This document shows positions 1-48,574 of a DNA stretch of 48,574 bases, in pieces (the first letter of the stretch is position 1; each line of letters starts with the position of its first letter). The position numbers were made by a program, and so were the translations under genes. The DNA comes from Propionibacteriaceae bacterium (GTDB lineage Bacteria > Actinomycetota > Actinomycetes > Propionibacteriales > Propionibacteriaceae): the NCBI GenBank assembly GCA_030537675.1, contig JAUNVL010000009.1:1-48574 (forward strand). The letters run 5' to 3'. A model generated the notes under the pieces. That model searched no databases and was not told where the DNA came from. It worked only from the letters and a program-made list of their open reading frames with translations.

Positions 1-911
1 CCGAGCATGATGAAGCCGAGCACCGCGAGCGACAGGAACAGGGACGGGAACAGCAGCATGTGGGGGGCCGCGGCGATGTAGCCGAGGCCTGAAGCCTCCG
101 AGATCGCGATGCCCCACGAGATGGCCGGGGGCTGCAGTCCGATGCCGAGGAACGACAGGGCGGCCTCCGTCGTGATGAACGCACCGAGGTCGATGGTGGC
201 GACGACGATGACAGGGGCCACAGCATTGGGCAGCACGTGGGACAGGATGATGCGCGCAGGACTTGCCCCCAGCGCACGGGCTGCCAGCACGTACTCGTTG
301 GGCTTGACCTGCAGCACGCTGGAGCGCATCAGGCGGAAGATGTTGGGCCAGTACAGGATGGCCATGGCAAAGACCACCTTGCCGACGATCAGCGAGTACG
401 GGGCACCGGGTGGCGAGCGGAACGTGTACATGATGATGATGCCGCCGAGCAGCAGCGGGATCGCGAAGAAGACATCCGCGATGCGCGACAGCAGCGCGTC
501 CACCCAGCCGCCGGAGTACCCGGCGATGATTCCCAGGGCGCCGCCGATGATCACGGTGGCGATCATGGTGAGCGTGCCCACGAGGATCGAGGAACGGGCG
601 CCGTAGATGGTGCGGGAATAGACGTCGCAGCCCTGCAGGTCGTAGCCGAACCATGCCCCCTTCTCCGGTCCGAGACGGGCGAGACTCAGATCGCAGTACC
701 CCGGGTCAGCGGAGGTGAACAGCTGTGGCGCCATCGCCATGGCGACGAAGATGGCGATCAGCGACGCGGAGAACCAGAACAGGGGGCGGGAGCGCATGAT
801 GCGCCACGCGTCGCTCCACAGCGACGCACCGGCCTCCTCCGGGGTGGCGACGGCGGGATCGACACCCTCGGTGTTGATCTCCTCGGGCCTGTTGATGTGC
901 ATGTCAGTCAT
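1..911 (-). CDS. ABC transporter permease, DppC/OppC type (partial, runs off left edge)
   Basis: Inner-membrane permease subunit of a peptide/nickel-type (family 5) importer. The frame is open from an ATG at 911 to the window edge (about 303 codons), so the C-terminus is missing. The N-terminus is a cytoplasmic tail rich in Glu/Pro, then a first membrane segment, then the OppC_N-type periplasmic stretch (GYDLQGCDVYSR, the LGTDxxGRD-like signature). The coupling-loop signature follows (EYVLAARALGAS, then HVLPNAVAP). The start overlaps the stop of the upstream permease by a few bases (ATGACTGA), so the two are translationally coupled. With 904-1827 it forms the heterodimeric channel for the binding protein at 1916-3571. 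ATPase subunits are not seen and may lie beyond the edge, or be shared with the second importer at 14829-17008. Substrate is inferred from context to be a glycan or glycopeptide. Confidence 0.9.
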   Translation of the reverse strand, partial: MTDMHINRPEEINTEGVDPAVATPEEAGASLWSDAWRIMRSRPLFWFSASLIAIFVAMAMAPQLFTSADPGYCDLSLARLGPEKGAWFGYDLQGCDVYSRTIYGARSSILVGTLTMIATVIIGGALGIIAGYSGGWVDALLSRIADVFFAIPLLLGGIIIMYTFRSPPGAPYSLIVGKVVFAMAILYWPNIFRLMRSSVLQVKPNEYVLAARALGASPARIILSHVLPNAVAPVIVVATIDLGAFITTEAALSFLGIGLQPPAISWGIAISEASGLGYIAAAPHMLLFPSLFLSLAVLGFIML

Positions 912-1827
912 TGGTGATCCTTGGGTCCAGGACGCCGTAGAGCAGGTCGACGAGCAGGTTGACCACGAGGTACACCACGACCAGCACGATGACAGCCCCG
1001 ACCACCGAGACACCGTCACGCTGGTTGATGGAGCGCCAGATGAAGAAGCCGACCCCGTTGATGTTGAAGATGCGCTCGGTGATGATGGCGCCGCCCATGA
1101 GCGCACCGACGCTGGCACCGATGTAGGTGACGACAGGGATCAACGAGTTCCGCAGCGCGTGGACGCCGACGGCTCGGCTCGGGGCCATGCCCTTCGACTT
1201 GGCGGTGCGCACGTAGTCGGAGCGCAGGTTCTCCACGAGGTTCGTGCGTGTCAGGCGTGCAACGTATGCCACCGACAGCGCGCCCAGGACGAAGCCGGGC
1301 ATGAGGAGTTGGTACCACGTTCCCTGCGTGGCGGTGACGGGGAACCATCCAAGTTTCAGGCCGAAGAGCATCTGCGCTGCTCCGCCGAGGACGAACACGG
1401 GGATGGAGATCAGCACGAGCGTGCTGATGGTCACGAAGTTGTCCACGAACTTGCCCTTGCGGATGCCCGCCAGTACGCCGGCGGTGATGCCGAAGATGAT
1501 GACCACCAGGATGGCGATGAACGTGAGTTTCAGCGTGGTGGGGTAGCGCAGGGCCAGTTCATCCACGACACGGTTGCCGTAGAAGTTGGTGCCCAGGTCA
1601 CCCTGGAGCAGTTTGCCGAGGTACAGGAAATAACGCACGAGCAGCGGCTCGTCGAGGTTGTACTCGGCACGGAATTTGGCGATGTACGCGGGTGAGCAGG
1701 GCCTCTCGCCGCAACGACCCTCTGCGGGGTCGCCCGGCAGGACGAACACCATCGTGAAGATCAGGAACGACGTGCCGATGATCACCGGGATCATCTGCAA
1801 CAGCCGTCTGATGATGTATTTGCCCAA
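904..1827 (-). CDS. ABC transporter permease, DppB/OppB type
   Basis: Membrane permease of 307 residues, normal length for DppB/OppB. The N-terminus (YIIRRLLQMIPVIIGTSFLI) is the typical first transmembrane helix with Arg-Arg-Leu-Leu, followed by FVLPGDPAE. The coupling loop (DYVRTAKSKGMA ... HALRNSLIPV) contacts the ATPase. A Cys pair (residues about 39-43, RCGERPC) sits in the first periplasmic region. The start is TTG at 1827, preceded by a GAGGG Shine-Dalgarno about nine bases upstream; no better in-frame ATG is close. It lies 88 bases downstream of the binding-protein stop, across a strong hairpin (1859-1889), so it is probably expressed at a lower level than the binding protein. Confidence 0.9.
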   Translation of the reverse strand: MGKYIIRRLLQMIPVIIGTSFLIFTMVFVLPGDPAEGRCGERPCSPAYIAKFRAEYNLDEPLLVRYFLYLGKLLQGDLGTNFYGNRVVDELALRYPTTLKLTFIAILVVIIFGITAGVLAGIRKGKFVDNFVTISTLVLISIPVFVLGGAAQMLFGLKLGWFPVTATQGTWYQLLMPGFVLGALSVAYVARLTRTNLVENLRSDYVRTAKSKGMAPSRAVGVHALRNSLIPVVTYIGASVGALMGGAIITERIFNINGVGFFIWRSINQRDGVSVVGAVIVLVVVYLVVNLLVDLLYGVLDPRITND

Positions 1828-1858
1828 TGGAGTTCACCCTCTCTGCTGGCCCGAAGAA

Positions 1859-1889
1859 TCGGCCCGCCGGAGAACCTCCGGCGGGCCGA
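1859..1889 (-). terminator. Stem-loop between binding protein and permease genes
   Basis: Perfect 14-bp inverted repeat (left arm TCGGCCCGCCGGAG, loop of three bases) 26 bases past the binding-protein stop. On the minus strand it is followed by TTCTTC, a weak T-rich tail. Most likely a partial terminator or mRNA-stabilising hairpin that lets the binding protein be made in excess over the permeases. Confidence 0.7.
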
Positions 1890-1915
1890 CCCAGTCGGTA
1901 ATGGTCAGTAACGAA

Positions 1916-3571
1916 TCACTTGACGGTGATGGAGGTGAGGTCCCATTGGCTGAACGGGTTCATCTTGACGTTGTCGACCTTGTCGGAGTAACCGTAAGGC
2001 GTCTCCTGGTACCACAGCGGCATGACCGGGAAATCCTTGGCAACCTGTGCCTCGGCCTCCTGGTACTTGGCGTTCGCCTCGTCGGCCGTCGGAGCAGCAT
2101 TGCCTTCCGCCATCAGCTTCATGAACTCCGGGCTGTCGTAGTCGGTGTCGTTCGACGATGAGCCAGTCGCGAAGAGGGGCGTCAGGAAGTTCTCGATGGA
2201 GGGGTAATCCATCTGCCAGCCGGTCCGGAACGAACCCATGAGCTCGCGGGCGCCGACCTGCTCCCTCAGCGTCTTGAAGTCCGGCGTCGCGTTGAGCTGG
2301 CAATCCATGCCCAGGTTGTTCTTCAACTGGTTGCACACGGCGTCGGCCCACAGCTTGTGCGCGCCATCAGCGTTGATCGAGATCTGGAAGATGCCGTCGT
2401 AGCCACCGGCCGCGTCGTACATCTTCTTCGCCTCTTCGGGGTTGAACACGCAGTCGTCGCCGCAGACATCCGCCTTGTAGCCGTCGACGACCGGGGAGAC
2501 CCAGCCGGTTGCGGGCGTGCGGGCGCCGTTGAAGATCTGGGTGGTGATCTGCTCGCGGTCCACGGCCATGGAGATGGCCTTGCGCATGTTGACGTCCTTG
2601 AGCTGCTCATCCTTCGGGGAGAAGGACAGCGTCTGGATGATGCCCGTCTCACGGGTGTCGCTGCGGCCGTCGAGAGACATCTTCCAGGCGTCGCCCACGA
2701 GCTGGTCGGCGGGGATCAGGTCCGTGAGATCGAGGTTGTTGGCCACGACGTCGTTGTAGGCGGCGTTCGGGTCGTTGTAGATGCGGAACGTGACCTTGTC
2801 GATGTTGGGCTTGTTCTCACCGGAGTAGTCGGCGAACTTCTCCATCACGACTTCGGTGGCGGTGTTCTCGATCACCTTGAAGGGACCGGCGCCGATGGGC
2901 ATCTTGCTGAACTCGTCCTTGTCCTCTGCAGCCAGGAAAGCGTCCGACTGCGGCATGAAGGCGGTGTACCCGAGGCGGACCGGGAGGTTCGAGACAGGCT
3001 CCGTGGTCTTGATGGTGAAGCTGTGGTCGTCGACGACGGCCAGCCCGCTCATCACGTCCACGGAGGGCTCGGTGGCGCACTCGGCATCGGGGCACTGCAC
3101 ATCTGCGAAACCTTCAATGGGTTCGAAGAAGTAGGCACTCTGCTGGCCGTGAGGACCGTAGGCCGCCCAGTTCCAGGCGTCCACGAAGTTCTTGGCCAGC
3201 ACTTCGGTGCCGTCCTGGAACATGTAGCCCTGCTTGATCGTCACGGTGAAGGTCTGGTTGTCGTCGGTATCGATGGACTCGGCAATGTCCATCTCCGGCT
3301 CGGCGGTGTCGACGTTGTAGTGGATCAGCTTGGACGAGAAGGCCTCGATGATGTTGCCACCACACACCTCGGTGGTGTTGGAGCCGATGAGGGAGTTCTC
3401 GGGGGTACAGCCGCGAACGGTGATCTCGCCGCCCGCCTTGGCTTCGCTCGACGTTGCATTGGTGTCACCGGGTACAGCAGTGGCACCGGGATCGGCGTCA
3501 CCACCACAGGCGGAGACGGCCAGCAGGGCAGCTCCAGCTGCCAGTGCCAGGAATCGGGATGGGGCTCGCAC
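1916..3571 (-). CDS. Family 5 extracellular solute-binding lipoprotein (importer 1)
   Basis: Substrate-binding lipoprotein (551 residues) of the peptide/nickel/oligosaccharide (SBP_bac_5) family, anchored outside the membrane. The chosen start is GTG at 3571 because AGGAG (3577-3581) stands five bases upstream; the longer frame to 3616 lacks a ribosome site. From this start there is a short basic N-terminus, a hydrophobic stretch and a lipobox LAVSAC with Cys22, followed by an acidic, Ala/Thr/Ser-rich linker. Family features include the KQGYMFQDGTEVLAKNFVDA block and the late DFPVMPLWYQET block. The gene sits 108 bases after the GH5-type gene, and its permeases follow. Family 5 proteins bind peptides but also chito- and cello-oligosaccharides; location beside GH38/GH5 genes suggests a mannose/GlcNAc-containing glycan or glycopeptide. 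That is inference. Confidence 0.9.
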   Translation of the reverse strand: MRAPSRFLALAAGAALLAVSACGGDADPGATAVPGDTNATSSEAKAGGEITVRGCTPENSLIGSNTTEVCGGNIIEAFSSKLIHYNVDTAEPEMDIAESIDTDDNQTFTVTIKQGYMFQDGTEVLAKNFVDAWNWAAYGPHGQQSAYFFEPIEGFADVQCPDAECATEPSVDVMSGLAVVDDHSFTIKTTEPVSNLPVRLGYTAFMPQSDAFLAAEDKDEFSKMPIGAGPFKVIENTATEVVMEKFADYSGENKPNIDKVTFRIYNDPNAAYNDVVANNLDLTDLIPADQLVGDAWKMSLDGRSDTRETGIIQTLSFSPKDEQLKDVNMRKAISMAVDREQITTQIFNGARTPATGWVSPVVDGYKADVCGDDCVFNPEEAKKMYDAAGGYDGIFQISINADGAHKLWADAVCNQLKNNLGMDCQLNATPDFKTLREQVGARELMGSFRTGWQMDYPSIENFLTPLFATGSSSNDTDYDSPEFMKLMAEGNAAPTADEANAKYQEAEAQVAKDFPVMPLWYQETPYGYSDKVDNVKMNPFSQWDLTSITVK

Positions 3572-3679
3572 GAGTACTCCTACAAGAGGGATGGGGCCGC
3601 GCGGATGGCGCAGCACTTGGATTGACTGGCTTGTTTATACCGCCTGCGGCACGAAAAGGACATTGACGCGGCCACGGGG
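3572..3679 (-). promoter_or_regulatory. Gap between GH5-type gene and binding protein; possible internal promoter
   Basis: The 108-base gap breaks the otherwise overlapping gene order. On the minus strand a TATAAA box (3634-3639) stands 55-60 bases upstream of the ribosome site of the binding protein; no convincing -35 is seen (TGTCCT at 17 bases spacing). No copy of the LacI-type operator was found here. The binding protein may therefore have its own promoter in addition to read-through from the GH38 promoter. Confidence 0.3.
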
Positions 3680-4900
3680 TTACGAAGTCGTTACCGATTC
3701 CATCTCTTTGTCCACCCGACGCAGGGAGCACACCTCGCCGCTGTTGAACCTGGACTGCCACTCATCGAACAACGGCCCCATGGGTCCGGTGCTGCTCCGT
3801 CCGACCCCCGTCTGCCAGTCCGCAGAGAACTCGAGGACCGGCACATCCCGCGGATCAGCTGCAGCCGGCACACCTGTGGCGCGCAGTTCGGGCATGCGTT
3901 CGGCCAGCAGCAGAGCTTCTGGTTTCGCGACGCCCTCCGAGGTGAAGAGCCCGAGCGAGTACTCCAGCGCCGGGAAATCCAGCAGGCTCCGGGACACGTC
4001 ATGGCTGCACCACCACGTGATGGCTTCCAGCCCGGGGGTGTCGACGACGGCGTCGAGCGTTGCCGACACGAAGTCGGCGGCTGACTCGTCGGTGACGTGG
4101 GTGCGTGGCGCACCCACCTCCTGCAACCAGAGGGGCCGCGACGGATCCGGACTCCACGCGCGCGCGACCTCCAGCAGATACCTGGGGAACGACGTGAGCG
4201 CCGGGTGGCCCTCCCCGTAGCGTGGTCCCACCTGGGCGAACACCCAGGAGTGCACTGTTGTGGAGGCGCCCCGCGTCACCGCGTGTCGGGGCGTGAAGGG
4301 GTGCGCGTCCACGAACCACAGGTCATCATCGAAGCCGTGGTGGTGCGCGCCGTCCGGCCACCCTGCCTCCAGGGGCGCGAGGATCCTGTCGAACCACACG
4401 TCGATGTCATCCGGGGTCGCCACGGACAGCGTCGGGTGCCGGTGCATGGGGCTCGGCCCCGCGAACTGCGCGAACTCGTTGCCCAACGTCATTCCGGTGA
4501 CGGCGGGGTGCCCGCACAGCACTGCCGCCAGGTGGGACACCAGCGCCGCTTCGCCGTCGAGCGCCACGGGGTCGGTGAAGAGGTTCTGCTGGTGCCACGT
4601 GGTGACCCAACTCGGCAGGAAGTCATAGCTGGAGAGGTGCCCGTTCAGGGCGTCGACGCTCACCCCCAGACCCGCGGCGGCGGCTGCGTCCACCACCGAA
4701 ATGACGTCGGCCACCGCGCGTGGTCTGATCAGCCCGCGGTTCGGCTGCAGCAGCGGCCACAGCGGAAAGATCCGGACGTGGTCCATGCCCAGCATCGCAA
4801 TCGCCTGGAAGTCCTCCTTCACGGCGTCCAGGTCGAGGTCCAGCCAGCTGTGGAACCATCCCACGCGGGGGGTGTAGTTGACGCCTATGCGCATGTTCAT
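3680..4900 (-). CDS. Glycoside hydrolase, GH5-like clan GH-A, probable beta-mannosidase
   Basis: Predicted cytoplasmic retaining glycosidase with a (beta/alpha)8 barrel (406 residues). It has no signal peptide: the protein starts directly with strand 1 (MRIGVNYTPRVGWFHSW). Clan GH-A catalytic residues are visible: acid/base Glu142 in TLGNEFAQF and nucleophile Glu261 in LWLQEVGAP. The WxxHD-type strand 8 (ITWWCSHD) follows. Length and layout resemble the GH5_18-type exo-beta-mannosidases that in bifidobacteria split Man-beta-1,4-GlcNAc, the N-glycan core disaccharide. The subfamily call is from memory of family style and needs a database search. The start ATG (4900) overlaps the GH38 stop as ATGA, so the two enzymes are coupled, which fits sequential removal of alpha- then beta-linked mannose. 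Alternatives are another GH5 exo-activity such as beta-glucosidase. Confidence 0.75.
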   Translation of the reverse strand: MNMRIGVNYTPRVGWFHSWLDLDLDAVKEDFQAIAMLGMDHVRIFPLWPLLQPNRGLIRPRAVADVISVVDAAAAAGLGVSVDALNGHLSSYDFLPSWVTTWHQQNLFTDPVALDGEAALVSHLAAVLCGHPAVTGMTLGNEFAQFAGPSPMHRHPTLSVATPDDIDVWFDRILAPLEAGWPDGAHHHGFDDDLWFVDAHPFTPRHAVTRGASTTVHSWVFAQVGPRYGEGHPALTSFPRYLLEVARAWSPDPSRPLWLQEVGAPRTHVTDESAADFVSATLDAVVDTPGLEAITWWCSHDVSRSLLDFPALEYSLGLFTSEGVAKPEALLLAERMPELRATGVPAAADPRDVPVLEFSADWQTGVGRSSTGPMGPLFDEWQSRFNSGEVCSLRRVDKEMESVTTS

Positions 4901-7900
4901 CGACCCAATCGAATTGTCGCGACCTGGAACGGCCGCAGGGCGACGCCGACGTGCCCGTCTGCCAGAGGTTCTGTGATGGCCGTTGCCCTGACCTGCTGCC
5001 TGGGGTTGCCGTCGGTGAGGGCATCCTCGAGGAGGTCCGTCTCCACCGCGGATGTGGCGAAGTCGGCGCCAAGCGAGGCGGTGGCTCGACGTCCGTAGGG
5101 CTCGTAGAGCCTGACGATGACGTCGCCGGAGGAATCCTCGGCAAGTTTGACGGCCTCCACCATGACGTCCCCGTCCACCGTGATGAGGGGGGCCACGGGG
5201 GAACCCGTCAGCGTGCGCAGCGGGATGTTGGCCGCGTAGCCGTCGGCCACCGCGTCCTCGATGGTCGCGCCCGGGCGGATGGTGAAGGAGAAGGTGTGTC
5301 GGCCCTCGTCCGTGCGTGGATCGGGGTACCTGGCTCCCTTCAGGAGCGACGCGCGGACGACGGTGTAGGTGCCGCCGCCGTCGCGGGCGTGCCGGGTGAC
5401 GTCCCAGCCGTAGGTCTGGGCGTTGGCCACGGCGATACCGAAGTCCGGCTCACCCACGTGAACCCATCGATGGGCGTGGACCTCGAACCGGTGGGCATCC
5501 CACGACGTGTTCGTGTGGGTGGCGCGCACCAGGTGGCCCATCTCGATCTCGAAGGCGGCGTGGTCGGTGTGCACGTCCATGGGCCAGGCCAGTTTCAGCA
5601 ACGAGTCCTGCTCGTGCCAGTCGACGTCCACCTCCACGTGCAACCGGGGATCCCCGGCCCGCAGCGTGAGCTTCTGATGGGCTGTGGAGCCTCCGAACTG
5701 GCGCTTCACCAGGACGCTGGCCTCGCCGTCGCCCTCGTGCAGTTCAGCCGTGCCGTCACTCAGGTCGGTGACGGTGTTGAAGGCGAACGGGTCGATGTCC
5801 CAGGCGTCCCACATGTTCGGGAAGTCGGGGTGCACCTGCAACAGGTTGCCCCGCGTCCCGGGAGGCAACGTTTCACGGCCCGTGGCCAGGTCCACCAGCG
5901 AGGTGATGAGTCCTGCCTCGTCGACCCGCAGCCTGAGCAGACCGTTGTCGAGCAGGATGCCGTCGAACGTGTCGACCTCGACGGGTCGCTCGCCCGCGAG
6001 TCTCTCGTCTCCGCCCATCGCCGGTGCACCACCCTGGGTCATCGGTGCGGCGTTGAAGGTGATGGAACGTGTGCCGTCGCCGGCCAGGAGAGACTGGGCG
6101 CGCGCGATGAGTGAGGTGAGTTCCTCGCTGATCCGCGCGTGTTCTGCCAGCACCTCTTCGTAGACCCACGCGATGCACGTGCCGGGGAGGATGTCGTGGA
6201 ACTGGAAGAGGCAGACGTCCCGCCACCACTGGCCGAAGCTCTCCAGCGGGTACTCCATCAGTTCGCGCACCGCGGCGGTGGCGCACCACAACTCTGCTTC
6301 GCGCAGGAGGTGCTCGTTGCGGCGGTTGCCGGCCTTGACATCGGCGACCGAGGTGAACGTGCCACGGTGGAGTTCGAGGTACAACTCCCCCACCCACACG
6401 CTGGGTGCTTCGTGCTCATCCTCCGCCCGGGCGAAGAAGGCCTGAGGTGGCTCGATCTGGACCCGTGGCGAACCCTCCAGGTCAGCGGTTCGTGCAGCCT
6501 GCATCAGCATTTCTCGCGTTGGTCCGCCGCCCCCGTCGCCGTAGCCGAAGGGGATCAGTGAGGTGGATGCGCGGCCCTTGTCCTGGAAGTTGGCAGCGGC
6601 GTGCGCGAGGTTGGTGCCGTTGAGGTCGGATCCATAGGTGTCTGCCGGCGGGAAGTGGGTGAAGATGCGAGTGCCGTCGATCCCCTCCCACCAGAAGGAG
6701 TGGTGGGGGAACTTGTTGACCTGGTTCCAGGAGATCTTCTGCGTGAGGAACCACTGGGCCCCTGCGAGCCGGGCGAGTTGTGGGAGGGCACCCGAGTAGC
6801 CGAAGGAGTCGGGCAACCACACCTCAGGGCAGTGGTGGCCGAACTTCTCGCGAAAGTAGCCCTGACCGTAGAGGAACTGGCGGCACATCGCCTCGCCGCC
6901 CGGAAGGTTGGCATCGGACTCCACCCACATGCCACCGACGGGAATGACGCGGCCGTCCGTCACTGCCTCACGGAGCCGCTCGAACAGGTCAGGATGGTCC
7001 TCCTCCAGCCACGCGAAGTGCTGTGCGGCGGGGAAGGCGAAGACGTGCTCCGGGTGTTCAGCAAGCAGGTTCAGCTGGTTGGCGACGGTGCGGGCGACCT
7101 TGCGCCTGGTCTCCCGCAGCGGCCACAGCCACGCCGAGTCGATGTGGGCGTGGCCGATGGCGGACAGCGTGTGGGCCGACGCCGCAGCGGGCCGCGACAG
7201 GACAGGTACCAGTTCCGCTCGGGCTGCTGCAGCGGTCGCGGGAACGTCGAACAGGTTGATGCGGTCCAGCGCCCGGTCCAGTGCCCGCCGGATCTCCCAG
7301 CGCCGCTCACTGCCTTCCGGCAGCTGGAACGCGAGTTGCGCAAGAGTGCGGATGTCCGCGCTGAGCTCTCGCACCTCCTGGTGCACCACGACGAGATCGG
7401 CCCGACGCAGCTCATAGATGGGCGCGGTGCCTGACGTGTGCTTGCGTCCGAGCTCGGTGGGGACGAACGCGGGGACGCCCAGCACCACGGGGTTGGCGGC
7501 CGCCTCGAGGTACACCTCGACGTTGCCCTCGGCATCGGGCTCGACGGGCAACCACTTGTTCCTGGGGTTGTGCCCCTTGATGATGGAGCCGTCGGCGCGG
7601 TAGGCCAGTCCTTCGCACTGGAACCCAGGCGAGTCGGCATCACCTCCGAGGTCGATGAAGAGTTCCAGGTGTTCATTCCCGTACTCCTGCGGCACGTGCG
7701 TGCGGAACCGCATCCATGTGGTGCCCCACGCCGGGCCCCAGGGTGCGCCAACGGTGAAGGGCTCGTAGGGCAGCGCCAGTCCCTCAGCGGGAGGAATCGG
7801 TTCACCCTGACCGACGACGCCCGCCGCGGCGCTCGACACACCGTCGTGCGCATCAGTCAGGGGAGCAACGGCCACGTCCAGTACAGCGATGACGGTCATT

Positions 7901-7971
7901 TCTGCCGGAACGATTTTCTCGCGCAGGTGACGAACAACACGGCCGTCAAGAATCGGTGCAAAATCATGCAT
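4897..7971 (-). CDS. Alpha-mannosidase, glycoside hydrolase family 38
   Basis: Zn-dependent retaining alpha-mannosidase (1024 residues, normal for bacterial GH38). Order: N-terminal beta domain (about 1-265), catalytic GH38 domain with the metal-binding HAHID motif (about 274-278), VESDANLPGGEA, and the catalytic nucleophile Asp in WLPDSFGYS (about 388), then the three-helix middle domain and the C-terminal beta-sandwich domains. No signal peptide, so it should act on imported glycans in the cytoplasm. The start is ATG at 7971 because GGAAGG (7979-7984) lies seven bases upstream; an upstream TTG at 7986 has no ribosome site. It is first in an operon with the GH5-type gene (ATGA overlap). The LacI-type operator at 8043-8056 overlaps its likely -10 region. 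Expected role: trimming alpha-mannosyl arms of high-mannose N-glycans; linkage preference cannot be read from sequence. Confidence 0.93.
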   Translation of the reverse strand: MHDFAPILDGRVVRHLREKIVPAEMTVIAVLDVAVAPLTDAHDGVSSAAAGVVGQGEPIPPAEGLALPYEPFTVGAPWGPAWGTTWMRFRTHVPQEYGNEHLELFIDLGGDADSPGFQCEGLAYRADGSIIKGHNPRNKWLPVEPDAEGNVEVYLEAAANPVVLGVPAFVPTELGRKHTSGTAPIYELRRADLVVVHQEVRELSADIRTLAQLAFQLPEGSERRWEIRRALDRALDRINLFDVPATAAAARAELVPVLSRPAAASAHTLSAIGHAHIDSAWLWPLRETRRKVARTVANQLNLLAEHPEHVFAFPAAQHFAWLEEDHPDLFERLREAVTDGRVIPVGGMWVESDANLPGGEAMCRQFLYGQGYFREKFGHHCPEVWLPDSFGYSGALPQLARLAGAQWFLTQKISWNQVNKFPHHSFWWEGIDGTRIFTHFPPADTYGSDLNGTNLAHAAANFQDKGRASTSLIPFGYGDGGGGPTREMLMQAARTADLEGSPRVQIEPPQAFFARAEDEHEAPSVWVGELYLELHRGTFTSVADVKAGNRRNEHLLREAELWCATAAVRELMEYPLESFGQWWRDVCLFQFHDILPGTCIAWVYEEVLAEHARISEELTSLIARAQSLLAGDGTRSITFNAAPMTQGGAPAMGGDERLAGERPVEVDTFDGILLDNGLLRLRVDEAGLITSLVDLATGRETLPPGTRGNLLQVHPDFPNMWDAWDIDPFAFNTVTDLSDGTAELHEGDGEASVLVKRQFGGSTAHQKLTLRAGDPRLHVEVDVDWHEQDSLLKLAWPMDVHTDHAAFEIEMGHLVRATHTNTSWDAHRFEVHAHRWVHVGEPDFGIAVANAQTYGWDVTRHARDGGGTYTVVRASLLKGARYPDPRTDEGRHTFSFTIRPGATIEDAVADGYAANIPLRTLTGSPVAPLITVDGDVMVEAVKLAEDSSGDVIVRLYEPYGRRATASLGADFATSAVETDLLEDALTDGNPRQQVRATAITEPLADGHVGVALRPFQVATIRLGR

Positions 7972-8039
7972 GACTGGACCTTCCAACGCTCATGGTCTTC
8001 TGGGAGCGAGTCAACCGCTCATGGGTTCCTGCACAGCAG

Positions 8040-8068
8040 AGCCTAATCCGGTTTAGTTGCCTCAGCAA
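8040..8068 (-). promoter_or_regulatory. Candidate promoter of GH38 operon
   Basis: On the minus strand TTGCTG (8063-8068) and TAGGCT (8040-8045) are separated by 17 bases. The 14-bp operator-like palindrome 8043-8056 occupies the spacer and overlaps the -10, the arrangement expected for LacI-family repression. The transcript would have a leader of about 60 bases. Confidence 0.5.
8043..8056. promoter_or_regulatory. LacI-type operator copy 1 (GH38 / lacI intergenic)
   Basis: CTAATCCGGTTTAG, an imperfect palindrome with the central CG typical of LacI-family sites; the half-sites CTAATCC and CTAAACC differ at one base. A copy differing at one position lies at 19172-19185 upstream of the importer-2 operon. 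The site stands between the divergent GH38 and lacI genes, so it can repress one and autoregulate the other. Confidence 0.75.
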
Positions 8069-8085
8069 CAGGCAAACTGTTATTC
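8057..8085 (+). promoter_or_regulatory. Candidate promoter of the lacI-type gene
   Basis: TTGCCT (8057-8062), a 17-base spacer and TTATTC (8080-8085) on the plus strand. It starts immediately next to the operator at 8043-8056, so bound repressor could hinder RNA polymerase here and give autoregulation. Confidence 0.4.
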
Positions 8086-8122
8086 GCCCGGATATATCCG
8101 CACAGCGTGGGAGGATGGGGCC

Positions 8123-9199
8123 GTGAACCGGCCAACCATCCGCGACATTGCTACTGCGGCCGGGGTTTCACCGGCTGCGGCGTCATTCGCTCTCAACGAC
8201 AGATCAGGTGTGTCCGAAGCCACGCGTGAGCGGGTCAAGAGGATCGCCAGCGACTTGAACTGGACCCCGAACGCCGCTGCCGTGGCTCTGTCGGCCGGGA
8301 AGTCGGGAGCCGTCGGGCTCGTCATAGCGCGACCGGAGGAATCCTTCACCGGGGAGCGGTTCTTCATCCATCTGATCGCAGGTATCGAGCGTGTGCTGAC
8401 TGCGAGGTCCCGCAGCCTCGTACTGCTTTTCGTGGACGGTGTGGACGAGGAAATGGCGTGCTACCGCCGCTGGTGGTCGGAAAAGAGAGTGGACGGCGTC
8501 ATTCTGACCGATCCACGGGCCGATGATCCACGCCCTGCTCTGCTGGACGAGATCGGGCTGTCCGCCGTGTACGTGGGTGCGCAATCGGATTCGACACTGC
8601 CCCACGTCCGGGTGGATGACGCTGCTGCGATGACACGTCTCGTGGATCACTTTGCTGATCTGGGCCATACAAGGCTCGCCCACGTGTGTGGTTCGTTTGA
8701 TTATGTCCACACACGGCGCCGCGTGGAGGTCTTCGCCAGCAGGTGTGCGACGTGGGGAATCTCAGTCGCTCCGACGGTGACCACCAACTACAGCGAGGAA
8801 GCAGGCCGAGCCATGACGCAGTCGCTGCTGTCCTCCCCCCAACCTCCCACCGGAATCATCTTCGACAACGAGGTGCTGGCCCTCGGTGGCCTGGTCGCCA
8901 TCCTCGAGGCGGCAGTGCGGATCCCCGAGGACGTCGCCGTCGCCTCCTTCGAGGACAGCCCGCTGTGCCGCATAGTGCGCCCATCCATCACCGCGCTGGT
9001 GCGTGACCCCGCCGAACTCGGAACGCACGCCACCAGCCTTCTGCTGGATCTGTTGGACGGGCGAGAAGCCGCCGCTGTGGTGGCGCCGACCATGGATCTG
9101 AGTATTCGTGGATCGACGGATCCACGTCTCGGGCACTCGGCAGCCCACGTCGCGGACGTCAGCGAGGCTCGGGCAGCCACCATCCGGGAAGTGCGCTGA
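8123..9199 (+). CDS. LacI-family transcriptional regulator of the glycan locus
   Basis: Repressor of 358 residues. The N-terminal helix-turn-helix is clear (TIRDIATAAGVSPAAASFAL, about residues 5-24), followed by the hinge region (NAAAVALSAGKSGAVGLV) and a periplasmic-binding-protein-like sensor domain ending with the typical VAVASFEDSPLCRIVRPSIT block. The start is GTG at 8123 because GGAGG lies eight bases upstream and this puts the helix-turn-helix at the usual distance from the N-terminus; the frame open from 8057 gives an unlikely extension. It is flanked on both sides by glycosidase genes. Two matching palindromes (8043-8056, 19172-19185) are its likely operators. Its inducer is probably a breakdown product of the imported glycan. 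Its 3' end overlaps that of the convergent GH20 gene by 41 bases. Confidence 0.92.
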   Translation: MNRPTIRDIATAAGVSPAAASFALNDRSGVSEATRERVKRIASDLNWTPNAAAVALSAGKSGAVGLVIARPEESFTGERFFIHLIAGIERVLTARSRSLVLLFVDGVDEEMACYRRWWSEKRVDGVILTDPRADDPRPALLDEIGLSAVYVGAQSDSTLPHVRVDDAAAMTRLVDHFADLGHTRLAHVCGSFDYVHTRRRVEVFASRCATWGISVAPTVTTNYSEEAGRAMTQSLLSSPQPPTGIIFDNEVLALGGLVAILEAAVRIPEDVAVASFEDSPLCRIVRPSITALVRDPAELGTHATSLLLDLLDGREAAAVVAPTMDLSIRGSTDPRLGHSAAHVADVSEARAATIREVR

Positions 9200-10619
9200 A
9201 CGGGCGGTGGGCAACGCCGTCACGATCCAGCCGGCCCAGGTGAGCGCTCAGCGCTGGGGCGAAGGTCGTCGGATCATGTGATGGATGGGCCCATGCCGTT
9301 TGTGCATGGGCGGCGGCGCGTGGCCATGCGGCGACCTCCACGTGTCGTGGTGTCGGAAGGTTCTCCGTCCAGAGCTGGCACTGGCTGCCCACCACGTTCT
9401 CAGGTCGTTCGACCCCGTCCAGGGCGTCGTAGGCGAGGACATCCTCCCAGGTGCTGCGCCAGCCTGAGCCAGCAACGTCAATGTCGTCGGCATGCTGCGG
9501 ATGGTCGAAGTACAACACCGGATGCGTCGCGGCGATGGTGTGGTGTCCCTCCAGCGCCGAGCGACGCACCGCCTCGTGTCCCCGCCATGCAGTGACCAGC
9601 ACAGCGGGAAGATCCGTCCCCTCGACGGCCTCATCCCAGACGGCCAGTGCGCGGCCACGCGATTGCACCTGATCCAGCAGCCATCCGGTGAATCGGGCCT
9701 GTTTCGCCCGGGTGTTCTCGGTTCCCCACGCGTGTGCGGCCACCTCATCACCCCCGGTGTGGATCCATGGCGAATCAAAGACGTCGACCAACTCATCGAG
9801 CACGTCCGCGATCACCACCAGACACTCGGGCGTCAGGCTCAGCGCCTGTTGCGGCACCCTCCACGGTGACGATTCGCCGAAGGCTTCAGGACGCGCTGCG
9901 AGCTGCGGCATGGCTCTCTGCCACGCACCAGCATGGCCGGGCATCGAAATTTCAGGTATGACCCTGACGCCCAGAGCGCGGGCGTACTCAACGAGCGCGC
10001 GGAGCCCCTCCTGGGAATACCAACCGACGTGGGGATGCTCGTCAGCTGGCCGCAGGTTCGGGAAGTCGGTGCGTGGGCGTCTCCCCCCGATGCGGTGCAA
10101 CTCCGGGTGCAACCGGGATTCGAATCGCCATCCCTCGTCGTCGCTGAGATGCAGCTGGAGCCTGTTGTACTTGACCGCGGAGAGCTGCCGCACGAGGCTG
10201 TACAGCCACTCGAGCGGCATCATGTGCCGGGCCACGTCAATGAGTGCCCCACGCCACGCGAAGCGAGGTGCATCCCGGATCTCACACGCCGGCACCACCG
10301 CGTCCGTGCCCGCCAACTGCAACAGCGTGTGGGCGGCCCAGCGGGCGCCATCCGGGGTCGCTGCGGCGATCCGGACGCCGTCGGTGGTGACGTGCAGCTC
10401 GTAGCCCTCGCTCGGGAGGGCCGTGTCCTGCAGGACCTCGATGAGGGGTGCCGCGGCCGCTGAGGGCCCACCCCGCCATTCCTGAAGAACATGGGCGGCG
10501 GCATCCGCAAGCTCAGGATCGCCCGCGACCGCCCATCCACCATCTCGTCCCAGCGACAGAGTGCCGGAACCAGGGGTGACGGAGGTCGGCATCGGCAGCA
10601 ACTCCGCCAGAGCGCTCAT
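9159..10619 (-). CDS. Beta-N-acetylhexosaminidase, glycoside hydrolase family 20
   Basis: Cytoplasmic hexosaminidase (486 residues) removing terminal beta-GlcNAc or beta-GalNAc. An N-terminal GH20b-type alpha/beta domain (about 1-115) precedes the catalytic barrel: DAPRFAWRGALIDVARH, LQLHLSDDEGWR, then the catalytic Asp291-Glu292 pair in WIHTGGDE, which acts by substrate-assisted catalysis through the 2-acetamido group. SQCQLWTEN near the C-terminus is also typical. No signal peptide. The start ATG (10619) overlaps the stop of the GH18-GH20 fusion gene as ATGA. This is the last gene of the importer-2 operon. Its GH20 domain looks related to that of its neighbour, suggesting an old duplication with division of labour, for example antennal versus core GlcNAc. 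Confidence 0.92.
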   Translation of the reverse strand: MSALAELLPMPTSVTPGSGTLSLGRDGGWAVAGDPELADAAAHVLQEWRGGPSAAAAPLIEVLQDTALPSEGYELHVTTDGVRIAAATPDGARWAAHTLLQLAGTDAVVPACEIRDAPRFAWRGALIDVARHMMPLEWLYSLVRQLSAVKYNRLQLHLSDDEGWRFESRLHPELHRIGGRRPRTDFPNLRPADEHPHVGWYSQEGLRALVEYARALGVRVIPEISMPGHAGAWQRAMPQLAARPEAFGESSPWRVPQQALSLTPECLVVIADVLDELVDVFDSPWIHTGGDEVAAHAWGTENTRAKQARFTGWLLDQVQSRGRALAVWDEAVEGTDLPAVLVTAWRGHEAVRRSALEGHHTIAATHPVLYFDHPQHADDIDVAGSGWRSTWEDVLAYDALDGVERPENVVGSQCQLWTENLPTPRHVEVAAWPRAAAHAQTAWAHPSHDPTTFAPALSAHLGRLDRDGVAHRPFSALPGWWLPEPR

Positions 10620-13045
10620 TGTGCGGAAGCGCTGTGGTCATCCGGACGACGTCGTGATCCGGTGCCGCCCTTCTGCCACGGCTGGGCACCACCGACGCTG
10701 CGGTGGTTGATGCCGGCCGCGTCCCATCGCTTGCCCTGTTTGACGAGTCGAGCGAAGAAGTCCTCCTCGGACGCAACGGAACCGGCCCAGGCGATCTCTG
10801 CCAGTGCTGCTGCCCTGGGGAAGGCCATGTATTCCACATGCTGGGCCGTCGGCATGTACTCCGTCCACAACTGGGCCTGGACACCCAGGAGCCGCCCTGG
10901 ACCGTCCCCGACGCCGAGTTTCGGGTCATAGCCCAGGACGGTCTGCCAAGAAGTAAAGGCACCGATGGCGTACGGCTCCTCGTCATGCTCCGACTGGTAC
11001 TGGTCCAGGTAGGTGAAGTGCCACGTGGCCATCACGGCGTCGTTGCCCCGTTTGACAGCTTCGCCGCCCGGGGAGTACCCGCGCCAGGACATGATGACCG
11101 TGCCCTCGGCATCGTGGTCCTCCATCACCTCGTCCCATGCGACGGCCACCCGGCCACGCTCAGCCAACCAGGCCCTCAGGTGATCGGTGAACCAGTTCTG
11201 CAGCTTGTGCGGTCCCTCAAGGCCGTACTCCTGCGCCAGCGCCGCCGCGGCTTCGCTCTGAACCCACTGCGTGGTGGGGCACTCGTCGCCTCCCACGTGG
11301 ACGAAGCGGGACGGGAAGACCTCCAGGAGCTGGGCGAAGATCTCCTCCACCATCGCCATGGTTTCGCTGGTCGGGTGCAGCACCTCGTCGAACACACCGA
11401 ACGTCGTGGCCACGGGCTTGAGTTCCGTCTCGGATGGTTCGCCGTACTGCGGGTAGGCAGCAAGGAGGGCACGCACGTGCCCGGGAAGATCAATTTCCGG
11501 CACGATCGTGACACCCCGCCTCTCGGCATAGGCAACGAGTGCGCGGAGCTGGTCCTGCGTGTAGTACCCGCCGTGTGGGTGTCCGTCGTGCTCGGCCCAC
11601 GCCGGCGCGTGCGTGTCCGTGCGCCAACCACCCTTGCGGACGAGCTCCGGGAAGCCGACCACGTCGAAGCGCCATCCCTGGTCGTCCGTGAGGTGCAGGT
11701 GCAGCGTGTTGAGTTTCAGCGCGGCCAGTTGATCAATGAACCGGTAGAGGAACGGCAATGGCTGGAAGTGGCGAGCGACGTCGAGCATGATGCCCCGCCA
11801 GGTGAACCGGGGGGCATCCTCGATGGCGACGTGCGGAACGTCGATGCTCGCCGCTGGCAGCGGTGCCGGGCCGGCGCTCCACTCGGGAAGCAGCTGACGC
11901 AGCGTGTGGGCGCCGGCAAGGCATCCGTCGAGATCAACGCAGTTCAACTCGATACCGTCAGCGTCAACACGGAGACGGTATCCGCCGGTGGGGACTGACT
12001 CGTCGTCGGTGGTGATGCGCAGCATCGCGTTGTCCCCTGCGCTCAGGTTCAGACCGCTGCCGGGGCCGATGGCGTCCAGGACAGCGCCGATGGCGTCCGG
12101 GGTACCGGATACCGCCACGGTCCGGGGCAGTCTGAGGGTTCCCTCCCCCACCGTGACCGACGACGGGCTGGGGATGAGACCGAGACTGTTCACCCTGTCG
12201 GCTCCGGCAGTCAGCGCCGCGTGCACCCGGTCGATCCACTCCCAGGGCGCAGCCTCACCACCAGGCAGGGCGCGGAAATACTCCCAGATGTCGGCGCCCC
12301 CGATGGTGGGATGGGCCATGGCGATCTCGGTGAGGGTGGCGCACTGACGATCGATGTCGACGTAGCCGTTCGCGTCCTCGGGGTGGGCTGACATGCCCAG
12401 CACCAGCTTGTCGACGGGGTAGACGCCGCGGTCGATGACGCGCTGGACGTCCCGCGTGTCCTCCATGCTGCCGAAGCCGCTGTAGAACTGGATCTGGACC
12501 CAGTCGATCTCGTCACCACGCTGCCGGTACAGCTCCTCGTAGTCGAAACCCGAGAGGTTGGCGCCGCCCCACATTGCCGAGGCGACCGGGGCGAGGATGA
12601 TGGCGAACTCACTGCCGAAGTCTGCACGGAGTGCGTCCATCAGAGTGATGACGCCCTCCAGGCTCATGTCCTGCTCGACGTCGATGTCGATGCCCTGCAG
12701 CTTGTGCTCCCGGAGGAAATCGCGCAGAGCAGGGTAGTGGATGTCGAATTCGTCCCCGTCGAGTTTGCACATGGTTCCTGGTGCCCACCCGCCCACCATG
12801 ACCATCACCGGAACACCACGCTCCTGCACCATGGCCACCTCGGACCACAACTGGTCGTGGTAGGGGTCATCATGCGGATGGTCGTTGAGGACGATTGTCG
12901 AATCCTCTTCGATGTGAACGGCGGCCACGATCAGGTGCGTGAGGTTTCCGCTGTCGATCATCGGCGCGAGGGGAACGAACGTTGATCCGTGGCCGTGGAA
13001 CTGGTGGTAGACGACAACCCGGGGGGTGGCGGTGTGCACGATCAT
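10616..13045 (-). CDS. Two-domain glycosidase: GH18 (endo-beta-N-acetylglucosaminidase-like) fused to GH20
   Basis: The N-terminal about 290 residues form a GH18 barrel with the catalytic motif GIDIDVEQ (Asp130, Asp132, Glu134 counted from an ATG at 13075), IQFYSGFG and a late ADIWEYF. The rest is a complete GH20 unit: DAPRFTWRGIMLDVARHF, LHLHLTDDQGWRF and the Asp597-Glu598 pair in FVHVGGDE, ending with VQAQLWTEYMPT. The GH18-then-GH20 order is that of EndoE of Enterococcus faecalis, which removes N-glycans from IgG, but here no signal peptide is visible, so the enzyme appears cytoplasmic. The start is uncertain. AGAAGG lies upstream of both ATG 13045 and GTG 13039; ATG 13075 has no ribosome site. 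It follows a terminator-like hairpin after the binding-protein gene. Probable job: splitting the chitobiose core and then removing GlcNAc. Confidence 0.85.
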   Translation of the reverse strand: MIVHTATPRVVVYHQFHGHGSTFVPLAPMIDSGNLTHLIVAAVHIEEDSTIVLNDHPHDDPYHDQLWSEVAMVQERGVPVMVMVGGWAPGTMCKLDGDEFDIHYPALRDFLREHKLQGIDIDVEQDMSLEGVITLMDALRADFGSEFAIILAPVASAMWGGANLSGFDYEELYRQRGDEIDWVQIQFYSGFGSMEDTRDVQRVIDRGVYPVDKLVLGMSAHPEDANGYVDIDRQCATLTEIAMAHPTIGGADIWEYFRALPGGEAAPWEWIDRVHAALTAGADRVNSLGLIPSPSSVTVGEGTLRLPRTVAVSGTPDAIGAVLDAIGPGSGLNLSAGDNAMLRITTDDESVPTGGYRLRVDADGIELNCVDLDGCLAGAHTLRQLLPEWSAGPAPLPAASIDVPHVAIEDAPRFTWRGIMLDVARHFQPLPFLYRFIDQLAALKLNTLHLHLTDDQGWRFDVVGFPELVRKGGWRTDTHAPAWAEHDGHPHGGYYTQDQLRALVAYAERRGVTIVPEIDLPGHVRALLAAYPQYGEPSETELKPVATTFGVFDEVLHPTSETMAMVEEIFAQLLEVFPSRFVHVGGDECPTTQWVQSEAAAALAQEYGLEGPHKLQNWFTDHLRAWLAERGRVAVAWDEVMEDHDAEGTVIMSWRGYSPGGEAVKRGNDAVMATWHFTYLDQYQSEHDEEPYAIGAFTSWQTVLGYDPKLGVGDGPGRLLGVQAQLWTEYMPTAQHVEYMAFPRAAALAEIAWAGSVASEEDFFARLVKQGKRWDAAGINHRSVGGAQPWQKGGTGSRRRPDDHSASAQ

Positions 13046-13099
13046 GATCCTTCTGGTGGGGGAGGTTGAGGCCATGAGGATGGAGGCCGATGACTCAGT

Positions 13100-13150
13100 A
13101 CGGCAGAAAAGGAAAAGGCGGGGCGGCGGTTCGTTGAAACCGCCGCCCCG
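13100..13150 (-). terminator. Intrinsic terminator-like hairpin after binding protein 2
   Basis: A 13-bp perfect stem (CGGGGCGGCGGTT at 13119-13131 with its complement at 13138-13150) with a six-base loop, followed on the minus strand by CCTTTTCCTTTTC. It lies 14 bases past the binding-protein stop and before the GH18-GH20 gene. It probably reduces read-through into the enzyme genes so the lipoprotein is the most abundant product. Confidence 0.75.
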
Positions 13151-13164
13151 ATTCCCGTCTCAGA

Positions 13165-14832
13165 TCAGGATGCTGGTTCCAGCATCATGAACGTGTCGAT
13201 GGCGTTGTTGAGGTTGGTTGCGCTCGGGATGTACTTCGCTGTGCCGGGCTCGGGGAACCCGGTCCACTTTCGGCTCGACCACAGGATGGGCGTCGTGTTC
13301 GTCATGGCAGGGATGAACGGTGCTTCCTCGGCGATGGCTTTCTGCATTTCCTGTGCCAACGGCGTGACCGAGTCGAGGTCGTCCACCTTGATCGACGACA
13401 GTGCCTTCGTGTCGGTGAACATCGTCTCGTTCGCCCAGCGACCGTAGTTGCCGTAGATCACGTCGTCGCCGATCTCCTTGAGGTTGCTCTTGGAGAACTG
13501 TGCGTAGGCCTGGTAGTAGTTGCCGTTGGAGATGCCGCCGGAGGCGAACATGGCGTAGTTGCCCAACGTCGACTCCTTGTTGAACACCTGGGTGGGGGTG
13601 GGCATCCATCCCACCGTCAGGCCGAGGTTCTTCTTCCACTGGTCAGCGAACACCTGGCCGAGCTGCATCCAGATGGCGTTGCCGTTGTCGATGCGGAGTT
13701 CGAGCGGGTAGGTTTTCCCGTCCTTCTCCAGATTGCCCTCGGCATCGATGGTGTAGCCCGCGTCCTCGAGTTCCTTCTTCGCGCCGTCAACATCCGCGAC
13801 GAGCGGCTCGGCGAACTCCGGGAGGAGGGTGTTCTTGTAGACCACGGTGTCCAGTCCAACGACTGAGGGCACAGTGAATCCGACGCCTGCGAGGTCCGCA
13901 CCTGCCTGGAGGTCCAGCGAATCACGCAGTGCGCGGCGCACGGCCGCGTCATCGAACGGTGCGATGGTGGTGTTGAAGGTGATGATCTGGCTTCCACCTC
14001 CGGGGTAGACCGAGAAGTGGTTGTTCTCCTCGTCCTTCTGGACGAAGTCCTGCATCACGCCTGGGGCAGCCGCTTCGACGAAGTCCAGTTCGCCTCGACC
14101 CAGCTGTGCCTGCACGCCACCGATGGGGCCCATGGGAATGAAACGGACTTCCTTGACTCCGTTGCCCTTGCCCCCCCAGTAGTCGTCGCGGATCTCGTAG
14201 ACCATCTGTTGCGGCTGGAAGTTCTTGAGGGTGAACGGGCCGGTGCCGACGGGCTCCTCATTGATGTCGGTCTTGCGGTCCCGCTCCTCCCAGATGTGCG
14301 CCGGGTAGATCGGGTAGTACATGGAGTAGTTGGCGATCTGCTGGAACTCCGGGCTGTGGAAGTAGATCTTGGCCGTGTACTTGTCCGTTGCCTCGGGCGG
14401 CTTGGAAGCCCAGCACTTGTCGGGGTCGTCGCAGGCATCGCCGTTGACGAAGCCGTAGGTGTAGACGAAGTCGTCGGCGGTCATCTCGACACCGTCGCTC
14501 CACATCACACCCTCGCGGAGGTGGAAGACCATGGTGTTGCCGTCGTCCTCCATCTCGAAGCTCTCGGCGAGCCTCGGGACGAGCTTGCCGGGATCGGTCG
14601 GGTCAAGGATGAAGGGGGATTCGTACACCAGTGCAAGGCCGGGTGCTGTCCCGGCCTCGTTGGCGCCGTACCAGTTGAAGTTCTCGGGGTACACGGGGCC
14701 GGCGGCGGCGACGGTGACGATACCGTCGCTGGCGTCCTTCTTGCCTGCGCCACCTCCTGAACAGCCGGACAGCACCAGCGCTGCGGCCATCATCGTCACG
14801 GCGACTTTGCCGGTGAGCCTTCTTTTCCTCAT
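13165..14832 (-). CDS. Family 5 extracellular solute-binding lipoprotein (importer 2)
   Basis: Binding lipoprotein (555 residues) of the SBP_bac_5 family. The signal peptide is basic (MRKRRLTGK), then hydrophobic, with lipobox LVLSGC and Cys24, followed by a Gly-rich, Lys/Asp linker. Family blocks include FHLREGVMWSDGVEMTADDF and KYTAKIYFHSPEF. An ATGA overlap with the upstream ATPase gene and a GAGGAAAGG ribosome site support the start. It differs clearly in sequence from the importer-1 binding protein, so the two importers probably take different glycan forms. It is the fifth gene of a complete transporter operon, and the next genes downstream are two intracellular hexosaminidases, which points to a GlcNAc-containing oligosaccharide. 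Confidence 0.92.
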   Translation of the reverse strand: MRKRRLTGKVAVTMMAAALVLSGCSGGGAGKKDASDGIVTVAAAGPVYPENFNWYGANEAGTAPGLALVYESPFILDPTDPGKLVPRLAESFEMEDDGNTMVFHLREGVMWSDGVEMTADDFVYTYGFVNGDACDDPDKCWASKPPEATDKYTAKIYFHSPEFQQIANYSMYYPIYPAHIWEERDRKTDINEEPVGTGPFTLKNFQPQQMVYEIRDDYWGGKGNGVKEVRFIPMGPIGGVQAQLGRGELDFVEAAAPGVMQDFVQKDEENNHFSVYPGGGSQIITFNTTIAPFDDAAVRRALRDSLDLQAGADLAGVGFTVPSVVGLDTVVYKNTLLPEFAEPLVADVDGAKKELEDAGYTIDAEGNLEKDGKTYPLELRIDNGNAIWMQLGQVFADQWKKNLGLTVGWMPTPTQVFNKESTLGNYAMFASGGISNGNYYQAYAQFSKSNLKEIGDDVIYGNYGRWANETMFTDTKALSSIKVDDLDSVTPLAQEMQKAIAEEAPFIPAMTNTTPILWSSRKWTGFPEPGTAKYIPSATNLNNAIDTFMMLEPAS

Positions 14833-15929
14833 GCGGATTCCTTTCCTCGGGGGGAGATGGAGACGGATTGACGCGATGTTGTGAGGTGGCCGACGGCGTC
14901 AGCATCCTCGTGCGGTTCGAAGAGCCAGCAGGCCACCTTGTGGTTGGGCAGGCTGGGTTCGGGGGCGAGCAGAGTGGGTTGTTGGACTGAGCAGATGGGC
15001 ATCGCGAACGGGCACCTCGGTGCGAACCGGCACCCGGGAGCTTCGATCGAAACGTCCACGGGTTCCGCGTCATCGACTGAGATGTTGGCGGCGTCTGAAC
15101 CCTTGTAGCGGGCCGGGTCGGGCGCAGAGGCGATCAGCAGTTGGGTGTAGGGGTGCTTGGCTGCGCCGATGATGTCCTCGGTGGGCCCCACCTCGGCGAT
15201 CCTGCCGCCGTACATGACGGTGATGTCGTCGCTCAGGTAGCGCGCGCTGGCGATGTCGTGCGTGATGTAGAGCAGGGCCACACCATCGGTGTCGCGCAGT
15301 GACCGGAACAGGTTGAGCACTTCCAGGCGGATGGAGGCGTCAAGCATGGACGTCGGCTCATCTGCGAGCAGGACCGACGGTTCCACCGCCAGTGCGCGCG
15401 CCAGCGCGACTCGCTGCTTCTGTCCGCCGGAGAGCGCCGTGGGGTAGCTCTTGATGTAGCGCTCAGGAGGGGTCAGGTTCACCTTGGCCAGGAGTTCTCC
15501 GACCTTCTGGGCGGTGTCGGCTCTCGATGTGGACTTGTGATGGATCCGTAACGGTCGCGACAGGATGTGTTGCAGGGTTTTGACCGTGTTGAGCGAAGCG
15601 AACGGGTCCTGGAAGATGAGTTGGACCTTGCTGTAGTACTCGCGGAGCCGACGCCCCTTGTTCGGTGCTGGCTTGCCGTCGAAGACCACCTCTCCGGAAG
15701 TCTGGATGTACATGCGGGCAAAAATGCGGGCCATGGTGGTCTTGCCGGAGCCTGACTCCCCCACCAGCGCCATGATCTGCCCCGCGTAGAGGGTGAAGTC
15801 GACGTGGTCAATGGCCTTGATGGTGGTACGCAACCCCGCCCTTGAGCGACCCTCGAAGTACATGCACACGTCTCGAGCCTCGAGAATGGGCTTGCGTCCC
15901 GCAGTCTCGTCCCTCGGCTGGGTGGTCAT
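14829..15929 (-). CDS. ABC transporter ATP-binding protein, DppF/OppF type
   Basis: Cytoplasmic ATPase subunit (366 residues) of importer 2. Walker A is GESGSGKTT, the signature LSGGQKQRVALARA, Walker B VLLADEPTS, and the switch His lies in LLYITHD. The C-terminal oligopeptide-transporter domain with its Cys-rich segment (PGCRFAPRCPFAMPIC) is present, as in Dpp/Opp ATPases that hold a regulatory iron-sulfur or metal site. The start ATG at 15929 has AAAGGA upstream and overlaps the preceding ATPase stop; its own stop overlaps the binding-protein start (ATGA). Confidence 0.93.
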   Translation of the reverse strand: MTTQPRDETAGRKPILEARDVCMYFEGRSRAGLRTTIKAIDHVDFTLYAGQIMALVGESGSGKTTMARIFARMYIQTSGEVVFDGKPAPNKGRRLREYYSKVQLIFQDPFASLNTVKTLQHILSRPLRIHHKSTSRADTAQKVGELLAKVNLTPPERYIKSYPTALSGGQKQRVALARALAVEPSVLLADEPTSMLDASIRLEVLNLFRSLRDTDGVALLYITHDIASARYLSDDITVMYGGRIAEVGPTEDIIGAAKHPYTQLLIASAPDPARYKGSDAANISVDDAEPVDVSIEAPGCRFAPRCPFAMPICSVQQPTLLAPEPSLPNHKVACWLFEPHEDADAVGHLTTSRQSVSISPRGKESA

Positions 15930-17008
15930 GGGAGTTCCTTTGCTGCCGGGGTTGCCTCATCCTTCGGGGACAACGGATGGATGCACGCAACATGGCCGGT
16001 TCCCCTCGGGAGAAGCGGAGGAAAGGCTGTGAGGCACTCCGCCGTCGCGCGAGAGCACCGTGGGGCGAACGAGCAACCGGGCGGCAGGTCCAGCAGGTTG
16101 GGCGGCGTACCGGCGATGCCGGAGATTCTGCGCACAGGCTCTCTCAGCGGCGGGAACGCATTGCGCAAACCCTGGGTGTAGGGATGCTGGGGTGCCCGGT
16201 ACAACTGTGCGGCGCTACCGATCTCGACGATCCGGCCGGCGTACATGATGGCGATCCGGTCAGAGATCTCCAGCAGGAGTGAGAGGTCATGCGTCACGAA
16301 CATGATCGCGAAACCCCGCTCCTCCTGCAATGCCATCACCTGGCTCAGGATCTTGCGCTGCATCACGACGTCGACTGCCGTGGTGGGCTCATCCATCACG
16401 ATCAGTTCGGGGTCGCTGGCCATCGCGAGCGCGATCAGCGAGCGTTGCCGCATCCCACCGGAGAGTTGGTGCGGGAAGGAGTTCACGTTGTGCCCGGCGA
16501 TGCCCACCAGGTCCAGGAGGCCGGCGGCCTTGTCGAGCGCATCCTTCTTGGACATCCCACGGTTCTTCAGCTGCAGCACGTCTGTGAACTGTGCCCCCAG
16601 CCGCATGACGGGGTTGAGCGCAGCCATGGCGCTCTGCATGACGATGGACACGTCCGACCACCGCAGCGGCATGAGTGCCTTCTCGCTGAGCTTGACCAGG
16701 TCGACGGGAGCACTCTTGTCCGACGGGTGGTAGATCACGGACCCGTTGCTCGTGACGGCGGGCACCCGTTGCAGACGGGTGATCGCTGTCAGCAGCGTGG
16801 ATTTACCACAGGCGGACTCCCCCGCGATACCGAGGATCTCCCCCCGGTGCAGCGTCAGGTTCACGTCCTCACACGCGGGAACCGCGCCCGCCTCCGTGAG
16901 GTACCGCACAGCCAGATGCTTCACCTCCAGCAGCGGTGGGCGCCGCTGGATGGCGGAGGCTGAATCCTCCAGTGGGGCCGTGTTGGTCTCTGCGTTGATG
17001 GTGCTCAT
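15926..17008 (-). CDS. ABC transporter ATP-binding protein, DppD/OppD type
   Basis: Second ATPase of importer 2 (360 residues). Walker A GESACGKST, signature LSGGMRQRSLIALA, Walker B LIVMDEPTT, switch His in MFVTHD; the C-terminal oligo_HPY-type block (LPPGCSFAPRCSRATAEC) is present. The start is ATG at 17008, with GGAAG seven bases upstream and an ATGA overlap with the upstream permease stop; the frame continues to 17182 but that part lies inside the permease gene. It pairs with the DppF-type subunit to drive import. Confidence 0.93.
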   Translation of the reverse strand: MSTINAETNTAPLEDSASAIQRRPPLLEVKHLAVRYLTEAGAVPACEDVNLTLHRGEILGIAGESACGKSTLLTAITRLQRVPAVTSNGSVIYHPSDKSAPVDLVKLSEKALMPLRWSDVSIVMQSAMAALNPVMRLGAQFTDVLQLKNRGMSKKDALDKAAGLLDLVGIAGHNVNSFPHQLSGGMRQRSLIALAMASDPELIVMDEPTTAVDVVMQRKILSQVMALQEERGFAIMFVTHDLSLLLEISDRIAIMYAGRIVEIGSAAQLYRAPQHPYTQGLRNAFPPLREPVRRISGIAGTPPNLLDLPPGCSFAPRCSRATAECLTAFPPLLPRGTGHVACIHPLSPKDEATPAAKELP

Positions 17009-17916
17009 GCCGCCGCTTCCTGCTTCGCCTTGCGGGTCATCATCTTGTTGAATTTCCGCACCATGGTCTGCTGACGCGAGTTGAGTGCGGGGTTCACGAC
17101 CTCGTCGATGCCGAAGTTGATGAGGGTCGTCGCGGTGCCGAGCAGCGCGATGCTCAACCCGGGTGGCAGGAACCACCACCACATTCCCCTGAACAGGGCG
17201 TTCTGGCCCTCTGCGTAGTAGATCTCCGTTCCCCAGCTGATGGTCTCGGGATCACCGATGCCGAGGAAAGCCATGGAAGCCTGCGCAAACACCCCGTACA
17301 CGAAGGCGGTGAGGAACATCGACGAGGCAACACCGTTGAGGTGTGGGGAAACCTCGCTCAGGATGATGCGCCAAGGCCGTTCGCCCGTCACCCTGAGTGC
17401 CGCCGTGAAGTCCCGGCCCCGAAGCGACATGGCCTGCGCGCGAATCCGGCGTGCGCCGCCGGGCCATTCGAAGAAACCGATGATGAAGGAGATGGCCAGC
17501 CAGTCGAGCTTCTTGACGTAGCCCGCGATGATGAGTGTGACGGCAAAGCTGGGCATGGTCAGGAACAGGTTGATGATGGTGTTGAGGATGCGGTCCGATA
17601 TGCCACCGAGGAATCCTGCCCAGGTGCCGATGACCACGGACATGACCGTGGCGATCACACCGGAAGCGAGGCCGACAAGCAGCGAACCCCTGGCTCCGTA
17701 CACGATGCGCGCCAGGACGTCCTGACCGCTGGAGGTGACGCCCAACCAGTGCTGGACGGAGGGTGGTTGTCCCGCGCTCTCAATGTAGAGCTCAGTGGGC
17801 GACAGGCCCAGGACGCTCGTGACGAACACCGGGCCGATGGTGCTCATGAGGACGAAGAACAGAAGTATGCCGACGCCAATCCTGACGGTTGGCAGTCTCA
17901 GAGTGCGTTTCCACAT
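17005..17916 (-). CDS. ABC transporter permease, DppC/OppC type (importer 2)
   Basis: Membrane permease (303 residues). A first transmembrane helix (GVGILLFFVLMSTIGPVFV) is followed by LGVTSSGQDVLARIVYGARG, the LGTDxxGRD-like signature of OppC proteins, then five further hydrophobic segments. The coupling loop is present (AQAMSLRGRDFTAALRVTG). The C-terminal cytoplasmic tail is Lys/Arg rich. GAGG precedes the ATG by five bases, and the gap to the upstream permease is seven bases. Confidence 0.92.
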   Translation of the reverse strand: MWKRTLRLPTVRIGVGILLFFVLMSTIGPVFVTSVLGLSPTELYIESAGQPPSVQHWLGVTSSGQDVLARIVYGARGSLLVGLASGVIATVMSVVIGTWAGFLGGISDRILNTIINLFLTMPSFAVTLIIAGYVKKLDWLAISFIIGFFEWPGGARRIRAQAMSLRGRDFTAALRVTGERPWRIILSEVSPHLNGVASSMFLTAFVYGVFAQASMAFLGIGDPETISWGTEIYYAEGQNALFRGMWWWFLPPGLSIALLGTATTLINFGIDEVVNPALNSRQQTMVRKFNKMMTRKAKQEAAA

Positions 17917-17923
17917 GTCAGCC

Positions 17924-19027
17924 TCACTGTTCCCTGGTGCGCGGATCGAGCCACAAATACAGCGTGTCCGCGATGAAGTTGGCGACGAGCGTCAGGGCGA
18001 TGGTCATCAGCAGGATGGCCTGCATCACCGGGTAGTCACGTTGCCCGATGGCCTCACCCAGAAGCTGACCCATGCCGGGGTAGACGAAGACGGATTCGAC
18101 GAGCACGATCGATCCGAGAAGACCGCCGATGGCTTGCGCCAGTCCTGTGACGTTGGGGAGCATGGCGTTGCGTGCGGCGTAGCGAAGCATCACATTTCTC
18201 GGCAGGAGACCCTTGGCACGCGCGAGGGTCACGTAGTCCTCGTTGGCCGTGGTGATCATCATGTTCCTCATGCCGAACAGCCAGCCGGCGAATCCCACGA
18301 CCACCAGCACGAGTGCGGGGAGGAATCCGTGGTGGATGACGCTCCAGACGTACTCGGGATTGGTGATCGTCTGGGGCGAGATATTGGGATCGAATCCGCC
18401 CTGCGGTGGGAAGTAGTAGTTCTCGTAGGCGAAGTACCAGACCGCGATGAGCCCCAGCCAGAAAGCCGGGATGGAGTGGAAGAACATCAGCAGCGGCGTG
18501 AGCGTCTTGTCTGCGGCGCTGCTCGGCTTCCAGCCCAGCCATGTTCCGAAGAACGTCCCCACCACCCAGGCGATGAGGACGGTGATCAGCGCGAGCCCGA
18601 GTGTCCACGGCAGCGTCTGGCCGATCAGTTCGATGACGGGGGTGGGGTACTTCATGACGGAAAGACCGAGGTCTCCCCGCGACAGTTGCAACAGGTAGTT
18701 GAAGAACTGACCGATCAACGGCTCGTTCGGGTCTCCGTAGAGCGCCCTCATGTTGTCGATGATGTACTGCGACGGCGGCCTGCCCTGCGAGACGGTGATG
18801 CGGCGGATCATGTCGTTGACCGGATCGCCCGGCATCAACCGTGGCAGGAAGAAGTTCAACACCACTGCGGCCGTGGCGGTCAGGGCGTAGATGCCCAGGC
18901 GTTTACCCAGATACACGAGCAGAGGAGCGTTGATGCGGTTGCGGAGACCACCGGGTTTCTCGGTTTTTTTGGGGAGGACGTCAACCCCTCCGGGCCCAGC
19001 AGTCGGGTCGATTCCAGATTCGATCAC
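17924..19027 (-). CDS. ABC transporter permease, DppB/OppB type (importer 2)
   Basis: First gene of the importer-2 operon, 367 residues. The start is GTG at 19027, because CTCCT (19033-19037; AGGAG on the minus strand) is five bases upstream; longer frames to 19045 or 19159 lack a ribosome site and the latter reaches into the operator region. A Gly/Pro-rich cytoplasmic tail of about 40 residues precedes the first helix (IYALTATAAVVLNFFLPRLM) and PGDPVND, the usual OppB opening. DYVTLARAKGLL ... YAARNAMLPN is the ATPase-coupling loop. The tail makes it longer than typical 310-340 residue DppB proteins. Operator copy 2 lies 145 bases upstream. Confidence 0.9.
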   Translation of the reverse strand: MIESGIDPTAGPGGVDVLPKKTEKPGGLRNRINAPLLVYLGKRLGIYALTATAAVVLNFFLPRLMPGDPVNDMIRRITVSQGRPPSQYIIDNMRALYGDPNEPLIGQFFNYLLQLSRGDLGLSVMKYPTPVIELIGQTLPWTLGLALITVLIAWVVGTFFGTWLGWKPSSAADKTLTPLLMFFHSIPAFWLGLIAVWYFAYENYYFPPQGGFDPNISPQTITNPEYVWSVIHHGFLPALVLVVVGFAGWLFGMRNMMITTANEDYVTLARAKGLLPRNVMLRYAARNAMLPNVTGLAQAIGGLLGSIVLVESVFVYPGMGQLLGEAIGQRDYPVMQAILLMTIALTLVANFIADTLYLWLDPRTREQ

Positions 19028-19171
19028 GTCATCTCCTCTACTCATCGTTGAGCGATATGCAGAGTAGAGCACAGGTGGGGGCCTGCGTTGTCCGACTGGG
19101 GAGGAAAGGCACCACCCGACGTTGGTCGTGCCCCAGGCCATCAGGTCTGGACTGTCCATCCTCAGCAGGCG

Positions 19172-19185
19172 CTAATCCGCTTTAG
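19172..19185. promoter_or_regulatory. LacI-type operator copy 2 (importer-2 operon)
   Basis: CTAATCCGCTTTAG, 13 of 14 bases identical to the site at 8043-8056. It lies in the 390-base gap upstream of the importer-2 operon, just downstream of a possible promoter, where bound repressor would block initiation. Confidence 0.75.
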
Positions 19186-19192
19186 TGATGAC

Positions 19193-19220
19193 TTTAAACG
19201 GATGGGGACCACTTGCGCAA
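19193..19220 (-). promoter_or_regulatory. Candidate promoter of importer-2 operon
   Basis: On the minus strand TTGCGC (19215-19220), 16 bases, TTTAAA (19193-19198). Transcription would begin close to the operator at 19172-19185. A better -35 match, TTGACA (19226-19231), exists upstream but has no -10 at proper distance. The choice is uncertain. The rest of the 19028-19418 gap shows no gene. Confidence 0.35.
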
Positions 19221-19377
19221 GCATTTGTCAACACTCACACGAGCTGACGTCGATCCGCCATCGCTGAACCGCCATTCGTCTGCGGCGGTCGCACAAAATT
19301 AGCGGGGTGGTGACACGTAACTCCGGGTGCAACGGACGCTCAGAGAGCCCGAACGATCACGGAGATGTTCGCCACGC

Positions 19378-19413
19378 CAGGACAGCATGTCGCTGACACG
19401 ACATCCTGCCCTG
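19378..19413 (-). terminator. Imperfect hairpin after leuD
   Basis: CAGGACAGCATGTCG (19378-19392) can pair with CGACATCCTGCCCTG (19399-19413) over 13 pairs with two mismatches, six bases past the leuD stop. No T-run follows, so termination is only possible, not shown. Confidence 0.4.
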
Positions 19414-19418
19414 CTCCG

Positions 19419-20024
19419 TCAGTCGGCGGTGTGCGCAGGCAACGTCTTCGGCTTGAACGAGGGACGGGTCGCCTCGAAGTCGTCGATGTCAGTTGCGTGC
19501 AGCAGTGTCGAGGAGATGTCGTCGAGACCGTTCAGCAGCCGCTCGCGGGTGTGGTCGTCGATGGAGAACGGGTAGGACTTCTCCCCCACGGCGATGGTGC
19601 GGTTCTCCAGATCGACGGTGAGCTGATCCTCCGGGTTGGTCTCCACGGACTCCCAGAGCTCGTCCACCACGTCCGGTGCGACGACGGCCACCAGCAGGCC
19701 CGCTTTGCCGGAGTTGGAGCGGAAGATGTCGCCGAAACGGGCTCCGATGACCACCTTGAACCCGTAGTTCTGCAATGCCCACACGGCGTGCTCGCGGGAG
19801 GAGCCGGTGCCGAAGTCGGGTCCCGGGATCAGGATGCTGCCCCGGTTGTAGGGCTCGCGGTTGAGCACAAAGTCCGGATCGTTGCGCCAGGCGGAGAAGA
19901 GTCCGTCCTCAAAACCCGTCCTGGTGATCCGCTTCAGGTAGACGGCAGGAATGATCTGGTCGGTGTCGACGTTCGAGCGTCGGACCGGGACGCCGATGCC
20001 CGTGTGAGTGGTGAAGGCTTCCAT
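19419..20024 (-). CDS. leuD: 3-isopropylmalate dehydratase, small subunit
   Basis: Small (swivel-domain) subunit of isopropylmalate isomerase in leucine synthesis, 201 residues. It starts with [22 protein letters not shown] and contains the diagnostic [17 protein letters not shown] block that shapes the substrate pocket, then NSGKAGLL. It is the second gene of leuCD, four bases after leuC. It partners with LeuC in the cytoplasm. Expression should follow the leuC promoter, under the divergent IclR-type regulator. Confidence 0.97.
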
Positions 20025-20028
20025 GTGA

Positions 20029-21435
20029 TCAGACTCCGATCAGGTCGGCGGGGGCGCTCAGGTGGCCGGTCAGCGCCGTGGCGGCTGCGACGGCGGGCGA
20101 TACGAGGTGCGTTCTTCCACCCTTGCCCTGCCTGCCCTCAAAGTTGCGGTTGGACGTCGAAGCGGCGCGCTCGCCGGGCGCCAGCTGGTCAGGGTTCATG
20201 CCGAGACACATGGAACAGCCAGCGGCACGCCATTCGGCCCCGGCGTCAAGGAAGACCTTGTCCAGCCCCTCCAGTTCGGCCTGCAGTCGGACCCGGGCAG
20301 ACCCTGGGACCACCAGCATCCGCAGGGTCTCGGCGATGCGCTTGCCCTGGATGACGGAGGCAGCCAGGCGCAGGTCCTCGATGCGGCCGTTGGTGCAGGA
20401 GCCCAGGAACACGGTGTCCACGTAGATGTCGCGCATGGGCGTGCCCGGCGTCAGCGCCATGTACTCGAGTGCGCGCGCGGCCGTGGCTCGCTCGACCTCG
20501 GAATCGAAATCCTCGGGTGCGGGCACGGAAGCGCCCAGTGGCACGCCGTGTGCGGGGTTGGTGCCCCAGGTGACGAACGGGGTCATCGTCGTGGCGTCGA
20601 GGTCCACCTCGACGTCAAAGTGGGCGTCCTCGTCACTGCGCAGCGTGTCCCAGTACTCGACGGCGGCGTCCCACTCGCTGCCCTTCGGTGCGTGGGGACG
20701 TCCTTTGAGGTAGTCATAGGTCTTCTGATCGGGCGCCATCATGCCGGCCTTGGCGCCCCACTCGATCGACATGTTGCAGATGGTCATGCGACCCTCCATC
20801 GAGAGGGCTTCCACCGTGCTGCCGCGATACTCGACGATGTAGCCGGCTCCGCCGCCGGTGCCCACCTGGGCGATCAGCGTCAGGACCAGGTCCTTGGCAC
20901 TCACGCCCTCGGGCAGTTCGCCGTTGATGTTGACGGCCATCATCTTCGGCCTCGTCTGCGGCAGCGTCTGCGTGGCCAGCACATGCTCGACCTCACTGGT
21001 ACCGATACCGAAGGCGATGGCCCCGAAGGCGCCGTGCGTGGCGGTGTGCGAGTCGCCGCACACGATGGTCATGCCAGGCTGCGTGACGCCCAACTGGGGG
21101 CCGATGATGTGGACGATGCCCTGGTCACGGTCACCCAGCGAGTGGATGCGTACACCGAAGTCCTTCGCATTCTGGCGAAGCGTGTCCACCTGGATGCGCG
21201 ACACTGGATCAGCGATGGGCCGGTCGATGTTCAGCGTCGGTGTGTTGTGGTCCTCGGTGGCAAGCGTGAGGTCCGGGCGGCGCACGGGGCGGCCGTTCAT
21301 CCTCAGTCCTTCGAACGCCTGCGGGCTCGTGACCTCATGCACGAGGTGCAAGTCGATGTAGAGCAGGTCCGGCTCCCCCTCAGCGGAGCGCACCACATGC
21401 GCGTCCCAGACCTTCTCTGCCAGAGTTTTCCCCAT
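20029..21435 (-). CDS. leuC: 3-isopropylmalate dehydratase, large subunit
   Basis: Aconitase-family enzyme, 468 residues, interconverting 2- and 3-isopropylmalate through a [4Fe-4S] cluster. The three cluster ligands are visible: Cys347 in [12 protein letters not shown], and Cys407 and Cys410 in [25 protein letters not shown] and the C-terminal [19 protein letters not shown] are typical. The start is ATG at 21435, seven bases after GGGGTGG; the open frame continues upstream without a ribosome site. It is divergent from the regulator at 21535 with a 99-base shared intergenic region. Confidence 0.97.
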
Positions 21436-21498
21436 CAGTAATCCACCCCTCAGTGTTTGTACCGGTTTCACGCTATCCTCGGCTCATCCCACCCCACG

Positions 21499-21529
21499 TT
21501 GCGTGTCCAGCATGCGAGATGATAATCTC
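21499..21529 (+). promoter_or_regulatory. Promoter of IclR-type regulator with overlapping palindrome
   Basis: TTGCGT (21499-21504), 16 bases, GATAAT (21521-21526); transcription would start at or next to the ATG at 21535, giving a leaderless message. A palindrome GAGAT-n4-ATCTC (21516-21529) covers the -10 and is a candidate autoregulatory operator. No separate leuC promoter is clear on the minus strand. Confidence 0.55.
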
Positions 21530-21534
21530 AGCAT

Positions 21535-22260
21535 ATGGACGAAACCAGTGGTGTGGGTGTTCTCGACAAGGCAGCTGCGGTCCTGTCAGCGCTCGAACAG
21601 CACCCTTTGACCCTTGCCGGACTCGTGACAGCAACGGGGCTCGCGCGACCAACTGCCCACCGACTCGCCGTGGCGCTGGAACACCACAGGTTCGTGGGCC
21701 GCGACCTGCAGGGCCGGTTTGTCCTGGGCCCGCGGCTGCTGGAACTGGCTGATTCCGCCAGCGAGGATCCGCTCATCGCCACGGCGGCCCCCATCCTGAC
21801 GCGTCTGCGTGACATCACGGGTGAGTCCGCCCAACTGTTTCGCCGCCAGGGCGACGTGCGCGTCTGCTCTGCCGCGGTGGAGCGCCCCTCCGGCCTGCGC
21901 GACACCGTTCCCGTGGGTGCACAACTGCCGATGTCCGCCGGCTCTGCCGCACAGGTGCTGATGGCATGGGAGGAGCCCGACCGGCTCCCCAAGCTCCTTG
22001 AAACCGCCGCGTTCACCGCCGTCGGACTCCAGACGGTGCGGCGCCGCGGCTGGGCGCAGTCCGTGGGCGAACGGGAACCCGGCGTCGCGTCGGTGTCCGC
22101 CCCCGTGCTGGCACCCTCGGGACGCATCCTGGCTGCCGTGTCGGTGTCCGGGCCCATCGAGCGGCTCACGCGCCAGCCCGGCAGGCTTCACGCGCCGGCG
22201 GTCATGGCTGCGGCGGAGCGGCTCAGCGAAGTACTGCGACGCTCCGGCAGCCCCGCCTGA
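21535..22260 (+). CDS. ndgR: IclR-family regulator of leucine genes (NdgR/LtbR type)
   Basis: 241-residue IclR-family regulator with an N-terminal winged helix (LTLAGLVTATGLARPTAHRL, about 26-45) and a C-terminal ligand-binding IclR domain (from about 75). Divergent placement next to leuCD is the classic position of NdgR in Streptomyces and LtbR in Corynebacterium, which control leucine genes. There is no Shine-Dalgarno sequence; a GATAAT box ends eight bases before the ATG, so it is probably leaderless. The effector is unknown from sequence. The gene name is assigned from family plus position and should be read as ndgR/ltbR-like. Confidence 0.88.
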   Translation: MDETSGVGVLDKAAAVLSALEQHPLTLAGLVTATGLARPTAHRLAVALEHHRFVGRDLQGRFVLGPRLLELADSASEDPLIATAAPILTRLRDITGESAQLFRRQGDVRVCSAAVERPSGLRDTVPVGAQLPMSAGSAAQVLMAWEEPDRLPKLLETAAFTAVGLQTVRRRGWAQSVGEREPGVASVSAPVLAPSGRILAAVSVSGPIERLTRQPGRLHAPAVMAAAERLSEVLRRSGSPA

Positions 22261-22300
22261 CGCTGGACTTTCCCCTCATGCGCCTTCCTGGCAGACGAGA

Positions 22301-22332
22301 ACACCCCACGACCTTGAAAGGTCGTGGGGTGT
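22301..22332. terminator. Bidirectional hairpin between regulator and tRNA-Glu
   Basis: Perfect 14-bp stem (ACACCCCACGACCT, loop TGAA) between the convergent regulator gene (ends 22260) and tRNA-Glu (ends 22344). It can serve both directions. T-rich tails are weak on both sides. Confidence 0.7.
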
Positions 22333-22343
22333 CTCTCACCTTG

Positions 22344-22416
22344 TAGCCCCGACGGGGTTCGAACCCGCGCTACCGCCTTGAGAGGGCGGCGTGCTAGACC
22401 GCTACACAACGGGGCC
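22344..22416 (-). tRNA. tRNA-Glu (anticodon CUC)
   Basis: 73-nt cloverleaf. The acceptor starts GGCCCCG and ends CGGGGCUA, with G1-U72 as seen in other actinobacterial tRNA-Glu. The anticodon stem CCGCC/GGCGG encloses CUCUCAA, so the anticodon is CUC. The T-loop is UUCGAAC. CCA is not encoded. It lies downstream of tRNA-Gln on the same strand. Confidence 0.96.
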
Positions 22417-22460
22417 AGGCTTGTGAAGTGCAACCTCATCAGAAGATGATGCGCATTTCG

Positions 22461-22532
22461 CAGGGGTACTAGGACTCGAACCTAGACTAACTGAACCAGA
22501 ATCAGTCGGGCTGCCAATTACCCTATACCCCT
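22461..22532 (-). tRNA. tRNA-Gln (anticodon CUG)
   Basis: 72-nt cloverleaf. The acceptor AGGGGUA pairs with UACCCCU, discriminator G. The anticodon stem ACUGA/UCAGU encloses UUCUGGU, so the anticodon is CUG. The T-loop is UUCGAGU. It is separated from tRNA-Glu by 44 bases and probably co-transcribed with it. Confidence 0.96.
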
Positions 22533-22621
22533 ATGTGACCGGGGTGCCGGGCACGAGAAGCGACTCTACACGACACGCGAGACACCGCACAAATTGGTCG
22601 AACGGAGGCTCCGTGAGGCGA

Positions 22622-23542
22622 TCAGGAACTGCCGGGCGTGGTGGTGGCGAGGTTGAATCGGCGGCCCATCCAGAGCGCGACGAGAGCGAAAGCGGCGAAC
22701 CCGCCGACGTCGAAAGCCGCCTTGCCCCACGTGATCTCCGAGACCGCCTTGGTGGCCGCGACACCGCCGGTGAACAGGGCATAGCCGAACGCGAAGAGGT
22801 TGTTGATCACGTGCGCCGCGATCCCGGCCTCGAGCCCGCCAGTTCTCAGCACCAGCCACCCCGCGACCATGCCGAACAGGAATCGATGTGCGAAGAGGGC
22901 GGGGCTCTGTGAGCCGTGGAAGAAGGCGAACAGCAGTGAGGAGACAACGATCCCCACCCACGCCCGTCCGGACGCGGAACCGATGGCCTGCAGCAGATAC
23001 CCCCGGAAGAACACCTCCTCGGCGACAGCCTGCAGCGGGGATGTCACCAGCAGTACGACGAGGAAGCCCACCCAGCCAGCCTGCGGAGGTCCGAACGTGG
23101 GCATGCCCAGCACGAACGAGGCCCACAACACTGCGTTCAGCACCACCAGCGCAATGCCGAGGCACACCACCAGGTAGCGCCATCGCCAACCCGGCTGCAC
23201 GGAGACGAGCCATTGGATGTCTCGGCCATGGAAGTATCGGAAGATGAGCGCCGCCACCACCAGGAGGCTTGCCAGCGCGAGATGGGTCGCTGCCACGCCC
23301 TCCGGCAGTTCGTACGCCCTGGCCGCCACGAAGTAGTCCTCGCGGGTCCGTCCCTCGCCGAACAACATCCAGGCCACACGCAGCAGGCCCTCGGCCGCCA
23401 GCGGCACCACGAGGACGAAGGCGGACACGGCCAGCACGGCCCCGAAGGCGAGGGTGACCGGGTCCTGGCCCGGCCCGCGCAACGACGTCGGGTAGCTCAG
23501 ATGCGCTGGCGGGGTCGATCTGGAGGGTGTTGGTGCCCTCAC
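22622..23542 (-). CDS. CPBP family intramembrane metalloprotease
   Basis: Polytopic membrane protein (306 residues) of the CPBP (Rce1/CaaX-like) family. The motifs are EEVFFRG (Glu175, Glu176, Arg180), FAFFHG (His209) and HVINN (about 243-247), which build the glutamate/histidine active site in the membrane. At least seven hydrophobic segments are visible. The GTG start overlaps the stop of the upstream FAH-family gene (GTGA), implying coupling. Substrates of bacterial CPBP proteins are mostly unknown; roles include bacteriocin immunity and peptide maturation, and nothing nearby identifies one. Confidence 0.88.
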   Translation of the reverse strand: MRAPTPSRSTPPAHLSYPTSLRGPGQDPVTLAFGAVLAVSAFVLVVPLAAEGLLRVAWMLFGEGRTREDYFVAARAYELPEGVAATHLALASLLVVAALIFRYFHGRDIQWLVSVQPGWRWRYLVVCLGIALVVLNAVLWASFVLGMPTFGPPQAGWVGFLVVLLVTSPLQAVAEEVFFRGYLLQAIGSASGRAWVGIVVSSLLFAFFHGSQSPALFAHRFLFGMVAGWLVLRTGGLEAGIAAHVINNLFAFGYALFTGGVAATKAVSEITWGKAAFDVGGFAAFALVALWMGRRFNLATTTPGSS

Positions 23543-24345
23543 GCGGCCGAAACCGGGTTGCTCAGGGTTCCCAGGCCGTCGATCTCGACCTCGACGACGT
23601 CCCCGTCGCGCATGTCCCCGAAACCCTTGGGCGTGCCCGTGAGAATCAGGTCGCCCGGCAACAGTGTGGTGAACGAGGAGATGAAACAGACGAGATCGAC
23701 GATGCCGTGCACCATCCCCGATGAGTTGCCGTCCTGTCGGATCTCATCGCTCACGCGAGTCTGGATGCTGAGGTTGGACGCTTCCTCGATGCTCAGGTGG
23801 GTGTTGATCCACGGACCCACGGGGCAGAACGTGTCCGCGCCCTTGGCGCGGATCCACTGGCTGTCGCTCTTCTGCCAGTCGCGCTGGCTGACGTCGTTGG
23901 CGATGGTGTAGCCGAAGATCACCTCGGACACGCGCTCGCGAGGCACCTGCTTGCAGATGCGTCCGATGACGATGGCCACCTCCCCCTCGAAATTGAGGTG
24001 CTCATGGCCCTCCGGGATGATGATGGGATCGTTCGGTCCGACGATGCTGGTATTGGGCTTGAGGAACAGGGACGGCACGGCGGGAACCTCGCCGCCTTTC
24101 TCCACCCCGTGTCCCCAGAAATTACTGGCTGCCCCGATGATCTTGCTCCGGGGGATCAGCGGAGCGAGCAGGCGGACGTCCTCCAAGTGGTGGCGTTCGC
24201 CGGTGTAGTTCACCGCGGTGCCACCCGCCAGGGGATCGTTGCTCAGGACCGCGATGGTGTCGGGGTGTTCCCCACCGTCGACGGCGAGTTCGATGGTGCC
24301 GTAAGCAGGGTCTTTGCCGGTGGCGGCGAAACGTGCAATGCGCAT
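23539..24345 (-). CDS. FAH-family hydrolase, copy 1
   Basis: Fumarylacetoacetate hydrolase superfamily protein (268 residues). Metal-ligand pattern Glu-x-Glu in NFEGEVAIVIG and a later Asp in YTIANDVSQRDWQ are present, as is the C-terminal LLPGDLILTGTPKG block. The lid segment reads KIIGAASNFWGHGVEKG: the His and Glu of the usual dyad remain, but the usual Gly-Arg-Asn-(Tyr/Phe) is changed to Ala-Ser-Asn-Phe. The start is ATG 24345, chosen by alignment with copy 2; TAGGCT lies seven bases upstream, so it may be leaderless. It follows copy 2 by 59 bases, evidently a tandem duplication. Family members act as acylpyruvate hydrolases, oxaloacetate decarboxylases or isomerases; the reaction here cannot be named. 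Confidence 0.88.
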   Translation of the reverse strand: MRIARFAATGKDPAYGTIELAVDGGEHPDTIAVLSNDPLAGGTAVNYTGERHHLEDVRLLAPLIPRSKIIGAASNFWGHGVEKGGEVPAVPSLFLKPNTSIVGPNDPIIIPEGHEHLNFEGEVAIVIGRICKQVPRERVSEVIFGYTIANDVSQRDWQKSDSQWIRAKGADTFCPVGPWINTHLSIEEASNLSIQTRVSDEIRQDGNSSGMVHGIVDLVCFISSFTTLLPGDLILTGTPKGFGDMRDGDVVEVEIDGLGTLSNPVSAA

Positions 24346-24404
24346 GTCCAGCAGCCTAGCGGGCCGCGACATCGCGGTGCCGTCTCTTCCACCACCGAGG
24401 ATGC

Positions 24405-25229
24405 TCAGCTGGAGGGGCCGCGCGTGCTGGCCAGCACCGGATTGCTGAGCGTTCCCAGTCCGTCGATCTCGATCTCGACGACGTCGCCGTCGCCAATGTT
24501 TCCGACGCCCTTGGGCGTGCCCGTCAGGATGAGGTCACCGGGCAGCAAGGTGGTGAAGGAGGAGATGAAGCTGACGAGTTCGCTGATGCCGCGCACCATC
24601 TGGGAGGTGTTGCCGTCCTGCCGCAGGTCGCCGTTCACCCGCGTCCGGATGGACAGACGCGAGGCCTCCACGATGGTGAGGTCCGTAGCGATGAACGGCC
24701 CAAGCGGGCAGAACGTGTCGGAGCCCTTCGCGCGGGCCCACTGCCCGTCGCTGCTCTGCCAGTCGCGCTGGGTCACGTCATTGGCGATGGTGTAGCCGAA
24801 GATCACCTCGGACACCTGATCGGCGGGCACGTCCTTGCACCTGCGGCCGATGACGATGGCCAGTTCCCCCTCGAAGTGCAGGTGTTCGACGCCGGCGGGC
24901 ACGATGATGGGCTCGCCCAGCCCGACGATGCTGGTGTTGGGTTTGAAGAACAGCAGTGGCGCCCCCACTGGTACCTCGTGTCCCATCTCTGCAGCGTGGT
25001 CAGCGAAGTTGCGCCCCACGCCGACGATCTTGCTGCGCGGGATCACTGGTGCCAGGAGCCGGACGTCGTGCAGGCGGTGACGCTCCCCGGCGGCGTGCAC
25101 GGCACCGCCGGCGAAGGGATCACCGTCGAGCACCGCGATGGAGTCGGGGTTGTCTCCCCCATCGCTGGCGAGTTCGATGGTGCCGTGGGCCGCGTCCTTG
25201 CCGGCGGTGGCGAAACGAGCGATGCGCAT
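24405..25229 (-). CDS. FAH-family hydrolase, copy 2
   Basis: 274-residue FAH-superfamily protein, paralogue of 23539-24345. Here the lid motif is canonical (KIVGVGRNFADHAAEMG), as are HFEGELAIVIG, the Asp in YTIANDVTQRDWQ, and LLPGDLILTGTPKGVG. Most of the length matches copy 1 closely. In actinobacteria a gene of this type often lies near tRNA-Gln/Glu and gltX, and here the tRNAs lie 2 kb away. TAGTCT followed by six bases before the ATG suggests a leaderless start. Likely a 2-oxo acid or acylpyruvate hydrolase; substrate unknown. Confidence 0.9.
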   Translation of the reverse strand: MRIARFATAGKDAAHGTIELASDGGDNPDSIAVLDGDPFAGGAVHAAGERHRLHDVRLLAPVIPRSKIVGVGRNFADHAAEMGHEVPVGAPLLFFKPNTSIVGLGEPIIVPAGVEHLHFEGELAIVIGRRCKDVPADQVSEVIFGYTIANDVTQRDWQSSDGQWARAKGSDTFCPLGPFIATDLTIVEASRLSIRTRVNGDLRQDGNTSQMVRGISELVSFISSFTTLLPGDLILTGTPKGVGNIGDGDVVEIEIDGLGTLSNPVLASTRGPSS

Positions 25230-25285
25230 GCCCCGAGACTAGCGGGGCGATACCCGCCACCACCGGGACGCCCGGCATCCGGGGT

Positions 25286-26872
25286 TCAGCTGGAGGGGAT
25301 GTGGGTGAAGATGCCGTAGACGATGGCGTCCAGGAGGGCCTCCCACGACGCCTCGATGACGTTGGTGCCCACCCCCACGGTGGTCCACGTCTCGCCCTTC
25401 CACGACGTGTCGATGAGGGTGCGGACGGTGGCGTCGGTGCCGTGCCCCTCGCTGAGAATACGGACGCGGTAGTCGGTGAGCTCGAACTCGGCGACCTCCG
25501 GGTAGGCACTCGCGACCGCCTTGCGCAGGGCCATGTCGAGGGCGTTGACCGGGCCGTTGCCCTCCCCCACCACCATCTGCCGTTCGCCCTTGGCGGTCAG
25601 CTTCACGGTGGCCTCGGTCATGGTGTTGCCGGCGCTCTCCTCCGAGAGCACCCGCCACGAGTGCACCTCGATGGGGTTCTCGAGGATGCCCATCTCGCTG
25701 CGCAGCAGCATCTCGAAGCTGGCATCGCTCGCCTCGTAGCTGTAACCCTCCGCCTCCTTGGCCTTGACCCGCTCGGTGATGCGGGCGGCCAGCTCACGGT
25801 CGCTGAGGTCCACGCCCAGTTGCTCGCCCTTGATCTGGATGTTGGCCCGACCCGCCATGTCGGAGATCAGCATCCGCATGTCGTTGCCCACCAGAGCCGG
25901 ATCGATGTGCTGGTAGAGGTTGGGATCCACCTTGATGGCGCTCGCATGCAGGCCTGCCTTGTGGGCGAAGCTTGACTGTCCGACGTAGGGCTGGCGACCC
26001 AGCAACGGCTGGTGCGCCACGAGTGCGATCGCGTGGGCCACGCGGGTGAGTTCCGAGAGGTTCTCCGGCGGCAGCAAATCCCAGCCGTACTTCAACTGCA
26101 GGTTGGGTATCAGTGCGGAGAGGTCAGCGTTGCCGGTGCGCTCCCCGTAGCCGTTGAACGTGCCCTGGACGTGCATGACTCCCGCCTCGACGGCCGCCAT
26201 GGTGTTGGCGACGGCGCAGGCAGTGTCGTTGTGGCAGTGGACTCCGAGATTGGCACCCGTCTGCGCGGCGGCACTGACCACCTCACCCATCCAGCTGGGC
26301 AGCATGCCGCCGTTGGTGTCGCACAGGACCACCACCTCGGCCCCTGCCTCGGACGCGGCACGCACCACGGACAGGGCGTACTCCGGGTTGGCGCGGTAGC
26401 CGTCGAAGAAGTGTTCGCAGTCGACGAAGACGCGCTTGCCCTCTTCGATCAGGAACTTGACGGTGTCGCGGACCATCTCGAGGTTCTCCTCGAGCGTGGT
26501 GCGCAGCGCGCGCAGCACGTGCTCGTCGTGGCTCTTGGCGACGATGCAGACGTAGTCGGTGCCCGCGTCCACCAGCGCCCGGGTGAGGGTGTCGGTGGCA
26601 GCGGATGCGCCCGGCTTGCGCGTTGCCCCGAACGCCACCAGCTTGGAGGTCTTGAGGTCGAGGACCTGCGCGGCCTCCGCGAAGAACTGCGTGTCGGCTG
26701 GGCTGGCGCCGGGCCAGCCACCCTCGATGAACGTGACGCCGAGCTCGTCGAGGTAGGCGGCGATCTTCAGCTTGTCCGTAACGGTGAGGCGCAGCCCCTC
26801 CTGCTGCGCACCGTCGCGCAGGCTGGTGTCGAAGATGTGGAACTCTTCGGGACACGTGGGTGTGGTGGTCAT
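25286..26872 (-). CDS. cimA: (R)-citramalate synthase
   Basis: 528-residue enzyme of the LeuA-like family that condenses acetyl-CoA and pyruvate to (R)-citramalate, the threonine-independent entry to isoleucine. The N-terminal HMGL-like barrel begins with [13 protein letters not shown] and has the metal-binding [15 protein letters not shown] and [12 protein letters not shown]. The C-terminal LeuA dimer-type regulatory domain (from about 400) is the site of isoleucine feedback in the family. [11 protein letters not shown] and the length of about 530 favour CimA over LeuA. GGAGA precedes the ATG. It is divergent from leuB with a 114-base gap. Confidence 0.92.
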
Positions 26873-26986
26873 GGCGTCTCCAACGGCTCGATGTCGCGGC
26901 CCAAGCTACCCCGGTCGTCTCGCGTGGTGGGACGGAGTTCATCACATGGTGAGACGATCCGCGGCTTTGGCCTAGGGTTTCGGTCC

Positions 26987-28048
26987 ATGACGACACAACC
27001 CGGCAAGACCTTGGCAGTCATCGGCGGCGACGGTATCGGCCCCGAGGTGACATCAGAAGCACTCAAGGTTCTGGAGGCCACCGTCGGCCGGGGAACTTTC
27101 GCCTACACGCACTACGACCTCGGCGCCGAGCGCTGGCAGCGCACCGGCGAGGTGCTGCCGGACACCGTGATGCAGGAGCTCAAGGGCTTCGATGCCATCG
27201 TTCTGGGCGCCGTGGGAGCGGCACCGGGCTCCAAGGCCATTCCCAGCGGACTGCTGGAGCGGGGCCTGCTGCTGAAGCTCCGCTTCGCCTTCGACCATGC
27301 GGTGAACCTGCGGCCCTCACGTCTGTACCCGGGTGTGTCCACGCCCCTGTCCGAGGCAGTGGTCTCCCAGGGAGAGATCGACTTCGTCGTGGTCCGAGAG
27401 GGCACCGAGGGCCTGTACTGCGGCAACGGTGGCGCCGTGCGCACCGGCACACCGCACGAGTTGGCCACCGAGGTGTCCGTCAACACCGCCTACGGGGTGG
27501 AGCGGGTGGTGCGTGATGCTTTCCAGCGGGCACGCGCCCGGCGCGGCAAGCTCACCCTGCTGCACAAGCACAACGTGCTCGTGAACGCCGGAACACTGTG
27601 GAACCGCATCTTCAACGAGGTGGGCCAGGAATTCGGGGACGTTGAGCAGAACTATCTGCACATCGACGCGGCCATGATCGCCATGGTGGTCAATCCGTCC
27701 CAGTTCGACGTCATCGTCACTGACAACCTCTTCGGCGACATCATCACCGACCTGGCTGCCGCCGTCACCGGCGGCATCGGACTGGCCGCCAGCGCCAACA
27801 TCAACCCCAGCGGCGAATTCCCGTCCATGTTCGAACCGGTCCACGGCTCCGCGCCCGACATCGCGGGCCAGGGCATCGCCGACCCCACGGCCGCCATCTC
27901 GTCCATGGCCCTGCTGCTGAGCCACCTCGGCATGCCCGAGGAGGCCCGGCGCATCGACGACGCCGTCGTCGCCGACATCACGGAGCGTGGCGCCGGCCCC
28001 GTCCGCACGACGGAGGTCGGCGACCGCATCGCAGCGCGCTTGACGTGA
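26987..28048 (+). CDS. leuB: 3-isopropylmalate dehydrogenase
   Basis: 353-residue NAD-dependent oxidative decarboxylase of the leucine pathway. It opens with [14 protein letters not shown], has the [12 protein letters not shown] segment, [10 protein letters not shown] with the catalytic Lys, the metal-binding [13 protein letters not shown] and the NAD-binding [14 protein letters not shown]. The start is ATG 26987: the open frame runs far upstream, but only here does the family N-terminus begin. TAGGGT ends eight bases before the ATG, so a leaderless message is likely. It is divergent from cimA. Confidence 0.96.
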
Positions 28049-28113
28049 TGCTCAGTTGAGCCGCGAGTACCCGGTCCGAATCGCGGTTGCGCACGCAATT
28101 AGACTGAATCGGC

Positions 28114-29265
28114 ATGGCACATCACCCATTTCTTCGAGCATCAGTGGCACTGGTTGGTGCCGCACTGCTGGCCTCCTGCTCGGCTGACATCCCGTCGAGC
28201 GATGGTTCCGTCTCAGCCACCGACGGGCTGGACGCTGCCGCGAGCGGTTTCGCCACCACTGCAGTGGCTGAATTCGACCAGCCCTGGGCCATGACGTTCC
28301 TGCCCGACGGCGATGCCCTGGTCACAGAAAAGGGCGGCACGCTGCAACGTGTCGACGTTGTCGACGGCTCCGCGACGGAGGTGGCGGGCGTACCCGATGT
28401 CGTCAATGCGGGGCAGGGGGGCCTGGGCGATGTGATCGTAGGGCCGACCTTCGCTGAGGATCGGGGCATCTACCTGAGCTGGATCGAGCGAGGTCCGGAA
28501 GGGACCGGTGCGGTGATCGGCCGGGCCACCCTGGGCGAACCGGAGTCAAAGCTCGAGAACCTCACCGTCATCTGGCGCCAGGACACAACCACCGGGGACG
28601 GTCACTTCAGCCACCGCATGACCATCAGCCCCGACGGGCAGTTCCTGTTCGTCACCTCGGGCGAGCGCCAGAAGAAGGATCCTGCCCAGGACCTCAGCAC
28701 CAACCTGGGCAAGGTGCTGAGACTCAACCTCGACGGCACCCCGGCAGCGGGGAACCCCTTCTCCGATCGCGGCGGCGTGGCAGCGCAGATCTGGAGCTAC
28801 GGCCACCGCAACCCGCTCGGCATTGCGTTCGATGAAAGCGGCCAACTGTGGGTTTCGGAGATGGGTCCCAAGGGTGGCGACGAACTCAACCTCATCCTGG
28901 AGGGCAAGAACTACGGATGGCCTGATGCATCCAACGGCTCCGACTACAGCGGGGCCGACATCCCTGACCACACAGCCGGTGATGGTTTCGAGGCGCCCGC
29001 CGTGTGGTGGACACCGTCGGTCTCACCCGGGAGTCTGATGATCTACTCCGGAGACAAGTTCGAATCATGGACCGGAGACGCCTTCCTGGGCGCCCTCTCG
29101 GGCGAGGCTCTGATACGCGTTGACCTCGACGGCACGACCGCAAAGCTTGCCGACCAGTGGGAGATGGGCCAGCGCATCCGCGAGGTGGAGCAGGACCACG
29201 ACGGCTCCATCTGGTTGTTGGAGGACGGCACCGGCGGACGCCTCCTCAGGCTGACGCCCCCCTAG
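28114..29265 (+). CDS. Lipoprotein PQQ-dependent sugar dehydrogenase-like protein
   Basis: 383-residue exported lipoprotein of the glucose/sorbosone dehydrogenase (GSDH, Asd/YliI) six-bladed propeller family. Signal peptide with lipobox ALLASC (Cys22), then an acidic Ser/Asp linker. Family motifs include PWAMTFLPDGDALVTEKGG, SHRMTISPDGQFLFVTSGER, SYGHRNPLGIAFD and the late WVSEMGPKGGDELN. Homologues use PQQ and oxidise aldoses; no PQQ genes are in the window, so the cofactor may come from outside or the activity may differ. TAGACT ends eight bases before the ATG, giving a probable leaderless start. Confidence 0.87.
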   Translation: MAHHPFLRASVALVGAALLASCSADIPSSDGSVSATDGLDAAASGFATTAVAEFDQPWAMTFLPDGDALVTEKGGTLQRVDVVDGSATEVAGVPDVVNAGQGGLGDVIVGPTFAEDRGIYLSWIERGPEGTGAVIGRATLGEPESKLENLTVIWRQDTTTGDGHFSHRMTISPDGQFLFVTSGERQKKDPAQDLSTNLGKVLRLNLDGTPAAGNPFSDRGGVAAQIWSYGHRNPLGIAFDESGQLWVSEMGPKGGDELNLILEGKNYGWPDASNGSDYSGADIPDHTAGDGFEAPAVWWTPSVSPGSLMIYSGDKFESWTGDAFLGALSGEALIRVDLDGTTAKLADQWEMGQRIREVEQDHDGSIWLLEDGTGGRLLRLTPP

Positions 29266-29288
29266 GTCGCCACGACTAGAGTCGGCCC

Positions 29289-29750
29289 ATGACCGATCCC
29301 AACGCTTGTGCATCCATCACCATCGACGCTGACCCCGCAACGATCTTCGCCATCCTCACCGATCCGCGACAGCACGCACGGATTGACGGATCCGGCACGG
29401 TCAAGGGTGCGGTCTCGGGTGACACCGAGCTCAGACTTGGATCCGAGTTCCGGATGGACATGAACATGGGTGCTCCGTACAAGATCAACAACAAGGTCGT
29501 CGAGTACGAACCTGACAGCCTGATCGCCTGGCGTCACATGGGTCTGCACCGCTGGCGCTATGAACTTGTGCCAGCCGGAGCCGGCGGAGCTCAGACCACC
29601 GTGACAGAGACCTGGGACGTGTCGGCCTACCCGCGCGTGGTCGCGAAACTCTTCTCCAGGGCGTTCGGCTCCAGGACGCAGAAGTCGATCGAGCAGACGC
29701 TTGATCGCCTGAAAGATGCCGCCGAGTCCGATGCCAGGGCGGCCGCCTGA
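29289..29750 (+). CDS. SRPBCC-family protein
   Basis: 153-residue protein of the START/Bet v1-like fold (polyketide cyclase/dehydrase type). It opens with ASITIDADPATIFAILTDPR, the typical first strand and helix, and has the EYEPDSLIAWRHMG and TTVTETWDVS strands before a long C-terminal helix. Such proteins bind hydrophobic ligands; the ligand here is unknown. It lies 23 bases after the sugar dehydrogenase gene; TAGAGT six bases before the ATG may be its own -10. Confidence 0.82.
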   Translation: MTDPNACASITIDADPATIFAILTDPRQHARIDGSGTVKGAVSGDTELRLGSEFRMDMNMGAPYKINNKVVEYEPDSLIAWRHMGLHRWRYELVPAGAGGAQTTVTETWDVSAYPRVVAKLFSRAFGSRTQKSIEQTLDRLKDAAESDARAAA

Positions 29751-29774
29751 GCCGCGAGAGCCCATCCACCAGTG

Positions 29775-30911
29775 TCAGGACTTGTGGTGGGGGTATTCCT
29801 CGCCGCGTCCCTGGAATGACGTGATCTTCGGGTTCTGCACCACACCGTCGCGGATCTCAATGGCCCGAGAGATTGTCCTGTTGTCATCCCAGTCACCGCT
29901 CATCACCGTTCGCAGGTGCGGAATGAGTGCTTCGCTGATGTCCCAGGTGGCGCTGTTCCACAGGTAGGTGGGGGTGTGGTCCACGGCGTAGTAGGTCACG
30001 TTGTCCCCCACTGTGAATGTGGGCTCGTCGAAGGAGGTGGGGCGCGCGAACTCGAACCCCATGGCTTCGTCGCAGGACACGTCGACCAGGAGCGTGCCGG
30101 GCGCGAACCCCGACAGGTCCGCGTTGCTGACGTAGAGCTGCGGATTGTCAGTGTCCTGCAGCACGCAGTTCACGACGATGTCGTAGCCTGCGAGCACTTC
30201 ATGCGTGGGAACCGGTCCGTCCTCCAACTCCACCACGGTGCGGCCGGGAGCATCCGGAGCATCGTCCATGCGTTCCAGCACGACGCCGGACATCGGATAC
30301 GCCACCGTGGTCACCACGCGGGACGTCAGCACCGTGATCTCGTTGATCCCGAGCGACTGCAACGCCGTGACCGCCCCGCGTGCCGTGCTGCCGAATCCGA
30401 TCACCACCGCGCGGAGGCGCCGGCCGAAGTGTCCTGTCGAACCTATGAGCGTCAGGGCGTGCAGCACGGAGCAGTAGCCCGCGAGTTCATTGTTGCGGTG
30501 GAAAACATGGCTCATGAACTCGCCGTTGGTCCTCCAGTTGTTCATGGCCTCCCACGCGATGATCGTGAGCCCGTTGTCGATCGCCACCTGGGTGAGTTCC
30601 TCGTCCTGGACCGCGTGTGGCCAGCCCCACAGCACCTGACCCCGCCGCAAGGCCTGGACATCGCTCAGGACCGGCTTCGGCTGCAGGACGACATCCGCCA
30701 TGGCGAGTATCTCGTCGCGCGGCAGAACAGCCTTCACGTACTGGGCCAGATGGTCATCCGTCACTCCGAACCTTGTGCCGTAGCCCCGCTCCAGGACCAT
30801 GTGCTGCCTCAAGTCCTCGTCGATGTCCTTGAAATGCTGCGGATGGATCGCCAGCCGGGACTCGCTCTTCTTGTTCGACGTCCCGAGGATGCCAAGGGTC
30901 AACAGGGCCAT
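29775..30911 (-). CDS. N(5)-(carboxyethyl)ornithine synthase-like dehydrogenase
   Basis: 378-residue protein related to alanine dehydrogenase and N5-(carboxyethyl)ornithine synthase, which reductively joins pyruvate to the side-chain amine of ornithine or lysine. The N-terminal part (TLGILGTSNKKSESRLAIHP) is the alanine dehydrogenase/PNT-like domain. A Rossmann fold follows (RAVVIGFGSTARGAVTAL). The start is ATG 30911 because GGAGG lies five bases upstream; the frame continues to 30992 without a site. Actinobacterial proteins of this style are usually given this name by homology; the reaction is untested here. It is convergent with the SRPBCC gene. Nothing next to it suggests a pathway. Confidence 0.75.
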   Translation of the reverse strand: MALLTLGILGTSNKKSESRLAIHPQHFKDIDEDLRQHMVLERGYGTRFGVTDDHLAQYVKAVLPRDEILAMADVVLQPKPVLSDVQALRRGQVLWGWPHAVQDEELTQVAIDNGLTIIAWEAMNNWRTNGEFMSHVFHRNNELAGYCSVLHALTLIGSTGHFGRRLRAVVIGFGSTARGAVTALQSLGINEITVLTSRVVTTVAYPMSGVVLERMDDAPDAPGRTVVELEDGPVPTHEVLAGYDIVVNCVLQDTDNPQLYVSNADLSGFAPGTLLVDVSCDEAMGFEFARPTSFDEPTFTVGDNVTYYAVDHTPTYLWNSATWDISEALIPHLRTVMSGDWDDNRTISRAIEIRDGVVQNPKITSFQGRGEEYPHHKS

Positions 30912-31000
30912 GTCCACCTCCATGTGGTTCGGTGCACCAGTATGCCGAGTTTTCCGGCGGGCGTTGTTTCCGGACCTCCATGCGGTGGTCACCTGCCAGC

Positions 31001-31023
31001 ACAGGCCACACAGGCCACACAGG
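31001..31023. repeat. Short tandem repeat (9-bp unit)
   Basis: Two and a half copies of ACAGGCCAC in the 213-base gap between the carboxyethylornithine synthase-like gene and the flotillin gene. Function not apparent. Apart from this and the terminator at 31073-31106 the gap is empty. Confidence 0.6.
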
Positions 31024-31072
31024 ACCGCGGACCGGCGACTCCGTGCGCCGGCCTGCCCGTGCTCGACAAAGA

Positions 31073-31106
31073 CCGAGGCCCCGAACCTTTCGGTCCGGGG
31101 CCTCGG
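31073..31106 (-). terminator. Terminator after flotillin gene
   Basis: 11-bp perfect stem (CCGAGGCCCCG with CGGGGCCTCGG) with a 12-base loop, 18 bases past the flotillin stop, followed on the minus strand by GTCTTTGTC. Confidence 0.7.
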
Positions 31107-31124
31107 CGATTCTTCTGCGTCAGA

Positions 31125-32645
31125 TCAGTCGTCCTCGACGACCGAGCCCTTCACCGTGTCGGAGCTGGTGGCCTTCGACGAACGCGTGGAGATGATGTCC
31201 ATCAGGTCGATGCCCGTGGTGTTCTTGATCATCTCGACGGTCTGGATCACGTTGTCGTTGACCGCCTTCGGGAGCGCGGCAGCACCATCGGTGGAGACGA
31301 TGGTGAGCTTGTCGATGTTGCTCATGGGAGCAGCCACCTTCTCGGCAACCTGCGGCAGTACCTCGATGAGCATCTGCAGCACGGCGGCGTCGTTGTAGTT
31401 CTTGAACGCGGCCGCGCGCTTGTCCATCGCCTCGGCCTCGGCTGAACCAATGGCGGCGATGGCTGCTGCCTGCGCTTCACCCTCGGCACGCACTGCGTCC
31501 GCCTCGGCGATACGGCGGGCCTTCTCGGCCTCACCGCGCTTGGCACCCTCGACGGCCTCGGCCTCGGCGAGTGCGGAACGGCGGGACTGCTCGCCCACAC
31601 CTGTGAGGCGTGCCTTCTCGGCGTCGGCCTCGGCGGCAGCGATGGAGGACGCCTTGCGGGCCTCCGCCTCGAAGATCTCCGAGTTGCGGCGACCCTGCGC
31701 CTCGGTCTCGGCCTGGTACCGACGTGCGTCGGCGGGCTTGCGGACCTCGGTGTCGAGCTGACGATCCTTCAGGGCCGCCTGGCGCACGGCCACCTTCTCC
31801 TGCTCGGCCAGGATGGCCTGGTCACGGTCGGCCTGGGCCAGAGGTCCGGATGCGGCGGCCTGCGCGCGCGCCGCGTCGGTCTCCGCCTTGATCTCGGCTT
31901 CCTTCAGCACCAGCGAACGCTGCGCGATGGCAATTTCCTGCTCGGCTGCCAGACGTGCCTGCTCCGCCTCGCGGCGGGCAAGTGCTTCTGCCACGGCGGC
32001 GGTGCGATTCAGCTTGGCCGATTCGGGACGACCGAGATCGGAGAGGTAGCTGCCGTCGTCGGTGATGTCCTGGATCTGGAAGGTGTCGAGCACCAGGCCC
32101 TGCCCTGTGAGGGAGGACTCGGCTTCATCAGCCACGCGCTGGGCGAATGCGGCGCGGTCGCGGATGATCTGCTCCACCGACAACGAGCCGACGATGGACC
32201 GCAGGGAGCCGGCGAGCGTCTCCTGCGTGAAGGTCTCCACCTCGTCCTGCTGCGTGAGGAAGCGCTGCGCGGCGGCGCGGATGGAGTCCTCGTTGCCACC
32301 CACCTTGACGATGGCCACACCGTCGAGGTTCAGTTTCACGCCCTGCCCGGAGACGGCGCCCCGGATCTGCACCATGATGCGGCGGCTGGAGAGGTCAAGG
32401 ATATGGAGGCGCTGGATGAAGGGCACGACGAACACGCCGCCGCCCATGATCACCTTCTGGGCGCTCAGGTCAGTGGAGATCTGGCCGGTCTCCGGGTTGG
32501 TGACCGCCTTCCCCTTCTGTCCGGTGATGATGTACGCCTCGTTGGGGCGTGACACCTTGTAACGGCTCGCGATGAGCCAGAGCAGGAGCACGACGAGCAG
32601 GACTGCTCCGCCTATCCCCACGATCAGGGGGGGCAAATCGAACAT
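31125..32645 (-). CDS. Flotillin/SPFH-domain membrane protein
   Basis: 506-residue flotillin (FloT/YuaG-like). One N-terminal transmembrane segment (IVGIGGAVLLVVLLLWLI), an SPFH/PHB domain (about 30-230), then a long Ala/Glu/Arg coiled coil (about 230-430) and an acidic C-terminus. It scaffolds membrane microdomains. The start is ATG 32645 with GAGGAAG six bases upstream; the TTG two codons earlier overlaps the site spacing. It forms the usual pair with the NfeD-like gene just upstream (39-base gap). Confidence 0.93.
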   Translation of the reverse strand: MFDLPPLIVGIGGAVLLVVLLLWLIASRYKVSRPNEAYIITGQKGKAVTNPETGQISTDLSAQKVIMGGGVFVVPFIQRLHILDLSSRRIMVQIRGAVSGQGVKLNLDGVAIVKVGGNEDSIRAAAQRFLTQQDEVETFTQETLAGSLRSIVGSLSVEQIIRDRAAFAQRVADEAESSLTGQGLVLDTFQIQDITDDGSYLSDLGRPESAKLNRTAAVAEALARREAEQARLAAEQEIAIAQRSLVLKEAEIKAETDAARAQAAASGPLAQADRDQAILAEQEKVAVRQAALKDRQLDTEVRKPADARRYQAETEAQGRRNSEIFEAEARKASSIAAAEADAEKARLTGVGEQSRRSALAEAEAVEGAKRGEAEKARRIAEADAVRAEGEAQAAAIAAIGSAEAEAMDKRAAAFKNYNDAAVLQMLIEVLPQVAEKVAAPMSNIDKLTIVSTDGAAALPKAVNDNVIQTVEMIKNTTGIDLMDIISTRSSKATSSDTVKGSVVEDD

Positions 32646-32684
32646 GGACAACTTCCTCTTCAGTCAGTGTGCGGTTGGGTAAAT

Positions 32685-33209
32685 TCAGAGTTGTTCAGGG
32701 CTTGCGGGAAGTTCCCGTGACGGGGTGACCTCGACCGCCGTGGGAGAGACGATGCCGGAGACCCACACCTCCGTGCCGGCCACGAGGGGCACGGCGCTGC
32801 GGGCTGCGCGTTTGCGCGACTGTCCAGACCCGAGGATCCGCACCTCGCCGAATCCCCCGGCGGGAATATCCGTGATGACACGGGCGGTGGATCCGATCAT
32901 GGAGTGCGACTTGAACGTGTTGCTGGACTCGCTGCGCTTCAACCAGCGTGTGAACGCGGTGGCCCCGATACCTGCGAGCAAGCCGGACACGATGCCCACG
33001 ACGACGGCAATCCAGGTGACGTCCACGATCCCCAGCGAGATCACTCCGCCGAAGCCGAAAGCTCCGAGGAAAGCGGCAATACCTGCCAATGAGAACAGGT
33101 CACCGCCGAGCATGTCGAGATCCAGGAGACCATCAACGACGTCGCCCAGCAGGATCGCCAACAGGACGATCAGGAGGCCGATGACCCCGATTGTCACAAA
33201 AACTGCCAC
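32685..33209 (-). CDS. NfeD-like membrane protein
   Basis: 174-residue protein with three to four transmembrane segments in the first 95 residues (VTIGVIGLLIVLLAILLG and following) and a soluble C-terminal OB-fold-like domain (about 105-160, IGSTARVITDIPAGGFGEVR). This is the NfeD layout, and the gene precedes flotillin as is common. NfeD OB domains are thought to act in flotillin assembly. GTG start with AGGG a few bases upstream. Confidence 0.82.
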   Translation of the reverse strand: MAVFVTIGVIGLLIVLLAILLGDVVDGLLDLDMLGGDLFSLAGIAAFLGAFGFGGVISLGIVDVTWIAVVVGIVSGLLAGIGATAFTRWLKRSESSNTFKSHSMIGSTARVITDIPAGGFGEVRILGSGQSRKRAARSAVPLVAGTEVWVSGIVSPTAVEVTPSRELPASPEQL

Positions 33210-33328
33210 GCCACCCTGCTTTCCTTCGCTTCATCGATGGTACCGGGGCGGCGGACCGACCACGAAGGCGACAAGGTCATGCCCGGGGCCGATGCGCGGA
33301 CGTCAGCCAACTCGCAGCGTGTCCCGGG

Positions 33329-34555
33329 TTACCTCGCCGCCAGCGCTGTCGCGAACGACGGCGTGGTGGGCAGGTCTTCCACCAGTGCCGCCTGGTAGGC
33401 GTGGTAGACGTCCGGTTTTCCCGACCAGGTCTCCGAGGCGGGCCGGTTGGCGGCATCCAGTTCGTGGTGCCATGACCCCAGGTCGTGATCGACGAGGTAC
33501 GCATCGACGTAGTCCCACCAACGCTGCAGATCCTCCGCGTAGCGGCTTTCGCCCGTCACACGGTGCAGGACGGCGGCGGTGCAGATGGCCTCGGCTGCCA
33601 CCCAGTGCATGCGGGCCCGCACCACCGGGGTGCCATTCCAGTCGGTGGTGTAGACGAAGCCGTCGGCCCCGTCCACGGCCCAGCCGTCCGCGATGGCCCT
33701 GTCGTTGAGAGCGATGGCCGCTTCCACGAGACCCTCTGGTGCGTCCTTGCCCAGTGACTCATGGACTGCCACCAGCAGTCGCGACCACTCCATGCCGTGG
33801 CCGACGGTGGCCCCGTAGGGCCGGAAGGGATCAGCAGGCTGGTCGCGGTTGTATTCCAGCATCGGCCTCCACTGCGAGTCCAGGTGCTCCGGGATCCGCC
33901 ACTCGTTGTCGCGTGCCAGGCCCACGATGCGCTGGGCGATCCGTCCGGCGCGCGTGTGCCACGTGGTGTCCCCCGTCACGTCACCAGCCGCCAGGAAGGC
34001 CTCGACCGTGTGCATGTTGGCATTGACGCCCCGGTAGTCATCCAGCGACGTCCAGCCGCTGTCCCACTGCTCCACCACCGTGCCGGTGGCCTCGTCCCAG
34101 AAGCGGGACTCCATCACGTCCAGGGCCATGTCCAGCAGGCGCTGCGCGCCGGGCACACCGGCGGCCACAGCACTGGTAGCGGCCAGCACCACGAAAGCGT
34201 GCGCGTAGGCCGCCTTGGCGCTGTCCGGGCTGCCGTCGGGCTGGATGGCGGCAAACCAGCCACCGGAGCGGGCATCATGCAGCGGACCCTGCGTGAGTTC
34301 TCGAACACCGTGTTCCGCCAGCCGTGCCAGCTCTGATCGGTCCGGACCGCCCTCGGCAGGGGCTTCGTCGGCAAGGAAACCCAGGCTGAAGACGTGCGTC
34401 ATGCGGCACACCACGTACAGCGGCATAGGCTCTCTGGGGTCCAGCGTGCCGGCGTCATCGAGATAGCCGAACCCACCTTCGGTGACGGATCCGCTGCCGA
34501 AACGCAGGAGGTCAGCGCGTTGTTCGACGCGGTACTGCGGGCTTCCAGGAATCAT
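33329..34555 (-). CDS. AGE-family sugar epimerase/isomerase (YihS/mannose isomerase type)
   Basis: 408-residue (alpha/alpha)6-barrel protein of the N-acylglucosamine 2-epimerase superfamily. Active-site pattern residues are visible: RMTHVFSLG, NANMHTVEAFLAA (about 178-190), VGHGMEWSRL (about 251-260) and GKPDVYHAYQA near the C-terminus, the last close to YihS-type aldose-ketose isomerases that interconvert mannose and fructose. No signal peptide. GAAGG precedes the ATG by seven bases. It stands alone, with about 119 empty bases on its 3' side. If it is a mannose isomerase it would channel mannose from the GH38/GH5 pathway into fructose, but no matching operator is found upstream. Confidence 0.85.
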   Translation of the reverse strand: MIPGSPQYRVEQRADLLRFGSGSVTEGGFGYLDDAGTLDPREPMPLYVVCRMTHVFSLGFLADEAPAEGGPDRSELARLAEHGVRELTQGPLHDARSGGWFAAIQPDGSPDSAKAAYAHAFVVLAATSAVAAGVPGAQRLLDMALDVMESRFWDEATGTVVEQWDSGWTSLDDYRGVNANMHTVEAFLAAGDVTGDTTWHTRAGRIAQRIVGLARDNEWRIPEHLDSQWRPMLEYNRDQPADPFRPYGATVGHGMEWSRLLVAVHESLGKDAPEGLVEAAIALNDRAIADGWAVDGADGFVYTTDWNGTPVVRARMHWVAAEAICTAAVLHRVTGESRYAEDLQRWWDYVDAYLVDHDLGSWHHELDAANRPASETWSGKPDVYHAYQAALVEDLPTTPSFATALAAR

Positions 34556-34758
34556 GTCATCACCTTCGAGACGTGGATGCGATTGGGCACGGAGTCAACG
34601 CCAGTTGTCAGTCTGCACTTCGACGGAGCTCACGCGTCAGCCTATCGATGCACCGGAGACTGTGCGCCTTCCCCACAGGAGTCAGCACGAGGGCGTCGCC
34701 CTCGGCGAGGTGTGTCGTAGCGTCAGTGCCGCTTCGTCGCTGGTCGCCGGGCACGTGA
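34556..34758. other. Intergenic gap between AGE-family gene and ilvC terminator
   Basis: About 200 bases without a credible gene. The plus-strand frames here are antisense or chance frames. No LacI-type operator is present. The promoter of the AGE-family gene should lie here but no clear hexamers were found. Confidence 0.5.
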
Positions 34759-34787
34759 AAGGCCCCGGCGCACTGAACCGGGGCCTT
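34759..34787 (-). terminator. Intrinsic terminator after ilvC
   Basis: AAGGCCCCGG pairs with CCGGGGCCTT (10 bp, nine-base loop), followed on the minus strand by TTTCACG, 24 bases past the ilvC stop. It ends the ilvBNC operon. Confidence 0.8.
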
Positions 34788-34810
34788 CCACGTCAACCAA
34801 GTTTCGATTC

Positions 34811-36003
<1,193 letters not shown>

Positions 36004-36502
36004 TGGGACTTGTGCTCGGCAAGCGTCTTGGCGCCCCGGCCCAGTGCCACCTGGCCGGACTGCACCAGTTCCTGGATGCCGTGTGGAGACAACATCTCCA
36101 GCAGGGCCTCGAGCTTCTCGCTGCTGCCGGTGGCCTCAATGGTGATGGAGTCCGCGCACACATCAACGGCCTTGCCCCTGAAGAGGCTCACGACGTCGAT
36201 GACCTGGCTGCGGGTGTGGACGTCGGCCTTCACCTTCACGAGCACCATTTCGCGGCGCACGGTGTTGGGCCCGAGTTCGAGCACCTTGCGCACCTCGATG
36301 AGCTTGTTGAGTTGTTTGACGATCTGCTCGAGTGCGGCGCCGTCCTCGGCGTTGGCCACAACGGTCATGCGGCTCACTTCAGGCCGCTCGGTGGGACCGA
36401 CGGCCAGGGACTCGATGTTGAATCCGCGACGCGAGAACAGCGCTGCGATGCGGGTGAGGACGCCGGGCTTGTTGGAGACCAGGACGCTCAGTGTGTGGGT
36501 GC

Positions 36503-38245
36503 TCACAGGATCTCTTCTTCCCACTCGGGGGCCATGTCGCGGGCCACTTGGATCTCATCATTGCTGGTGCCTGCCGACACCATGGGAAACACCATCGCGT
36601 CCTTGTGGACGACGAACTCCACCACGACGGGACGGTCGTTGATCTCGAGCGCCTGCTTGATGGCGATCTCCATCTCCTCCTCGTTCGTGGCCTTCAGCCC
36701 GACGCAGCCCATGGCCTCTGCGAGCATCTGGAAGTTGGGGATGGACTCGGTGTGCAGGTCAGTGTTGGAGTACCGCTCGTTGTAGAACAGGCTCTGCCAC
36801 TGTCGCACCATTCCCAGAGAGTGGTTGTTGATGACCGCGATCTTGATGGGAATGTTGTTCAGCGCGCAGGTGACGAGTTCCTGGTTGGTCATCTGGAAAC
36901 AGCCGTCGCCGTCGATGCCCCACACGGTGCGATCCGGTGCGGCCACCTTGGCGCCCATGGCAGCCGGAACACAGAAGCCCATGGTGCCGGAGCCGCCTGA
37001 GTTGAGCCATGTGTTGGGCAGTTCATGCGGCAGGTAGTGCGCAGACCACATCTGGTGCTGGCCGACGCCGGCGGCGAAGATGGTGTCCGGCGGGCTGAGC
37101 TGACCGATCCGCTGGATGACCTCCTGCGGGGAGAGACGACCATCGGGCGCCTCGTCCCACGTGGGCTGGTACTTGGCACGCATGCCCTTCAGCAGGTTGC
37201 GCCACGGGTCGATCGCAGGCGGCTCCACCCCTGTCAGTTCCTGGTTGAGCAGCCGCATCGTTTCCTTGCAGTCGCCCACGATGGGGACGTCCACGGCCCT
37301 GTTCTTGCCGATCTCAGCCGGATCGATGTCTGCGTGGATCACCTTGGCGAACGGGGCGAAGCTGTCCAGCTTGCCGGTCACACGGTCATCGAAGCGGGTG
37401 CCGATGGCGATGAGGAGGTCCGACTTCTGCAGCGCGCCAACGGCAGCAACGGTTCCGTGCATGCCGGGCATGCCCATGTTCAACTCGTGGGAGTCCGGGA
37501 TGACACCGCGGGCCATCAGCGTGGTGACCACGGGGATCTGCGTGCGCTCCACCAGTTCGGCCAGTTCCACGTGGGCGCGGGCGCTGATGACGCCGCCACC
37601 GATGTAGAGCACGGGCTTCTTGGCCTCCATGATCATCTTCGCGGCGGCGCGAATCTGCTTGATGTGAGGCTTGGTGGTGGGCTTGTAGCCCGGCAGGTCG
37701 AGTTCTTCGGGCCAGACGAAGGGTGCCGAGTTGGACAGCGCATCCTTGGCGATGTCCACCAGCACCGGGCCGGGCCGTCCTGTGGAGGCAATGTGGAAGG
37801 CCTCGCGGATCGCCAGCGGGATGTCAGCCGTCTTCTTGATGAGGAAGCTGTGCTTGGTGATGGGCATCACGATGCCCCTGATGTCAGCTTCCTGGAACGC
37901 GTCGGTACCGATCGAGGAGGAGTTCACCTGTCCCGTGATGGCCACCAACGGTGTGGAGTCCATGTAGGCGTTCCCGATGGGGGTCACCAGGTTGGTGGCT
38001 CCGGGACCGGAGGTGGCGATGCACACACCCACCCGGCCGGTGGTCATGGCGTAACCCTCTGCAGCGTGGCCCGCCCCCTGCTCATGGCGGACCAGGATGT
38101 GGCGGATGCTGCTGTCGAAGAGCGGATCGTACGCGGGCAGAATCGCGCCACCGGGGATGCCGAACATTACCTCGACCCCGACTCGCTCGAGAGACTCAAC
38201 GAGCGCTTGCGCACCTGTCAATAGCTGGTTGTCGATGTCCGACAT
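36503..38245 (-). CDS. ilvB: Acetolactate synthase, large catalytic subunit
   Basis: 580-residue ThDP- and FAD-dependent enzyme condensing pyruvate with pyruvate or 2-oxobutyrate. N-terminal ThDP pyrimidine domain with catalytic Glu55 in [14 protein letters not shown]; central FAD domain ([16 protein letters not shown]); C-terminal ThDP pyrophosphate domain with [15 protein letters not shown] and the NN end of the Mg-binding motif. The ATG has GGGAGAG close upstream. It is first in ilvBNC and preceded by a leader peptide and an attenuator. Confidence 0.97.
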
Positions 38246-38284
38246 GGCTCTCCCTTCGGGTCATGGGCTGTGATCTTGGCCAAC

Positions 38285-38317
38285 AAAAAACCCTCGGCGC
38301 CGGATGGCACACGAGGG
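38285..38317 (-). terminator. ilvB attenuator terminator
   Basis: CCCTCG (38312-38317) pairs with CGAGGG (38291-38296); an inner stem GTGCC/GGCGC extends it with one bulged base, loop ATCC. Six T residues (38285-38290) follow at once, a textbook intrinsic terminator placed 39 bases before the ilvB ATG and after the leader peptide. It should stop transcription when branched-chain aminoacyl-tRNAs are plentiful. Confidence 0.85.
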
Positions 38318-38347
38318 AGCGTTTCGCTTGTACAGATGCGAAACGCT
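38318..38347 (-). promoter_or_regulatory. Leader hairpin between ilv leader peptide and terminator
   Basis: AGCGTTTCGC (38338-38347) pairs perfectly with GCGAAACGCT (38318-38327), ten base pairs with a ten-base loop. The left arm begins just after the leader-peptide stop codon, so a ribosome completing the peptide would cover it. It abuts the terminator stem. I could not identify the alternative antiterminator pairing by eye. Confidence 0.6.
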
Positions 38348-38380
38348 TCAGAAAATTACGAGACGTTGGTTGTTGATCAC
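38348..38380 (-). CDS. ilvBNC leader peptide
   Basis: Ten-codon frame GTG to TGA encoding MINNQRLVIF, with Ile, Leu, Val and Ile codons among ten, just before the hairpin pair. This is the content expected for attenuation by branched-chain aminoacyl-tRNA supply, as described for ilvBNC of Corynebacterium glutamicum. No Shine-Dalgarno is present. CATTGT ends six bases upstream of the GTG, so transcription and translation probably start together (leaderless). Too short for normal gene finders. Confidence 0.7.
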   Translation of the reverse strand: MINNQRLVIF

Positions 38381-38386
38381 ACGAGC

Positions 38387-38416
38387 ACAATGGCCCAGCA
38401 CGCTCAATGCTGTCAA
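38387..38416 (-). promoter_or_regulatory. ilvBNC promoter
   Basis: Perfect -35 TTGACA (38411-38416), 18-base spacer, CATTGT (38387-38392) on the minus strand. The predicted start point falls at or next to the GTG of the leader peptide. Confidence 0.6.
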
Positions 38417-38442
38417 GCGCACTCGCCGTGGTCTTGAATGTT

Positions 38443-38477
38443 GAGACGGGCCGGCCACCAGGGGTGACGGCCCGTCT
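38443..38477 (-). terminator. Hairpin downstream of the small membrane protein gene
   Basis: Perfect 11-bp stem (GAGACGGGCCG with CGGCCCGTCTC), 14-base loop, 31 bases past the stop at 38508 and upstream of the ilvB promoter. No T-run, but its position between units fits a terminator. Confidence 0.6.
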
Positions 38478-38507
38478 CCACAACACTCGACGTGCAGCGC
38501 GTTCTTC

Positions 38508-38996
38508 TCAGACGACGGGTGCGTCGTGGTGTACGCCCACACGGGCCGATGGCCGGATGTTCATGAGTGCCCAGCCAATCAGTCCGAACATCAGACCGAG
38601 ACCGATCACCATCGCCGCGACACCGAAAGCCAGCACGGAAGTGAAGAGTGAGGCCCTCAGGAATGAGGCGTTCATGACGGTGTTGCGCTGAGCGTTGTAC
38701 TTGTCGGCAAGCTCCTGATCACCTGACTCCTTGGCGGCACCGGCAAGAGAGCCGAGCTCGGCATAGGTGTTGCCCTCCGAAGCATCAAGGGCGTGCCTGT
38801 TGATGATGTCAGCCTGCGCATAGGCCGTGAATGGGCCTCGGACGTCCTTGCCGGCAAGGAATGCGGCGTCGTCGGGGACGACGATGTTCTCGGCGGACAG
38901 TTGGCTGCTGACGGTGCCGTAAGTGATGCCGCCTGCGACGACCATGACGATGCCGGCGATGAGGGAGATCAGTCCCACGACTCTGGGGATGTTCAT
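38508..38996 (-). CDS. Small two-helix membrane protein, unknown function
   Basis: 162 residues with an N-terminal transmembrane helix (VVGLISLIAGIVMVVAGGI), an extracytoplasmic region of about 85 residues and a second hydrophobic hairpin-like segment (VLAFGVAAMVIGLGLMFGLIGWAL). Similar actinobacterial proteins are often mislabelled as aromatic ring-opening dioxygenase LigA; nothing catalytic is seen. The start is ATG 38996 with GGAG six bases upstream; the longer frame to 39074 is not supported. Confidence 0.75.
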   Translation of the reverse strand: MNIPRVVGLISLIAGIVMVVAGGITYGTVSSQLSAENIVVPDDAAFLAGKDVRGPFTAYAQADIINRHALDASEGNTYAELGSLAGAAKESGDQELADKYNAQRNTVMNASFLRASLFTSVLAFGVAAMVIGLGLMFGLIGWALMNIRPSARVGVHHDAPVV

Positions 38997-39079
38997 TTCT
39001 GGCTCCGATGGATTGGATGATGAGCCCGGCCGGGGTGAGGACCGAACGTGATGCGGATTGATGCTAGGACACACATGTC

Positions 39080-39115
39080 AGAGGTTGGCAGCCGGACACG
39101 CGCACTGCCACCTCT
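39080..39115 (-). terminator. Hairpin at the end of the HIT gene
   Basis: AGAGGTTGGCAG pairs with CTGCCACCTCT (11 pairs, one bulged base), overlapping the stop codon of the HIT gene. It probably ends the helY-hisF-HIT transcript. T-richness downstream is weak. Confidence 0.5.
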
Positions 39116-39512
39116 ATTCGGCGGTCAGGAGCGCGTACACCTCGTCGAGATCGCGGTGGATGGCGCCCCTGATGTTCCTGATTCCCGGCGAGTCGGCGTG
39201 ACGCGGCAGGACGTGGATGTGTGCGTGGAAGACCTCCTGGCCGGAGTCCGCGCCCACGTTGGTCAGGATGTTGAAGCCTGTGGCACCCAGTCGTGTCCGC
39301 AGCAGCGCACTGACGGCGAGCACGGAGGGTGCCAGTTCGGCAAGGACGTCCTCATCCACGAGGGCATGGTCCACGTGGCGGCGCGGGATCACCAGCGTGT
39401 GTCCCTCCTGCCACGGTTCGATGTCCAGGAAGGCGTAGGCACGATCATCGGCATACACCTGCTTGGAGGGAATTTCTCCGGCCACGATTCTGCAGAACAG
39501 GCACTCGGACAT
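39114..39512 (-). CDS. HIT-family nucleotide hydrolase
   Basis: 132-residue histidine-triad protein. The triad is in EVFHAHIHVLPR (His96, His98, His100); Cys4 and Cys7 in CLFCRIVAGEIP form the zinc site of HinT-like proteins. These hydrolyse adenosine phosphoramidates and related nucleotides. ATG 39512 with AAGGGA nine bases upstream is preferred to an in-frame start at 39536 that lies in the hisF end. It follows hisF by 20 bases. Confidence 0.92.
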   Translation of the reverse strand: MSECLFCRIVAGEIPSKQVYADDRAYAFLDIEPWQEGHTLVIPRRHVDHALVDEDVLAELAPSVLAVSALLRTRLGATGFNILTNVGADSGQEVFHAHIHVLPRHADSPGIRNIRGAIHRDLDEVYALLTAE

Positions 39513-39532
39513 GACGTGGGGTCCCTTTCGGT

Positions 39533-40294
39533 TCAACGGACGATGTGGCCGGCAGCGCGCAGCGCTTCCTTGACCTCGGTCACGGTGAGAGTTTGGTAGT
39601 GGAACACGCTGGCGGCCAGCACCGCGTCGGCACCTGCGTCGGCGGCTTCCACAAAGTGCTGGGCGGTACCTGCACCGCCGGAAGCGATCAGCGGAACGTC
39701 GACGACGGCGCGAACAGCGCGGATCATTTCGAGGTCGAAACCGGAGGTGGTGCCATCGGCATCCATGGAGTTGAGCAATACCTCACCCACACCCCGCGCG
39801 ACGGCGTCGCGTGCCCACTCCAGCGCGTCCCGCCCGGCAGATTTCCTGCCACCGTGCGTGGTGACGCCGAAGCCGGACGGCATCGACTCCTCCCGGCGGG
39901 CGTCCAGGGAGAGGACCAGCACCTGGTTGCCGAAGCGTCCGGCGATCTCGTCGATGACGTCGGGCCGCTCCAGCGCGCCGGTGTTGATGCCCACCTTGTC
40001 AGCGCCGCACCGCAGAAGCGCATCCACGTCCTCGACGCTGCGGACTCCCCCGCCCACCGTCAGTGGGATGAAGACGCTCTCTGCGCAGCGGGAGACCATG
40101 TCTCGGGTGGTGGCACGGCCCTGCGAGGAGGCGGAGATGTCCAGGAACACCAGTTCATCCGCGCCGGCAGCGCTGTACGTGGCGGCCAACTCCACGGGGT
40201 CACCGGCGTCGCGCAGGTTCTCGAAGTTCACACCCTTGACCACGCGCCCGTCGTGGACGTCGAGACAGGGGATCACGCGCAGGGATACGGCCAT
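39533..40294 (-). CDS. hisF: Imidazole glycerol phosphate synthase, cyclase subunit
   Basis: 253-residue (beta/alpha)8 cyclase of histidine synthesis, partner of HisH. The N-terminus [18 protein letters not shown] carries catalytic Asp11; [10 protein letters not shown] and LSLDAR with the second catalytic Asp follow; LIASGGAGT lies near the end. The other his genes are not in the window. TAGGGT ends six bases before the ATG, just past the helicase stop, suggesting a leaderless internal promoter. Confidence 0.96.
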
Positions 40295-40307
40295 GCCGAC
40301 ACCCTAC

Positions 40308-43082
40308 TCAGTCCTCCTCCAGGTCGACGTCGACGACACCTCGGCGCATCCGGTCGACGATGCTGAGGCAGGTGCGGCGCAGGTCCCCCGGACCGGCAGC
40401 CTGTGCCAACTGGCCAGCGAAATCCACCACTTGCCGCACCCAGCGCACGAAGTCACCGGCGGAGAGTTGGCCGTGGGCGAGTACCTTCGCAAGATCCTGG
40501 CCGCTCGCCCAACGCCATGACACCTCGGCGAACCCGATGTCGGGTTCGCGGCCACGGTCGCGGCGATGCTTGCGCTCCAGCAGACCCACTTCACGCCACA
40601 CCTGTCTGAGTTCTGACTGGGCGCGCTCGCTGGCGGCGTCAGGCATCCGGGGCGTCAGCATGTCGCGCGACGGTCGGGACTCGTACAGCATCGTCGAGAG
40701 CACGGCAGCCAGTTGCGGCGCATCCAACCCGGCGAAGACGTCGCGCCGGATGCACTCGGCGGCCACCAGGTCCAGCTCGTTGTAGATGCGACGCAGCATG
40801 CGTCCCGCATCAGTCAGCTCATCGCCATCGAGGTAGCCGAGTTCCTCCAGGACGGCGCACACACGGTCGAACTGGGTGCCGAGCGAGTTGGTGCGGGCAG
40901 CGATGTCGGACTCGCTGCGGAGGCGCTCACGCTCCAGCCGCAGCACCGTGGCCGCTGCCACGGCATGCTTCTCGCGGTCCTCGCAGGCGTGGCAGGGGTG
41001 TGCCTTCAGTTCGCGCCGCAGCTCGGCGATTCGCTGCATCTGCGCCTCGTCGGTGGGAGGGGCGCTGTGATCCGGCTCGTCGGGATCGATGCTGTCCAGT
41101 TTGTTCGACATCGCCGAGAGGAGCGCCCGCCGCTCCGCGCGGTCCCGGACGCTGAACCGGCGTGGCACCCGGACCCGCCCTGCGGGAACCGGTGGTGAAG
41201 TCAGGTCGTGGGGTTGCAGCCGCAGCATGGTGTGGTCGCCGGCGATGACCTGCACCCAGGGAACCGAATCCCTGTTCACCTTCTGGCCCACCCCCAGCAC
41301 CACGCACCACCCCTGGCGCCCCACGTGGATGATGTCACCCGGCACCAGGGACCCGACAGCGTCAGCGATATCCGTGACCCGCTGCGCCCTGCGCTGCTTG
41401 GCGCTGCTCGATTCCAGGCCGGAGATCTCGTCGCGCAACAAGGCGTAGGACATGAAATCACCGAGGTGGCACTCAATGTCTTGCTGGGCGTCCGCCAGTT
41501 CCTCCGCCACGCGCAGGCCCACGCGGGACGCAGTGACCACGGACTTGTCGGTCTGGAACTGGGCGAAGCTCTGGTTGAGGAGTTCACGGCCCCGCACCCG
41601 GCCGAGCGTCGCCGTGAGGTTCACGGCCATGTTGTAGCTCGGCGCGAAGCTGGAGCGCAGCGGGTAGGTGCGGCGAGAGGCCAGCCCCGCCACGGCGCGC
41701 GGATCCATGCCGGATTGCCACAGGACCACCGCATGGCCCTCCACGTCGATCCCCCGGCGACCAGCACGGCCCGTCAGCTGGGTGTACTCCCCCGGGGTGA
41801 TGTCCACGTGCGCCTCCCCGTTGTACTTGACGAGCTTCTCGAGCACGACGGTGCGGGCAGGCATGTTGATACCGAGCGCCAGCGTCTCCGTGGCGAACAC
41901 CAATTTCAGTGCCCCGGACGTGAAGCCCTCCTCGACGATGGCCTTGAAGGCGGGCAACTGTCCCGCGTGATGGGCTGCGACCCCGGCGCACAGCGCGAAC
42001 CGGAAGTCCTCGAAGTCGAGCGCGTCGAGGTCATCGGTCGACAGGCTGGCGGTGTGACGGTCAGCGATCTCGCCCAGCGCACGGGCCTCGGAGCGGTTGG
42101 TGAGCTGTACGCCTGAATGCAGCAGTTGTTTCACGGCGGAGTCGCAGCCGACGCGGGAGAAGATGAAACAGATGGCTGGCAGCAGGTTGGCCTCGGACAG
42201 CACCCGTGCCATGTCATCGCGGCGCGTGGGCTTGGTGGCGAATCGGGGATGTGTGGCACCACCGTACTGACCGGATCCCCGTCCCCCACCCTGGGGCTTC
42301 CCCTTGCCGGACCTGCCGCGGGGTCGTCGTGAATCGTCGCGCACCTGGGATGCTTCACCCTTGCTGACGCGTAGCAGTTCCTTGTTGACCCTTGCCGCCC
42401 TCGCGCTCGGCAGTTCCTGGGCAGTGGGGGCCACGCCGTCGAACAGGTCAACAAGTTTGCGGCCCACCAGCACGTGCTGGAACAGCGGGACGGGTCTGCG
42501 CTCCGAGACCACCACCTGGAACTCTCCCCGAACGGTGCGCAACCACTCGCCGAAGTCCTCGACATTGCTGACGGTGGCGGACAGGGCCACGATGGAGACC
42601 GACGACGCCAGTCCGAGGATGACCTCCTCCCAGACGGCACCGCGAAAGCGGTCGGCCAGGTAGTGGACCTCATCCATGACAACGAATCCCAGGTTGTGCA
42701 GCGTGGGAGAGCCCGCATAGATCATGTTGCGCAACACTTCCGTGGTCATCACCACGATCTGGGCCTCCGGATTGACTGAGCTGTCGCCGGTCAGGAGCCC
42801 CACCCGCTCGGAGCCCCAACGCTCCACGAGGTCATGGTATTTCTGATTGCTCAGCGCCTTGATCGGGGTGGTGTAGAAGCACTTCCGCGACTCCTGGATG
42901 GCCAGCCAGACGGCGAACTCCCCCACCACGGTCTTTCCGGCACCCGTCGGTGCGGCCACCAGGACCCCGTGCCCCTCGGCCAGTGTTGTGCAGCCCTCGA
43001 TCTGGTAGGCGTCGAGTCCGAACGGGTAGTCGCGGGCGAATTCAGCCACGTTCGGCTGCGGGTCAGATGCCTGGGTGCTCAC
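40308..43082 (-). CDS. helY: HelY/Ski2-type DEAD-box (DEVH) RNA helicase
   Basis: 924-residue superfamily 2 helicase. Walker A APTGAGKT (44-51), Walker B DEVH (137-140), motif III LSATVSN, motif VI LTGRAGRRGID, then a winged-helix region, a DSHCT-like C-terminal domain (from about 740) and a short acidic tail. A Gly/Arg/Lys-rich low-complexity insert (about 265-285) lies between the two RecA folds. This matches mycobacterial HelY, which always lies next to tatC. GTG start overlapping the stop of the lipid-kinase gene (GTGA), implying coupling. Confidence 0.93.
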   Translation of the reverse strand: MSTQASDPQPNVAEFARDYPFGLDAYQIEGCTTLAEGHGVLVAAPTGAGKTVVGEFAVWLAIQESRKCFYTTPIKALSNQKYHDLVERWGSERVGLLTGDSSVNPEAQIVVMTTEVLRNMIYAGSPTLHNLGFVVMDEVHYLADRFRGAVWEEVILGLASSVSIVALSATVSNVEDFGEWLRTVRGEFQVVVSERRPVPLFQHVLVGRKLVDLFDGVAPTAQELPSARAARVNKELLRVSKGEASQVRDDSRRPRGRSGKGKPQGGGRGSGQYGGATHPRFATKPTRRDDMARVLSEANLLPAICFIFSRVGCDSAVKQLLHSGVQLTNRSEARALGEIADRHTASLSTDDLDALDFEDFRFALCAGVAAHHAGQLPAFKAIVEEGFTSGALKLVFATETLALGINMPARTVVLEKLVKYNGEAHVDITPGEYTQLTGRAGRRGIDVEGHAVVLWQSGMDPRAVAGLASRRTYPLRSSFAPSYNMAVNLTATLGRVRGRELLNQSFAQFQTDKSVVTASRVGLRVAEELADAQQDIECHLGDFMSYALLRDEISGLESSSAKQRRAQRVTDIADAVGSLVPGDIIHVGRQGWCVVLGVGQKVNRDSVPWVQVIAGDHTMLRLQPHDLTSPPVPAGRVRVPRRFSVRDRAERRALLSAMSNKLDSIDPDEPDHSAPPTDEAQMQRIAELRRELKAHPCHACEDREKHAVAAATVLRLERERLRSESDIAARTNSLGTQFDRVCAVLEELGYLDGDELTDAGRMLRRIYNELDLVAAECIRRDVFAGLDAPQLAAVLSTMLYESRPSRDMLTPRMPDAASERAQSELRQVWREVGLLERKHRRDRGREPDIGFAEVSWRWASGQDLAKVLAHGQLSAGDFVRWVRQVVDFAGQLAQAAGPGDLRRTCLSIVDRMRRGVVDVDLEED

Positions 43083-44029
43083 CCTTTCACGGTAGCAGCG
43101 GGCTGGCTGTACTCTGCGTCGACGAAAACCTTGAGCGCGCCCGGGGCGGCCGTCACTGTGACGGGCACATCCCCCAGTTCCTCACCATCGCCCATGCAGA
43201 ACAAGCCATCGCCGGCGATCTCCACCTGATGTGCGCGGAACTGCTGCACCGATGGGTGTTTCACGAAGTTGCCCGAGTACATCTGTGGCAGCAGCCTCAA
43301 CAGGGTGGTGCGGGACACGGGATCCACGATGGTGACGTCCAGCATGCCGTCGGTGGGATCCGCGTTGGGGGCGATCCTCATGCCGCCGCCGAACATGCCG
43401 GTGTTGCAGACGGCAACGATCATGGCTTCCTGGATGCGCAGCACACCGTCGATCCGCAGGCGGTACTGCAGCGGCGAGAAGTGGACGAGTTCACGCAGCG
43501 CGATCCAGCCGTAGCTCAGGCTCCCGAAGCGCAGTGAGATGTCGTTGGTGGCGCGATTGACGCGGGCGTCGTAGCCGGTGGACAGCACGGCCCCGACGTA
43601 GCGCGACGGGTAGGCCTCATTCGAGACGTGCGACAGGTCCACGCGCCGGGTGGCGCCGACGCAGATGGCGTCCACGGCCCGGGGAAGGTCCTTGGGTACG
43701 CCCACGCCGCGCGCGAAGTCGTTGCCTGTGCCGGCGGGGATGATGCCGAGCGTGGCGAGGGTGCCGGCGCAGGCGTTGAGCCCGAGGTGGGCCATGCCGT
43801 CGCCACCCATGACCAGGACGGCGTCGCCCTCGCGCGCCTCAAGTGCCGCAGTGCGGGTCAGTTTTTCGGCATCCGTCCAGGAGGACGAGGTGATCACGTG
43901 CACTTCAGCGGTGGGGAGGCCATCACGCAGGGCACGGGCGACGTGTGGCAACTCACGACCGGAGCGGCCACCCCCCGAGCCCTGGTTGACCACCAGTGTG
44001 TAGAGGCGCGGCTTGGCGATTTCCCTCAT
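43079..44029 (-). CDS. Diacylglycerol kinase-family lipid kinase
   Basis: 316-residue DAGK-catalytic-domain protein (DgkB/YegS-like). The nucleotide-binding GGDG motif (75-78, in VMGGDGMAHLGLN), IIPAGTGNDFARG and the FCMGDGEELGD block near the C-terminus are typical. Cytoplasmic, probably membrane-associated; it likely phosphorylates diacylglycerol or a related lipid for phospholipid recycling. It lies 13 bases after tatC and overlaps helY. Confidence 0.92.
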   Translation of the reverse strand: MREIAKPRLYTLVVNQGSGGGRSGRELPHVARALRDGLPTAEVHVITSSSWTDAEKLTRTAALEAREGDAVLVMGGDGMAHLGLNACAGTLATLGIIPAGTGNDFARGVGVPKDLPRAVDAICVGATRRVDLSHVSNEAYPSRYVGAVLSTGYDARVNRATNDISLRFGSLSYGWIALRELVHFSPLQYRLRIDGVLRIQEAMIVAVCNTGMFGGGMRIAPNADPTDGMLDVTIVDPVSRTTLLRLLPQMYSGNFVKHPSVQQFRAHQVEIAGDGLFCMGDGEELGDVPVTVTAAPGALKVFVDAEYSQPAATVKG

Positions 44030-44042
44030 GAAGAAGCCGCGA

Positions 44043-44915
44043 TCACTTGCCGTCGTTGACGTCGATGGACCAGTCCGCGACGACGTCAGCCGTGATGCCC
44101 TTGCGCTTGTCGAGGATGAGACAGATGGCCTCGGCGATCATGTAGAGCACAACCATGGGAACGGACAGCGCCAGCATGGAGAACGGGTCCGTGGAGGGGG
44201 TGGCAACGGCTGCGAACACGAAGGTGCCGAAAATCACGAACTTGCGGGACTTCACCAACTGGTGGCCCTTCACCACGCCCGCCATGTTCAGCGCCACGAG
44301 CACCACGGGCAGAAGGAACGAGACGCCGAACACCAGGATGATCTTGATCTCGAGCGCCAGGAAGCTGCTCATCTCCAGCAGGTTCACGATGTCCAGCCCC
44401 TGGGGCGTGAACCCCAACATCACGGCGATGCCCTTGGGCCAGATGAAATAGCCCAGCGTGCAGCCAGCCAGGAACAATGGAATGGCCGCCGACAGGAAAC
44501 CCATCGCGTACTTCTTCTCCTTGGACACCAACCCCGGCGCCACGAACGCCCAGAGCTGATACATCCAGATGGGGCAGGAAACGATGACGCCCGCCATGGA
44601 GCAGGCGATGACGGCGAGCGTCAGTGGCCGCACCACACCATCGTTGACGATGAGCGTCTGTGCCCCCGGGTTGGCGGCCATCAGCGCGGCGCGGGCGGTG
44701 AAGTACGGCTGGAGGATGAAATCGATCAGCTCTTTGTAGAAGAAGATGGCGACGATGCCGGTGATGACAACCGCCGTCACGGAAATGGTCAATCGGTAGC
44801 GGACCTCGCGGAGGTGGTCCATGAGCGCCATCGTGCCGTCCTCGGACGGCGCGGGTGGGCGCAGCCAACCGAGCCGACGCGGCTTCGCGTCGGGCTCAGT
44901 GGCAGTGGTGGCCAT
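44043..44915 (-). CDS. tatC: Sec-independent protein translocase TatC
   Basis: 290-residue multi-spanning receptor component of the twin-arginine system, recognising RR signal peptides. Six hydrophobic segments are visible. The N-terminal cytoplasmic motif is MDHLREVRYR, with the conserved Glu; the first periplasmic region contains a Pro/Thr/Phe-rich stretch; FAAVATPSTDPFSML marks the fifth helix region. Three bases separate it from tatA. Confidence 0.97.
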   Translation of the reverse strand: MATTATEPDAKPRRLGWLRPPAPSEDGTMALMDHLREVRYRLTISVTAVVITGIVAIFFYKELIDFILQPYFTARAALMAANPGAQTLIVNDGVVRPLTLAVIACSMAGVIVSCPIWMYQLWAFVAPGLVSKEKKYAMGFLSAAIPLFLAGCTLGYFIWPKGIAVMLGFTPQGLDIVNLLEMSSFLALEIKIILVFGVSFLLPVVLVALNMAGVVKGHQLVKSRKFVIFGTFVFAAVATPSTDPFSMLALSVPMVVLYMIAEAICLILDKRKGITADVVADWSIDVNDGK

Positions 44916-44918
44916 TCT

Positions 44919-45221
44919 TTAGAGACCGGTATCGCTCTGACGGAGCTGCTCACGGGCCGCTGCCTCGCGTGCGTTCAGGTCACGTTCACGTGCCTCGATC
45001 TCACGGATGCGACGCTCCTGCTCCGTCTCGATGCGTGTCTCGGGCTGCACAATTTCTGCGTCCACCACTTCGCCGTCCTCGGACCCGTCGACGGCCTTGA
45101 TCTCCGACTTGAACTCACGGATCGAGCGTCCGACGCCCTTGCCGAGACCGGCCAAGCGCGAGCCGCCGAACAACAGCAGGGCAATTCCCAGGATGATGAG
45201 CAATTCCATTCCACCAGGCAT
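44919..45221 (-). CDS. tatA: Sec-independent protein translocase TatA
   Basis: 100-residue pore component. A single N-terminal helix (MELLIILGIALLLFGGSRLA) is followed by the amphipathic helix GLGKGVGRSIREFKSEI and a charged Glu/Arg-rich tail. The start is ATG 45221 (MPGGMELL) after AGAGGTGG, six bases away; the far longer open frame to 45401 overlaps the neighbouring gene and is rejected. It acts with TatC. Confidence 0.95.
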   Translation of the reverse strand: MPGGMELLIILGIALLLFGGSRLAGLGKGVGRSIREFKSEIKAVDGSEDGEVVDAEIVQPETRIETEQERRIREIEARERDLNAREAAAREQLRQSDTGL

Positions 45222-45276
45222 GCCTGTCCACCTCTTTCCCCGGGACCGCACCCGGGCTAGTTCTACAGATGCGATT

Positions 45277-45462
45277 CTACTCGTGACTGCCGGATGGCAG
45301 TTGGATGCGTCCCAGCAGTTCGCCGGCTTCCTCCGCGTGTCGACCCACCATGCGCACTTCGCTGAACAGGTCGGACGCCTTGTGGGCCAGCCACACGGCA
45401 TAGGAGACCGCGGTCACAGCACCGAGCAGCGCGACGCCGCCAAAGATGAGAACCCAGATCAC
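45277..45462 (-). CDS. Small single-span membrane protein, unknown function
   Basis: 61 residues: one N-terminal transmembrane helix (MIWVLIFGGVALLGAVTAVS) and an acidic/basic helix with Val-Gly-Arg-His and Leu-Leu-Gly patterns. It lies between pafC and tatA, where many actinobacteria have a small membrane protein. There is no Shine-Dalgarno; TACCAT (45470-45475) ends seven bases before the GTG, so it is probably leaderless. Function unknown; a link to Tat is only positional. Confidence 0.7.
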   Translation of the reverse strand: MIWVLIFGGVALLGAVTAVSYAVWLAHKASDLFSEVRMVGRHAEEAGELLGRIQLPSGSHE

Positions 45463-45506
45463 GAACGAAATGGTACCCCGCTGGCAGGCGGCCAGCGAAA
45501 GAGGGA

Positions 45507-46448
45507 TCAGTCCGGCGCGTCGGCGTAGGCCAACAGAGCGCTCCGCGCCTCGTGTGCCGCCACTCGCGCCACCTGCTCATCTGAGACGCTGAGAACGGCC
45601 TCACCGAGCCTGAGCAGCAGAGCTGTGGCCCATTGGGGGGAGGCGACGGGGAATGTGACCTGAAGGTGATCGGCATGGACGTCCCTGGTGATCACCGGGT
45701 AGTACTCGGTGACCCAGTGTGCCTGGGGGGCGAGGGTGACCTCGAGCTGTTGCACGACGTCGTCGAACCAGTCGTCCCCCACCGCTGGCAGGCCAACGCG
45801 TGGCTCAAACACCTCGTCGAGGACGCGGATCTCCTGGATCCTGTCGAGACGGTAGGACCGCCATGCGGATCGTGGACGGCTCCAGCCATCCAGATAGGCG
45901 AAGCCTCCGGTCACCCGCAACCGGATCGGTTCGACGGCTGGCCGGGACTCCGGGGCGCGGCCAGCGCCGAGATGCGTCAGTTCCACCAACCGCCTGCCGG
46001 AGATGGCCTCTTGCAGAAGCTGCCTGTGGCCCGGGTCCCCCGCAGCCACGGACACCGAGACTGCGGGATCGATTTCGCCCACCAGCGCACGAAGCTTGGC
46101 CAGTGCGCTGGAGGCTGCCTCGGAACCACCGGAGGCCTCCACCAGCATGTCGAGCGCCACCAGCAGACTCGTGGCTTCCTGCAGCCTCATCCGCATGGGT
46201 CGGGCCAACACATCTGCGTTGGCGAAGTAGATGTGTCCGTCCTCGCGCACCTCGTCGATGTCCACTTCGAAGAGGTCGCCATGGAACCCCTCGGGCAGAC
46301 CACAGAACTGCAACACCTCGATGTCGCTCACCACTTGGCGCTCTGAGACGCCGAAGTGGGACGCGACGCTCGCCACGGAGATGCCCTGGTTCTTCTGCAG
46401 GTACGGCACGAGTTTCAGCAGACGCGCCAACTGTTCAGTGGACTTCAT
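45507..46448 (-). CDS. pafC: WYL-domain DNA-damage regulator PafC
   Basis: 313-residue regulator with an N-terminal helix-turn-helix (GISVASVASHFGVSERQV, about 24-41), a central WYL domain (about 145-225) and a C-terminal WCX domain. Together with PafB it forms the PafBC activator of LexA-independent DNA repair in actinobacteria. The start ATG 46448 overlaps the pafB stop (ATGA) and has AGAGG upstream. Confidence 0.93.
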   Translation of the reverse strand: MKSTEQLARLLKLVPYLQKNQGISVASVASHFGVSERQVVSDIEVLQFCGLPEGFHGDLFEVDIDEVREDGHIYFANADVLARPMRMRLQEATSLLVALDMLVEASGGSEAASSALAKLRALVGEIDPAVSVSVAAGDPGHRQLLQEAISGRRLVELTHLGAGRAPESRPAVEPIRLRVTGGFAYLDGWSRPRSAWRSYRLDRIQEIRVLDEVFEPRVGLPAVGDDWFDDVVQQLEVTLAPQAHWVTEYYPVITRDVHADHLQVTFPVASPQWATALLLRLGEAVLSVSDEQVARVAAHEARSALLAYADAPD

Positions 46449-47404
46449 GCGCCCCACCTCTCTGCCACGTCACGCAATTGCCGGATCACAGCGGTGCGCA
46501 ACTCCGGCGGCGCGAGGCAGATCGCGTCGGGGCCGAGTTCGCAGATGTCGGCCGCCAGGATGTCGGGGCGGATCGACTCGATGCGCCAGGCGCTGAATCC
46601 TTCCGGGAGCGGCGCATCCCAGGATGTGGGTTGGGCGGAGCGACGAACATCCCCGCCGACCCCGTCGCGCAGGGCCACGACGGCGAAGGCGCCCTCCCCT
46701 GCCCCCTCGAAGCGCACGTGGGCGGCCACTTCTTCTGCTGATGGCACGGCGTAGGCGCCTGCCGGCCCCACTGCCACCACGTCGGAGGTGAATCGGCTCA
46801 GTTTGAAGTTGCGAGGTGCTGAACGGTCGAGGTCATGGCCGAGCAGGTACCAACGCCCCCTGCGCTGCGACAGCCTCCAGGGTTGTACGCGGCGAAGCTG
46901 CCCCTTGTACTCGAAATGGATCTCGCGTCCCTCCAGCAGCGCCTCACGGGCCGCATCGAACCCCGGTTCGGCGGGGATGCGCGGCAGCAGTGTGAGCAGG
47001 CGCTCCGGGTCGGGATCGGCACCGGCGGCACGCAGGGTCTCCAGCGCGTCCACGGTCTGCTGGGCGGCGACGCTGTCCTGCCAGACGGAGGCCGCTGCAC
47101 CCAGGACCGCGAGTTCCTCCGGCGTGAACGTCACCGGTGGGAGTTCGAAATCGGATCGTTCGATGCGGTAGCCGTCCTCCACATCCAGATCGGGGTCGTT
47201 CGATCCGGTGGCGATGGGGACACCGGCAGCGCGCAGGTCCTCCTTGTCACGCTCGAACATGCGCTCAAAAGCTCCATCCGCCTGGTGGCGGTAGCCCTCG
47301 ATCGTGGAGCGGATCTGGCGTTTCGTGACGTAGCCGCGCGCGCTGAGCATCATGATCAGCAAATTCACCAGCCGCTCTGATTTTGCCTTCGACAACCGAT
47401 CCAC
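46445..47404 (-). CDS. pafB: WYL-domain DNA-damage regulator PafB
   Basis: 319-residue partner of PafC, same layout: helix-turn-helix (GYVTKRQIRSTIEGY), WYL domain with HFEYKGQLRRVQPWRL and RRGRWYLLGHDLDR, and a C-terminal WCX domain. The start is GTG 47404 with AGGA six bases upstream; an in-frame TTG at 47395 also fits, whereas the frame to 47536 crosses the promoter region of gluQRS. It is divergent from gluQRS (59-base gap). Confidence 0.92.
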   Translation of the reverse strand: MDRLSKAKSERLVNLLIMMLSARGYVTKRQIRSTIEGYRHQADGAFERMFERDKEDLRAAGVPIATGSNDPDLDVEDGYRIERSDFELPPVTFTPEELAVLGAAASVWQDSVAAQQTVDALETLRAAGADPDPERLLTLLPRIPAEPGFDAAREALLEGREIHFEYKGQLRRVQPWRLSQRRGRWYLLGHDLDRSAPRNFKLSRFTSDVVAVGPAGAYAVPSAEEVAAHVRFEGAGEGAFAVVALRDGVGGDVRRSAQPTSWDAPLPEGFSAWRIESIRPDILAADICELGPDAICLAPPELRTAVIRQLRDVAERWGA

Positions 47405-47463
47405 TTCCCTTCCTGCGCGGCAGGCTACCGCACGCGCCCCCTCAGCCCGTGGACAATGGGGCT

Positions 47464-48384
47464 GTGTCCCTCCTCGTCGATCGGTATGCCCCCAGTCCCA
47501 CGTCAGACCTGCACCTGGGCAATCTGCGCACTGCACTGGCCGGTTGGCTCCTGACTCGTTCGGCGGGCGGAAGGTGGCTCATGCGCGTGGAGGATCTCGA
47601 CACCGCCCGCGTGGCCGCTGCAGGGGACGCGGCGCCACGCCAATTGGCGGACCTGAAGTCGCTGGGCATGGAGTGGGATGGGGAGCCGTTGTGGCAGTCG
47701 GAGCGACTGCCGGCATACGCAGCCGCGGTGGCCGCCCTGGGTGAACGGACGTACCCGTGCTTCTGCACCCGCCGGGAGATCGCCGAGGCCTCCTCCGCGC
47801 CGCACGACGGACACCGGGCCTATCCGGGCACCTGCGCAGGGCTCGGCAGTGAGCAGGTGGCGCGCCTGGGCCGCCATCGGGCCGCTGCCCTCCGGGTTCG
47901 CTCCGAGGGCGTTTCCTTCAGCGTCACCGACGTGCATGCGGGAGACGTGACGGAACCGGTGGATGACTTCGTGCTCCTGCGTGCTGATGGCGCCCCTGCC
48001 TACAACCTGGCCGTGGTGGTCGACGACATGTTCCAGGGTGTGACACGCGTCACTCGGGGTGTGGACCTGAAGTCGTCGGCACCACGGCAGGCCTGGCTCA
48101 CGACGATGCTTGGAGGTATCGCGCCGGAGTACGCCCACATCGGTCTGGTCACCAATGCACAGGGGTCCCGTCTGGCCAAACGCGACGGCGCTGTGACACT
48201 GGCGGACCTGTCGGCCGTGGGTTTGTCCCAGTCCGACGTGCTGGCAATGTTGAGCGGGTCCCTTGGCCTGGGCCAGTGCCGCACAGCAGACGAAGCCCTG
48301 GCCGCGATGCCTGCTGGTTCTCTGCCCGACGACAACTTCTGGGCTCCGGCCACCTGGGACGGCGAGGAGTTGGTCATCCAATAG
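47464..48384 (+). CDS. gluQRS: Glutamyl-Q tRNA(Asp) synthetase
   Basis: 306-residue truncated GluRS paralogue that glutamylates queuosine of tRNA-Asp. HIGH-like HLGN (17-20, in APSPTSDLHLGNLRTA), zinc-binding CFC with a later Tyr/Cys, and KMSKS-like SRLAKRDGA are present, but the anticodon-binding domain of GluRS is absent, as expected. GTG 47464 begins the family N-terminus. GACAAT ends six bases upstream, suggesting a leaderless message. The frame open from 47383 is rejected. Confidence 0.92.
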   Translation: MSLLVDRYAPSPTSDLHLGNLRTALAGWLLTRSAGGRWLMRVEDLDTARVAAAGDAAPRQLADLKSLGMEWDGEPLWQSERLPAYAAAVAALGERTYPCFCTRREIAEASSAPHDGHRAYPGTCAGLGSEQVARLGRHRAAALRVRSEGVSFSVTDVHAGDVTEPVDDFVLLRADGAPAYNLAVVVDDMFQGVTRVTRGVDLKSSAPRQAWLTTMLGGIAPEYAHIGLVTNAQGSRLAKRDGAVTLADLSAVGLSQSDVLAMLSGSLGLGQCRTADEALAAMPAGSLPDDNFWAPATWDGEELVIQ

Positions 48385-48389
48385 CGCCC

Positions 48390-48559
48390 GCTCGTCGAGT
48401 AGCGAGCGCCAGCGAGCGTGTCGAGACGCCATCCAGCCGACAGGGGTTTCGACACGCAGCAGGCTCGTCACTGTTCTCAGCTCGTCGAGTAGCGAGCGCC
48501 AGCGAGCGTGTCGAGACGTCATCCAGCCGACAGGGGTTTCGACACGAGGCAGGCTCGTC
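48390..48559. repeat. Two tandem copies of a REP-like intergenic element (90-bp period)
   Basis: An 80-base unit starting GCTCGTCGAGTAGCGAGCGC occurs at 48390-48469 and again at 48480-48559, separated by ten bases and differing at a few positions. Within each, CGTGTCGAGAC pairs with GTTTCGACACG (11 pairs, one G-T), and AGCGAGCG is repeated directly. It resembles the CTCGACACGCTCGCT-type intergenic repeats common in actinobacteria. The run may continue past the right edge. Confidence 0.85.
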
Positions 48560-48574
48560 CCTCGCCGGCCACTA

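Follow-up and report, generated by a model that had tools for sequence, protein, structure and literature searches.

N-glycan clusters of Bifidobacterium longum contain GH5_18 and GH38, and their importer and ENGase types differ from those of the locus analysed here. In C. acnes 266, "locus 1" comprises GH38, GH5_18, GH20 and EndoT-like GH18 without secretion signals, together with ABC transporter genes and a regulator; Reichenbach 2018 proposed cytoplasmic N-glycan breakdown in C. acnes, the cytoplasmic GH18 being proposed and not tested, and the C. acnes GH5_18 enzyme cleaves Man-GlcNAc (PMC6160142). The same paper mentions T. bendigoensis in a GH5_18 tree only. The Streptococcus pneumoniae EndoD/NgtS/CPL system resembles our locus in ABC import of glycans, a cytoplasmic GH38 and a GH20 in the locus, but its GH85 ENGase acts outside the cell and its importer binds GlcNAc1 products (PMC5215778). 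EndoE of Enterococcus faecalis is a single protein in which GH18 ENGase and GH20 hexosaminidase domains act in concert on N-glycans, and its authors stated in 2022 that to their knowledge it is the sole CAZyme with both domains (PMC8894350). These three reports were the relevant results of a literature search for the fusion, operator or locus described below.

The DNA analysed (the window, 48,574 nucleotides) is the entire contig C106; the draft assembly to which it belongs spans 3.06 Mb, comprises 213 contigs and is 93% complete. The host is Tessaracoccus-like, and T. caeni and T. bendigoensis fall in its genus group. All of the genes named in an earlier sequence-only reading of the window are open frames where that reading placed them, and Pfam recovered GH38 (N, middle and C domains), GH20, GH18-GH20, LacI and two SBP_bac_5 proteins (Table 1). 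Our preferred reading, to which we assign a probability of about 0.76, is that the window carries an N-glycan cluster in which one LacI-type repressor probably governs two operons, one for an importer of glycans that retain the chitobiose core and one for cytoplasmic mannosidases. SBP2/OppBCDF would import high-mannose or trimmed glycans with a reducing-end GlcNAc-GlcNAc, the GH18 half of the fusion protein would cleave between the two GlcNAc residues, its GH20 half and the separate GH20 would take off antennary or chitobiose GlcNAc, GH38 would strip alpha-mannose, and GH5_18 would split the remaining Man-beta-1,4-GlcNAc; the imported glycan or a product of it would relieve LacI repression at both operators. 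Four-base overlaps join GH38 to GH5_18, GH18-GH20 to GH20, SBP2 to oppF2, oppF2 to oppD2 and oppD2 to oppC2. Promoter-like sites in the region number 0 (2.1 expected) and terminator-like sites 7 (7.9 expected), the latter not above chance.

Table 1. Features of the window discussed in the text.
Feature	Position	Strand	Basis
OppC-type permease of peptide transporter (oppC1), truncated at contig end	3..920	-	Pfam
Permease of peptide transporter (oppB1)	904..1827	-	profile match
DppA-type peptide SBP (SBP1), start likely near 3571	1916..3616	-	DppA match, kept Asp
GH5_18 exo-beta-1,4-mannosidase (predicted)	3680..4900	-	6gvb and other solved relatives
GH38 alpha-mannosidase, 1029 aa from TTG 7986, or from ATG 7971	4897..7986	-	Pfam GH38 domains; 7ufs
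Predicted LacI operator CTAATCCGGTTTAG, GH38/LacI gap	8043..8056	.	palindrome recurrence
LacI-family regulator, true start likely GTG near 8123	8057..9199	+	Pfam LacI HTH
GH20 beta-N-acetylhexosaminidase (predicted), 4-base overlap with fusion gene	9159..10619	-	Pfam
GH18-GH20 fusion, predicted endo-beta-N-acetylglucosaminidase and beta-hexosaminidase	10616..13075	-	Pfam; 4ac1
Stem-loop, 14 pairs, T-rich tail, SBP2/GH18-GH20 gap	13119..13150	-	possible partial terminator
Lipoprotein (SBP2), predicted oligosaccharide-binding family-5 SBP	13165..14832	-	solved relatives, model and fold search
OppF-type ATPase (oppF2)	14829..15929	-	profile match
OppD-type ATPase (oppD2), listed frame starts 17182	15926..17008	-	profile match
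OppC-type permease (oppC2)	17005..17916	-	Pfam BPD_transp_1
OppB-type permease (oppB2), start likely ATG near 19045	17924..19159	-	Pfam BPD_transp_1
Predicted LacI operator CTAATCCGCTTTAG, upstream of importer operon	19172..19185	.	palindrome recurrence

The identities of the two mannosidases follow from solved relatives. The top solved match of GH38 is the alpha-mannosidase 7ufs (E 2.9e-243), which we take to be from B. longum, and the motifs HAHIDSAW and LPDSFGYS stand at residues 279 and 391. The GH5-like protein has no match in Pfam or NCBIfam; its expected place in a mannosidase subfamily was established through solved relatives, which assign it to GH5_18. Its top solved match is 6gvb, the C. 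acnes N-glycan exo-beta-mannosidase (E 5e-170, residues 3-384), followed by ScGH5_18, BlGH5_18 and BlMan5B, and of the nine top solved sequences eight bear the name GH5_18, BlMan5B or exo-beta-1,4-mannosidase. It is similar to characterised GH5_18 enzymes over nearly its full length and keeps GNEF at 140 and LQEVG at 259, the motifs that presumably carry the catalytic Glu residues. Among 197 genomes of the family, 32 have GH5_18 matches, a count that includes weak matches, at E 1e-10 to 8e-4, in G033, G063, G122 and G171, as well as fragments in G195. Catalytic motifs are intact in all four enzymes (GH38, GH5_18, GH18-GH20 and GH20).

A hydropathy and lipobox heuristic, applied from the listed starts, found no convincing signal peptide on any of the four enzymes, as had been claimed for them, and found lipoboxes on both SBPs. 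A hydrophobic stretch at GH38 residues 32-43 scores 2.43 (the SBP signal peptides score 2.48 and 2.54); we judge that it belongs to the GH38 fold and is not a signal peptide, because it contains an Asp and has a counterpart in the T. bendigoensis relative. Taken together, the solved relatives of GH5_18, GH38 and GH18 and the lack of a convincing signal peptide on any of the four make cytoplasmic N-glycan catabolism a well supported prediction.

The GH18 half of the fusion protein matches five solved chains to E 0.1. EndoT (4ac1) is the closest at E 3e-66, with 2y8v, which is named a class III chitinase, nearly equal at 4e-64; the three beyond these are at 3e-6 or worse, and other chitinases are distant (6k7z at E 3e-6, 3ebv at 0.02). 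The alignment with 4ac1 covers residues 18-284 and has both catalytic acids present, in the motif DIDVE at 130-134 (equivalents of EndoT D129 and E131), and by these matches the GH18 half is probably EndoT-like. The GH20 motif GGDE is at 595 in the fusion and at 289 in the separate GH20. EndoT, an enzyme of Hypocrea jecorina that acts on high-mannose N-glycans and reportedly has no role in chitin degradation, shares the alignable GH18 domain with the window protein but is fungal, is found in the medium and is without a GH20 (PMC3408457); GH18 ENGases that are fucose-specific are also on record (PMC5762919).

Full-length GH18-GH20 proteins occur in at least three of the 197 family genomes, namely G000, T. 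caeni (G180) and T. bendigoensis (G186), with the architecture confirmed by Pfam in the T. caeni and T. bendigoensis relatives, and in a named genome collection the fusion is present in two of 14 loci, again those of T. caeni and T. bendigoensis. The architecture thus counted appears to be rare; in G002 a GH18 of the same type is fused instead to a GH29 alpha-fucosidase. The same heuristic, applied to the fusions of the window, T. caeni and T. bendigoensis, found no signal peptide. EndoE, by contrast, is secreted and has its domains linked by two helical bundles (PMC8894350). Because the five chains matching the GH18 half to E 0.1 do not include EndoE (7puk), the window fusion likely arose independently of it. 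A review describes prokaryotic ENGases as commonly extracellular (PMC10154615), and the window predicts a cytoplasmic endo-step; a GH18-hexosaminidase fusion in which no signal peptide was found, accompanied by an importer and a candidate operator, makes it directly testable whether the chitobiose core is cut inside or outside the cell. The GH18-GH20 protein is also a candidate tool enzyme.

The operon at 9159-19159 encodes a predicted oligosaccharide-type family-5 importer. The closest solved sequences to its SBP2 are chitin-oligosaccharide and mannoside binding proteins, and in a Foldseek search with a model of SBP2 ranks 1 to 15 are all chito- or manno-oligosaccharide binders, these being repeats of a few proteins. 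The Asp of DppA is kept in none of 20 SBP2-type rows of the alignment versus all 16 SBP1-type rows, and SBP2 is predicted to belong to the oligosaccharide-binding branch of family-5 SBPs. Across the 197 genomes, relatives of GH18 (E 1e-15) are found in eight and relatives of SBP2 (E 1e-60) in 11, with seven genomes common to both where 0.45 is expected. The associated P of 1.3e-9 assumes independent genomes, an assumption that does not hold, as the seven represent four genera. In five of these seven the two lie no more than 6 kb apart on one contig; the contigs differ in T. caeni and G002. This co-occurrence of an SBP of chito-/manno-oligosaccharide type with an EndoT-like GH18 that is without a signal peptide supports, indirectly, import of glycans with the chitobiose core.

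The same evidence bears on a different reading of the importer operon, in which it serves uptake of chito- or manno-oligosaccharides and merely adjoins the mannosidase operon, the GH18 and GH20s degrading chitin fragments. The names of the closest solved SBP2 relatives and the 2y8v match (above) fit it, as do G164 and G168, in which LacI, the Opp2 importer and GH18 are present without a GH5_18 match. The closest Opp2 importer of all, in G037, adjoins a ROK gene and stands without any of the enzymes, GH18 included, and for this reason an exclusive tie of Opp2 to N-glycans was rejected. Against the chitin reading are the slightly better match to EndoT and the distance of the other chitinases, the position of the C. 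acnes importer and GH18 within the GH38-GH5_18 locus, and the recurrence of one palindrome before both window operons and at three sites of the T. bendigoensis N-glycan region (below); we consider it unlikely, though it is the strongest of the alternatives.

Somewhat less probable still is that the importer carries N-glycopeptides or glyco-asparagine instead of free glycans, with the endo step again inside the cell. The family-5 (Opp) type is a peptide-transporter family, an ENGase without a signal peptide would yield GlcNAc-Asn or GlcNAc-peptide, and the T. bendigoensis cluster contains an M81/MlrC peptidase; but the cluster of the window shows no peptidase gene of this kind, and the Asp shared by SBP1 and DppA is missing from every SBP2-type row. 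A glyco-asparagine route through aspartylglucosaminidase was rejected, since that enzyme was not found in the window's own genome.

The general plan of the locus is one already known from C. acnes. In the C. acnes genome G083, whose GH5_18 is identical to 6gvb over 408 residues, the order is LacI, GH38, GH5_18, then a GH20 (weak match) encoded on the other strand, then oppB, oppC, oppD, oppF, SBP and GH18; the permeases and ATPases are 48 to 58% identical to those of the window, the SBP 38% and the GH18 54%. As in the window, GH38 and GH5_18 of the C. acnes locus are adjacent and show no secretion signal, and GH20, GH18, LacI and an Opp2 importer are nearby, whereas the C. acnes GH18 is unfused and the GH20 there differs in type (a weak Pfam match), the window having the GH18-GH20 fusion and an extra GH20. 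The SBP of the G083 importer is likewise SBP_bac_5, so a "peptide-type" importer is common to the window and the described C. acnes locus. The sequence-only reading is well supported on cytoplasmic N-glycan catabolism, but not on an undescribed type of locus, C. acnes 266 locus 1 being already in print (PMC6160142), or on a second glycan importer (below).

LacI relatives adjoin GH38-GH5_18 in other genomes as well. The palindrome CTAAWCCGSWTTAG was drawn from the GH38/LacI gaps of the window and T. bendigoensis, from a site beside the T. bendigoensis fusion and from a near copy ahead of oppB2. When as many as two mismatches are allowed, it matches the window only at 8043-8056 and 19172-19185; the resulting four strand-matches compare with a shuffle mean of 0.28 (four were reached in one of 100 shuffles), a comparison that is circular, as the motif was drawn there. 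With up to one mismatch, six genomes contain 15 distinct sites (27 strand-hits versus 9 for a reversed control), and by our reading 13 of the 15 are beside N-glycan enzyme or importer genes, or nine of 11 without the four motif-source sites; at the two misses, C. acnes 1050983 and the T. bendigoensis C104 site, no N-glycan gene was seen adjoining. The window's own genome alone gives counts of 3 and 3 against 2 and 2 for the control, so it is the placement of the sites and not their number that is the evidence. The palindrome is present at six of eight LacI loci (two of which were used for drawing the motif) versus 0 in ten resamplings, and is absent from the LacI loci of G084 and G094. Among GH5_18 loci taken with 1.5 kb flanks it is present in one of 27, a result we count neither for nor against because these flanks mostly end inside GH38, short of the GH38-LacI gap. 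In T. bendigoensis, GH85, GH29, GH38, GH5_18, the fusion and an Opp2-like importer lie in one region with three palindrome sites, one of which stands before the importer. The palindrome is likely the LacI operator that joins both window operons. To the described C. acnes plan the window adds the rare GH18-GH20 fusion and this candidate operator before both operons, and the palindrome together with GH18 and Opp2 may serve as a marker for N-glycan regulons in Propionibacteriaceae.

A third palindrome in the same genome, with one mismatch, lies on contig C53, flanked by a CUT1 sugar SBP gene and by a sulfatase gene whose frame enters masked or unknown bases. This contig also carries two permeases, a LacI paralogue (46%) and the sole GH85 found in the genome, which has a signal peptide by the same heuristic. 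The CUT1 SBP is 59% identical to the SBP that adjoins LacI-GH38-GH5_18 in G035, a member of the C. acnes genus group; a CUT1 importer adjoins LacI-GH38 there and is on another contig here. In T. massiliensis (G119) two palindrome sites are upstream of a GH85-GH20 protein that is predicted to be secreted. The near-match on C53 with its GH85, second sugar importer and LacI paralogue indicates that the system is larger than the window, and the secreted ENGase-family protein that it is not purely intracellular; the window system can no longer be called complete, as it had been. The C53 unit (secreted GH85, CUT1 importer, sulfatase and LacI paralogue) would serve glycans that are cut outside the cell, and it is nearer than the window to the S. 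pneumoniae arrangement (PMC5215778). We see about even odds that two routes share one LacI operator type, an outside-cut route with GH85 and CUT1 and an inside-cut route with Opp and GH18-GH20, the latter being a second independent origin of such a fusion.

Because base 1 of the contig falls within a permease gene, the left unit is truncated. The top solved match of SBP1 is DppA (E 8e-89), and relatives of SBP1 at E 1e-150 or better occur in 70 of the 197 genomes and 17 of 29 genera. SBP1 and GH5_18 matches co-occur in 14 genomes where 11.4 are expected, which is no association, and are neighbours in the window's own genome only; in the other 13 they are on one contig at least about 190 kb apart (six genomes) or on different contigs (seven). 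That both importers serve glycans, with SBP1-oppB1-oppC1 in the GH38-GH5_18 operon, is compatible with the rest of our best explanation and agrees with the position of the unit on the same strand directly downstream of GH5_18, where the lack of any terminator- or promoter-like site between GH5_18 and SBP1 makes read-through possible, but it is very improbable in view of the DppA match, the wide distribution of SBP1, its indifference to GH5_18 and the DppA Asp kept in every SBP1-type row. We judge SBP1-oppB1-oppC1 to be a DppA-type peptide transporter outside the glycan system, to which SBP2/OppBCDF would then be the only one of the two importers to belong.

The GH18 domain of the window type is fused in one relative, G002, to a GH29 alpha-fucosidase that takes the place of GH20 as its partner, an arrangement that hints at core-fucosylated glycans. 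The enlarged cluster of T. bendigoensis comprises a GH85 gene, in whose product no signal peptide was found by the hydropathy and lipobox heuristic, together with GH18-GH20, M81/MlrC peptidase and GH29 genes. A GH92 alpha-mannosidase gene lies in T. caeni flanked by the fusion gene and GH5_18, and T. massiliensis encodes a predicted-secreted GH85-GH20 protein of 1952 aa with an F5/8 C domain; two sites of the palindrome (the predicted LacI operator) are present upstream of the latter gene. The window's own genome has a second unit on another contig (C53), in which a palindrome near-match lies among genes for a predicted-secreted GH85, a sulfatase, a CUT1 sugar importer and a LacI paralogue.

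Coordinates of the features described
Locus	Position	Feature
G002, L075	2204-4393	GH18-GH29 fusion
T. bendigoensis, L079	5262-13551	enlarged cluster
T. caeni, L081	3500-6643	GH92
T. massiliensis, L083	1248-7106	GH85-GH20
C53, L116	104-9685	second unit
C53, L116	5354	palindrome near-match
window	9159-9199	LacI/GH20 overlap
window	13119-13150	stem-loop
window	33329-34555	AGE gene

Within the window importer operon, a stem-loop of 14 pairs separates the gene for the importer binding protein SBP2 from the GH18-GH20 gene, and it may reduce expression of the enzymes relative to that of the binding protein. The 3' ends of the LacI and GH20 genes, which are on opposite strands, overlap by 41 bases. 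A GlcNAc 2-epimerase family (AGE) gene, possibly encoding a mannose isomerase, adjoins branched-chain amino acid synthesis genes.
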